Below, in pieces: positions 1 to 64,000 of a stretch of 64,000 nt of DNA. How positions within the stretch are numbered: the first letter of the stretch is position 1; each line of letters opens with the position of its first letter. The position numbers were made by a program, and so were the translations under genes. The DNA comes from Labia minor (lineage: Eukaryota; Arthropoda; Insecta; Dermaptera; Spongiphoridae): positions 49,510,296 to 49,574,295 of the forward strand of contig OY720346.1 of assembly GCA_963082975.1 (NCBI GenBank), in the 5' to 3' direction. Under the pieces are notes generated by a model. That model saw nothing but the letters and a program-made list of their open reading frames with translations, had not been told where the DNA came from and made no database searches.

Positions 1-110
1 ATTTTCGGGTTTAGTACATAGATTCTGGTTATATGAAGAAAATATTAAATTTCGGTTGAAAATATATATTGTTTATTTACTGTTAATTATGATTGTTGTA
101 TTTTTTTAAG

Positions 111-3100
111 GTGAGAGTGTAAAGGGCGTAGAAGTGATTGTCGCCAATGTGGATGATGCTGATTCACTTGCAGCAATGGCCAAACGTGCCCGTGTTGTGA
201 TCAATTGTGTAGGACCGTACATTTTCTATGGGGAGCAAGTTGTAAAGGCTTGCGTTGAAGCAGGCACTCATCAAGTTGACGTCAGTGGAGAACCACTAGT
301 AAGAAAAGACATTTCATCTCTTTCTCTCTCTCTTAACATTAATTTACCTATTTTCTTTTTCATCTATTATATATTCAGATTACATAAATAATACCTTTGA
401 AATTAAATATTTGTTTTAATATCTCTATTACTTAAACATAACAACAACATATACTCTCCTATTAAATTTCTAAAAAATATTTAATTTCACTAGTTTCTTT
501 ATACATTATTTATAGATATACCTATATACCTTGTATAAATCACAAAATTAATAAAAAAAGCCTATTTATTTTTTAAATATGAATTTAGGGTGGGGCTTAT
601 TTCTAACTACTTTGAAAAATATTGTTTTCAAATTAACGAATAGCAACGATGCTAACTACACGGTTAAAATTTTTTTAGTATTTTAAGAATGATGTTGATT
701 GGAGCGGGCGAGGATAACTTTAGCGATTAGTATATAGACCAGTAGTTCCCAAACTTATTAGGCCAAGCGCCCCCTTTCCAGAAAACAATTACTCAGCACC
801 TCCTGAAAATTAACTTTTTTTAATTTTAATAACAATTAAACAAAGATAAATGTACCTATTCGCAAAATATTATAAATAAAGGTGTAAATTAGAAACCTTG
901 AAATTATGTATCTATTTATTGAACTCAGAATATACAAGTAATTTTCCCTAAATGCACCTGTGGCCATCCCTGGATCGCTGCAGCACCCACGAGGTTGGGC
1001 GTAGATGAACGGAGACTGTTGAAGAAATGTATTCGCTGCGGTCAATAATTTTCGAATCCATTAGCTCCACATAATAATCGATAAGTATCTTCTGAGGGAG
1101 TAGAGCAGCTATGGGGTGAGCAATCTTTTTTATCAAAGGGCCAAACGAAAGTTCGACATTTCTAGACGGGCCGCATATAAAAAAACAGCCTAATAAATTA
1201 TTAATTCTTAAATAATGAACAATACACATAACAGCGGTCGCCAAACTTTTTGACCTCACGGACTAATTAATTCATAATTTAAATCCCGCGGACCAATAAT
1301 AGGATTTTTTAAGTGTTAAATATAAATAAAAATTGTGATCAAAGAACACATAAACATTGAGTTTTTATAACTTATCACGTATTGTTATGAATTGAATCAT
1401 GTTTTAATGCATCTTAAAGCATAACTTAACATGATGAGTAAGTAGATTCCACATTTTTCTGCGGACCAGCGAAATTTTCTCGCGGACCACCACTTTGGCA
1501 ACCGCTGCACATAATACATGTCTCTTTCAAGGTCTTATTGTTGTGACTATTATTATCATATATATTTATCTTAAAAGTAATCAAGGGACCCTCAAAAAGT
1601 TTAGGTCGCCAATAAAATGATATTGTACTATTATGCTTGGAGGGCCGCACAAATCTGTTAGGAGGGCCTTATGCGGCCCGCGGGTTACTCACCCCTGGTC
1701 TAGAAAAATATAAGCTAAAACCCCATAGAACAAACAAATAAACCAATTAATTTAAATCCATATTATCATTGAAAGTTTATTTTTTAAGTTTAAGTTAGTC
1801 TTATGTTTCTTACTTTGAAACGATGAAAATTATTCAATAAATCAATAATTATAAAAAACGTATAACAAAATGAATAAAAAGTAATATAATATCTGATTAT
1901 AACATATACAATAAAATATATAATTAATTTACTGATTAAATTAAAATATAAATAGGAACATAAAATGGAAATTAATGTTTTAATATACTGATTGAAATAA
2001 AATAAATGAAGTTATTACATACAAACTTTCAACCAAATACAATGTATCATTTAGGGGGTACAACAGACTAATTTATATTATCTCCCATCTATATTAAATC
2101 TATAATTAATGTTAATTTTTCTATTAAGAAGGAAAGCTTATTTTTTATATTTTCCAAAATATATTTAGGTATCTTATAATAATTATTTAATGAATTTCAG
2201 TTTTGTATTATTTCATATAGTATAATGTTATTTTTTTACACAATAACAGGTTTAAATTAAAGAATTTAAAACTTTAATAAATATATCACTTCTACCTATA
2301 GCACTTTAATAAAAACAAGTAATAATTTATTAAGAGAGATATTAATATAATATAAATAAATAGATATATAAAAAAGTATTTATTTCATTTAATAAATAAA
2401 ATAAGAATTTAATTATTTAAAGGTATAATAAAATATATAATTAATTTATTGATAAAATTAAAAAATAAATAAGAACATAAAATAAATATATTAATATATT
2501 TTATGAAATTAAATAAATGAAAACCTATAAATAAAAAGAAATCATAATTTATCAATTAACCTAAAATTTGTTTTAGTATATAGAAACAATGTTGAAAAAA
2601 TATGATGAGATGGCCCGTGAAAATAAAACTTATATAATTTCTGCTTGTGGATTCGATTCCATTCCAAGTGACATGGGAGTGGTCTATGCCAAGCAACATT
2701 TCGAAGGTAATAAATTTATTCTATTTGTAGTAAAATGTATTTATACAAAATGATAAGAGAAAATTAAAATTTATTTTATTTTTGATTGTTGTTTTTTAAA
2801 CTTTTTCTAACTCTAACAAATAGTTTATTAATTTTTAAGTCTAGATATTATTTATAATAACAAGAATTAATAATATTTTAAGGGAATATAAGATAAGATT
2901 ACAATCGAATAATTCTTTTGTTATTTTGTAATTAAATCAAAATTATTATCTATGAACATTTTGTTAAAATACAGGGTCATCGAAAAAGATGGACGGGATT
3001 TTTTTGTAAAACTATTCATTAAAAAACACGTTATCAACTCGAAATTAACAAGAGATTGAGTAGCATTATAAATATTTTGAGTAGCATTTACTCGAAGTCA

Positions 3101-6041
3101 GTGGGCGCATGCGCAGTGCAATGTATAAATAAATATTCTACCATTTATATTACGGTTTTTATTACTCTTCGAAAATTCCATCCACCTTTTTCGATGACCC
3201 TGTATATAAAACTAATATTTGATCAATTATACAAGTGCTAGACTTGATCCTTGAAATTGGCAGATTAGAATAGGTTTAAGGTATAAAGATACACAACATG
3301 TAAGGACGGAAAATCGATGACATTACAGGGTGATATGATTAAGAATTTCAAGAATTAAGAAAGAACAACAATTAGAACAATGTTGTGGCCAAAAAGTTTC
3401 GAGTAATATCTTCATTGAAATTTATAGTTTTACTCGAAATATAAGTAATTCTCCGAATCATAGTTAATAAATCAAGAATTTAAAATTTTTACTTAATGAA
3501 TTGAAAATTAATATATATTTAATGCAATCAAATCAAGCCGAGGAATATTAGGCGTTTTTCTATATCTCGAAAATTACGCTTTTTGGCGTGAGATAGCCAT
3601 TGATGATGATAGTTGCCACCTACGCGACAAGAATAAGCGTATCTACCTTAGTTATAAGCGAACCTCCGTGTAAGGAAGATTTGTTTTGTCCGCTATCTTG
3701 AAAATTAACACCAGTCACCATATTTATTTCAAATTTTGTAATTTGTTTTATTTTACAATTTTTGTAAATATAGTGTATTCTAAGTTTTTTTTACATACTT
3801 TAAAACTAATATTAAGACTTATTTATTCACATAATTCTCATTGTTTATTATTTGCAAGTCTTACTCTTTTACATGTAATTGAGCCATATCCTCCACCGGC
3901 TGCCCAACCTCTGTTATAAATATTGTGCAAAAGTTGACTTTTTATTTTTGTAAATTTTAGTACTCCTTATTTTAAGAATAAGGCTGGAATTTTTGCTATT
4001 AATATTTAATAGCACCGATGTCATAATAGGTATTAATAGCGCTTGAGATTTCGCAATTGTGCACCATTCCTCATTTATTCCTTATATTTAATTTAATCAA
4101 TTTAAATTAATTGTATACTTATTAAAGATATATTTCATTTATTTAATTTTTAGGTCAGATTAATTCTATTGAAGTTTATTTGGATTCAAAAATTGAAGGA
4201 CCACGTAGTGTAAGTTTTATATTTAATAATATTTATTTCAAATAAGTAAATAATTTATTTTTATTCAAATATTTGAGTTTGATGGTTTTAAGAAAGGCTA
4301 AATATATTTATTCTAAAATAACTAAGTAATAAATATTCATAACTATTTAAAATAATAAAATATATACTGAAAAATTATGTTTGTCTTCTTTTTTGTAGCA
4401 AGGACCTCAGATTAATATTGGCACTTGGGATTCACTTGTGCATGGCGTGGCAAATCAAAAAAAATTAAAAGCATTGAGAAAGGAAATATATAAAGAACCT
4501 TTACCCAAAATGAAACCAAAATTAGAACATCGGTAAAAATGATTAAGTTAATTCTAATAAAATAATTAGAATTGATTGTAATCCATGAGAAAATATTCCT
4601 AATAATATAATTGGCCAAATTTGATTATCTAGAAAAACTTATTTATTAACTTATTAAATTTATAAATATACAAATTATTAGTTTTTCTTTCATTATAACT
4701 AAAATAAAAAATAATCCTTTAAATAAAATTTCTAATAAATGAATTATTTAACGTAAACTTCATTTAAAATATTTTTTTTTATTTTAGATCTATTGTCCAT
4801 AAAAATAGAGAAGCAAGCAGAGGGAAATGGTATATTCCATTTCTTGGCTCTGATAAATCAATTGTGACTCGTTCCCAAAGATATTTCTATTTTAATGAAA
4901 ATCAACGTCCAATTCAATTTAATATTTATGTAGGAATTGGCAATTTCATTCAAACATTAATGTTTATCATGATTGCATCTATCATTGGATTATTTGCACA
5001 ATTTTCAATTGGACGAAATCTTTTAAAAAAAGTAAGTTATAATATTATTAAATTATTATTATTATTAGTGTATTATTATCAATACTATAATGATAGTTGG
5101 ATTTGATTTTATATTCCTATAATTTGTTTTCCTTTTAGTATCCAAAATACTTTTCTTTTGGATTTTTTGATCGCGATGCTGTCCCAGATGAGGAGGGTAA
5201 TAAACAAAAGAAATTCTCTTTATATTTTATTGCAGATGGATGGAAAAATATTCTACCTAATCCCACAGATGAATACTCTGAGAAACCAAACAGAAAAGTC
5301 CATTTCAAGGTAAAAATAAAGTCGATTATTCTTATTCACAAAATTATTTTATTTTACTAGTAATATTTATATTAATTTTTTTGTTATGCAATATTTATTT
5401 TAAAAAGTGTAGTAAATTATCAGTATACTCTTACATTCATACAACATTAAATTAATATTAATCAATTTTTTGTAAGGTGAGTGGAGTAGATCCGGGTTAT
5501 TATAGTACAACAGCTGCTCTAGTCCAAAGTGCTCTCACAATTTTAGATGAAAAGGATAAATTACCTGGAGAGTAAGATCTTTTTTATATTCATTACATCA
5601 TAATAGTAGTTTGTAATAATAAATAAATGAATAAACAATTGAGGAACTAAATACATTGCAATTTTAATTACATTCACACATTTCAAATTTCTCGTCTTAT
5701 TCACTCATGAAATGAATGATATTTAACGAAATAATTAATGTCCATTCTATATATAAATTATAATAATATATAAGATGTATTCTCAGTTGATTATTTATTT
5801 AGTATTATAAAAAAGTTTTTAAAATAAAGTTAGAATTCATAAATTATTATATTAAAGATTAATAATTCTTAATTTTTCTTCTAGTGGTGGTGTATTTTCA
5901 CCTGGCGCTGCATTTGCTAAAACTAAATTAATTAATAATTTACAAAAATGTGGAATTCAATTTGAGAAAATTAAAGAAACTGATTATATAAAGAAAAATA
6001 ATCAAACAGAAATAAAAACAAAATTAAATAAAGAAGAATAA
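111..6041 (+). CDS. SCCPDH: Saccharopine dehydrogenase-like oxidoreductase, 5'-partial, eight exons
   Basis: Exons read in one frame: 111-298, 2577-2706, 4154-4209, 4399-4532, 4788-5031, 5139-5309, 5477-5571 and 5885-6041, ending in TAA. Every junction is GT-AG and all phases agree. About 390 residues are visible; the start and the nucleotide-binding N-terminus lie left of the window. Recognisable family segments are NCVGPYIFYGEQVVKAC and VDVSGEP in exon 1, GFDSIPSDMGVVYA in exon 2, GTWDSLVHG in exon 4, a hydrophobic membrane-like segment in exon 5 (about 4930-5010) and GGVFSPGAAFAKTKLI in the last exon. These match the animal SCCPDH family, Rossmann-fold proteins reported on lipid droplets and mitochondria whose substrate is not settled; true saccharopine dehydrogenase activity should not be assumed. 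The C-terminus ends in a Lys/Asn/Glu-rich tail. The reading frame is intact in what is visible, so it is likely functional. Confidence 0.93.
735..1003. mobile_element. hAT-type MITE remnant, right end lost
   Basis: The left end reads CAGTAGTTCCCAAACTTATT followed by an AGCGCCCCC stretch, the usual style of hAT terminal repeats of the CAGTGGTTCCCAAAC kind. Near 950-1003 a CATCCCTGGATCGCTGC...CACGAGG segment resembles the sub-terminal right part of such elements. The matching right terminal repeat is not seen, so this is a truncated copy. Family assignment rests on end similarity only. Confidence 0.5.
1110..1695. mobile_element. hAT-type non-autonomous element interrupted by a second MITE
   Basis: The left end (GGGGTGAGCAATC, 1114 on) and the reverse complement of the right end (AGGGGTGAGTAACCCGCGG, to about 1694) are related. 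Both are followed inward by GGGCC(A/G)-type sub-terminal sequence. These ends are typical of hAT-like MITEs. A separate element at 1232-1507 sits inside it. No clean target duplication was found, so the outer boundaries are approximate. Confidence 0.5.
1232..1507. mobile_element. Nested 276-bp MITE with terminal inverted repeats and 7-bp flanking duplication
   Basis: The left terminus CAGCGGTCGCCAAA pairs with the right terminus TTTGGCAACCGCTG with one mismatch. The element is flanked exactly by CACATAA on both sides (1225-1231 and 1508-1514), a direct target duplication. The interior has no coding capacity. The ends suggest hAT ancestry; hAT duplications are normally 8 bp, so one base may have mutated. 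Confidence 0.7.
2972..3202. mobile_element. Mariner/Tc1-type MITE in an SCCPDH intron
   Basis: The left end CAGGGTCATCGAAAAAGATG and the reverse complement of the right end (CAGGGTCATCGAAAAAGGTG) form inverted repeats of about 27 bp with few mismatches. Each end abuts a TA dinucleotide (2970-2971 and 3203-3204), as expected for the TA target of the Tc1/mariner superfamily. At 231 bp it is too short to encode a transposase. Confidence 0.8.
3205..4153. other. Remainder of SCCPDH intron, nothing recognised
   Basis: AT-rich intron sequence. A slightly GC-richer patch at 3590-3690 and a short open stretch near 3686-3919 were inspected, but neither has coding character or a recognisable repeat end. 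Confidence 0.6.
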
Positions 6042-7300
6042 ATACTTAAAAATTAACTTTTATAAATTTTATTACAAACATATTTTTAAGAGAGTTTTAT
6101 TGACCATAAAGATAATTGCAGATTTGATTTTTTTTTCTACTGTGCCAAATTTTGTTCTAATTAATTATAGAACTAATTAAATTTTGGGAAACATCGCAAT
6201 CATTACCAAATTTATTTTTCTATGTTGAACCAGAGAAGAGCATAAAATTATTTTTTTAACTACATAAATGATCTTTTCATTAACTAATAAGGAAAATATG
6301 GGATCCATTTTTAGGACGATATTTACATTTGGAAATGGAAACAATAAAAGTATATTAATTTATAAATGATAATGATTGATTGAACTGAAAATTAATTTTA
6401 CGTTTGTAATGTAAATTACTGATCATTGATAGATTTATCTTTAAATAAGTTTATTTTCTCATGATACTCCTGTAGATGGTCAGCTTAATTTTTTTTTTAG
6501 TTTTAATTTTTTTATATTTATCTATAAATTTAGTTTTATATAAATAACATCTTAAAATTATATTTAAAACTATAAAATATAATAATTACTTAACTTCCAA
6601 AGAATTAAAGCTAAATATTTTTTCCTAAAGTTTGATAAACTCATAATTATTATTAACTTCTAATTATAAATGAAATGATAGAATCTTATATAACTCACAC
6701 TTGTTTGATTCCAATTGTTTTCTATTTTATACTAAAATATTTTGCATTTACATTAAGAAATTAATAATTTCTTAAAAAATGGAACAAAGAAACTAAATAC
6801 CTATTATTAAAAATAACTTATATATTTTAGAAAATTTTATAACAGTTAGTTGTTAAGATGAATTTTATTAAAAGTGAAATAATATATAGGCTAATATATC
6901 TATATCTAATATAAATTTAATTAAAAACTTGAAAAGACTTAATTACACATACAATTACTATTTATATATAAATATTTATATATTGATGAAGATTTAGTAT
7001 TTTTTGATGTATCTTTTCTTTTATTTCTAATTCAAAATAATAAATTTATAACCAATTTATCACATAAGTTATTTTTCTTTTAATTTAGAACTCTTTACAT
7101 TCTCCTATATTTCTCACATATTTCTGAAAATTTTCTTCATACTATATATACTCTCATTAAACAATTGATATTGATTGTATCAAAGTGAAATTCTATATAT
7201 TAATTGAAAATATAAAGAATGTAGATATTTAAGAATAAAAAATATATGGGTTTCGTTCAACAAATATGACATCACTGGAATTACTCATCATATTTTTCAT
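6042..7300. other. AT-rich intergenic spacer downstream of SCCPDH
   Basis: Very AT-rich sequence with long A/T runs. An AATAAA overlapping the SCCPDH stop codon (about 6037-6042) is the nearest poly(A)-signal match, but it lies too close to the stop to assign with confidence. No gene or repeat is recognised. Confidence 0.6.
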
Positions 7301-7329
7301 AAAATATTTATTTTTTCTATTGTATACAA

Positions 7330-7800
7330 TTTATAAGAGATAGTATTGCGATCACGAAAACTTTCGATGTTGAGATTTTGAGTTTTTATACGTTTTGAAA
7401 ATTCCTGAGTCATTTTCGCTAAGGTTGAAAAAAATGTCTCTGTGTGTGTATGTAGACAAGATTAGGCAAAAAAAAAACGGTTTGAGCTAGAATAATGAAA
7501 TTTGGTACACGGGCATTATTCAAAATTCGTAGGTTTTTTATCAACTTTTGAGAAATGTAGCTCATCCGGAAGAGGACCATTACCTTCAACGTTTTCATTT
7601 TTTTCCTCTAAACTGACCGTAAAAATAAAGATATATGTTTGATTTTTTTTCACATGATTAAAAATTGAATAAAACTGCAATATATAGAATTTCAGCTTGA
7701 TTGAATCGCTGAAAGTACCAGAATTATTTTTAACACTGCAAATCTCACGCGTCAACACGTGACGTGGTGTCATCAATAAAGAGACAATCATGCGCTGGTT
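7330..7800. repeat. Possible dispersed repeat segment
   Basis: This stretch has more balanced composition than its surroundings and includes a short GT run (GTGTGTGTATG, about 7441-7452) and a homopolymer A run. It has the look of a dispersed repeat of arthropod genomes, but there is no second copy in the window to prove it. The minus-strand open frame at 7516-7791 has no recognisable domain. Confidence 0.25.
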
Positions 7801-7836
7801 TAATAAATATTATTTATTAATTTTAATTTATATTTG
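7790..7836. repeat. About 45-bp repeat, copy 1
   Basis: The segment starting GCGCTGGTTTAATAAATA recurs with a few changes at 9420-9465, in the same orientation. Confidence 0.6.
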
Positions 7837-8980
7837 AATATCAAACTCGACAACCACATACCATCCGTACACATAATATTCGAAACAAACCCAGCAAACA
7901 TGGTATCAAAGGTAACTCAATTTTTTATTATTTAAATTAATTTATTATTTAATTATGAATTATTTTTTATATGAGCATATATTTAGAATTTAATTTTATA
8001 TGAAAAAACTCATTTTATTCTAAGTGTTATATATTTTTTAGAAATTAATCAATTTTTATTAATTTAAAAGTCTAATTAAATTAATTTTTATCCCAATTAA
8101 CTAATCAATGTCTTTTTGTTTTATTAATTTTATCATAACATAATTTTTTATATTTCGTTTGTTATATAAAATAAATTTACCGAATAATATAAATATTAAA
8201 AATTTTTATTTTTTGAGCACGTTGACTAACAATCACGCGCCAGTATTTCTTTTCCCAGAAAAAAAAAAAAAAAAAAAAAAAAAAACTTTTGGCTCTATTA
8301 ATATAAACAAACAATGAGATCATTAATGATTTGAATTGTTTTATAATTTATTATGAATAACTAGAGCATATCAATCAATACTCACTTGAAAAGAATCGAG
8401 ACTTGCCATCACCACACAACCCTTTCGCCTTTTGCCTACACATGAACACAATCAAAAAATCACAAAATCAATCAATAAACAAATTAATTTTCGAATTGCC
8501 TCAATGTGTTTCCCGTTTCACTCCAGATTCCAAGACAGTTCAAGTCCGACGTATTTATTCATAGCTCGGTGGGATGCCTCCAAGTAATGATTTTTTTAGA
8601 AATGGGAGTCATTGGCCGAGGAAAATTTTAAGAAAAAAAGGGTATTGGGCAAAAGTTGGACTTTGAATGGGCGTGAACTGACCCGGAGATCTGGACTAAA
8701 ATAAAAGAGAAAAAAATTAAATTTAAAATTAAAAATTAAAAATTTATTATAAGATTTGTTATATTTTATGTTTAAATATAAACTTTGAAAACCTTTAGAT
8801 TTAAATGTAAATCTAATAATTATAATTTTATATACAGAATAATTTTTTTATATATTCTTTATAGAAAAAGAATTTAAGACATTTTATAAAAATTAAAGAG
8901 AAATCAATATTTGTTGTGAAACAAAAATGTTTAATTTTTTAGATTAAAAAAAAATTAAAAAAAAAAAAAAAAAAAAACAA
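7837..8980. other. AT-rich spacer with two long poly(A) tracts
   Basis: Poly(A) runs lie at about 8260-8285 and 8946-8978. A more balanced stretch at 8395-8700 has no recognisable ORF or RNA gene. The poly(A) tracts could mark retroposed sequence, but no element body was identified. Confidence 0.5.
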
Positions 8981-9115
8981 TCCTTCTTGAAAAACACAAT
9001 ATTTCTTGTTAAAAAATGAGGTAGCCGGTCCTTATATAAGCGATAATCAGTGGGCTGGTGAATGGTGGTCCCTTTTTCCTCCAATAAAGTCCATCTGCTC
9101 GGAATGCTAGCTACT
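8981..9115 (+). repeat. 135-bp direct repeat, copy 1
   Basis: It is nearly identical (two mismatches noted: GGGCTGG/GGACTGG and CGGAATG/CGGGATG) to 9283-9417, 302 bp downstream in the same orientation. Both copies contain TATATAAG and CAATAAAG. The spacer between them is AT-rich. No known small RNA was recognised. Confidence 0.85.
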
Positions 9116-9282
9116 GCCCGACTGAATATTTGACTTAAAAAATTTTGATGTAATTATTATTCGATATATTTGTTAATTTAAATATATTTTATATAATTTT
9201 ACTATTAAATTAATGAAGTTTAATTATACACACGTTTATATAATAAAATTTAAATAAAATTTTAAATCACTGCAAAAAACAT

Positions 9283-9417
9283 TCCTTCTTGAAAAACACA
9301 ATATTTCTTGTTAAAAAATGAGGTAGCCGGTCCTTATATAAGCGATAATCAGTGGACTGGTGAATGGTGGTCCCTTTTTCCTCCAATAAAGTCCATCTGC
9401 TCGGGATGCTAGCTACT
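9283..9417 (+). repeat. 135-bp direct repeat, copy 2
   Basis: Second copy of the segment at 8981-9115. It is followed at once by the 45-bp repeat that also occurs at 7790, so repeat ends co-locate here. Confidence 0.85.
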
Positions 9418-9419
9418 CC

Positions 9420-9465
9420 TCGCGCTGGTTTAAAAAATACTATTTATTAATTTTAATTTATAATT
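9420..9465. repeat. About 45-bp repeat, copy 2
   Basis: It begins GCGCTGGTTTAAAAAATAC and matches 7790-7836 with a few changes, in the same orientation. Confidence 0.6.
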
Positions 9466-10060
9466 TAATTTAAATATAATATATATGTGTTAATTTATCC
9501 AATTGGAATTTGCATGATAGCTGAGCGGAGACATCCCACATTTTTTTCCTTTATAAATTTACCCAAATGTACGTAAATCAGTTGTTTGATAAACTTAGAT
9601 GATTAAAAATGCGTTGGATTAATTATTCTTAGTTAATCAATGATTTATGGATTTCTTGTGATCTTTTTGAATAGTATCTTTTTGGAAATATTATTTATTT
9701 ATTTATTTATTTATAAATTTCCTTCTCAATAAGAACAATTCGTATGTGTTTCTCTCGTTTCAAATATGGACATTGAAGAAAATTTTTAATCCATACATAT
9801 TAAATATTAACAAGAACATTATTCGTTTATTTTATTTATGTAAATTACATAAAAGTAGGTGGAGTTTTCTGTTAATTAAATAATTATTTATTTGGATATA
9901 AAACAAACATTTTTGAAAAAAGCATATTTGATTTCTGTAATGCTCATTTTATATCTCAATAAAAAATTTTTAAATTCCCAATATTCATACAAAAAAAAAT
10001 TTAAAAATGCCTCCCTCGTCGGTCGGTAAAAACGCTCAGACATACCCACCCTGCCTGCCA
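9466..10060. other. AT-rich spacer with an ATTT microsatellite
   Basis: A (TTTA)n run lies at about 9690-9714. Otherwise no gene or element is recognised. Confidence 0.6.
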
Positions 10061-10061
10061 G

Positions 10062-10140
10062 CCTATCCCACTCTTAGGAGTCCATGTTTTGACTTTATTG
10101 AGTTATGATACCAGAAGGCGCTGCAGGCACCCAATTTTTA
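10062..10140. repeat. Inverted repeat, left arm, flanking the LTR
   Basis: CCTATCCCACTC (10062 on) and GGCGCTGCAGGCACCCAAT (10117 on) recur as reverse complement in the same order at 11064-11149. The middle parts of the arms have diverged. They are two divergent, oppositely oriented copies of one dispersed sequence. Confidence 0.6.
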
Positions 10141-10206
10141 ACTCTGAAGACGATCACGAGGCCGCACTACTGTAGAAGATAAAATTTGAATTTATTTTCT
10201 TGGACT

Positions 10207-10223
10207 TGTAAAATCATCCCCCA
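10207..10223 (-). other. Candidate primer-binding site next to the LTR
   Basis: On the minus strand, two bases after the terminal CA of the LTR, the sequence reads TGGGGGATGATTTTACA. TGG two to three bases inside a 5' LTR is where a tRNA 3' end pairs in LTR retroelements. The tRNA species is not identified, and the internal region beyond is lost within about 70 bp. Confidence 0.4.
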
Positions 10224-10225
10224 GT

Positions 10226-10987
10226 TGTGAAAAAACAATATGTTTGAGGCCAGCAGGGTCAAGGGGGCAATAAAACGCTGATGTTGTTTGTAGAATCGGT
10301 ATTTATTGTTTGACGTGTTCGGGAGTAAAGGTTACAAAATCGGTGTTGTTGAAGTCGCTGAAGGTGGCCGAAGGCGGATCGTCGGTGCGGGATCCAGAGT
10401 ACGAAGTCCTCTCGGAGTGCTGCTAGATGGCCCTGGGCGGTCGGTGATGTGGCCGGGTCGGATGATGGTCCGTGAGCAGTGTGCGGGGACCGGAGGGCGA
10501 CTCGTGGCCGATGAGCGGTTGACCGCAGGGCGACTCGTGGACGACGGTCTGGAGGACGATGAACGGACGATGCCCGTGGCCCAGAGGACGATGCTCGGGC
10601 CCGGGGAGGTATGGCTTACAGATAGAGATCTGCCTACTCTCTGCAAGCCGGGAAGGTGAGGAAGGGAATGATGGTGACGGAGCCAGCCGTGGCAATGAGG
10701 GCCGTAGGCAGTCGAGGCGATGAGGCCCCGAGGTAGCCGTCACGTTGGGGTCCCCAAGTGAGGGGACCTGTGTAGGAGAGGATGGTAAGGATAGGACTGG
10801 GTGCCGGACTGCTGTCGGGCTGCCCTTATATACCTCCAGCAAGCGCCTCTGGTCCGCCCTATAGGGCGTGTCCGGGGGCGGAGTTATTTCTACTCGAAGC
10901 GCCTGGAATCTTCTCGAAGTTTCTGAGATCATCTCGAAGCGTCTGGACTGTTCTGGAGCCTTCGAGCATGATTTGTGTGACGCCACA
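10226..10987 (-). mobile_element. LTR of a retrotransposon, minus strand, GC-rich
   Basis: The 762-bp segment is bounded by TGTG and CACA, is far more GC-rich than its surroundings, and on the minus strand has LTR architecture. It starts TGTGGCGTCACACAAATC, has a TATA box (GGTATATAAGGG, plus coordinates about 10826-10838) and an AATAAA near 10300, and ends in CA before a primer-site-like sequence. Overlapping long open frames on both strands (10306-10659 and 10423-10986) are by-products of high GC content. No partner LTR is visible in the window, so this is a solo or truncated copy. The Gypsy remnant at 12592-14860 is on the same strand, but no evidence links the two. Confidence 0.65.
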
Positions 10988-11063
10988 TGTTAAAAAGATA
11001 TGTTTAATAGTGAGATCACCACATAATTTGTAAATATAATTTTATAATTTTTATTAATTTTGA

Positions 11064-11149
11064 ATAAATTGGATGCCTGCACCGCCAACTATTTATGCCC
11101 TAGAAACACTAAAAACACGGAATCAAAGGCTCCCCAGGAGTGGGATAGG
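11064..11149. repeat. Inverted repeat, right arm, flanking the LTR
   Basis: Reverse-complement partner of 10062-10140: GGATGCCTGCACCGCC (11071-11086) and GGAGTGGGATAGG (11137-11149). Confidence 0.6.
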
Positions 11150-11198
11150 CCTGCTTTGTGGTAAGAATCCTTTGCACTGGACTGTTGGGATTTTAGAG

Positions 11199-11826
11199 TG
11201 TAGAGCAGGGGGGACACACGCTATGTTATTTTTTTGAAACAGCGTTTGGTGCTATTCATAGTGATGCATATCTGAACTAATTGAGAAAAAAAAAAAACGG
11301 CCTGGCACCAGGCACCATTCTTAAAATCCAATTTGAATGAATGAGAGGAGTGATAGGAATGAAAAAATTATGAAATTTTTCAGTTAAGTGAAAAATTATT
11401 TATTTAAAGCTAAAACAGACATTTCAGAAATAAATTATTTTTTTCAGAAAATTGCTTAATTGTTGGTCTTATCACAAAATAAATAATTTTTCACTTACCT
11501 GAAAAATTTCATAATTTTCATGAATAGAATAAAAGAATAATGTTGTATGTGGCATATTTATTTGAAAATAGATTATTACAAAATATCATTAACAATAATG
11601 ATGTTTATCTCATTTGTAAACAAATCCTTTATACATATTTTTCTTTAAACACCTTATATAAAATTTCGGTAAAAATAAAATATTAATAATAATAAAATAC
11701 AAAAATAAAATTTACACAATTTTTCAATAAAACGGGAAAATGATATTTATGTGCGGGCCAGCATATTGTTTTTTTTGCAATGTGGCCCTTGAATGGTCAT
11801 AGTTTAGACACCCCTGATCTACACCA
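11199..11826. mobile_element. hAT-like non-autonomous element or fold-back remnant
   Basis: The left end GTGTAGAGCAGGGGGG pairs with a right end whose complement is GTGTAGATCAGGGGTG followed by TCTAAACTATGACC. That right end resembles hAT MITE termini of the CAGGGGTGTCTAAACT type. The interior holds the strong hairpin at 11364-11518 and AT-rich sequence without coding capacity. Confidence 0.5.
11364..11518. repeat. Long hairpin with 42-bp arms
   Basis: Arms 11364-11405 and 11477-11518 are reverse complements with a single mismatch seen (CAGTTAAGTG against CAGGTAAGTG), separated by a 71-bp loop. It lies inside the hAT-like element. Confidence 0.8.
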
Positions 11827-12590
11827 TCACTATCTGCATTCACAGCGACGAGAGGACGGCTATTTAGTATTGCCTCAACTTCACAAAGGATAGTATCGAG
11901 TTCGGAGAAGGAGAATTTTAAATTGCTTGTTAAATTCTGTTTTGATTTAATTTTTTACAATCTAGCTGATAATCATTTTGTTGAACTCTAATGTAAGTTT
12001 TGCTTGTTGTAAACTTATACACAATTTAGACTTGATAAATTTAATTTAATAGTAGTATTAGGTATTATTTTAACATATTTCAGTTTAAGATATTGAAAAA
12101 ATAATTGAAAAGTAGCTAAATGTAAACTGAGTTTATAAAAAGAGAAAAATTTTGAAATATATTGTTCTAAGAAATGTTCTTTATAATTTATAATGTTAAT
12201 ATGAGTGTAATTAAATTTATAATATTAATATGAGTGTAATTAGGTTTTAATTTTAAATCTGAAGAGGGAGGGTAGATTTCGGTCATCCCCCTTTTACAAG
12301 GGAAGGAGGAGAGAGGAAAGGGTTGTTTTTTTTAGTCGAGCGCCAATAAGTTTTACTAAACTTATAAAAGGAGGGAGAAAAAAAGGGGAAGAAAAGGAAT
12401 AAGAGTATGGAGGAGGAGGATTAGGATTATTAGGGGAATTAGGAGAAAGGTAAGTGAAACAAGTCCTCTTGATAAATAATTTATATTTACAAAATTATAT
12501 ACAGAAGGTTGATTGAAAATACAATCGTGAAGAATGGTTTTAGTATTATACTTATAACTATAATACAATTACAGAGACGTCTATGATAAT
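11827..12590. other. Spacer without recognised gene
   Basis: AT-rich, with a short direct repeat at about 12183-12242 (TAATATGAGTGTAATTA twice) and a purine-rich GGAGGGAG stretch at 12290-12450. It may contain the lost 3' part of the Gypsy element, but nothing identifiable remains. Confidence 0.5.
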
Positions 12591-12591
12591 T

Positions 12592-14860
12592 TTAAGCAAA
12601 AGGAAAACAGGGAGAATAGAATGGTGAACTAGCAAATTTTCGTCCGCGCAAAATATCTCGCCAAGGGACCACGAGTTGGGCCTCCTCACTCTCCGAGTCA
12701 GGGGAATATCTAAATAGAACGCCCTTTTCAAGTATATATCTTCTCTCTAACCAATTCACTTGGTTCACGCCCAGGTAGAGCTCCTCGAGGCATGTTATAA
12801 TTTTTTTTAAATCCTCATCTTTTAGTTGGGACTCCCGTAAATCCTTTGGGGTCCTGTGAGGTAGGTCTAAAGAAATTTGGTTTGATAGCATGGCTTCTTC
12901 TGGCTTGTCGGGACGCGACAATAAATCTGCCAGTACATTTTGCTTACCAGGTAAGTAGTTAATCTTTAGGTTGAACGATTGGATTTCCATGGCCCACTGA
13001 GGGGCTCATGGTCAGTGGATACGGTGATTTGGGAACCCTCAATATATCCTCTGAATTTACGTAGGGCCCAAACCACCGCTAGGGCTTCTTTTTCGGAAGT
13101 CGAATCGTTTATCTCGGCTGGTAGTAGAGTTCGACTAGCGTACTCGATTGGCCTTTCATCGGTTCCCTCCCCCTGAAGGAGAGCGGCCCCGAGGGCATAG
13201 TAGCTCGATTCAGTCTTGATGTCAAAAGGTAACTCTTGTTTTACCTGTGCCAAAACAGGTGCAGAGGTTAGTTTTTGTTTTAAGCTTATAAAAGCTTCCT
13301 GTTCCTCCTCATTCCACTTTCATGTAGCGTTCTTAAGCGTGTCAAAGGCAGTGCTATTGTAGAAAAATTTGGAATGTAGCGCCTATACCATGAACAGGTT
13401 TGTAAAAAGGATAATAGTCTTTTTACATTCTTGGGAGGAGGTATCTCCTTAATGGCTAGCACCTTTTCTTTATTGATTTCTAGGCCGAGAGGGGTGACCC
13501 AAGATATTTTACTTTTTCACGTGCGAAATTGCATTTAGCTTTATCGGTAAGATGTGTATCAAGAGACGGTGAGAGAATGATGAGATCATCCAAGTATACC
13601 ATGGGGTAGACTTCGTTTAAAACGGTCCATAATCCGTTGAAATGTAGAAGGGGCGTTGCGAAGACCAAAAGGCATTCAATTGTATCTGAAAGTACCAAAG
13701 GGACACACAAAAGGCGTTTTGTCCTTATCATCAGGATGCATCGGGATTTGATGGTATCCTAATTTCAAATCTAGTGTAGACATATAAAGACATGAGGTTG
13801 CTTCAGATAAAAAAATCATCTATGCGGGGCAACGGGTAATTATCCGGTATAGTGATCGCGTTTAATTTTCTATAATCGATGCATAATCTAGTGGTTCCAT
13901 CCGGTTTATCAACTAGGACAACAGGAGAGGCATAGGGAGACTCACACTCCTCTATTATACCATCCTTGAGGAAGGTAATTTCATTTTTTAATATTTCAAA
14001 TTAATCAAATCTGATTTAAAAATTAACTTTTTATTATTTATTAATATATTTAGTAACTGATTGCTACCTATTGTGTGCGAAGCACCGGTGTCAACACAAC
14101 TAATTATTTTAATTGTGTCTATGACAGTAGGTATATAAGGTAATGTATCTTTAAATGAATAAGTTTTAAAAGTTTTGGGTTACATTTTAAACATTTTGGT
14201 TTTATAACCCCACATCCATAACACTTTAATTCCTTAGGAGGAGTAGGATTAATTTTTGAAAAGAATTAGTAGCTTCTTGAGCTTTTCTTCCTGAGGGGTT
14301 TTTAATAGGTTTTTCATCATCCATCATCATTATCTAGTTTATTGAATAATTCATAAGGATCATATTAAGAAACTCCCAATGATCGATAAAATGGTTGCGA
14401 CATTAAACCGAGACTTGCTTTTTAATTTGACAAGCAATTAATGCCTCTTTTAATTTTATAAAAGAGTCGATTCCCAATTCGATAAACCATGAATCGAGAT
14501 GGTTGGCTAGTGAATAGCAATAAGCCTTCCAGATTAAAGGGAAAGGTTTAGCAGAATTAAAAAATAATCGTCACATCGACTGCGGGGTAATCTTACAGCG
14601 TTGCTTTAATGTATTTCTAATAATGTCGAAAGTAATTTCGTTTTCCAATTCAGCTTCTTTATAGATCAAAGAAGTGATTTCTACAGGATAGTAACCCATT
14701 GGTTGTCAGGTACTCTCGTAATATTCATTTGTTTTGTGAAAGACATTAAATAATTATTAATGTCGTCAGATTCTATTAATCATATCCACGTGTGATGTAT
14801 TTAATAACGAAGGGGTGGGAAGATTGGAAATTTTTAATTTCTCCAATTTGTAGTGTCAGC
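12592..14860 (-). pseudogene. Decayed Gypsy-type LTR retrotransposon gag-pol, minus strand
   Basis: Read right to left, fragments appear in Gypsy order but in shifting frames. A gag-like stretch lies at about 14850-14400, a zinc-knuckle-like CYGCG with a following C..C near 14235-14190, and an aspartic protease motif VDTGASHTIGS near 14100. Reverse transcriptase follows from about 13980, with [14 protein letters not shown]-like and MPFGL-like text and YLDDLIILS (within 13480-13731). RNase H lies at 13253-12966 (SYYALGAALLQ, STSEKEALAVVWALRKFR, VSTDHEPL), and an RNase H end plus the start of the integrase zinc region at 12990-12592 (INYLPGKQNVLADLLSRP). Frameshifts and stops separate all parts and most of the integrase is absent. 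It is a dead element. Confidence 0.85.
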
Positions 14861-16380
14861 TTCCCTTTTGAGTCTTTTTTCCTCTACCCTTCCCCGTCCC
14901 TAGTATTCCGTAGTAGTAGCTGCCTCATAACTGGGATGAGATTAAATTTTATTGATAATAGTAATTAATTTGTAATTGGGATCAATTTGGATTTCCATTT
15001 AATCTGCTGCGATCAACAGATCGGCTTTAGAAAAATACGCTAAATTGTCCATTCTATAAGGATGGGTTGTTTTAAATTTTAAAACGATAGGGGTGTTATA
15101 GGAACAATAATGTGTAGCCTACCCTATAAATATTTATCTTAAATCTAACACAGTCTTAAATTTAAGAAAGAAAATATTTAATTAGATGATCAATAAGAGA
15201 AAAAATATATCGTTAATTGATATATATAAATTAATTAGAATATGATTATTATGATTGAATAATAGCAACAATCCACTATTACGTTTAATATCCAATATAA
15301 ATTACTGATTGGCTAATTGTTTACATCCATGCTACCGAGATGAAAATGAGAGAGCGAGACCTTCACCATTGTGATTGCTTTGTCCAAACAGTAGATAGCG
15401 CGAACTTGAATATACATTGATAATTGCAAATTTTTCCTAAACCTTTATAAAAATAAATACACATATGAAATATGTTTTTATTTATTTTTAATATTAAAAA
15501 ATAAATAATTAATTTGAGATTAATTATATAAAAAGATCAACTATTAAATAGATTCAAACTTTTATTTTCTTAGATTCGATTATAATTAAATATTATTTAT
15601 ATTGTTTAATAATTATTATTTTTCAATTTATTAAAACCATTAAAATTCGGCCCCTTTTAAATAAAATTCAAAATTCTTTCAAATAATTTAGAGTATTTGA
15701 AGAAAATATAGCCGTAGATGAAATGATAATAAAATAATTTGGCCATAATAGCCTGTAACAGTTAACAAAAAGAAAACCAATACGCTTTTACTACAAATTA
15801 TGGGCACTATGCGGTTCTAGTAGATATTGTTATAATTTTGATTTTTATTGTGGCAAGATATAACTCGAAAACCCGGAGTACCTCTAGGGACGAAAGTAGT
15901 CTTGAATATGATCAGAATAATTGATGAGCCAAAAAAAAAAAACACACAGTATATTTCGACAACTTTTTCACAAGTATACATTTACTTGCACAATTATCTT
16001 ATGTTCTTTTAATTTTAGGTTTGATATAAATAATGAAATTTTAATTACCAAATGGTTAGGATCTATCTAGGATACCATCGAACCATTTGAAAATGTTTTG
16101 AGGTGGGATAAAAAAAGGAAAAAGCTACAGAGAGGTTTTTACATTCTCATGTAATAAAAAATTAAAGATATATGGTTGGAATTAATCATCATGATTGGTT
16201 ATTAGGGAAATATGCTATTAAAATTTGAGGAAAAAATGGTATTTTACTTTTGGATATGGCTATCATAAACTCCTGGATTTTATATAATAAAAAGATATGG
16301 TTATAACGGAATTTTGTAAATTAAACCACATATTGATATTTGTTATTGTAAATTTATTCAAAAAATACAAACATATACAC
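14861..16380. other. AT-rich spacer, nothing recognised
   Basis: Low-complexity AT-rich DNA with a few more balanced patches (about 14870-15080 and 15330-15420). No coding signal, RNA gene or repeat end could be supported. Confidence 0.6.
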
Positions 16381-16427
16381 AACGTTTCGATTGCTACTTC
16401 TGCAATCGTTATCAAGCGACTGCACTG

Positions 16428-16468
16428 TTCGAGCGTCACTTGTCACTTGTCACAAGTCACTTGTCACT
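16428..16468. repeat. Short CACTTGT repeat with palindrome
   Basis: CACTTGT occurs three times, and around TGTCACAAGTCACTTGTCAC the copies are arranged as an imperfect palindrome. It marks the left edge of a GC-richer block that leads into viral sequence. Confidence 0.6.
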
Positions 16469-16499
16469 GGATAAATGCATTGCGCGCTGTGAATGATAA

Positions 16500-17055
16500 C
16501 ATGGTGGAGTTGTCGGATATTATGAGTGCGATTGAGGGCTGGTTGATCGGCACGGGGTGTGAATCGTGCTGGGATCGTCTCCCAATGAGGTAATCATACG
16601 GGCGTATCTCTATGATATTTGGGAAAGTGACGGCGAGAACCGCGACGTCTGTACGCCTAATGCAGATGTACTGAAGTGGCAATCCATTCCGCATGGATCC
16701 ACTTCGGTGAATGCCTATGTGATACAGACACTCGGACGGCATGATTATATTACTGTGATGTCATACGTGAATACAATATCGCTTCCGATATCCGTACCAC
16801 TTGAAGGGTCGGTTTAGGTGTCAGTACCCATAAAGGGTTTTGAAGCGATATCGTTCTGTAAAAGGGGATGTATCACCATGCCGGCGGATTAGTTATCGAT
16901 GAAAGCGATATCGGCTTTACATATTGGTAGCTGCTTGAGTCCCAGTTTAAATCTCTTTCATCCACTTTGAAAGAGTACTTTCTTGAGCTTCTTTCATTGC
17001 GCCAGTCCCCCTGGCTTAAGGAGTATTACCCCCACTTCGACCAAAGTGAAAAATT
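16500..17055 (+). pseudogene. Probable 5' part of the degenerate endogenous viral nucleoprotein copy
   Basis: The block is clearly more GC-rich than its flanks and carries long open stretches: 16566-16817 (contains LYDIWESDGENRDVC and TLGRHDYITVMSYV) and 16868-17068 in another frame (HAGGLVIDESDIGFTYW, an in-frame TAG at 16928-16930, then LKEYFLELLSLRQS and WLKEYYPHFDQS). The segment WLKEYYPHFDQS recurs at 17841-17880, directly before the recognisable nucleoprotein remnant, so the block most likely belongs to the same viral gene, separated by a Merlin copy. The part left of 16860 is attached only by position and composition. There is no intact frame. Confidence 0.5.
17011..17047 (+). repeat. 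37-bp viral segment, copy 1 of 3
   Basis: CTGGCTTAAGGAGTATTACC through ACCAAAGT recurs at 17842-17878 and 21994-22030 with one mismatch. Copies 1 and 2 bracket the Merlin fragment at 17115-17805. This is longer than the 8-9 bp duplication expected of Merlin insertion. Confidence 0.85.
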
Positions 17056-17114
17056 TCTTTATGATACAAGTTAGCAATTATATTTATTCTCCTCTAAATT
17101 CTCTACTAGTAAAC

Positions 17115-17805
17115 ATGCTTACACTTAAAGAATTTATTTTAATTGCTAATAATCACCAACAATTAATAGAGTTTCTTTGCCAACATGGGGTCTTGTCAAG
17201 ATCCAAAACTTGCCCCATTTTTTATTTTTTAAACAGGAAGCCAAAAAAAGAAAGAAAAATGTAATTACATATCAAGTGCCAGGGTTGGTACTTGGTTTGA
17301 AAATAGTACACTTGGCGTGGAAACTATATGTTTAATTGTAGCATATTTTATGATGAAAAAAACTCCACACCAAGTTATAACAATGAAGGAAACCGGCGTA
17401 ACAAGTCCTACCACTATTGTTAATTGGTTTAGCTTCTGTCGAGAAGTAAGAATATTTAATTTTTTATTATTTATTTTATTTTAATAATCTATTAATATTG
17501 TCATATCTTTCTATAGGTCTGTATTTACTGGGCTGATAAGTATAGCCAAAAGCTTGGAGGCCCAGGACATACAGTCGAGATCGACGAGGCGAAGATCGGA
17601 AAAAGGAAATACAATAGGGGCAGGGTGCTACAAGGACGATGGGTTTTTGGAGGATACGAGCGCGGGAGTGGGAAAATTTTCGTGGTCCCGGTGGCCATTC
17701 CTTCCAGGGAAACACTTCTTGAGCTTATCAGGGAGTAGATCGTTCCTGGAACGACTACAATCTCTGACTGTTGGCGTGCCTATACTAACCTACAGTCAGA
17801 GGGTT
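17115..17805 (+). pseudogene. Merlin (ISXO2/IS1595-like) transposase, copy 1, broken
   Basis: It starts MLTLKEFILIANNHQQLIEF, with the zinc-ribbon region cut short after SRSKTCP: about 129 bp present in copy 4 are missing here. A helix-turn-helix-like region follows (VAYFMMKKTPHQVITMKETG), then a small GT-AG intron at 17446-17516. The DDE domain opens with VEIDEAKIGKRKYN (first Asp) and continues through GRWVFGGYERGSGKIFVVPV to ISDCWRAY (second Asp). An in-frame TAG precedes IVPGTTTISD. The C-terminal part with the third acidic residue is absent. Merlin elements are eukaryotic cut-and-paste transposons related to bacterial IS1016. It is dead. Confidence 0.8.
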
Positions 17806-17841
17806 ATTTTTATTGAAAAAGTAACATACCCCCACTCTCAC

Positions 17842-19101
17842 CTGGCTTAAGGAATATTACCCCCACTTCGACCAAAGTAATAATTTATTAAAGGCCTTCT
17901 AATCTCAACTAATACTGGTGCTTTATCTGAGAGTTATCTTTCTAAACGTCGACCTGCTAGTTCTCAGGGAAATGTTACTGTGGTACAAGCTGGGAGAAGA
18001 GAGATACTAATCCTTAAGGAGGATGGTATCTATCACCCTGACGTCAGCGCCAAGAGTGTTGGAATAATTCTCGCATATGTATATGGGATGGCTTTGGAAG
18101 CTGGGAGCAGCATAGATTTGGCATTATCTTCATTTTTCACAATGCTTGTAAATACGCTCAACATCTCAGGTTCCATGAGCCAATTCTCAACCGCTTTGTC
18201 AGAAACACAGTATAATCTAGTTTTCCAAGACTTGGTTATGATGAAACATTGAATTTGGCGACTTCTGAGTATGTCCACCATGGCGAGCAGAGAAGAGAAG
18301 GAATCCATTTTTGAGATGCGAGAGCAACAACTCGTGGGTCTCGGAATCTATTTCTTAATGATTTGAAAACACTTACAGGCGCAGGGTTACTCAGGCTGGA
18401 TCGGAAACAGACTTAGAACATTTTGCAGGTACTGCACGTGTATCCCAACAGCGCTCCTTTGCTAGCCAGACTACAATGAGCACCCTTTATGCGGTCTTCT
18501 CCGCCAATTTCCATCTTAGGAAAAGTGTTTTTGAAATGTTTCTCAGTGCCAGCAATGCCCCCGGGCTTTTGTTGGGAGTTTTTTTCCAAACATTAGTGAA
18601 CTTATTAGACGGAGTAGAGATGACCCACCTATATAATATTTAAAATTTCATCATGGGAAAGTACCTCGAAATTCTCAGGGCATATAACAAGGCTATCGAT
18701 TTTATATGCTCTAAGAATCCTGCAGAGCATGGGTATATAAAACTATTGTACAACAAGACTGAATGAAACAGCATGTCTTAATCGTGGCAATTTTAGGACG
18801 TTATCTATGACTGCAACGATTTTAGCTAGGTATGAAAACTCATCCATGAGTCATTACATGGGGGCCCAAACTGATACCACATACAAGGTGCTAGAAGAGT
18901 GCATACTAAAATATCTATCTTACCGAAATTCTCTTGCACCCATTGAAATGTTGCATTCAACATCAGCACATTCAACCCCTATGGAAAGTGAAGAGATAGC
19001 AAGACACCTCCTGACCAATTGGAGAGAAAAAGACAATATGATTGAGGCAGGTTCAACATCAGCGTCGTTTCCTAATCCCATGGTTCAATCTCAAAATCCT
19101 T
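17842..19101 (+). pseudogene. Old degenerate copy of the viral nucleoprotein (bornavirus p40-like)
   Basis: In order it shows WLKEYYPHFDQS, a frameshift, then an open stretch at 17884-18252 with GALSESYLS, VTVVQAGRR and SVGIILAYVYGMALEAG leading to VNTLNISGSMSQFS. From there it is colinear with the array units: LVGLGIYFLM, MSTLYAVFSANFHLRKSVFE, the DGVEMTHLYNI segment, RAYNKAIDF, and an open stretch at 18807-19103 with ILARYENSSMSHYMGAQ. Several stops and frameshifts interrupt it (for example near 18250, 18364, 18644 and 18766). The ESYLS...VTVV, MTHLYNI and ENSSM..YMGA stretches occur in the order and spacing of bornavirus-type nucleoproteins; those proteins coat the viral RNA. It keeps upstream protein sequence that no array unit has. 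Inferred to be an endogenous viral element; family call from pattern recognition only. Confidence 0.65.
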
Positions 19102-19107
19102 AACGTT

Positions 19108-19140
19108 TCTCCAAAAAAAGGTTGGGAAACACTGCTCTAG
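19108..19140 (-). mobile_element. hAT-type terminal fragment
   Basis: The reverse complement reads CAGTGTTTCCCAACC followed by a T run, a hAT-style terminus. It directly follows the end of the viral remnant. No partner end was found. Confidence 0.4.
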
Positions 19141-19340
19141 ATATTTATACAATGTAATATAGTGTAAAATAATGTAATACAATGTAATGCAATATATAAA
19201 GAAAGACACAGCACATCCTAAAACTCAATCGAAATTTTTCTTATTGCGGCGTCATTCCGTCCTGTGCATTTTTAATATTAACTACCAACTAGACTTTCCC
19301 GCATAAAATCAACAAAGCAGAATTCACTATTTTGTGCAAT
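19141..19340. other. Spacer with short tandem AATGTAATA repeats
   Basis: Imperfect AATGTAATAC-type repeats span about 19151-19192. The rest of the spacer carries no recognisable feature. Confidence 0.6.
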
Positions 19341-20098
19341 GATTAAGAAAAATTGATCCAATTTGTGTGCGATCATGGGGTAATCCGGAGAACAATGAAT
19401 TGCCCTAAATGTGGCATAGAAATGATATTGAACCTAGAAAATCTACTATTTCGATGCACTACTTATGAATATGTATCTGTCGTTGAGATAGATGAGGCCA
19501 AATTAGGCAAACGTAAATATAATGTCGGGAGGATTGTCAAAGGCCAATGGATCTTTGGTGGGATTGAGAGGGACTCGGAAAAAAAATTTTATTGTACCAG
19601 TGGCTGATAGATCCCGGGCTACACTTCTTGAATGTATCAAGGATTGGATTCTTCCGGGAACAACAATAATCTCGGATTGCTGGAGATCATGCAACTGCCT
19701 TGAGGATGAAGGCTTCCAGCATTTAACAGTTAACCATTCGATGAATTTTATTAACCCCTCTACTGGTGAGAAATATTTTTATTTTTACAAAATTATATAA
19801 AAAAAATAGTATAGAATTTTTTTCATGCTTTTAATTTAGAAATTATTTTTCTCTTTGATCTTAAAAATTTGTTTTAATTACAGGAGCTCATACACAAAAT
19901 ATTGAGCGACTTTGGAGGGAAGTCAGGGGAAATGTCCCTAGATTTGGTAATAAAAACCACCATCTATTGGGATATCTCTGTGAATACCTCTTCAAACGTT
20001 GCTATCCTTATATGGAGAGGATAGAGCAATTTTTCAAGGTAATAGGTGAAATGTATCCTACTCATCATTCTACTGAGGATGAGGAGGAGTTAGATTAA
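19341..20098 (+). pseudogene. Merlin (ISXO2/IS1595-like) transposase, copy 2, nearly complete but frameshifted
   Basis: An N-terminal zinc ribbon (LIQFVCDHGVIRRTMNCPKCG, then FRCT) runs straight into the catalytic domain, so the helix-turn-helix region present in copies 1 and 4 is missing. The catalytic motifs are VVEIDEAKLGKRKYN (Asp), ISDCWRSC (Asp) and, after a GT-AG intron at 19766-19883, NIERLWREVRGN (Glu). A frameshift lies in the A-run near 19579-19586. The C-terminus ends DEEELD and TAA at 20096-20098. It diverges in sequence from copies 1, 3 and 4, so it belongs to another subfamily. Confidence 0.8.
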
Positions 20099-20115
20099 TT
20101 TCGACCTAATTTCTA

Positions 20116-20725
20116 TAGATCTGTATTTACTGGGCTGATAAGTATAGCCAAAAGCTTGGAGGCCCAGGACATACAGTCGAGATCGACGAGGCGAAGAACG
20201 GGAAAAGAAAATACAATAGGGGCAGGGTTTTTGGAGGGTACGAGCGCGGGAGTGGGAAAATTTTCGTGGTCCTGGTTGCCGATCGCTCCAGGGAAACACT
20301 TCTTGAGGTTATCAGGGAGTGGATCCTTCCTGGAACGACTATAATCTCTGACTCTTGGAGTGCCTATACTAACCTACAGTCAGAAGGTTTTTAACATCAG
20401 ACGGTGAACCATACTTATAATTTTGTGGACCCTGAGACTGGTGAGAATTATTTAAAATATTTTACAAAATTATAATAAAAAATAAAAATACCAATAACTT
20501 TTTTTTATTAATTACTTTTATCTGTCTTAAACACATTAATAAATTACAGGAGCACACACACAACATATAGAGCGCGTCTGGAGAGAAGTTCGAGGCAATG
20601 TAGTCCGATATGGGAATGAATACGGCTACCTGTGTGAATTTCTTTTCAAGCGCTCTTTTCAATACACAGACAGAATCGAAATTTTTTTTAAATACATCGG
20701 AGAATTGTATCCACCAAGAATGAGG
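20116..20725 (+). pseudogene. Merlin (ISXO2/IS1595-like) transposase, copy 3, catalytic half only
   Basis: It begins at the second exon (YWADKYSQKLGGPGHTVEID) and is close in sequence to copies 1 and 4. It lacks about 18 bp after the NRGRV segment and has an in-frame TAA after NLQSEGF. A GT-AG intron spans 20441-20549, followed by the third catalytic residue in HIERVWREVRGN. It therefore retains the 3' end that copies 1 and 4 have lost. Inactive. Confidence 0.8.
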
Positions 20726-20821
20726 GTAGTGGAGGTGCTGGGGTCCGAGGTGATCCAGGGGCCGGGAGGAATGACGCAGGGGCTGGGCAGGTGTATGAAG
20801 GGCTTCTGGACTTCACGGACA

Positions 20822-21180
20822 TGAAGAACGCCGCCACCTTCCGTACGAGAGGAGGAGAAGAGGGGAGTTTTAGGAGTAACCAAGATAATGTGGAAACAAG
20901 ATAATGTCCTACAGACATATCCAATATGGTTTAGCAGCATGTATATGCTCCTGCAGTTCCAAGATGCTTGGATATTATTTGATTATGATCAGGTTATGTT
21001 ATTAACTGATACAATCTCTTCTAGACCTTTTACTATTATATACCACGATTTCATCCCTTCCAAAGATAAATCTAAGGTTACCAAGAAAAGCCTATTTGAC
21101 ATATATAAAATATTTGACGACCTCTTAGAGAGGGAAGGCAATGCTGCGTACTCTACAATAGCCAACTGGGACAATTAATT
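20822..21180 (+). CDS. Unidentified open reading frame between Merlin copies
   Basis: An open stretch runs from the TGA at 20822-20824 to a TAA at 21178-21180, with an ATG at 20888 giving about 96 residues. It includes aromatic-rich YPIWFSSMYMLLQFQDAW and a charged HDFIPSKDKSKVTKKS segment. A second frame over 20730-20885 is open with Gly-rich then RTRGGEEGSFRSNQDN text. Neither matches a family I recognise. Base composition is richer than the flanking spacer and resembles the viral blocks, so a further viral fragment is possible. There is no promoter or splice evidence. Confidence 0.3.
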
Positions 21181-21960
21181 AACAATTAATAGAGTTTCTT
21201 TGCCAACATGGGGTCTTGTCAAGATCCAAAACTTGACCCAAATGTGGCAAAGAAATTTCATTAAATATAAACAGATTAGTTTACAGATGTACCAAATTAT
21301 TCAGATCACCCGGTAATAAGAGAAAAAGTATTATTTTAAGTACTGCGTTCTAAAATGTTAAACTTGACGTTTTTTATTTTTTAAACAGGAAGCCATAAGA
21401 AGAAAGAAAAATGTAATTACATATCAAGTGCCAGGGTTGGTACTTGGTTTGAAAAAAGTACACTTGGCGTGGAAACTATATGTTTAATTGTAGCATATTT
21501 TATGATGAAAAAAACTCCACACCAAGTTATAACAATGAAGGAAACCGGCGTAACAAGTCCTACCACTATTGTTAATTGGTTTAGCTTCTGTCGAGAAGTA
21601 AGAATATTTAATTTTTTATTATTTATTTTATTTTAATAATCTATTAATATTGTCATATCTTTCTATAGGTCTGTATTTACTGGGCTGATAAGTATAGCCA
21701 AAAGCTTGGAGGCCCAGGACATACAGTCGAGATCGACGAGGCGAAGATCGGAAAAAGGAAATACAATAGGGGCAGGGTGCTACAAGGACGATGGGTTTTT
21801 GGAGGATACGAGCGCGGGAGTGGGAAAATTTTCGTGGTCCCGGTGGCCATTCCTTCCAGGGAAACACTTCTTGAGCTTATCAGGGAGTAGATCGTTCCTG
21901 GAACGACTACAATCTCTGACTGTTGGCGTGCCTATACTAACCTACAGTCAGAGGGTTATT
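21181..21960 (+). pseudogene. Merlin transposase, copy 4, duplicate of copy 1 with a longer zinc-ribbon exon
   Basis: It matches copy 1 almost base for base from its QQLIEFLCQHG segment on, including the same intron (about 21598-21668) and the same in-frame TAG before IVPGTTTISD. It keeps about 129 bp after SRSKT that copy 1 lacks (CGKEISL...FRCT-type zinc-ribbon text and a splice donor). Offset to copy 1 is 4023 bp before this indel and 4152 bp after it. The extreme N-terminus is missing. Confidence 0.8.
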
Positions 21961-21993
21961 TTTATTGAAAAAGTAACATACCCCCACTCTCAC

Positions 21994-22103
21994 CTGGCTT
22001 AAGGAATATTACCCCCACTTCGACCAAAGTAATAATTTATTAAAGGCCTTCTAATCTCAACTAATACTGGTGCTTTATCTGAGAGTTATCTTTCTAAACG
22101 ATG
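21994..22103 (+). pseudogene. Short viral nucleoprotein fragment joined to the array
   Basis: It repeats 17842-17948 (WLKEYYPHFDQS to GALSESYLSKR) and then switches at about 22101 to array sequence (GGTGTCTCTCAGAG). In the old copy the same stretch instead continues into upstream nucleoprotein sequence, so this is a recombination joint marking the left border of the array. Confidence 0.7.
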
Positions 22104-23693
22104 GGTGTCTCTCAGAGATCAGTGTGGACTGAGAGGTCCTTCGCCACACAGACAACATGAGTACCTTATATGCGGTTTTCTCCGCCGACATGTTCTTGAG
22201 TGATTGTAACGCTCCTGGCCTAGTAGGAAGTTTCTTGCAGACCATTGTTCACCTGCTTGATGGAGTCGAAATGACACACTTATACAACATAGAGAATTAC
22301 ATAATGGGTAAGTATAAGGAAGTGTTCAAGATCCGGATTATCAGAGATGAGATGCGGGCGTACAACAAGGCAATTGACTTCGTGTGCTCCAAAGACGCTA
22401 ATGAGCATGGTTATATCAAGCTTCTTTATAACAAGACAGAGGCTGCTTGCCTCAATCGAGGCAATTTCCGCATCTTGCCGATGGCGGCAACAATCCTCGC
22501 CCGTTACGAGAATTCCTCGATGACAAACTACATGGGCGCTCAAAGTGATGCTACCTATAAGATCTTAGAGGACTGCATCCTGAGATACTTGTCTTCTAGG
22601 AACGCCTTGGCTCCAGTTGACATGATGCATTCTTCGTCTGCTCATTCAACACAGATAGAAAGTGAGGAGATATCAAGGAGCTTCATCATCTGGCGAGCAA
22701 GGATGAGGAGGACTCATTCTTCACGATGAGGGAGCAGCAATTGGTAGGCTTAGGAGTTTACTTCTTAATGACCGGGAAGAATTTACAAGCACAGGGTTAC
22801 TCAGGGTGGATCAATAATAGACTGAGAACATTTGCAGGAACCGCAGGTGTCATTCAGAGATCAGTGTGGGCTGAGAGGTCCTTCGCCCACAGACAGCAAT
22901 GAGTACCTTATATGCGGTTTTCTCCGCCGACATGTTCTTGAGTGATTGTAACGCTCCTGGCCTAGTAGGAAGTTTCTTCCAGACCATTGTTCACCTGCTT
23001 GATGGAGTCGAAATGACACACTTATACAACATAGAGAATTACATAATGGGCAAGTATAAGGAAGTGTTCAAGATCCGGATTATCAGAGATGAGATGCGGG
23101 CGTACAACAAGGCAATTGACTTCGTGTGCTCCAAAGACGCTAATGAGCATGGTTATATCAAGCTTCTTTATGACAAGACAGAGGCTGCTTGCCTCAATCG
23201 AGGCAATTTCCGCATCTTGCCGATGGCGGCAACAATCCTCGCCCGTTACGAGAATTCCTCGATGACAAACTACATGGGCGCTCAAAGTGATGCTACCTAT
23301 AAGATCTTAGAGGACTGCATCCTGAGATACTTGTCTTCTAGGAACGCCTTGGCTCCAGTTGACATGATGCATTTTTCGTCTGCTCATTCAACACAGATAG
23401 AAAGTGAGGAGATATCAAGGAGCTTCATCATCTCGTGGAGAGAGAAGGACAGTATCAAGGAATCAGGATCAGGGAACATCGCCTTTCCAAACCCTATGAT
23501 ACAAGCTCAGAACTCTCAGGTCCCCTCTTAGGAGATAAGTAAAGTAGTGTTTTTTAATTTGGGCGTCGGTTTTTAACTAAATTTAGGTACAGGTTTCCTA
23601 CCTGAGTATTTGTATTTTTAACTTTTAACTTAGAATTAAAAGTAATAATTGTTTAATGTAATTATAAGAGCTTTCCTATAATACAAATAGATA
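22104..23693 (+). repeat. Array left-edge partial unit with class C copy
   Basis: It starts inside the first frame. Second frames: 22157-22729 (190 aa, class C joint, E/K haplotype, YNK) and 22899-23531 (210 aa, E/K haplotype). The AT-rich tail follows. Confidence 0.85.
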
Positions 23694-24862
23694 GTGAACA
23701 CTTTGAACATTTCTGGCTCTATGAGCAAGTTCTCTGCTGCTCTTGCTGAGATCCAGTATAATATCGTCTTCCAAGACCTGACAAACGAGGAGACAGCTCA
23801 GCTCTTCCACTCTGAGCACTCAATAGAAAGTGAGGAGATATCAAGGAGCTTCATCATCTGGCGAGCAAGGATGAGGAGGACTCATTCTTCACGATGAGGG
23901 AGCAGCAATTGGTAGGCTTAGGAGTTTACTTCTTAATGATCGGGAAGAATTTACAAGCACAGGGTTACTCAGGGTGGATCAATAATAGACTGAGAACCTT
24001 TGCAGGAACCGCAGGTGTCTCTCAGAGATCAGTGTGGACTGAGAGGTCCTTCGCCACACAGACAACATGAGTACCTTATATGCGGTTTTCTCCGCCGACA
24101 TGTTCTTGAGTGATTGTAACGCTCCTGGCCTAGTAGGAAGTTTCTTCCAGACCATTGTTCACCTGCTTGATGGAGTCGAAATGACACACTTATACAACAT
24201 ACAGAATTACATAATGGGTAAGTATAAGGAAGTGTTCAAGATCCGGATTATCAGAGATGAGATGCGGGCGTACAACAAGGCAATTGACTTCGTGTGCTCC
24301 GAAGACGCTAATGAGCATGGTTATATCAAGCTTCTTTATGACAAGACAGAGACTGCTTGCCTCAATCGAGGTAATTTCCGCATCTTGCCGATGGCGGCAA
24401 CAATCCTCGCTCGTTACGAGAATTCCTTGATGACAAACTACATGGGCGCTCAAAGTGATGCTACCTATAAGATCTTAGAGGACTGCATCCTGAGATACTT
24501 GTCTTCAAGGAACGCCTTGGCTCCAGTTGACATGATGCATTTTTCGTCTGCTCATTCAACACAGATAGAAAGTGAGGAGATATCAAGGAGCTTCATCATC
24601 TCGTGGAGAGAGAAGGACAGTATCAAGGAATCAGGATCAGGGAACATCGCATTTCCAAACCCTATGATACAAGCTCAGAACTCTCAGGTCCCCTCTTAGG
24701 AGATAAGTAAAGTAGTGTTTTTTCAATTTGGGTGTCGGTTTTTAACTAAATTTAGGTACAGGTTTCCTACCTGAGTATTTGTATTTTTAACTTTTAACTT
24801 AGAATTAAAAATAATAATTGTTTAATGTATTTATAAGAGCTTTCCTATAATACAAATAGATA
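23694..24862 (+). repeat. Array unit 1, class B, 1169 bp
   Basis: First frame 23694-23897 is closed by the chimeric joint. Second frame 24067-24699, Q/E haplotype. Confidence 0.88.
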
Positions 24863-25989
24863 GTGAACACTTTGAACATTTCTGGCTCTATGAGCAAGTT
24901 CTCTGCTGCTCTTGCTGAGATCCAGTATAATATCGTCTTCCAAGACCTGACAAACGAGGAGACAGCTCAGCTCTTCCACTCTGAGGACTCAAGAAAATTC
25001 TGGGCGACCATGGCGAGCAAGGATGAGGAGGACTCATTGTTTACGATGAGGGAGCAGCAATTGGTAGACTTAGGAGTTTACTTCTTAATGATCGGGAAGA
25101 ATTTACAAGCACAGGGTTACTCAGGGTGGATCAATAATAGACGGAGAACCTTTGCACGAATCGCAGGTGTCTCTCAGAGATCAGTGTGGACTGAGAGGTC
25201 ATTCGCCACACAGACAACATGAGTACCTTATATGCGGTTTTCTCCGCCGACATGTTCTTGAGTGATTGTAACGCTCCTGGCCTAGTAGGAAGTTTCTTGC
25301 AGACCATTGTTCACCTGCTTGATGGAGTCGAAATGACACACTTATACAACATAGAGAATTATATAATGGGTAAGTATAAGGAAGTGTTCAAGATCCGGAT
25401 TATCAGAGATGAGATGCGGGCGTACAACAAGGCAATTGACTTCGTGTGCTCCAAAGACGCTAATGAGCATGGTTATATCAAGCTTCTTTATAACAAGACA
25501 GAGGCTGCTTGCCTCAATCGAGGCAATTTCCGCATCTTGCCGATGGCGGCAACAATCCTCGCCCGTTACGAGAATTCCTCGATGACAAACTACATGGGCG
25601 CTCAAAGTGATGCTACCTATAAGATCTTAGAGGACTGCATCCTGAGATACTTGTCTTCTAGGAACGCCTTGGCTCCAGTTGACATGATGCATTCTTCGTC
25701 TGCTCATTCAACACAGATAGAAAGTGAGGAGATATCAAGGAGCTTCATCATCTGGCGAGCAAGGATGAGGAGGACTCATTCTTCACGATGAGGGAGCAGC
25801 AATTGGTAGGCTTAGGAGTTTACTTCTTAATGACCGGGAAGAATTTACAAGCACAGGGTTACTCAGGGTGGATCAATAATAGACTGAGAACATTTGCAGG
25901 AACCGCAGGTGTCATTCAGAGATCAGTGTGGGCTGAGAGGTCCTTCGCCCACAGACAGCAATGAGTACCTTATATGCGGTTTTCTCCGC

Positions 25990-26020
25990 CAACTTCCATC
26001 TGCGGCGGAGTGTATTCGAA
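25990..26020 (+). other. 27-bp ancestral segment retained in one array copy
   Basis: Between TTCTCCGCC and ATGTTCTTGAG this copy has an additional in-frame segment encoding the FHLRRSVFE residues. The old copy at 18510-18540 has the equivalent (FHLRKSVFE); all other 39 second frames have the short form ADMFL. The deletion therefore arose inside the array lineage. Confidence 0.85.
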
Positions 26021-26556
26021 ATGTTCTTGAGTGATTGTAACGCTCCTGGCCTAGTAGGAAGTTTCTTCCAGACCATTGTTCACCTGCTTGATGGAGTCGA
26101 AATGACACACTTATACAACATAGAGAATTACATAATGGGCAAGTATAAGGAAGTGTTCAAGATCCGGATTATCAGAGATGAGATGCGGGCGTACAACAAG
26201 GCAATTGACTTCGTGTGCTCCAAAGACGCTAATGAGCATGGTTATATCAAGCTTCTTTATGACAAGACAGAGGCTGCTTGCCTCAATCGAGGCAATTTCC
26301 GCATCTTGCCGATGGCGGCAACAATCCTCGCCCGTTACGAGAATTCCTCGATGACAAACTACATGGGCGCTCAAAGTGATGCTACCTATAAGATCTTAGA
26401 GGACTGCATCCTGAGATACTTGTCTTCTAGGAACGCCTTGGCTCCAGTTGACATGATGCATTCTTCGTCTGCTCATTCAACACAGATAGAAAGTGAGGAG
26501 ATATCAAGGAGCTTCATCATCTGGCGAGCAAGGATGAGGAGGACTCATTCTTCACG

Positions 26557-27363
26557 ATGAGGGAGCAGCAATTGGTAGGCTTAGGAGTTTACTTCTTAAT
26601 GATCGGGAAGAATTTACAAGCACAGGGTTACTCAGGGTGGATCAATAATAGACTGAGAACATTTGCAGGTACCGCAGGTGTCATTCAGAGATCAGTGTGG
26701 GCTGAGAGGTCCTTCGCCACACAGACAACAATGAGTACCTTATATGCGGTTTTCTCCGCCGACATGTTCTTGAGTGATTGTAACGCTCCTGGCCTAGTAG
26801 GAAGTTTCTTCCAGACCATTGTTCACCTGCTTGATGGAGTCGAAATGACACACTTATACAACATAGAGAATTACATAATGGGCAAGTATAAGGAAGTGTT
26901 CAAGAACCGGATTATCAGAGATGAGATGCGGGCGTACAACAAGGCAATTGACTTCGTGTGCTCCAAAGACGCTAATGAGCATGGTTATATCAAGCTTCTT
27001 TATGACAAGACAGAGGCTGCTTGCCTCAATCGAGGCAATTTCCGCATCTTGCCGATGGCGGCAACAATCCTCGCCCGTTACGAGAATTCCTCGATGACAA
27101 ACTACATGGGCGCTCAAAGTGATGCTACCTATAAGATCTTAGAGGACTGCATCCTGAGATACTTGTCTTCTAGGAACGCCTTGGCTCCAGTTGACATGAT
27201 GCATTTTTCGTCTGCTCATTCAACACAGATAGAAAGTGAGGATATATCAAGGAGCTTCATCGTCTCGTGGAGAGAGAAGGACAGTATCAAGGAATCAGGA
27301 TCAGGGAACATCGCCTTTCCAAACCCTATGATACAAGCTCAGAACTCTCAGGTCCCCTCTTAG
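26557..27363 (+). pseudogene. Only array copy with both nucleoprotein frames joined, 268 aa, N-terminally truncated
   Basis: The frame runs without a shift from MREQQLVGLGVYFLM through FATQTTMSTLYAVF to QVPS. It has one more A before the ATG than the usual units, which restores the frame seen in the old copy at 18475. It carries FKNR instead of FKIR and SEDIS instead of SEEIS. It still lacks the upstream VNTLNIS part and everything N-terminal to it, so it cannot encode a complete nucleoprotein. Whether it is transcribed is unknown. Confidence 0.7.
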
Positions 27364-27526
27364 GAGATAAGTAAAGTAGTGTTTTTTTAATTTGGGCGTC
27401 GGTTTTTAACTAAATTTAGGTACAGGTTTCCTACCTGAGTATTTGTATTTTTAACTTTTAACTTAGAATTAAGAGTAATAATTGTTTAATGTAATTATAA
27501 GAGCTTTCCTATAATACAAATAGATA

Positions 27527-28695
27527 GTGAACACTTTGAACATTTCTGGCTCTATGAGCAAGTTCTCTGCTGCTCTTGCTGAGATCCAGTATAATATCGT
27601 CTTCCAAGACCTGACAAACGAGGAGACAGCTCAGCTCTTCCACTCTGAGCACTCAATAGAAAGTGAGGAGATATCAAGGAGCTTCATCATCTGGCGAGCA
27701 AGGATGAGGAGGACTCATTGTTTACGATGAGGGAGCAGCAATTGGTAGACTTAGGAGTTTACTTCTTAATGATCGGGAAGAATTTACAAGCACAGGGTTA
27801 CTCAGGGTGGATCAATAATAGACTGAGAACCTTTGCAGGAACCGCAGGTGTCTCTCAGAGATCAGTGTGGACTGAGAGGTCCTTCGCCACACAGACAACA
27901 TGAGTACCTTATATGCGGTTTTCTCCGCCGACATGTTCTTGAGTGATTGTAACGCTCCTGGCCTAGTAGGAAGTTTCTTCCAGACCATTGTTCACCTGCT
28001 TGATGGAGTCGAAATGACACACTTATACAACATACAGAATTACATAATGGGTAAGTATAAGGAAGTGTTCAAGATCCGGATTATCAGAGATGAGATGCGG
28101 GCGTACAACAAGGCAATTGACTTCGTGTGCTCCGAAGACGCTAATGAGCATGGTTATATCAAGCTTCTTTATGACAAGACAGAGACTGCTTGCCTCAATC
28201 GAGGTAATTTCCGCATCTTGCCGATGAGGGCAACAATCCTCGCTCGTTACGAGAATTCCTTGATGACAAACTACATGGGCGCTCAAAGTGATGCTACCTA
28301 TAAGATCTTAGAGGACTGCATCCTGAGATACTTGTCTTCAAGGAACGCCTTGGCTCCAGTTGACATGATGCATTTTTCGTCTGCTCATTCAACACAGATA
28401 GAAAGTGAGGAGATATCAAGGAGCTTCATCATCTCGTGGAGAGAGAAGGACAGTATCAAGGAATAAGGATCAGGGAACATCGCATTTCCAAACCCTATGA
28501 TACAAGCTCAGAACTCTCAGGTCCCCTCTTAGGAGATAAGTAAAGTAGTGTTTTTTCAATTTGGGTGTCGGTTTTTAACTAAATTTAGGTACAGGTTTCC
28601 TACCTGAGTATTTGTATTTTTAACTTTTAACTTAGAATTAAAAATAATAATTGTTTAATGTATTTATAAGAGCTTTCCTATAATACAAATAGATA
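27527..28695 (+). repeat. Array unit 3, class B, 1169 bp
   Basis: First frame 27527-27730; continuation frame 27718-27903. Second frame 27900-28466 is cut at 188 aa by TAA after DSIKE. Q/E haplotype with PMRAT. Confidence 0.88.
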
Positions 28696-29847
28696 GTGAA
28701 CACTTTGAACATTTCTGGCTCTATGAGCAAGTTCTCTGCTGCTCTTGCTGAGATCCAGTATAATATCGTCTTCCAAGACCTGACAAACGAGGAGACAGCT
28801 CAGCTCTTCCACTCTGAGCACTCAAGAAAATTCTGGGCGACCATGGCGAGCAAGGATGAGGAGGACTCATTCTTCACGATGAGGGAGCAGCAATTGGTAG
28901 GCTTAGGAGTTTACTTCTTAATGATCGGGAAGAATTTACAAGCACAGGGTTACTCAGGGTGGATCAATAATAGACTGAGAACCTTTGCAGGAACCGCAGG
29001 TGTCTCTCAGAGATCAGTGTGGACTGAGAGGTCCTTCGCCACACAGACAACATGAGTACCTTATATGCGGTTTTCTCCGCCGACATGTTCTTGAGTGATT
29101 GTAACGATCCTGGCCTAGTAGGAAGTTTCTTCCAGACCATTGTTCACCTGCTTGATGGAGTCGAAATGACACACTTATACAACATACAGAATTACATAAT
29201 GGGTAAGTATAAGGAAGTGTTCAAGATCCGGATTATCAGAGATGAGATGCGGGCGTACAACAAGGCAATTGACTTCGTGTGCTCCGAAGACGCTAATGAG
29301 CATGGTTATATCAAGCTTCTTTATGACAAGACAGAGACTGCTTGCCTCAATCGAGGTAATTTCCGCATCTTGCCGATGAGGGCAACAATCCTCGCTCGTT
29401 ACGAGAATTCCTTGATGACAAACTACATGGGCGCTCAAAGTGATGCTACCTATAAGATCTTAGAGGACTGCATCCTGAGATACTTGTCTTCAAGGAACGC
29501 CTTGGCTCCAGTTGACATGATGCATTTTTCGTCTGCTCATTCAACACAGATAGAAAGTGAGGAGATATCAAGGAGCTTCATCATCTCGTGGAGAGAGAAG
29601 GACAGTATCAAGGAATAAGGATCAGGGAACATCGCATTTCCAAACCCTATGATACAAGCTCAGAACTCTCAGGTCCCCTCTTAGGAGATAAGTAAAGTAG
29701 TGTTTTTTCAATTTGGGTGTCGGTTTTTAACTAAATTTAGGTACAGGTTTCCTACCTGAGTATTTGTATTTTTAACTTTTAACTTAGAATTAAAAATAAT
29801 AATTGTTTAATGTATTTATAAGAGCTTTCCTATAATACAAATAGATA
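28696..29847 (+). repeat. Array unit 4, class A, 1152 bp
   Basis: First frame 28696-29055. Second frame 29052-29618 carries the same early TAA as unit 3, plus NDPG and PMRAT. Q/E haplotype. Confidence 0.88.
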
Positions 29848-30999
29848 GTGAACACTTTGAACATTTCTGGCTCTATGAGCAAGTTCTCTGCTGCTCTTGC
29901 TGAGATCCAGTATAATATCGTCTTCCAAGACCTGACAAACGAGGAGACAGCTCAGCTCTTCCACTCTGAGGACTCAAGAAAATTCTGGGCGACCATGGCG
30001 AGCAAGGATGAGGAGGACTCATTGTTTACGATGAGGGAGCAGCAATTGGTAGACTTAGGAGTTTACTTCTTAATGATCGGGAAGAATTTACAAGCACAGG
30101 GTTACTCAGGGTGGATCAATAATAGACGGAGAACCTTTACACGAACCGCAGGTGTCTCTCAGAGATCAGTGTGGACTGAGAGGTCATTCGCCACACAGAC
30201 AACATGAGTACCTTATATGCGGTTTTCTCCGCCGACATGTTCTTGAGTGATTGTAACGCTCCTGGCCTAGTAGGAAGTTTCTTCCAGACCATTGTTCACC
30301 TGCTTGATGGAGTCGAAATGACACACTTATACAACATAGAGAATTACATAATGGGCAAGTATAAGGAAGTGTTCAAGATCCGGATTATCAGAGATGAGAT
30401 GCGGGCGTACAACAAGGCAATTGACTTCGTGTGCTCCAAAGACGCTAATGAGCATGGTTATATCAAGCTTCTTTATGACAAGACAGAGGCTGCTTGCCTC
30501 AATCGAGGCAATTTCCGCATCTTGCCGATGGCGGCAACAATCCTCGCCCGTTACGAGAATTCCTCGATGACAAACTACATGGGCGCTCAAAGTGATGCTA
30601 CCTATAAGATCTTAGAGGACTGCATCCTGAGATACTTGTCTTCTAGGAACGCCTTGGCTCCAGTTGACATGATGCATTTTTCGTCTGCTCATTCAACACA
30701 GATAGAAAGTGAGGAGATATCAAGGAGCTTCATCATCTCGTGGAGAGAGAAGGACAGTATCAAGGAATCAGGATCATGGAACATCGCCTTTCCAAACCCT
30801 ATGATACAAGCTCAGAACTCTCAGGTCCCCTCTTAGGAGATAAGTAAAGTAGTGTTTTTTCAATTTGGGCGTCGGTTTTTAACTAAATTTAGGTACAGGT
30901 TTCCTACCTGAGTATTTGTATTTTTAACTTTTAACTTAGAATTAAAAGTAATAATTGTTTAATGTAATTATAAGAGCTTTCCTATAATACAAATAGATA
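29848..30999 (+). repeat. Array unit 5, class A, 1152 bp
   Basis: First frame 29848-30207 (RRRTFTRT). Second frame 30204-30836, E/K haplotype, SGSWN. Confidence 0.88.
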
Positions 31000-32893
31000 G
31001 TGAACACTTTGAACATTTCTGGCTCTATGAGCAAGTTCTCTGCTGCTCTTGCTGAGATCCAGTATAATATCGTCTTCCAAGACCTGACAAACGAGGAGAC
31101 AGCTCAGCTCTTCCACTCTGAGCACTCAAGAAAATTCTGGGCGACCATGGCGAGCAAGGATGAGGAGGACACATTGTTTACGATGAGGGAGCAGCAATTG
31201 GTAGGCTTAGGAGTTTACTTCTTAATGATCGGGAAGAATTTACAAGCACAGGGTTACTCAGGGGGGATCAATAATAGACTGAGAACCTTTGCAGGAACCG
31301 CAGGTGTCTCTCAGAGATCAGTGTGGACTGAGAGGTCCTTCGCCACACAGACAACATGAGTACCTTATATGCGGTTTTCTCCGCCGACATGTTGTTGAGT
31401 GATTGTAACGCTCCTGGCCTAGTAGGAAGTTTCTTGCAGACCATTGTTCACCTGCTTGATGGAGTCGAAATGACACACTTATACAACATAGAGAATTACA
31501 TAATGGGTAAGTATAAGGAAGTGTTCAAGATCCGGATTATCAGAGATGAGATGCGGGCGTACAACAAGGCAATTGACTTCGTGTGCTCCAAAGACGCTAA
31601 TGAGCATGGTTATATCAAGCTTCTTTATAACAAGACAGAGGCTGCTTGCCTCAATCGAGGCAATTTCCGCATCTTGCCGATGGCGGCAACAATCCTCGCC
31701 CGTTACGAGAATTCCTCGATGACAAACTACATGGGCGCTCAAAGTGATGCTACCTATAAGATCTTAGAGGACTGCATCCTGAGATACTTGTCTTCTAGGA
31801 ACGCCTTGGCTCCAGTTGACATGATGCATTCTTCGTCTGCTCATTCAACACAGATAGAAAGTGAGGAGATATCAAGGAGCTTCATCATCTGGCGAGCAAG
31901 GATGAGGAGGACTCATTCTTCACGATGAGGGAGCAGCAATTGGTAGGCTTAGGAGTTTACTTCTTAATGACCGGGAAGAATTTACAAGCACAGGGTTACT
32001 CAGGGTGGATCAATAATAGACTGAGAACATTTGCAGGAACCGCAGGTGTCATTCAGAGATCAGTGTGGGCTGAGAGGTCCTTCGCCCACAGACAGCAATG
32101 AGTACCTTATATGCGGTTTTCTCCGCCGACATGTTCTTGAGTGATTGTAACGCTCCTGGCCTAGTAGGAAGTTTCTTCCAGACCATTGTTCACCTGCTTG
32201 ATGGAGTCGAAATGACACACTTATACAACATAGAGAATTACATAATGGGCAAGTATAAGGAAGTGTTCAAGAACCGGATTATCAGAGATGAGATGCGGGC
32301 GTACAACAAGGAAATTGACTTCGTGTGCTCCAAAGACGCTAATGAGCATGGTTATATCAAGCTTCTTTATGACAAGACAGAGGCTGCTTGCCTCAATCGA
32401 GGCAATTTCCGCATCTTGCCGATGGCGGCAACAATCCTCGCCCGTTACGAGAATTCCTCGATGACAAACTACATGGGCGCTCAAAGTGATGCTACCTATA
32501 AGATCTTAGAGGACTGCATCCTGAGATACTTGTCTTCTAGGAACGCCTTGGCTCCAGTTGACATGATGCATTTTTCGTCTGCTCATTCAACACAGATAGA
32601 AAGTGAGGAGATATCAAGGAGCTTCATCGTCTCGTGGAGAGAGAAGGACAGTATCAAGGAATCAGGATCAGGGAACATCGCCTTTCCAAACCCTATGATA
32701 CAAGCTCAGAACTCTCAGGTCCCCTCTTAGGAGATAAGTAAAGTAGTGTTTTTTTAATTTGGGCGTCGGTTTTTAACTAAATTTAGGTACAGGTTTCCTA
32801 CCTGAGTATTTGTATTTTTAACTTTTAACTTAGAATTAAGAGTAATAATTGTTTAATGTATTTATAAGAGCTTTCCTATAATACAAATAGATA
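31000..32893 (+). repeat. Array unit 6, class A plus C, 1894 bp
   Basis: First frame 31000-31359 (YSGGINN). Second frames 31356-31928 (class C, YNK, ADMLL) and 32098-32730 (FKNR and YNKEID variants). E/K haplotype. Confidence 0.88.
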
Positions 32894-34804
32894 GTGAACA
32901 CTTTGAACATTTCTGGCTCTATGAGCAAGTTCTCTGCTGCTCTTGCTGAGATCCAGTATAATATCGTCTTCCAAGACCTGACAAACGAGGAGACAGCTCA
33001 GCTCTTCCACTCTGAGCACTCAATAGAAAGTGAGGAGATATCAAGGAGCTTCATCATCTGGCGAGCAAGGATGAGGAGGACTCATTCTTCACGATGAGGG
33101 AGCAGCAATTGGTAGGCTTAGGAGTTTACTTCTTAATGATCGGGAAGAATTTACAAGCACAGGGTTACTCAGGGTGGATCAATAATAGACTGAGAACCTT
33201 TACACGAACCGCAGGTGTCTCTCAGAGATCAGTGTGGACTGAGAGGTCATTCGCCACACAGACAACATGAGTACCTTATATGCGGTTTTCTCCGCCGACA
33301 TGTTCTTGAGTGATTGTAACGCTCCTGGCCTAGTAGGAAGTTTCTTCCAGACCATTGTTCACCTGCTTGATGGAGTCGAAATGACACACTTATACAACAT
33401 ACAGAATTACATAATGGGTAAGTATAAGGAAGTGTTCAAGATCCGGATTATCAGAGATGAGATGCGGGCGTACAACAAGGCAATTGACTTCGTGTGCTCC
33501 GAAGACGCTAATGAGCATGGTTATATCAAGCTTCTTTATGACAAGACAGAGACTGCTTGCCTCAATCGAGGTAATTTCCGCATCTTGCCGATGGCGGCAA
33601 CAATCCTCGCTCGTTACGAGAATTCCTTGATGACAAACTACATGGGCGCTCAAAGTGATGCTACCTATAAGATCTTAGAGGACTGCATCCTGAGATACTT
33701 GTCTTCTAGGAACGCCTTGGCTCCAGTTGACATGATGCATTCTTCGTCTGCTCATTCAACACAGATAGAAAGTGAGGAGATATCAAGGAGCTTCATCATC
33801 TGGCGAGCAAGGATGAGGAGGACTCATTCTTCACGATGAGGGAGCAGCAATTGGTAGGCTTAGGAGTTTACTTCTTAATGACCGGGAAGAATTTACAAGC
33901 ACAGGGTTACTCAGGGTGGATCAATAATAGACTGAGAACATTTGCAGGAACCGCAGGTGTCATTCAGAGATCAGTGTGGGCTGAGAGGTCCTTCGCCCAC
34001 AGACAGCAATGAGTACCTTATATGCGGTTTTCTCCGCCGACATGTTCTTGAGTGATTGTAACGCTCCTGGCCTAGTAGGAAGTTTCTTCCACACCATTGT
34101 TCACCTGCTTGATGGAGTCGAAATGACACACTTATACAACATAGAGAATTACATAATGGGCAAGTATAAGGAAGTGTTCAAGATCCGGATTATCAGAGAT
34201 GAGATGCGGGCGTACAACAAGGCAATTGACTTCGTGTGCTCCAAAGACGCTAATGAGCATGGTTATATCAAGCTTCTTTATGACAAGACAGAGGCTGCTT
34301 GCCTCAATCGAGGCAATTTCCGCATCTTGCCGATGGCGGCAACAATCCTCGCCCGTTACGAGAATTCCTCGATGACAAACTACATGGGCGCTCAAAGTGA
34401 TGCTACCTATAAGATCTTAGAGGACTGCATCCTGAGATACTTGTCTTCTAGGAACGCCTTGGCTCCAGTTGACATGATGCATTTTTCGTCTGCTCATTCA
34501 ACACAGATAGAAAGTGAGGAGATATCAAGGAGCTTCATCATCTCGTGGAGAGAGAAGGACAGTATCAAGGAATCAGGATCAGGGAACATCGCCTTTCCAA
34601 ACCCTATGATACAAGCTCAGAACTCTCAGGTCCCCTCTTAGGAGATAAGTAAAGTAGTGTTTTTTCAATTTGGGCGTCGGTTTTTAACTAAATTTAGGTA
34701 CAGGTTTCCTACCTGAGTATTTGTATTTTTAACTTTTAACTTAGAATTAAAAGTAATAATTGTTTAATGTAATTATAAGAGCTTTCCTATAATACAAATA
34801 GATA
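32894..34804 (+). repeat. Array unit 7, class B plus C, 1911 bp
   Basis: Second frames 33267-33839 (class C on the Q/E haplotype, a recombinant) and 34009-34641 (E/K haplotype with FFHTIV). Confidence 0.88.
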
Positions 34805-35973
34805 GTGAACACTTTGAACATTTCTGGCTCTATGAGCAAGTTCTCTGCTGCTCTTGCTGAGATCCAGTATAATATCGTCTTCCAAGACCTGACAAACGAG
34901 GAGACAGCTCAGCTCTTCCACTCTGAGCACTCAATAGAAAGTGAGGAGATATCAAGGAGCTTCATCATCTGGCGAGGAAGGATGAGGAGGACTCATTCTT
35001 CACGATGAGGGAGCAGCAATTGGTAGGCTTAGGAGTTTACTTCTTAATGATCGGGAAGAATTTACAAGCACAGGGTTACTCAGGGTGGATCAATAATAGA
35101 CTAAGAACCTTTGCAGGAACCGCAGGTGTCTCTCAGAGATCAGTGTGGACTGAGAGGTCCTTCGCCACACAGACAACATGAGTACCTTATATGCGGTTTT
35201 CTCCGCCGACATGTTCTTGAGTGATTGTAACGCTCCTGGCCTAGTAGGAAGTTTCTTCCAGACCATTGTTCACCTGCTTGATGGAGTCGAAATGACACAC
35301 TTATACAACATACAGAATTACATAATGGGTAAGTATAAGGAAGTGTTCAAGATCCGGATTATCAGAGATGAGATGCGGGCGTACAACAAGGCAATTGACT
35401 TCGTGTGCTCCGAAGACGCTAATGAGCATGGTTATATCAAGCTTATTTATGACAAGACAGAGACTGCTTGCCTCAATCGAGGTAATTTCCGCATCTTGCC
35501 GATGGCGGCAACAATCCTCGCTCGTTACGAGAATTCCTTGATGACAAACTACATGGGCGCTCAAAGTGATGCTACCTATAAGATCTTAGAGGACTGCATC
35601 CTGAGATACTTGTCTTCAAGGAACGCCTTGGCTCCAGTTGACATGATGCATTTTTCGTCTGCTCATTCAACACAGATAGAAAGTGAGGAGATATCAAGGA
35701 GCTTCATCATCTCGTGGAGAGAGAAGGACAGTATCAAGGAATCAGGATCAGGGAACATCGCATTTCCAAACCCTATGATACAAGCTCAGAACTCTCAGGT
35801 CCCCTCTTAGGAGATAAGTAAAGTAGTGTTTTTTCAATTTGGGTGTCGGTTTTTAACTAAATTTAGGTACAGGTTTCCTACCTGAGTATTTGTATTTTTA
35901 ACTTTTAACTTAGAATTAAAAATAATAATTGTTTAATGTATTTATAAGAGCTTTCCTATAATACAAATAGATA
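34805..35973 (+). repeat. Array unit 8, class B, 1169 bp
   Basis: First frame 34805-35008 with the WRGRM variant. Second frame 35178-35810, Q/E haplotype with KLIYDK. Confidence 0.88.
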
Positions 35974-37125
35974 GTGAACACTTTGAACATTTCTGGCTCT
36001 ATGAGCAAGTTCTCTGCTGCTCTTGCTGAGATCCAGTATAATATCGTCTTCCAAGACCTGACAAACGAGGAGACAGCTCAGCTCTTCCACTCTGAGGACT
36101 CAAGAAAATTCTGGGCGACCATGGCGAGCAAGGATGAGGAGGACACATTGTTTACGATGAGGGAGCAGCAATTGGTAGACTTAGGAGTTTACTTCTTAAT
36201 GATCGGGAAGAATTTACAAGCACAGGGTTACTCAGGGTGGATCAATAATAGACGGAGAACCTTTACACGAACCGCAGGTGTCTCTCAGAGATCAGTGTGG
36301 ACTGAGAGGTCATTCGCCACACAGACAACATGAGTACCTTATATGCGGTTTTCTCCGCCGACATGTTCTTGAGTGATTGTAACGCTCCTGGCCTAGTAGG
36401 AAGTTTCTTCCAGACCATTGTTCACCTGCTTGATGGAGTCGAAATGACACACTTATACAACATAGAGAATTACATAATGGGCAAGTATAAGGAAGTGTTC
36501 AAGATCCGGATTATCAGAGATGAGATGCGGGCGTACAACAAGGCAATTGACTTCGTGTGCTCCAAAGACGCTAATGAGCATGGTTATATCAAGCTTCTTT
36601 ATGACAAGACAGAGGCTGCTTGCCTCAATCGAGGCAATTTCCGCATCTTGCCGATGGCGGCAACAATCCTCGCCCGTTACGAGAATTCCTCGATGACAAA
36701 CTACATGGGCGCTCAAAGTGATGCTACCTATAAGATCTTAGAGGACTGCATCATGAGATACTTGTCTTCTAGGAACGCCTTGGCTCCAGTTGACATGATG
36801 CATTTTTCGTCTGCTCATTCAACACAGATAGAAAGTGAGGAGATATCAAGGAGCTTCATCATCTCGTGGAGAGAGAAGGACAGTATCAAGGAATCAGGAT
36901 CATGGAACATCGCATTTCCAAACCCTATGATACAAGCTCAGAACTCTCAGGTCCCCTCTTAGGAGATAAGTAAAGTAGTGTTTTTTCAATTTGGGTGTCG
37001 GTTTTTAACTAAATTTAGGTACAGGTTTCCTACCTGAGTATTTGTATTTTTAACTTTTAACTTAGAATTAAAAATAATAATTGTTTAATGTATTTATAAG
37101 AGCTTTCCTATAATACAAATAGATA
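35974..37125 (+). repeat. Array unit 9, class A, 1152 bp
   Basis: First frame 35974-36333. Second frame 36330-36962, E/K haplotype with DCIMRY and SGSWN. Confidence 0.88.
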
Positions 37126-38294
37126 GTGAACACTTTGAACATTTCTGGCTCTATGAGCAAGTTCTCTGCTGCTCTTGCTGAGATCCAGTATAATATCGTC
37201 TTCCAAGACCTGACAAACGAGGAGACAGCTCAGCTCTTCCACTCTGAGCACTCAATAGAAAGTGAGGAGATATCAAGGAGCTTCATCATCTGGCGAGCAA
37301 GGATGAGGAGGACTCATTCTTCACGATGAGGGAGCAGCAATTGGTAGGCTTAGGAGTTTACTTCTTAATGATCGGGAAGAATTTACAAGCACAGGGTTAC
37401 TCAGGGTGGATCAATAATAGACTGAGAACCTTTACACGAACCGCAGGTGTCTCTCAGAGATCAGTGTGGACTGAGAGGTCATTCGCCACACAGACAACAT
37501 GAGTACCTTATATGCGGTTTTCTCCGCCGACATGTTCTTGAGTGATTGTAACGCTCCTGGCCTAGTAGGAAGTTTCTTCCAGACCATTGTTCACCTGCTT
37601 GATGGAGTCGAAATGACACACTTATACAACATACAGAATTACATAATGGGTAAGTATAAGGAAGTGTTCAAGATCCGGATTATCAGAGATGAGATGCGGG
37701 CGTACAACAAGGCAATTGACTTCGTGTGCTCCGAAGACGCTAATGAGCATGGTTATATCAAGCTTCTTTATGACAAGACAGAGACTGCTTGCCTCAATCG
37801 AGGTAATTTCCGCATCTTGCCGATGGCGGCAACAATCCTCGCTCGTTACGAGAATTCCTTGATGACAAACTACATGGGCGCTCAAAGTGATGCTACCTAT
37901 AAGATCTTAGAGGACTGCATCCTGAGATACTTGTCTTCAAGGAACGCCTTGGCTCCAGTTGACATGATGCATTTTTCGTCTGCTCATTCAACACAGATAG
38001 AAAGTGAGGAGATATCAAGGAGCTTCATCATCTCGTGGAGAGAGAAGGACAGTATCAAGGAATCAGGATCAGGGAACATCGCCTTTCCAAACCCTATGAT
38101 ACAAGCTCAGAACTCTCAGGTCCCCTCTTAGGAGATAAGTAAAGTAGTGTTTTTTCAATTTGGGTGTCGGTTTTTAACTAAATTTAGGTACAGGTTTCCT
38201 ACCTGAGTATTTGTATTTTTAACTTTTAACTTAGAATTAAAAATAATAATTGTTTAATGTATTTATAAGAGCTTTCCTATAATACAAATAGATA
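37126..38294 (+). repeat. Array unit 10, class B, 1169 bp
   Basis: First frame 37126-37329. Second frame 37499-38131, Q/E haplotype. Confidence 0.88.
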
Positions 38295-39446
38295 GTGAAC
38301 ACTTTGAACATTTCTGGCTCTATGAGCAAGTTCTCTGCTGCTCTTGCTGAGATCCAGTATAATATCGTCTTCCAAGACCTGACAAACGAGGAGACAGCTC
38401 AGCTCTTCCACTCTGAGGACTCAAGAAAATTCTGGGCGACCATGGCGAGCAAGGATGAGGAGGACTCATTGTTTACGATGAGGGAGCAGCAATTGGTAGA
38501 CTTAGGAGTTTACTTCTTAATGATCGGGAAGAATTTACAAGCACAGGGTTACTCAGGGTGGATCAATAATAGACTGAGAACCTTTGCAGGAACCGCAGGT
38601 GTCTCTCAGAGATCAGTGTGGACTGAGAGGTCCTTCGCCACACAGACAACATGAGTACCTTATATGCGGTTTTCTCCGCCGACATGTTCTTGAGTGATTG
38701 TAACGATCCTGGCCTAGTAGGAAGTTTCTTCCAGACCATTGTTCACCTGCTTGATGGAGTCGAAATGACACACTTATACAACATACAGAATTACATAATG
38801 GGTAAGTATAAGGAAGTGTTCAAGATCCGGATTATCAGAGATGAGATGCGGGCGTACAACAAGGCAATTGACTTCGTGTGCTCCGAAGACGCTAATGAGC
38901 ATGGTTATATCAAGCTTCTTTATGACAAGGCAGAGACTGCTTGCCTCAATCGAGGTAATTTCCGCATCTTGCCGATGAGGGCAACAATCCTCGCTCGTTA
39001 CGAGAATTCCTTGATGACAAACTACATGGGCGCTCAAAGTGATGCTACCTATAAGATCTTAGAGGACTGCATCCTGAGATACTTGTCTTCAAGGAACGCC
39101 TTGGCTCCAGTTGACATGATGCATTTTTCGTCTGCTCATTCAACACAGATAGAAAGTGAGGAGATATCAAGGAGCTTCATCATCTCGTGGAGAGAGAAGG
39201 ACAGTATCAAGGAATCAGGATCAGGGAACATCGCATTTCCAAACCCTATGATACAAGCTCAGAACTCTCAGGTCCCCTCTTAGGAGATAAGTAAAGTAGT
39301 GTTTTTTCAATTTGGGCGTCGGTTTTTAACTAAATTTAGGTACAGGTTTCCTACCTGAGTATTTGTATTTTTAACTTTTAACTTAGAATTAAAAGTAATA
39401 ATTGTTTAATGTAATTATAAGAGCTTTCCTATAATACAAATAGATA
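38295..39446 (+). repeat. Array unit 11, class A, 1152 bp
   Basis: First frame 38295-38654. Second frame 38651-39283, Q/E haplotype with the NDPG, DKAET and PMRAT combination. Confidence 0.88.
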
Positions 39447-40598
39447 GTGAACACTTTGAACATTTCTGGCTCTATGAGCAAGTTCTCTGCTGCTCTTGCT
39501 GAGATCCAGTATAATATCGTCTTCCAAGACCTGACAAACGAGGAGACAGCTCAGCTCTTCCACTCTGAGCACTCAAGAAAATTCTGGGCGACCATGGCGA
39601 GCAAGGATGAGGAGGACTCATTCTTCACGATGAGGGAGCAGCAATTGGTAGGCTTAGGAGTTTACTTCTTAATGACCGGGAAGAATTTACAAGCACAGGG
39701 TTACTCAGGGTGGATCAATAATAGACTGAGAACATTTGCAGGAACCGCAGGTGTCATTCAGAGATCAGTGTGGGCTGAGAGGTCCTTCGCCCACAGACAG
39801 CAATGAGTACCTTATATGCGGTTTTCTCCGCCGACATGTTCTTGAGTGATTGTAACGCTCCTGGCCTAGTAGGAAGTTTCTTCCAGACCATTGTTCACCT
39901 GCTTGATGGAGTCGAAATGACACACTTATACAACATAGAGAATTACATAATGGGCAAGTATAAGGAAGTGTTCAAGATCCGGATTATCAGAGATGAGATG
40001 CGGGCGTACAACAAGGCAATTGACTTCGTGTGCTCCAAAGACGCTAATGAGCATGGTTATATCAAGCTTCTTTATGACAAGACAGAGGCTGCTTGCCTCA
40101 ATCGAGGCAATTTCCGCATCTTGCCGATGGCGGCAACAATCCTCGCCCGTTACGAGAATTCCTCGATGACAAACTACATGGGCGCTCAAAGTGATGCTAC
40201 CTATAAGATCTTAGAGGACTGCATCCTGAGATACTTGTCTTCTAGGAACGCCTTGGCTCCAGTTGACATGATGCATTTTTCGTCTGCTCATTCAACACAG
40301 ATAGAAAGTGAGGAGATATCAAGGAGCTTCATCATCTCGTGGAGAGAGAAGGACAGTATCAAGGAATCAGGATCAGGGAACATCGCCTTTCCAAACCCTA
40401 TGATACAAGCTCAGAACTCTCAGGTCCCCTCTTAGGAGATAAGTAAAGTAGTGTTTTTTCAATTTGGGCGTCGGTTTTTAACTAAATTTAGGTACAGGTT
40501 TCCTACCTGAGTATTTGTATTTTTAACTTTTAACTTAGAATTAAAAGTAATAATTGTTTAATGTAATTATAAGAGCTTTCCTATAATACAAATAGATA
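39447..40598 (+). repeat. Array unit 12, class A, 1152 bp
   Basis: First frame 39447-39806 ends in the VIQRSVWAERSFAHRQQ form otherwise typical of sequence downstream of class C joints. Second frame 39803-40435, E/K haplotype. Confidence 0.88.
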
Positions 40599-41767
40599 GT
40601 GAACACTTTGAACATTTCTGGCTCTATGAGCAAGTTCTCTGCTGCTCTTGCTGAGATCCAGTATAATATCGTCTTCCAAGACCTGACAAACGAGGAGACA
40701 GCTCAGCTCTTCCACTCTGAGCACTCAATAGAAAGTGAGGAGATATCAAGGAGCTTCATCATCTGGCGAGGAAGGATGAGGAGGACTCATTCTTCACGAT
40801 GAGGGAGCAGCAATTGGTAGGCTTAGGAGTTTACTTCTTAATGATCGGGAAGAATTTACAAGCACAGGGTTACTCAGGGTGGATCAATAATAGACTAAGA
40901 ACCTTTGCAGGAACCGCAGGTGTCTCTCAGAGATCAGTGTGGACTGAGAGGTCCTTCGCCACACAGACAACATGAGTACCTTATATGCGGTTTTCTCCGC
41001 CGACATGTTCTTGAGTGATTGTAACGCTCCTGGCCTAGTAGGAAGTTTCTTCCAGACCATTGTTCACCTGCTTGATGGAGTCGAAATGACACACTTATAC
41101 AACATACAGAATTACATAATGGGTAAGTATAAGGAAGTGTTCAAGATCCGGATTATCAGAGATGAGATGCGGGCGTACAACAAGGCAATTGACTTCGTGT
41201 GCTCCGAAGACGCTAATGAGCATGGTTATATCAAGCTTATTTATGACAAGACAGAGACTGCTTGCCTCAATCGAGGTAATTTCCGCATCTTGCCGATGGC
41301 GGCAACAATCCTCGCTCGTTACGAGAATTCCTTGATGACAAACTACATGGGCGCTCAAAGTGATGCTACCTATAAGATCTTAGAGGACTGCATCCTGAGA
41401 TACTTGTCTTCAAGGAACGCCTTGGCTCCAGTTGACATGATGCATTTTTCGTCTGCTCATTCAACACAGATAGAAAGTGAGGAGATATCAAGGAGCTTCA
41501 TCATCTCGTGGAGAGAGAAGGACAGTATCAAGGAATCAGGATCAGGGAACATCGCATTTCCAAACCCTATGATACAAGCTCAGAACTCTCAGGTCCCCTC
41601 TTAGGAGATAAGTAAAGTAGTGTTTTTTCAATTTGGGTGTCGGTTTTTAACTAAATTTAGGTACAGGTTTCCTACCTGAGTATTTGTATTTTTAACTTTT
41701 AACTTAGAATTAAAAATAATAATTGTTTAATGTATTTATAAGAGCTTTCCTATAATACAAATAGATA
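40599..41767 (+). repeat. Array unit 13, class B, 1169 bp
   Basis: WRGRM first frame 40599-40802. Second frame 40972-41604 with KLIYDK, Q/E haplotype. Matches unit 8 at 5794-bp offset. Confidence 0.88.
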
Positions 41768-42919
41768 GTGAACACTTTGAACATTTCTGGCTCTATGAGC
41801 AAGTTCTCTGCTGCTCTTGCTGAGATCCAGTATAATATCGTCTTCCAAGACCTGACAAACGAGGAGACAGCTCAGCTCTTCCACTCTGAGGACTCAAGAA
41901 AATTCTGGGCGACCATGGCGAGCAAGGATGAGGAGGACACATTGTTTACGATGAGGGAGCAGCAATTGGTAGACTTAGGAGTTTACTTCTTAATGATCGG
42001 GAAGAATTTACAAGCACAGGGTTACTCAGGGTGGATCAATAATAGACGGAGAACCTTTACACGAACCGCAGGTGTCTCTCAGAGATCAGTGTGGACTGAG
42101 AGGTCATTCGCCACACAGACAACATGAGTACCTTATATGCGGTTTTCTCCGCCGACATGTTCTTGAGTGATTGTAACGCTCCTGGCCTAGTAGGAAGTTT
42201 CTTCCAGACCATTGTTCACCTGCTTGATGGAGTCGAAATGACACACTTATACAACATAGAGAATTACATAATGGGCAAGTATAAGGAAGTGTTCAAGATC
42301 CGGATTATCAGAGATGAGATGCGGGCGTACAACAAGGCAATTGACTTCGTGTGCTCCAAAGACGCTAATGAGCATGGTTATATCAAGCTTCTTTATGACA
42401 AGACAGAGGCTGCTTGCCTCAATCGAGGCAATTTCCGCATCTTGCCGATGGCGGCAACAATCCTCGCCCGTTACGAGAATTCCTCGATGACAAACTACAT
42501 GGGCGCTCAAAGTGATGCTACCTATAAGATCTTAGAGGACTGCATCATGAGATACTTGTCTTCTAGGAACGCCTTGGCTCCAGTTGACATGATGCATTTT
42601 TCGTCTGCTCATTCAACACAGATAGAAAGTGAGGAGATATCAAGGAGCTTCATCATCTCGTGGAGAGAGAAGGACAGTATCAAGGAATCAGGATCATGGA
42701 ACATCGCATTTCCAAACCCTATGATACAAGCTCAGAACTCTCAGGTCCCCTCTTAGGAGATAAGTAAAGTAGTGTTTTTTCAATTTGGGTGTCGGTTTTT
42801 AACTAAATTTAGGTACAGGTTTCCTACCTGAGTATTTGTATTTTTAACTTTTAACTTAGAATTAAAAATAATAATTGTTTAATGTATTTATAAGAGCTTT
42901 CCTATAATACAAATAGATA
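41768..42919 (+). repeat. Array unit 14, class A, 1152 bp
   Basis: First frame 41768-42127. Second frame 42124-42756 with DCIMRY and SGSWN. Matches unit 9. Confidence 0.88.
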
Positions 42920-44088
42920 GTGAACACTTTGAACATTTCTGGCTCTATGAGCAAGTTCTCTGCTGCTCTTGCTGAGATCCAGTATAATATCGTCTTCCAA
43001 GACCTGACAAACGAGGAGACAGCTCAGCTCTTCCACTCTGAGCACTCAATAGAAAGTGAGGAGATATCAAGGAGCTTCATCATCTGGCGAGCAAGGATGA
43101 GGAGGACTCATTCTTCACGATGAGGGAGCAGCAATTGGTAGGCTTAGGAGTTTACTTCTTAATGATCGGGAAGAATTTACAAGCACAGGGTTACTCAGGG
43201 TGGATCAATAATAGACTGAGAACCTTTACACGAACCGCAGGTGTCTCTCAGAGATCAGTGTGGACTGAGAGGTCATTCGCCACACAGACAACATGAGTAC
43301 CTTATATGCGGTTTTCTCCGCCGACATGTTCTTGAGTGATTGTAACGCTCCTGGCCTAGTAGGAAGTTTCTTCCAGACCATTGTTCACCTGCTTGATGGA
43401 GTCGAAATGACACACTTATACAACATACAGAATTACATAATGGGTAAGTATAAGGAAGTGTTCAAGATCCGGATTATCAGAGATGAGATGCGGGCGTACA
43501 ACAAGGCAATTGACTTCGTGTGCTCCGAAGACGCTAATGAGCATGGTTATATCAAGCTTCTTTATGACAAGACAGAGACTGCTTGCCTCAATCGAGGTAA
43601 TTTCCGCATCTTGCCGATGGCGGCAACAATCCTCGCTCGTTACGAGAATTCCTTGATGACAAACTACATGGGCGCTCAAAGTGATGCTACCTATAAGATC
43701 TTAGAGGACTGCATCCTGAGATACTTGTCTTCAAGGAACGCCTTGGCTCCAGTTGACATGATGCATTTTTCGTCTGCTCATTCAACACAGATAGAAAGTG
43801 AGGAGATATCAAGGAGCTTCATCATCTCGTGGAGAGAGAAGGACAGTATCAAGGAATCAGGATCAGGGAACATCGCCTTTCCAAACCCTATGATACAAGC
43901 TCAGAACTCTCAGGTCCCCTCTTAGGAGATAAGTAAAGTAGTGTTTTTTCAATTTGGGTGTCGGTTTTTAACTAAATTTAGGTACAGGTTTCCTACCTGA
44001 GTATTTGTATTTTTAACTTTTAACTTAGAATTAAAAGTAATAATTGTTTAATGTAATTATAAGAGCTTTCCTATAATACAAATAGATA
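42920..44088 (+). repeat. Array unit 15, class B, 1169 bp
   Basis: First frame 42920-43123. Second frame 43293-43925, Q/E haplotype. Matches unit 10 until the tail, where the AAAAGTAATAATTG tail type replaces AAAAATAATAATTG. Confidence 0.88.
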
Positions 44089-45981
44089 GTGAACACTTTG
44101 AACATTTCTGGCTCTATGAGCAAGTTCTCTGCTGCTCTTGCTGAGATCCAGTATAATATCGTCTTCCAAGACCTGACAAACGAGGAGACAGCTCAGCTCT
44201 TCCACTCTGAGCACTCAAGAAAATTCTGGGCGACCATGGCGAGCAAGGATGAGGAGGACACATTGTTTACGATGAGGGAGCAGCAATTGGTAGACTTAGG
44301 AGTTTACTTCTTAATGATCGGGAAGAATTTACAAGCACAGGGTTACTCAGGGGGGATCAATAATAGACTGAGAACCTTTGCAGGAACCGCAGGTGTCTCT
44401 CAGAGATCAGTGTGGACTGAGAGGTCCTTCGCCACACAGACAACATGAGTACCTTATATGCGGTTTTCTCCGCCGACATGTTGTTGAGTGATTGTAACGA
44501 TCCTGGCCTAGTAGGAAGTTTCTTCCAGACCATTGTTCACCTGCTTGATGGAGTCGAAATGACACACTTATACAACATAGAGAATTACATAATGGGTAAG
44601 TATAAGGAAGTGTTCAAGATCCGGATTATCAGAGATGAGATGCGGGCGTACAACAAGGCAATTGACTTCGTGTGCTCCAAAGACGCTAATGAGCATGGTT
44701 ATATCAAGCTTCTTTATAACAAGACAGAGGCTGCTTGCCTCAATCGAGGCAATTTCCGCATCTTGCCGATGGCGGCAACAATCCTCGCCCGTTACGAGAA
44801 TTCCTCGATGACAAACTACATGGGCGCTCAAAGTGATGCTACCTATAAGATCTTAGAGGACTGCATCCTGAGATACTTGTCTTCTAGGAACGCCTTGGCT
44901 CCAGTTGACATGATGCATTCTTCGTCTGCTCATTCAACACAGATAGAAAGTGAGGAGATATCAAGGAGCTTCATCATCTGGCGAGCAAGGATGAGGAGGA
45001 CTCATTCTTCACGATGAGGGAGCAGCAATTGGTAGGCTTAGGAGTTTACTTCTTAATGACCGGGAAGAATTTACAAGCACAGGGTTACTCAGGGTGGATC
45101 AATAATAGACTGAGAACATTTGCAGGAACCGCAGGTGTCATTCAGAGATCAGTGTGGGCTGAGAGGTCCTTCGCCCACAGACAGCATGAGTACCTTATAT
45201 GCGGTTTTCTCCGCCGACATGTTGTTGAGTGATTGTAACGCTCCTGGCCTAGTAGGAAGTTTCTTGCAGACCATTGTTCACCTGCTTGATGGAGTCGAAA
45301 TGACACACTTATACAACATAGAGAATTACATAATGGGTAAGTATAAGGAAGTGTTCAAGATCCGGATTATCAGAGATGAGATGCGGGCGTACAACAAGGC
45401 AATTGACTTCGTGTGCTCCAAAGACGCTAATGAGCATGGTTATATCAAGCTTCTTTATAACAAGACAGAGGCTGCTTGCCTCAATCGAGGCAATTTCCGC
45501 ATCTTGCCGATGGCGGCAACAATCCTCGCCCGTTACGAGAATTCCTCGATGACAAACTACATGGGCGCTCAAAGTGATGCTACCTATAAGATCTTAGAGG
45601 ACTGCATCATGAGATACTTGTCTTCTAGGAACGCCTTGGCTCCAGTTGACATGATGCATTTTTCGTCTGCTCATTCAACACAGATAGAAAGTGAGGAGAT
45701 ATCAAGGAGCTTCATCATCTCGTGGAGAGAGAAGGACAGTATCAAGGAATCAGGATCATGGAACATCGCATTTCCAAACCCTATGATACAAGCTCAGAAC
45801 TCTCAGGTCCCCTCTTAGGAGATAAGTAAAGTAGTGTTTTTTCAATTTGGGTGTCGGTTTTTAACTAAATTTAGGTACAGGTTTCCTACCTGAGTATTTG
45901 TATTTTTAACTTTTAACTTAGAATTAAAAATAATAATTGTTTAATGTATTTATAAGAGCTTTCCTATAATACAAATAGATA
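44089..45981 (+). repeat. Array unit 16, class A plus C, 1893 bp
   Basis: First frame 44089-44448 (YSGGINN). Second frames 44445-45017 (class C, YNK, NDPG) and one opening at the ATG near 45186 and ending at 45818 (YNK, DCIMRY, SGSWN). It is one base shorter at the ATG than comparable units. Confidence 0.88.
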
Positions 45982-47892
45982 GTGAACACTTTGAACATTT
46001 CTGGCTCTATGAGCAAGTTCTCTGCTGCTCTTGCTGAGATCCAGTATAATATCGTCTTCCAAGACCTGACAAACGAGGAGACAGCTCAGCTCTTCCACTC
46101 TGAGCACTCAATAGAAAGTGAGGAGATATCAAGGAGCTTCATCATCTGGCGAGCAAGGATGAGGAGGACTCATTCTTCACGATGAGGGAGCAGCAATTGG
46201 TAGGCTTAGGAGTTTACTTCTTAATGATCGGGAAGAATTTACAAGCACAGGGTTACTCAGGGTGGATCAATAATAGACTGAGAACCTTTACACGAACCGC
46301 AGGTGTCTCTCAGAGATCAGTGTGGACTGAGAGGTCATTCGCCACACAGACAACATGAGTACCTTATATGCGGTTTTCTCCGCCGACATGTTCTTGAGTG
46401 ATTGTAACGCTCCTGGCCTAGTAGGAAGTTTCTTCCAGACCATTGTTCACCTGCTTGATGGAGTCGAAATGACACACTTATACAACATACAGAATTACAT
46501 AATGGGTAAGTATAAGGAAGTGTTCAAGATCCGGATTATCAGAGATGAGATGCGGGCGTACAACAAGGCAATTGACTTCGTGTGCTCCGAAGACGCTAAT
46601 GAGCATGGTTATATCAAGCTTCTTTATGACAAGACAGAGACTGCTTGCCTCAATCGAGGTAATTTCCGCATCTTGCCGATGGCGGCAACAATCCTCGCTC
46701 GTTACGAGAATTCCTTGATGACAAACTACATGGGCGCTCAAAGTGATGCTACCTATAAGATCTTAGAGGACTGCATCCTGAGATACTTGTCTTCTAGGAA
46801 CGCCTTGGCTCCAGTTGACATGATGCATTCTTCGTCTGCTCATTCAACACAGATAGAAAGTGAGGAGATATCAAGGAGCTTCATCATCTGGCGAGCAAGG
46901 ATGAGGAGGACTCATTCTTCACGATGAGGGAGCAGCAATTGGTAGGCTTAGGAGTTTACTTCTTAATGACCGGGAAGAATTTACAAGCACAGGGTTACTC
47001 AGGGTGGATCAATAATAGACTGAGAACATTTGCAGGAACCGCAGGTGTCATTCAGAGATCAGTGTGGGCTGAGAGGTCCTTCGCCCACAGACAGCAATGA
47101 GTACCTTATATGCGGTTTTCTCCGCCGACATGTTCTTGAGTGATTGTAACGCTCCTGGCCTAGTAGGAAGTTTCTTCCAGACCATTGTTCACCTGCTTGA
47201 TGGAGTCGAAATGACACACTTATACAACATAGAGAATTACATAATGGGCAAGTATAAGGAAGTGTTCAAGATCCGGATTATCAGAGATGAGATGCGGGCG
47301 TACAACAAGGCAATTGACTTCGTGTGCTCCAAAGACGCTAATGAGCATGGTTATATCAAGCTTCTTTATGACAAGACAGAGGCTGCTTGCCTCAATCGAG
47401 GCAATTTCCGCATCTTGCCGATGGCGGCAACAATCCTCGCCCGTTACGAGAATTCCTCGATGACAAACTACATGGGCGCTCAAAGTGATGCTACCTATAA
47501 GATCTTAGAGGACTGCATCCTGAGATACTTGTCTTCTAGGAACGCCTTGGCTCCAGTTGACATGATGCATTTTTCGTCTGCTCATTCAACACAGATAGAA
47601 AGTGAGGAGATATCAAGGAGCTTCATCATCTCGTGGAGAGAGAAGGACAGTATCAAGGAATCAGGATCAGGGAACATCGCCTTTCCAAACCCTATGATAC
47701 AAGCTCAGAACTCTCAGGTCCCCTCTTAGGAGATAAGTAAAGTAGTGTTTTTTCAATTTGGGCGTCGGTTTTTAACTAAATTTAGGTACAGGTTTCCTAC
47801 CTGAGTATTTGTATTTTTAACTTTTAACTTAGAATTAAAAGTAATAATTGTTTAATGTAATTATAAGAGCTTTCCTATAATACAAATAGATA
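45982..47892 (+). repeat. Array unit 17, class B plus C, 1911 bp
   Basis: Second frames 46355-46927 (class C on the Q/E haplotype) and 47097-47729 (E/K haplotype). Matches unit 7 at 13088-bp offset. Confidence 0.88.
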
Positions 47893-49061
47893 GTGAACAC
47901 TTTGAACATTTCTGGCTCTATGAGCAAGTTCTCTGCTGCTCTTGCTGAGATCCAGTATAATATCGTCTTCCAAGACCTGACAAACGAGGAGACAGCTCAG
48001 CTCTTCCACTCTGAGCACTCAATAGAAAGTGAGGAGATATCAAGGAGCTTCATCATCTGGCGAGGAAGGATGAGGAGGACTCATTCTTCACGATGAGGGA
48101 GCAGCAATTGGTAGGCTTAGGAGTTTACTTCTTAATGATCGGGAAGAATTTACAAGCACAGGGTTACTCAGGGTGGATCAATAATAGACTAAGAACCTTT
48201 GCAGGAACCGCAGGTGTCTCTCAGAGATCAGTGTGGACTGAGAGGTCCTTCGCCACACAGACAACATGAGTACCTTATATGCGGTTTTCTCCGCCGACAT
48301 GTTCTTGAGTGATTGTAACGCTCCTGGCCTAGTAGGAAGTTTCTTCCAGACCATTGTTCACCTGCTTGATGGAGTCGAAATGACACACTTATACAACATA
48401 CAGAATTACATAATGGGTAAGTATAAGGAAGTGTTCAAGATCCGGATTATCAGAGATGAGATGCGGGCGTACAACAAGGCAATTGACTTCGTGTGCTCCG
48501 AAGACGCTAATGAGCATGGTTATATCAAGCTTATTTATGACAAGACAGAGACTGCTTGCCTCAATCGAGGTAATTTCCGCATCTTGCCGATGGCGGCAAC
48601 AATCCTCGCTCGTTACGAGAATTCCTTGATGACAAACTACATGGGCGCTCAAAGTGATGCTACCTATAAGATCTTAGAGGACTGCATCCTGAGATACTTG
48701 TCTTCAAGGAACGCCTTGGCTCCAGTTGACATGATGCATTTTTCGTCTGCTCATTCAACACAGATAGAAAGTGAGGAGATATCAAGGAGCTTCATCATCT
48801 CGTGGAGAGAGAAGGACAGTATCAAGGAATCAGGATCAGGGAACATCGCATTTCCAAACCCTATGATACAAGCTCAGAACTCTCAGGTCCCCTCTTAGGA
48901 GATAAGTAAAGTAGTGTTTTTTCAATTTGGGTGTCGGTTTTTAACTAAATTTAGGTACAGGTTTCCTACCTGAGTATTTGTATTTTTAACTTTTAACTTA
49001 GAATTAAAAATAATAATTGTTTAATGTATTTATAAGAGCTTTCCTATAATACAAATAGATA
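47893..49061 (+). repeat. Array unit 18, class B, 1169 bp
   Basis: WRGRM first frame 47893-48096. Second frame 48266-48898 with KLIYDK. Matches units 8 and 13. Confidence 0.88.
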
Positions 49062-50881
49062 GTGAACACTTTGAACATTTCTGGCTCTATGAGCAAGTTC
49101 TCTGCTGCTCTTGCTGAGATCCAGTATAATATCGTCTTCCAAGACCTGACAAACGAGGAGACAGCTCAGCTCTTCCACTCTGAGGACTCAAGAAAATTCT
49201 GGGCGACCATGGCGAGCAAGGATGAGGAGGACACATTGTTTACGATGAGGGAGCAGCAATTGGTAGACTTAGGAGTTTACTTCTTAATGATCGGGAAGAA
49301 TTTACAAGCACAGGGTTACTCAGGGTGGATCAATAATAGACGGAGAACCTTTACACGAACCGCAGGTGTCTCTCAGAGATCAGTGTGGACTGAGAGGTCA
49401 TTCGCCACACAGACAACATGAGTACCTTATATGCGGTTTTCTCCGCCGACATGTTCTTGAGTGATTGTAACGCTCCTGGCCTAGTAGGAAGTTTCTTCCA
49501 GACCATTGTTCACCTGCTTGATGGAGTCGAAATGACACACTTATACAACATAGAGAATTACATAATGGGCAAGTATAAGGAAGTGTTCAAGATCCGGATT
49601 ATCAGAGATGAGATGCGGGCGTACAACAAGGCAATTGACTTCGTGTGCTCCAAAGACGCTAATGAGCATGGTTATATCAAGCTTCTTTATGACAAGACAG
49701 AGGCTGCTTGCCTCAATCGAGGCAATTTCCGCATCTTGCCGATGGCGGCAACAATCCTCGCCCGTTACGAGAATTCCTCGATGACAAACTACATGGGCGC
49801 TCAAAGTGATGCTACCTATAAGATCTTAGAGGACTGCATCATGAGATACTTGTCTTCTAGGAACGCCTTGGCTCCAGTTGACATGATGCATTTTTCGTCT
49901 GCTCATTCAACACAGATAGAAAGTGAGGATAGAAAGTTAGGAGTTTACTTCTTAATGATCGGGAAGAATTTACAAGCACAGGGTTACTCAGGGTGGATCA
50001 ATAATAGACTGAGAACCTTTACACGAACCGCAGGTGTCTCTCAGAGATCAGTGTGGACTGAGAGGTCATTCGCCACACAGACAACATGAGTACCTTATAT
50101 GCGGTTTTCTCCGCCGACATGTTCTTGAGTGATTGTAACGCTCCTGGCCTAGTAGGAAGTTTCTTCCAGACCATTGTTCACCTGCTTGATGGAGTCGAAA
50201 TGACACACTTATACAACATACAGAATTACATAATGGGTAAGTATAAGGAAGTGTTCAAGATCCGGATTATCAGAGATGAGATGCGGGCGTACAACAAGGC
50301 AATTGACTTCGTGTGCTCCGAAGACGCTAATGAGCATGGTTATATCAAGCTTCTTTATGACAAGACAGAGACTGCTTGCCTCAATCGAGGTAATTTCCGC
50401 ATCTTGCCGATGGCGGCAACAATCCTCGCTCGTTACGAGAATTCCTTGATGACAAACTACATGGGCGCTCAAAGTGATGCTACCTATAAGATCTTAGAGG
50501 ACTGCATCCTGAGATACTTGTCTTCAAGGAACGCCTTGGCTCCAGTTGACATGATGCATTTTTCGTCTGCTCATTCAACACAGATAGAAAGTGAGGAGAT
50601 ATCAAGGAGCTTCATCATCTCGTGGAGAGAGAAGGACAGTATCAAGGAATCAGGATCAGGGAACATCGCCTTTCCAAACCCTATGATACAAGCTCAGAAC
50701 TCTCAGGTCCCCTCTTAGGAGATAAGTAAAGTAGTGTTTTTTCAATTTGGGTGTCGGTTTTTAACTAAATTTAGGTACAGGTTTCCTACCTGAGTATTTG
50801 TATTTTTAACTTTTAACTTAGAATTAAAAATAATAATTGTTTAATGTATTTATAAGAGCTTTCCTATAATACAAATAGATA
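49062..50881 (+). repeat. Array unit 19, class A plus unique 668-bp truncated copy, 1820 bp
   Basis: First frame 49062-49421. The second frame 49418-50089 is fused in frame, at a unique joint near 49929 (IESEDRKLGVYF), to the first frame of the next copy, giving 223 aa. A normal second frame follows at 50086-50718, Q/E haplotype. Confidence 0.88.
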
Positions 50882-52033
50882 GTGAACACTTTGAACATTT
50901 CTGGCTCTATGAGCAAGTTCTCTGCTGCTCTTGCTGAGATCCAGTATAATATCGTCTTCCAAGACCTGACAAACGAGGAGACAGCTCAGCTCTTCCACTC
51001 TGAGGACTCAAGAAAATTCTGGGCGACCATGGCGAGCAAGGATGAGGAGGACTCATTGTTTACGATGAGGGAGCAGCAATTGGTAGACTTAGGAGTTTAC
51101 TTCTTAATGATCGGGAAGAATTTACAAGCACAGGGTTACTCAGGGTGGATCAATAATAGACTGAGAACCTTTGCAGGAACCGCAGGTGTCTCTCAGAGAT
51201 CAGTGTGGACTGAGAGGTCCTTCGCCACACAGACAACATGAGTACCTTATATGCGGTTTTCTCCGCCGACATGTTCTTGAGTGATTGTAACGATCCTGGC
51301 CTAGTAGGAAGTTTCTTCCAGACCATTGTTCACCTGCTTGATGGAGTCGAAATGACACACTTATACAACATACAGAATTACATAATGGGTAAGTATAAGG
51401 AAGTGTTCAAGATCCGGATTATCAGAGATGAGATGCGGGCGTACAACAAGGCAATTGACTTCGTGTGCTCCGAAGACGCTAATGAGCATGGTTATATCAA
51501 GCTTCTTTATGACAAGGCAGAGACTGCTTGCCTCAATCGAGGTAATTTCCGCATCTTGCCGATGAGGGCAACAATCCTCGCTCGTTACGAGAATTCCTTG
51601 ATGACAAACTACATGGGCGCTCAAAGTGATGCTACCTATAAGATCTTAGAGGACTGCATCCTGAGATACTTGTCTTCAAGGAACGCCTTGGCTCCAGTTG
51701 ACATGATGCATTTTTCGTCTGCTCATTCAACACAGATAGAAAGTGAGGAGATATCAAGGAGCTTCATCATCTCGTGGAGAGAGAAGGACAGTATCAAGGA
51801 ATCAGGATCAGGGAACATCGCATTTCCAAACCCTATGATACAAGCTCAGAACTCTCAGGTCCCCTCTTAGGAGATAAGTAAAGTAGTGTTTTTTCAATTT
51901 GGGCGTCGGTTTTTAACTAAATTTAGGTACAGGTTTCCTACCTGAGTATTTGTATTTTTAACTTTTAACTTAGAATTAAAAGTAATAATTGTTTAATGTA
52001 ATTATAAGAGCTTTCCTATAATACAAATAGATA
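50882..52033 (+). repeat. Array unit 20, class A, 1152 bp
   Basis: First frame 50882-51241. Second frame 51238-51870 with NDPG, DKAET and PMRAT. Matches unit 11 and unit 27. Confidence 0.88.
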
Positions 52034-53927
52034 GTGAACACTTTGAACATTTCTGGCTCTATGAGCAAGTTCTCTGCTGCTCTTGCTGAGATCCAGTATA
52101 ATATCGTCTTCCAAGACCTGACAAACGAGGAGACAGCTCAGCTCTTCCACTCTGAGCACTCAAGAAAATTCTGGGCGACCATGGCGAGCAAGGATGAGGA
52201 GGACACATTGTTTACGATGAGGGAGCAGCAATTGGTAGGCTTAGGAGTTTACTTCTTAATGATCGGGAAGAATTTACAAGCACAGGGTTACTCAGGGTGG
52301 ATCAATAATAGACGGAGAACCTTTACACGAACCGCAGGTGTCTCTCAGAGATCAGTGTGGACTGAGAGGTCATTCGCCACACAGACAACATGAGTACCTT
52401 ATATGCGGTTTTCTCCGCCGACATGTTCTTGAGTGATTGTAACGCTCCTGGCCTAGTAGGAAGTTTCTTCCAGACCATTGTTCACCTGCTTGATGGAGTC
52501 GAAATGACACACTTATACAACATAGAGAATTACATAATGGGTAAGTATAAGGAAGTGTTCAAGATCCGGATTATCAGAGATGAGATGCGGGCGTACAACA
52601 AGGCAATTGACTTCGTGTGCTCCAAAGACGCTAATGAGCATGGTTATATCAAGCTTCTTTATAACAAGACAGAGGCTGCTTGCCTCAATCGAGGCAATTT
52701 CCGCATCTTGCCGATGGCGGCAACAATCCTCGCCCGTTGCGAGAATTCCTCGATGACAAACTACATGGGCGCTCAAAGTGATGCTACCTATAAGATCTTA
52801 GAGGACTGCATCCTGAGATACTTGTCTTCTAGGAACGCCTTGGCTCCAGTTGACATGATGCATTCTTCGTCTGCTCATTCAACACAGATAGAAAGTGAGG
52901 AGATATCAAGGAGCTTCATCATCTGGCGAGCAAGGATGAGGAGGACTCATTCTTCACGATGAGGGAGCAGCAATTGGTAGGCTTAGGAGTTTACTTCTTA
53001 ATGACCGGGAAGAATTTACAAGCACAGGGTTACTCAGGGTGGATCAATAATAGACTGAGAACATTTGCAGGAACCGCAGGTGTCATTCAGAGATCAGTGT
53101 GGGCTGAGAGGTCCTTCGCCCACAGACAGCAATGAGTACCTTATATGCGGTTTTCTCCGCCGACATGTTCTTGAGTGATTGTAACGCTCCTGGCCTAGTA
53201 GGAAGTTTCTTCCAGACCATTGTTCACCTGCTTGATGGAGTCGAAATGACACACTTATACAACATAGAGAATTACATAATGGGCAAGTATAAGGAAGTGT
53301 TCAAGATCCGGATTATCAGAGATGAGATGCGGGCGTACAACAAGGCAATTGACTTCGTGTGCTCCAAAGACGCTAATGAGCATGGTTATATCAAGCTTCT
53401 TTATGACAAGACAGAGGCTGCTTGCCTCAATCGAGGCAATTTCCGCATCTTGCCGATGGCGGCAACAATCCTCGCCCGTTACGAGAATTCCTCGATGACA
53501 AACTACATGGGCGCTCAAAGTGATGCTACCTATAAGATCTTAGAGGACTGCATCCTGAGATACTTGTCTTCTAGGAACGCCTTGGCTCCAGTTGACATGA
53601 TGCATTTTTCGTCTGCTCATTCAACACAGATAGAAAGTGAGGAGATATCAAGGAGCTTCATCATCTCGTGGAGAGAGAAGGACAGTATCAAGGAATCAGG
53701 ATCAGGGAACATCGCCTTTCCAAACCCTATGATACAAGCTCAGAACTCTCAGGTCCCCTCTTAGGAGATAAGTAAAGTAGTGTTTTTTCAATTTGGGCGT
53801 CGGTTTTTAACTAAATTTAGGTACAGGTTTCCTACCTGAGTATTTGTATTTTTAACTTTTAACTTAGAATTAAAAGTAATAATTGTTTAATGTAATTATA
53901 AGAGCTTTCCTATAATACAAATAGATA
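52034..53927 (+). repeat. Array unit 21, class A plus C, 1894 bp
   Basis: First frame 52034-52393. Second frames 52390-52962 (class C, YNK, rare ARCENSS) and 53132-53764 (E/K haplotype). Confidence 0.88.
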
Positions 53928-55096
53928 GTGAACACTTTGAACATTTCTGGCTCTATGAGCAAGTTCTCTGCTGCTCTTGCTGAGATCCAGTATAATATCG
54001 TCTTCCAAGACCTGACAAACGAGGAGACAGCTCAGCTCTTCCACTCTGAGCACTCAATAGAAAGTGAGGAGATATCAAGGAGCTTCATCATCTGGCGAGG
54101 AAGGATGAGGAGGACTCATTCTTCACGATGAGGGAGCAGCAATTGGTAGGCTTAGGAGTTTACTTCTTAATGATCGGGAAGAATTTACAAGCACAGGGTT
54201 ACTCAGGGTGGATCAATAATAGACTAAGAACCTTTGCAGGAACCGCAGGTGTCTCTCAGAGATCAGTGTGGACTGAGAGGTCCTTCGCCACACAGACAAC
54301 ATGAGTACCTTATATGCGGTTTTCTCCGCCGACATGTTCTTGAGTGATTGTAACGCTCCTGGCCTAGTAGGAAGTTTCTTCCAGACCATTGTTCACCTGC
54401 TTGATGGAGTCGAAATGACACACTTATACAACATACAGAATTACATAATGGGTAAGTATAAGGAAGTGTTCAAGATCCGGATTATCAGAGATGAGATGCG
54501 GGCGTACAACAAGGCAATTGACTTCGTGTGCTCCGAAGACGCTAATGAGCATGGTTATATCAAGCTTATTTATGACAAGACAGAGACTGCTTGCCTCAAT
54601 CGAGGTAATTTCCGCATCTTGCCGATGGCGGCAACAATCCTCGCTCGTTACGAGAATTCCTTGATGACAAACTACATGGGCGCTCAAAGTGATGCTACCT
54701 ATAAGATCTTAGAGGACTGCATCCTGAGATACTTGTCTTCAAGGAACGCCTTGGCTCCAGTTGACATGATGCATTTTTCGTCTGCTCATTCAACACAGAT
54801 AGAAAGTGAGGAGATATCAAGGAGCTTCATCATCTCGTGGAGAGAGAAGGACAGTATCAAGGAATCAGGATCAGGGAACATCGCATTTCCAAACCCTATG
54901 ATACAAGCTCAGAACTCTCAGGTCCCCTCTTAGGAGATAAGTAAAGTAGTGTTTTTTCAATTTGGGTGTCGGTTTTTAACTAAATTTAGGTACAGGTTTC
55001 CTACCTGAGTATTTGTATTTTTAACTTTTAACTTAGAATTAAAAATAATAATTGTTTAATGTATTTATAAGAGCTTTCCTATAATACAAATAGATA
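53928..55096 (+). repeat. Array unit 22, class B, 1169 bp
   Basis: WRGRM first frame 53928-54131. Second frame 54301-54933 with KLIYDK, Q/E haplotype. Confidence 0.88.
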
Positions 55097-56248
55097 GTGA
55101 ACACTTTGAACATTTCTGGCTCTATGAGCAAGTTCTCTGCTGCTCTTGCTGAGATCCAGTATAATATCGTCTTCCAAGACCTGACAAACGAGGAGACAGC
55201 TCAGCTCTTCCACTCTGAGGACTCAAGAAAATTCTGGGCGACCATGGCGAGCAAGGATGAGGAGGACACATTGTTTACGATGAGGGAGCAGCAATTGGTA
55301 GACTTAGGAGTTTACTTCTTAATGATCGGGAAGAATTTACAAGCACAGGGTTACTCAGGGTGGATCAATAATAGACGGAGAACCTTTACACGAACCGCAG
55401 GTGTCTCTCAGAGATCAGTGTGGACTGAGAGGTCATTCGCCACACAGACAACATGAGTACCTTATATGCGGTTTTCTCCGCCGACATGTTCTTGAGTGAT
55501 TGTAACGCTCCTGGCCTAGTAGGAAGTTTCTTCCAGACCATTGTTCACCTGCTTGATGGAGTCGAAATGACACACTTATACAACATAGAGAATTACATAA
55601 TGGGCAAGTATAAGGAAGTGTTCAAGATCCGGATTATCAGAGATGAGATGCGGGCGTACAACAAGGCAATTGACTTCGTGTGCTCCAAAGACGCTAATGA
55701 GCATGGTTATATCAAGCTTCTTTATGACAAGACAGAGGCTGCTTGCCTCAATCGAGGCAATTTCCGCATCTTGCCGATGGCGGCAACAATCCTCGCCCGT
55801 TACGAGAATTCCTCGATGACAAACTACATGGGCGCTCAAAGTGATGCTACCTATAAGATCTTAGAGGACTGCATCCTGAGATACTTGTCTTCTAGGAACG
55901 CCTTGGCTCCAGTTGACATGATGCATTTTTCGTCTGCTCATTCAACACAGATAGAAAGTGAGGAGATATCAAGGAGCTTCATCATCTCGTGGAGAGAGAA
56001 GGACAGTATCAAGGAATCAGGATCAGGGAACATCGCCTTTCCAAACCCTATGATACAAGCTCAGAACTCTCAGGTCCCCTCTTAGGAGATAAGTAAAGTA
56101 GTGTTTTTTCAATTTGGGCGTCGGTTTTTAACTAAATTTAGGTACAGGTTTCCTACCTGAGTATTTGTATTTTTAACTTTTAACTTAGAATTAAAAGTAA
56201 TAATTGTTTAATGTAATTATAAGAGCTTTCCTATAATACAAATAGATA
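55097..56248 (+). repeat. Array unit 23, class A, 1152 bp
   Basis: First frame 55097-55456. Second frame 55453-56085, E/K haplotype, DCILRY and SGSGN. Confidence 0.88.
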
Positions 56249-57417
56249 GTGAACACTTTGAACATTTCTGGCTCTATGAGCAAGTTCTCTGCTGCTCTTG
56301 CTGAGATCCAGTATAATATCGTCTTCCAAGACCTGACAAACGAGGAGACAGCTCAGCTCTTCCACTCTGAGCACTCAATAGAAAGTGAGGAGATATCAAG
56401 GAGCTTCATCATCTGGCGAGGAAGGATGAGGAGGACTCATTCTTCACGATGAGGGAGCAGCAATTGGTAGGCTTAGGAGTTTACTTCTTAATGATCGGGA
56501 AGAATTTACAAGCACAGGGTTACTCAGGGTGGATCAATAATAGACTAAGAACCTTTGCAGGAACCGCAGGTGTCTCTCAGAGATCAGTGTGGACTGAGAG
56601 GTCCTTCGCCACACAGACAACATGAGTACCTTATATGCGGTTTTCTCCGCCGACATGTTCTTGAGTGATTGTAACGCTCCTGGCCTAGTAGGAAGTTTCT
56701 TCCAGACCATTGTTCACCTGCTTGATGGAGTCGAAATGACACACTTATACAACATACAGAATTACATAATGGGTAAGTATAAGGAAGTGTTCAAGATCCG
56801 GATTATCAGAGATGAGATGCGGGCGTACAACAAGGCAATTGACTTCGTGTGCTCCGAAGACGCTAATGAGCATGGTTATATCAAGCTTATTTATGACAAG
56901 ACAGAGACTGCTTGCCTCAATCGAGGTAATTTCCGCATCTTGCCGATGGCGGCAACAATCCTCGCTCGTTACGAGAATTCCTTGATGACAAACTACATGG
57001 GCGCTCAAAGTGATGCTACCTATAAGATCTTAGAGGACTGCATCCTGAGATACTTGTCTTCAAGGAACGCCTTGGCTCCAGTTGACATGATGCATTTTTC
57101 GTCTGCTCATTCAACACAGATAGAAAGTGAGGAGATATCAAGGAGCTTCATCATCTCGTGGAGAGAGAAGGACAGTATCAAGGAATCAGGATCAGGGAAC
57201 ATCGCATTTCCAAACCCTATGATACAAGCTCAGAACTCTCAGGTCCCCTCTTAGGAGATAAGTAAAGTAGTGTTTTTTCAATTTGGGTGTCGGTTTTTAA
57301 CTAAATTTAGGTACAGGTTTCCTACCTGAGTATTTGTATTTTTAACTTTTAACTTAGAATTAAAAATAATAATTGTTTAATGTATTTATAAGAACTTTCC
57401 TATAATACAAATAGATA
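56249..57417 (+). repeat. Array unit 24, class B, 1169 bp
   Basis: WRGRM first frame 56249-56452. Second frame 56622-57254 with KLIYDK, Q/E haplotype. The tail has AAGAACTTTCC instead of AAGAGCTTTCC. Confidence 0.88.
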
Positions 57418-58569
57418 GTGAACACTTTGAACATTTCTGGCTCTATGAGCAAGTTCTCTGCTGCTCTTGCTGAGATCCAGTATAATATCGTCTTCCAAGA
57501 CCTGACAAACGAGGAGACAGCTCAGCTCTTCCACTCTGAGGACTCAAGAAAATTCTGGGCGACCATGGCGAGCAAGGATGAGGAGGACACATTGTTTACG
57601 ATGAGGGAGCAGCAATTGGTAGACTTAGGAGTTTACTTCTTAATGATCGGGAAGAATTTACAAGCACAGGGTTACTCAGGGTGGATCAATAATAGACTGA
57701 GAACCTTTACACGAACCGCAGGTGTCTCTCAGAGATCAGTGTGGACTGAGAGGTCATTCGCCACACAGACAACATGAGTACCTTATATGCGGTTTTCTCC
57801 GCCGACATGTTCTTGAGTGATTGTAACGCTCCTGGCCTAGTAGGAAGTTTCTTCCAGACCATTGTTCACCTGCTTGATGGAGTCGAAATGACACACTTAT
57901 ACAACATACAGAATTACATAATGGGTAAGTATAAGGAAGTGTTCAAGATCCGGATTATCAGAGATGAGATGCGGGCGTACAACAAGGCAATTGACTTCGT
58001 GTGCTCCGAAGACGCTAATGAGCATGGTTATATCAAGCTTCTTTATGACAAGACAGAGACTGCTTGCCTCAATCGAGGTAATTTCCGCATCTTGCCGATG
58101 GCGGCAACAATCCTCGCTCGTTACGAGAATTCCTTGATGACAAACTACATGGGCGCTCAAAGTGATGCTACCTATAAGATCTTAGAGGACTGCATCCTGA
58201 GATACTTGTCTTCAAGGAACGCCTTGGCTCCAGTTGACATGATGCATTTTTCGTCTGCTCATTCAACACAGATAGAAAGTGAGGAGATATCAAGGAGCTT
58301 CATCATCTCGTGGAGAGAGAAGGACAGTATCAAGGAATCAGGATCAGGGAACATCGCCTTTCCAAACCCTATGATACAAGCTCAGAACTCTCAGGTCCCC
58401 TCTTAGGAGATAAGTAAAGTAGTGTTTTTTCAATTTGGGTGTCGGTTTTTAACTAAATTTAGGTACAGGTTTCCTACCTGAGTATTTGTATTTTTAACTT
58501 TTAACTTAGAATTAAAAATAATAATTGTTTAATGTATTTATAAGAGCTTTCCTATAATACAAATAGATA
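57418..58569 (+). repeat. Array unit 25, class A, 1152 bp
   Basis: First frame 57418-57777 with the mixed NNRLRTFTRT form. Second frame 57774-58406, Q/E haplotype. Confidence 0.88.
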
Positions 58570-59738
58570 GTGAACACTTTGAACATTTCTGGCTCTATGA
58601 GCAAGTTCTCTGCTGCTCTTGCTGAGATCCAGTATAATATCGTCTTCCAAGACCTGACAAACGAGGAGACAGCTCAGCTCTTCCACTCTGAGCACTCAAT
58701 AGAAAGTGAGGAGATATCAAGGAGCTTCATCATCTGGCGAGCAAGGATGAGGAGGACTCATTCTTCACGATGAGGGAGCAGCAATTGGTAGGCTTAGGAG
58801 TTTACTTCTTAATGATCGGGAAGAATTTACAAGCACAGGGTTACTCAGGGTGGATCAATAATAGACTGAGAACCTTTACACGAACCGCAGGTGTCTCTCA
58901 GAGATCAGTGTGGACTGAGAGGTCATTCGCCACACAGACAACATGAGTACCTTATATGCGGTTTTCTCCGCCGACATGTTCTTGAGTGATTGTAACGCTC
59001 CTGGCCTAGTAGGAAGTTTCTTCCAGACCATTGTTCACCTGCTTGATGGAGTCGAAATGACACACTTATACAACATACAGAATTACATAATGGGTAAGTA
59101 TAAGGAAGTGTTCAAGATCCGGATTATCAGAGATGAGATGCGGGCGTACAACAAGGCAATTGACTTCGTGTGCTCCGAAGACGCTAATGAGCATGGTTAT
59201 ATCAAGCTTCTTTATGACAAGACAGAGACTGCTTGCCTCAATCGAGGTAATTTCCGCATCTTGCCGATGGCGGCAACAATCCTCGCTCGTTACGAGAATT
59301 CCTTGATGACAAACTACATGGGCGCTCAAAGTGATGCTACCTATAAGATCTTAGAGGACTGCATCCTGAGATACTTGTCTTCAAGGAACGCCTTGGCTCC
59401 AGTTGACATGATGCATTTTTCGTCTGCTCATTCAACACAGATAGAAAGTGAGGAGATATCAAGGAGCTTCATCATCTCGTGGAGAGAGAAGGACAGTATC
59501 AAGGAATCAGGATCAGGGAACATCGCCTTTCCAAACCCTATGATACAAGCTCAGAACTCTCAGGTCCCCTCTTAGGAGATAAGTAAAGTAGTGTTTTTTC
59601 AATTTGGGTGTCGGTTTTTAACTAAATTTAGGTACAGGTTTCCTACCTGAGTATTTGTATTTTTAACTTTTAACTTAGAATTAAAAATAATAATTGTTTA
59701 ATGTATTTATAAGAGCTTTCCTATAATACAAATAGATA
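58570..59738 (+). repeat. Array unit 26, class B, 1169 bp
   Basis: First frame 58570-58773. Second frame 58943-59575, Q/E haplotype. Confidence 0.88.
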
Positions 59739-60890
59739 GTGAACACTTTGAACATTTCTGGCTCTATGAGCAAGTTCTCTGCTGCTCTTGCTGAGATCCA
59801 GTATAATATCGTCTTCCAAGACCTGACAAACGAGGAGACAGCTCAGCTCTTCCACTCTGAGGACTCAAGAAAATTCTGGGCGACCATGGCGAGCAAGGAT
59901 GAGGAGGACTCATTGTTTACGATGAGGGAGCAGCAATTGGTAGACTTAGGAGTTTACTTCTTAATGATCGGGAAGAATTTACAAGCACAGGGTTACTCAG
60001 GGTGGATCAATAATAGACTGAGAACCTTTGCAGGAACCGCAGGTGTCTCTCAGAGATCAGTGTGGACTGAGAGGTCCTTCGCCACACAGACAACATGAGT
60101 ACCTTATATGCGGTTTTCTCCGCCGACATGTTCTTGAGTGATTGTAACGATCCTGGCCTAGTAGGAAGTTTCTTCCAGACCATTGTTCACCTGCTTGATG
60201 GAGTCGAAATGACACACTTATACAACATACAGAATTACATAATGGGTAAGTATAAGGAAGTGTTCAAGATCCGGATTATCAGAGATGAGATGCGGGCGTA
60301 CAACAAGGCAATTGACTTCGTGTGCTCCGAAGACGCTAATGAGCATGGTTATATCAAGCTTCTTTATGACAAGGCAGAGACTGCTTGCCTCAATCGAGGT
60401 AATTTCCGCATCTTGCCGATGAGGGCAACAATCCTCGCTCGTTACGAGAATTCCTTGATGACAAACTACATGGGCGCTCAAAGTGATGCTACCTATAAGA
60501 TCTTAGAGGACTGCATCCTGAGATACTTGTCTTCAAGGAACGCCTTGGCTCCAGTTGACATGATGCATTTTTCGTCTGCTCATTCAACACAGATAGAAAG
60601 TGAGGAGATATCAAGGAGCTTCATCATCTCGTGGAGAGAGAAGGACAGTATCAAGGAATCAGGATCAGGGAACATCGCATTTCCAAACCCTATGATACAA
60701 GCTCAGAACTCTCAGGTCCCCTCTTAGGAGATAAGTAAAGTAGTGTTTTTTCAATTTGGGCGTCGGTTTTTAACTAAATTTAGGTACAGGTTTCCTACCT
60801 GAGTATTTGTATTTTTAACTTTTAACTTAGAATTAAAAGTAATAATTGTTTAATGTAATTATAAGAGCTTTCCTATAATACAAATAGATA
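59739..60890 (+). repeat. Array unit 27, class A, 1152 bp
   Basis: First frame 59739-60098. Second frame 60095-60727 with NDPG, DKAET and PMRAT, as in unit 20. Confidence 0.88.
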
Positions 60891-62784
60891 GTGAACACTT
60901 TGAACATTTCTGGCTCTATGAGCAAGTTCTCTGCTGCTCTTGCTGAGATCCAGTATAATATCGTCTTCCAAGACCTGACAAACGAGGAGACAGCTCAGCT
61001 CTTCCACTCTGAGCACTCAAGAAAATTCTGGGCGACCATGGCGAGCAAGGATGAGGAGGACACATTGTTTACGATGAGGGAGCAGCAATTGGTAGGCTTA
61101 GGAGTTTACTTCTTAATGATCGGGAAGAATTTACAAGCACAGGGTTACTCAGGGTGGATCAATAATAGACGGAGAACCTTTACACGAACCGCAGGTGTCT
61201 CTCAGAGATCAGTGTGGACTGAGAGGTCATTCGCCACACAGACAACATGAGTACCTTATATGCGGTTTTCTCCGCCGACATGTTCTTGAGTGATTGTAAC
61301 GCTCCTGGCCTAGTAGGAAGTTTCTTCCAGACCATTGTTCACCTGCTTGATGGAGTCGAAATGACACACTTATACAACATAGAGAATTACATAATGGGTA
61401 AGTATAAGGAAGTGTTCAAGATCCGGATTATCAGAGATGAGATGCGGGCGTACAACAAGGCAATTGACTTCGTGTGCTCCAAAGACGCTAATGAGCATGG
61501 TTATATCAAGCTTCTTTATAACAAGACAGAGGCTGCTTGCCTCAATCGAGGCAATTTCCGCATCTTGCCGATGGCGGCAACAATCCTCGCCCGTTGCGAG
61601 AATTCCTCGATGACAAACTACATGGGCGCTCAAAGTGATGCTACCTATAAGATCTTAGAGGACTGCATCCTGAGATACTTGTCTTCTAGGAACGCCTTGG
61701 CTCCAGTTGACATGATGCATTCTTCGTCTGCTCATTCAACACAGATAGAAAGTGAGGAGATATCAAGGAGCTTCATCATCTGGCGAGCAAGGATGAGGAG
61801 GACTCATTCTTCACGATGAGGGAGCAGCAATTGGTAGGCTTAGGAGTTTACTTCTTAATGACCGGGAAGAATTTACAAGCACAGGGTTACTCAGGGTGGA
61901 TCAATAATAGACTGAGAACATTTGCAGGAACCGCAGGTGTCATTCAGAGATCAGTGTGGGCTGAGAGGTCCTTCGCCCACAGACAGCAATGAGTACCTTA
62001 TATGCGGTTTTCTCCGCCGACATGTTCTTGAGTGATTGTAACGCTCCTGGCCTAGTAGGAAGTTTCTTCCAGACCATTGTTCACCTGCTTGATGGAGTCG
62101 AAATGACACACTTATACAACATAGAGAATTACATAATGGGCAAGTATAAGGAAGTGTTCAAGATCCGGATTATCAGAGATGAGATGCGGGCGTACAACAA
62201 GGCAATTGACTTCGTGTGCTCCAAAGACGCTAATGAGCATGGTTATATCAAGCTTCTTTATGACAAGACAGAGGCTGCTTGCCTCAATCGAGGCAATTTC
62301 CGCATCTTGCCGATGGCGGCAACAATCCTCGCCCGTTACGAGAATTCCTCGATGACAAACTACATGGGCGCTCAAAGTGATGCTACCTATAAGATCTTAG
62401 AGGACTGCATCCTGAGATACTTGTCTTCTAGGAACGCCTTGGCTCCAGTTGACATGATGCATTTTTCGTCTGCTCATTCAACACAGATAGAAAGTGAGGA
62501 GATATCAAGGAGCTTCATCATCTCGTGGAGAGAGAAGGACAGTATCAAGGAATCAGGATCAGGGAACATCGCCTTTCCAAACCCTATGATACAAGCTCAG
62601 AACTCTCAGGTCCCCTCTTAGGAGATAAGTAAAGTAGTGTTTTTTCAATTTGGGCGTCGGTTTTTAACTAAATTTAGGTACAGGTTTCCTACCTGAGTAT
62701 TTGTATTTTTAACTTTTAACTTAGAATTAAAAGTAATAATTGTTTAATGTAATTATAAGAGCTTTCCTATAATACAAATAGATA
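60891..62784 (+). repeat. Array unit 28, class A plus C, 1894 bp
   Basis: First frame 60891-61250. Second frames 61247-61819 (class C, YNK, ARCENSS as in unit 21) and 61989-62621 (E/K haplotype). Confidence 0.88.
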
Positions 62785-63953
62785 GTGAACACTTTGAACA
62801 TTTCTGGCTCTATGAGCAAGTTCTCTGCTGCTCTTGCTGAGATCCAGTATAATATCGTCTTCCAAGACCTGACAAACGAGGAGACAGCTCAGCTCTTCCA
62901 CTCTGAGCACTCAATAGAAAGTGAGGAGATATCAAGGAGCTTCATCATCTGGCGAGGAAGGATGAGGAGGACTCATTCTTCACGATGAGGGAGCAGCAAT
63001 TGGTAGGCTTAGGAGTTTACTTCTTAATGATCGGGAAGAATTTACAAGCACAGGGTTACTCAGGGTGGATCAATAATAGACTAAGAACCTTTGCAGGAAC
63101 CGCAGGTGTCTCTCAGAGATCAGTGTGGACTGAGAGGTCCTTCGCCACACAGACAACATGAGTACCTTATATGCGGTTTTCTCCGCCGACATGTTCTTGA
63201 GTGATTGTAACGCTCCTGGCCTAGTAGGAAGTTTCTTCCAGACCATTGTTCACCTGCTTGATGGAGTCGAAATGACACACTTATACAACATACAGAATTA
63301 CATAATGGGTAAGTATAAGGAAGTGTTCAAGATCCGGATTATCAGAGATGAGATGCGGGCGTACAACAAGGCAATTGACTTCGTGTGCTCCGAAGACGCT
63401 AATGAGCATGGTTATATCAAGCTTATTTATGACAAGACAGAGACTGCTTGCCTCAATCGAGGTAATTTCCGCATCTTGCCGATGGCGGCAACAATCCTCG
63501 CTCGTTACGAGAATTCCTTGATGACAAACTACATGGGCGCTCAAAGTGATGCTACCTATAAGATCTTAGAGGACTGCATCCTGAGATACTTGTCTTCAAG
63601 GAACGCCTTGGCTCCAGTTGACATGATGCATTTTTCGTCTGCTCATTCAACACAGATAGAAAGTGAGGAGATATCAAGGAGCTTCATCATCTCGTGGAGA
63701 GAGAAGGACAGTATCAAGGAATCAGGATCAGGGAACATCGCATTTCCAAACCCTATGATACAAGCTCAGAACTCTCAGGTCCCCTCTTAGGAGATAAGTA
63801 AAGTAGTGTTTTTTCAATTTGGGTGTCGGTTTTTAACTAAATTTAGGTACAGGTTTCCTACCTGAGTATTTGTATTTTTAACTTTTAACTTAGAATTAAA
63901 AATAATAATTGTTTAATGTATTTATAAGAGCTTTCCTATAATACAAATAGATA
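62785..63953 (+). repeat. Array unit 29, class B, 1169 bp
   Basis: WRGRM first frame 62785-62988. Second frame 63158-63790 with KLIYDK, Q/E haplotype. Confidence 0.88.
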
Positions 63954-64000
63954 GTGAACACTTTGAACATTTCTGGCTCTATGAGCAAGTTCTCTGCTGC
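63954..64000 (+). repeat. Array unit 30, cut by the window edge
   Basis: Begins with the standard GTGAACACTTTGAACATTTC start, so the array continues to the right. Confidence 0.9.

Follow-up and report, generated by a model that had tools for sequence, protein, structure and literature searches.

A captured RNA-virus gene can become satellite DNA: we found that a piece of the nucleoprotein (N) gene of an insect-type RNA virus, probably a mononegavirus, forms a head-to-tail block of about 279,000 bases in this 604-Mb genome. Endogenous copies of RNA-virus genes are as a rule single or few. The preliminary description of the left part of the block knew of no comparable N-derived satellite, and our search of the literature for satellites made from an RNA-virus gene likewise found none. 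The birth of a satellite can here be traced from a recognisable, non-repetitive start, with the genome's own full-length N lineages serving as outgroup.

The window (the whole 64,000-nt stretch analysed, C4:49510296-49574295) lies on a chromosome-size contig of 86.4 Mb, and the array is located 49.5-49.8 Mb along it. It had been described as over 41 kb long with no end in sight. It is larger, 278,566 bp in the assembly, and both ends were located, at window position 22104 and at C4:49810964 (L029:4965). We read 246,862 of these 278,566 bp; the unread stretch (C4:49774296-49805999, 31,704 bp) holds at least 16 frame matches (150 of 301 candidates scored). All 234 unit starts in the bases read lie on the same strand, and no gap exceeds 30 bp in a contiguous 241.9 kb of array. 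Within the window, 40 starts of the C-terminal (210-aa type) frame, from 22157 to 63158, and 30 starts of the 119-aa frame, the last one cut by the window end, lie on the + strand throughout, which agrees with the one-orientation tandem of at least 30 copies and 40 C-terminal frames noted earlier. No 25-mer is common to the window and its reverse complement. Mean 25-mer multiplicity per 1-kb block is 22.2-27.8 from 22001 on versus 1.0-1.75 upstream, hence the array is not a product of chance. Tandem Repeats Finder missed it because the longest period of that tool is 500, and neither the Rfam scan nor the tRNA scan gave a hit in the window. Another earlier claim, that no other gene lies between units, holds in the part read. 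There, the array is satellite DNA: long, head to tail, made of similar units with nothing between them. The features of the locus are, in window positions:

17218..21369, + strand: 4152-bp tandem-repeat unit with IS1595-like transposon pieces, a decayed N and an L fragment
17884..19103, + strand: older N copy, extending back nearly to the N start, with stops and frameshifts
20825..21178, + strand: mononegaviral L polymerase fragment in the 4152-bp unit (PF00946, E 1.6e-5, under Pfam's cut-off)
21370..22100, + strand: first part of the following 4152-bp unit (99.6% identity with 17218-17948), which the array truncates
21782..22100, + strand: 319-bp flank, with a 100% identical copy immediately beyond the array's right end (L029:4962-5280)
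22104..64000, + strand: left part of the N-derived satellite array, which continues past the window
22691..22895, + strand: example of the 742-bp unit junction, where the C-terminal frame breaks off at base 535 and the 119-aa part follows from its base 149
23694..24066, + strand: example of the 1169-type variant, a 119-aa part with a 37-bp C-terminal-frame insert bearing the 742-type junction
24067..24699, + strand: 210-aa frame (example), covering the C-terminal portion of N
24700..24862, + strand: AT-rich tail of 163 bp that separates two successive N pieces
24863..25222, + strand: example of the 119-aa frame, first part of the unit, from about residue 88 of the relative P0001
26557..27363, + strand: 268-aa frame, open as it stands, the query that found P0001 and P0002

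The single repeated unit of the preliminary description gives way to three main unit types of 1152, 1169 and 742 bp. Start-to-start lengths in the window are 1152 (16 times), 1169 (12) and 742 (7), with 1168, 770, 741 and 668 once each, and 26 of these 39 units are distinct in sequence. The contiguous 241.9 kb comprises 229 units (87 of 1152, 75 of 1169, 50 of 742 and 17 of other lengths), 86 of them distinct; these counts use pattern-based starts, as BLAST-based starts misplace some units. Identity within a class is 98.8-99.6%. Exact repeats inside the array reach at least 8,937 bp, and multi-unit blocks are repeated locally. One and the same deletion junction occurs in two settings, by itself in 742-type units and embedded within 1169-type units, which is what exchange between misaligned units would produce. 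Judging from its products, the recombinant junctions and exact repeats, unequal exchange probably drives the array.

We compared open frames within the window for signs of coding selection. In the 210-aa frame we found 5 synonymous and 19 non-synonymous changes with 5.3 synonymous expected without selection (pN/pS 0.98), and in the 119-aa frame (codons 1-115) pN/pS is 1.16; the counts are small and take in open frames only (28 of 40 and 16 of 30, respectively). At the protein level the array is neutral satellite DNA with no sign of coding selection. Its recombinant unit types, exact blocks and pN/pS of about 1 are those of a satellite homogenised by exchange.

The array sits within a tandem repeat of 4.15-kb units and splits it, with the 319-bp flank on either side. 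One full 4152-bp unit plus 731 bp lies left of the array, the latter carrying the opening codons of the older N, and about three further units lie to the right. Transposon domains (PF12762 transposase, PF17917 RNase H) are present in the left flank; together with the 86.4-Mb contig they place the viral sequence within host DNA. Over the C-terminal frame, the older N and the array N share 72% amino-acid identity. At a distance of 12.9 kb to the right of the array lie eight L pieces, four of them above the PF00946 cut-off (E 3.2e-19, 1.8e-10, 4.8e-16 and 4.2e-9) and a fifth with E 2.7e-4. The L family gave a signal in none of 14 control genomes.

What had been described as a 5'-truncated nucleoprotein-like fragment with an AT-rich tail is supported as such. 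The 268-aa frame matches P0001 (425 aa; 52% identity, E 2.2e-75) and P0002 (436 aa; 49%, E 1.1e-71), and a profile search with A2 found no relatives besides these two. With the 210-aa frame as protein query, none of 67 candidates reached E <= 1, full-length relatives lying outside the length limits searched. No Pfam model matched the N frames at its cut-off, sub-threshold matches (best E 0.017) being to unrelated families, and no viral nucleoprotein model in Pfam matched at E up to 10 (HMMER filters drop most matches above 0.1). N profiles against PDB chains gave no nucleoprotein at E up to 10 (best E 1.7 and 0.38, unrelated proteins); PDB matches to ATR-interacting protein (E 0.013), an ABC transporter (E 0.044) and the Duffy receptor (E 0.38) were taken as chance. 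IMG/VR and GTDB genomes contained no related locus. The preliminary description would count as refuted if its frames had no profile similarity to any mononegavirus nucleoprotein. Pfam and PDB by themselves show just this lack of similarity; the lispivirid Foldseek matches alone say otherwise. AlphaFold models of P0001 and the 268-aa frame (pLDDT 40.2 and 39.7) are too poor for an argument from fold. Searched by Foldseek 3Di+AA with its low-confidence model (pLDDT 40, TM ~0.25), P0001 had four matches at E <= 0.001, all four Lispiviridae; its named lispivirid neighbours include two called nucleoprotein, and the best lispivirid match has 28% identity over 438 columns. A fifth match with this model (E 0.074) is filed under Rhabdoviridae. 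The model of the 268-aa frame gave none of 28 matches at E <= 0.001, the best (E 0.41) again being lispivirid. Given the poor model, we take the P0001 match to be carried by its amino-acid part and treat it as an amino-acid-driven lead. The source of the array is probably a mononegaviral nucleoprotein, an origin backed by the L-polymerase fragments in the same locus; relatedness to Mononegavirales is seen directly in the L pieces (PF00946), and for N the link runs through P0001 and Foldseek alone. Placement in Lispiviridae, made with a low-confidence model, is tentative.

The genome yielded five N lineages. A tandem arrangement is seen in three N-bearing sequences, namely the array, the 4152-bp units and five pieces of another lineage at C4:58.54 Mb; these five pieces may show the first step of satellite birth. 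A rearranged piece of the array family lies at C4:62.24 Mb, 12.4 Mb from the array. Between the array N and other N copies, pS is 0.79-1.09 and pN 0.07-0.19. Low pN with high pS indicates strong selection on the protein while the lineages diverged, as expected of separate viruses; a selected old host copy, later duplicated, would give the same pattern. The AT-rich tail is perhaps a viral stretch downstream of N. It resembles, weakly and locally, the sequence that follows N in L039 (4 of 1000 shuffles scored equally high), whereas its similarity to three other loci is no greater than chance. As to a poly-A trace of mRNA inserted by a retrotransposon, the ~570-600 bp downstream of N in L039 and L037 contain no run of A as long as 7, and a single A-run of 7 closely follows the older N.

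Overall, we consider it likely that a lispivirus-like N piece became an endogenous viral element, then a tandem inside the 4.15-kb repeat and finally a 279-kb neutral satellite. We infer the route of viral entry and the order of events as follows. A piece of the nucleoprotein gene would have been copied into the animal germ line as an ordinary non-retroviral endogenous element. Its 5'-truncated part, from about codon 88 (P0001 numbering) to 163 bp beyond the stop, may then have been duplicated head to tail and come to sit within a tandem 4.15-kb repeat holding what is left of a second, related virus. Successive rounds of unequal exchange and of gene conversion would have expanded it into the satellite, with its three main unit types and local multi-unit blocks.

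Pfam and PDB both contain bornavirus N. The bornavirus p40 type proposed in the preliminary description found no match in either, and the four matches of P0001 at E <= 0.001 (low-confidence model) are all lispivirid; we therefore reject a p40-type origin, which is scarcely credible even though both origins are mononegaviral N genes and endogenous bornavirus N copies are reported as common in mammals (PMC2987831). The viral origin itself stands for the nucleoprotein-like fragment. A multi-copy host gene family for a domesticated N protein, an antiviral decoy, is very improbable. As many as 161 of 230 C-terminal frames reach the common stop, a 436-codon uninterrupted stop-to-stop N frame exists on C1, and such N copies are described for afrotherian mammals (PMC4982594). 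However, pN/pS is about 1 within the array, most window units have their two parts in separate reading frames (at 24067..24699 as in most units inspected), the longest + strand stop-to-stop frame in 241.9 kb has 288 codons, and the first fifth of N is absent from array units; a coding gene family under selection is rejected on these grounds. Inflation of a short tandem during assembly, or a mis-join, is only slightly less improbable: it is hard to assemble across exact repeats that reach 8.9 kb or more, and the array is known from the assembly alone, but the contig of 86.4 Mb enters and leaves it via mutually matching flanks, 86 of 229 units are distinct and the family has its separate rearranged piece. 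We reject artefact as the main account.

The array might be kept for piRNA or siRNA production against related viruses, a tandem memory with copy number as dose. The single orientation over 279 kb and the five N lineages with three tandem sequences would suit such a role, as would satellite-repeat piRNA clusters in culicine mosquitoes (PMC7919454) and sea-louse endogenous elements yielding piRNAs (PMC10287012). Neutral drift of the frames is compatible with it but no demonstration, and tandem growth is possible without benefit; we regard the role as unlikely. Somewhat less likely still is that the genome repeatedly turns lispivirus-like N genes into arrays that are kept as copy number raises the dose of candidate antiviral small RNA. 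If true, the arrays would amount to a memory of one viral gene that the genome can amplify. Whether tandem viral copies act as small-RNA memory can be tested directly on the array.

Several known systems resemble the array in part. The culicine piRNA clusters are also tandem satellites at one locus, but the one described is ~5.6 kb and not called viral in the portion concerned (PMC7919454), whereas the array is known from its DNA sequence alone. The rearranged IHHNV (parvovirus) element of the shrimp Penaeus monodon (PMC8982415) likewise has viral fragments repeated in one place, with a repeated flank of 591/590 bp versus 319 bp here. It derives from a DNA virus, is of mixed orientation and contains, within 9 kb, a block of six units of 661 bp; the array has an RNA-virus gene in hundreds of units over 279 kb, in one orientation. 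The bornavirus-like N elements (EBLNs) of vertebrates are, like the array, mononegavirus nucleoprotein genes captured in animal genomes with occasional tandem duplication, as described for the afrotherian cluster I (PMC4982594). Unlike them, the array has a source that looks lispivirid, a 5'-truncated fragment and hundreds of copies in one block. With higher-order-repeat satellites it shares a head-to-tail order of units (mostly 0.74-1.17 kb long), their division into classes, exact multi-unit blocks and high local identity; unlike theirs, its unit is a recognisable viral gene fragment.

Within the window the array has 40 C-terminal N frame starts (from 22157 to 63158, + strand only) and 30 for the 119-aa frame, and no 25-mers common to both strands of the window were found. 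Start-to-start lengths are 1152 (16), 1169 (12) and 742 bp (7), with four singletons, and the 39 complete units comprise 26 distinct sequences. We followed the array in the genome assembly (604,477,936 bases, 71 contigs; window at C4:49510296-49574295). Its contiguous portion of 241,897 bp (window plus 200 kb further right) holds 230 frame starts, no minus-strand match and no stretch of more than 30 bp foreign to the three unit segments. The 229 contiguous units (86 distinct sequences) measure 1152 (87), 1169 (75), 742 (50), 770 (7) and 1179 bp (6), with four other lengths once each. Four more frame starts lie in the stretch with the array's right end, which we located at C4:49810964; the total length is therefore 278,566 bp. 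The unit counts cover 246,862 bp of this; in the other 31,704 bp a genome search placed at least 16 frame matches (from the best 150 of 301 candidates). The preliminary description of a tandem satellite, with a fragment repeated head to tail at least 30 times (40 C-terminal frames) in uniform orientation, is thus borne out, as is the lack of any other gene between units across the contiguous 241,897 bp. The array does run past the window, but the impression that no end was in sight did not hold.

A standard unit opens with 356 bp of N in the 119-aa frame, continues with 633 bp in the 210-aa frame and ends in an AT-rich tail of 163 bp. The two N parts are out of frame with each other in most window units, and some units are open across their boundary (e.g. 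26557-27363). The short unit is missing 410 bp, base 535 of the C-terminal frame being fused directly to base 149 in the 119-aa part that follows. In the 1169 type, the 119-aa part contains 37 bp of C-terminal frame with this same junction, most simply read as the product of a short unit having exchanged with a standard one out of register. Among the best 1500 offsets, the longest exact repeat spans at least 8,937 bp (offset 8,857 bp), and two C-terminal-frame haplotypes alternate in stretches in the left part of the array. Mean pairwise identity inside the three unit classes is 98.8, 99.35 and 99.6%.

Nothing in the array suggests coding selection, as judged from small counts conditioned on openness. 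In the C-terminal frames that stay open as far as the usual stop (28 of the 40 in the window), 5 changes are synonymous and 19 non-synonymous (pN/pS 0.98), against 5.3 synonymous (2-9) expected from simulating the observed mutation types. In the open 119-aa frames (16 of 30) the counts are 3 and 13; pN/pS is 1.16 for codons 1-115, leaving aside codons 116-119, which an indel misaligns, and 0.95 when they are included. The same C-terminal frame end is kept in 161 of 230 copies, as expected of young copies. Overall, the array gives no sign of protein-level function.

A profile search for similarity of the N frames to viral nucleoproteins, run against Pfam, returned no model at its cut-off, and PDB yielded weak, unrelated chains only (ATR-interacting protein at best, E 0.013). 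The 268-aa open frame matches P0001 (425 aa, 52% identity, E 2.2e-75) and P0002 (436 aa, 49% identity, E 1.1e-71), two proteins with no name or domain, whose contigs reach 2.4 and 3.2 kb at most. We compared a P0001 model with predicted viral structures using Foldseek. All four matches at E <= 0.001 are Lispiviridae: the Nucleoprotein of Jimsystermes virus (best; 28% identity, 438 columns, E 8.4e-8), the Nucleoprotein of Hymenopteran arli-related virus OKIAV100, and uncharacterized proteins of Hangzhou acrida cinerea lispivirus 1 and Hubei rhabdo-like virus 3. The fifth match (E 0.074) is classified in Rhabdoviridae. Since the model is poor (pLDDT 40, TM 0.25), we take these matches as sequence-driven leads and not as fold matches. 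The window's own frame model gave nothing significant (best E 0.41, again lispivirid). Lispivirids have been found mainly in arthropods and nematodes (PMC12642352). The array source is likely the N of a mononegavirus, as had been proposed; the bornavirus p40 type proposed with it is unlikely, given the Pfam and PDB results and the four lispivirid Foldseek matches at E <= 0.001.

Mononegaviral polymerase (L) fragments also occur around the array. Features left of it in the window are:

8972-9115 and 9274-9417: direct repeat of 144 bp in the AT-rich left flank (97.9% identity between the copies)
12592-13253, - strand: RNase H frame of a retrotransposon-type reverse transcriptase (PF17917, E 3.2e-25)
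20825-21178: L fragment, 117-aa frame (PF00946, E 1.6e-5, under the curated cut-off)

The last frame scores E 0.15 against vesicular stomatitis virus L. A PF00946 genome search (14/14 candidates scored) gave seven matches, from which the window's fragment is missing. Four lie at C2:55.83 Mb; the other three, at C4:49823865-49825553, share the strand of the array and begin 12.9 kb to its right. Control genomes gave none (0/14). In the C4 stretch, 4 of 8 separate frames exceed the PF00946 cut-off (E 3.2e-19, 1.8e-10, 4.8e-16, 4.2e-9), one matches below it (2.7e-4) and three have no match to this model. Both pieces that were compared with PDB find solved mononegaviral L proteins as best matches (E 2.1e-4, 1.5e-4); the pieces of this stretch are interrupted by stops and non-colinear with the profile. 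The fragments at C2:55828658-55830947 also contain stops and are distant from every N copy found.

The array sits within a tandem of 4.15-kb units, copies of which stand on both sides of it. To the left, 17218-17948 is repeated at 21370-22100 (99.6% identity); to the right, 4.5 kb equal 17630-22100 at 99.67%, followed by further repeats with a period of 4167 bp. The N start of this unit occurs at least four times in the genome: once to the left of the array and three times to the right (best 150 of 212 candidates). The unit contains an older N disrupted by stops and frameshifts, the L fragment and IS1595-type transposase pieces, which we take to be Merlin-like. On the left the array begins within the opening codons of the older N; on the right the flank resumes 319 bp further back in the unit, which leaves a 100% identical copy of these 319 bp on either side of the array. 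Array and flank overlap by 4 bases at the right border. This duplication and overlap are consistent with insertion of the array into a 4.15-kb unit, which would have proceeded by end joining or template switching.

The N-start search (best 150 of 212 candidates) also found C4:58539228, C4:58541714, C1:68771641 and C1:68793857. In the last (L039:574-1884, in the C1:68.79 Mb stretch), 436 codons run from stop to stop without interruption (431 counted from the first Met); this N may have been captured recently or be a host copy under selection. Five N pieces at C4:58.54 Mb (stretch L038) are spaced by 914, 786, 786 and 914 bp and adjoined by a CENP-B_N piece (PF04218, E 1.4e-7), part of a pogo/Tigger-like transposon. 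A 302-aa open frame there starts in other sequence and enters the N start; these two features occupy L038:708-1070 and L038:1366-2271. Amino acid identity to the array's C-terminal frame is 87.5% (C1:68.79), 81% (C1:68.77), 74-75% (C4:58.54) and 72% (older N). Between the array and these loci pS is saturated (0.93-1.09) and pN is 0.07-0.17; the lineages split while the protein was under selection, most simply as separate viruses. Array units recur in mixed orientation at C4:62240500-62250499, a 10-kb stretch containing two or more inversion points (near its positions 3699 and 6402); such inverted viral repeats could yield double-stranded RNA if transcribed.

One 31-base stretch of the 163-bp tail resembles sequence downstream of N at C1:68.79 (its score was reached by 4 of 1000 shuffles), and comparison with three other loci stays at chance level (73, 528 and 748 of 1000). 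The tail may, tentatively, represent viral sequence downstream of N. No A-run of at least 7 follows N within about 570-600 bp in the two C1 copies, which therefore do not demonstrate that a retrotransposon inserted a polyadenylated mRNA.

In searches of open PubMed Central papers we found no satellite derived from a non-retroviral RNA-virus gene; the term "tandem" is absent from the main text of PMC6932829 and PMC11978097. The nearest cases are the afrotherian N copies, described as tandemly duplicated (PMC4982594), and a shrimp parvovirus element of 9 kb with six 661-bp units, whose edges are formed by repeated host flank of 591/590 bp (PMC8982415).
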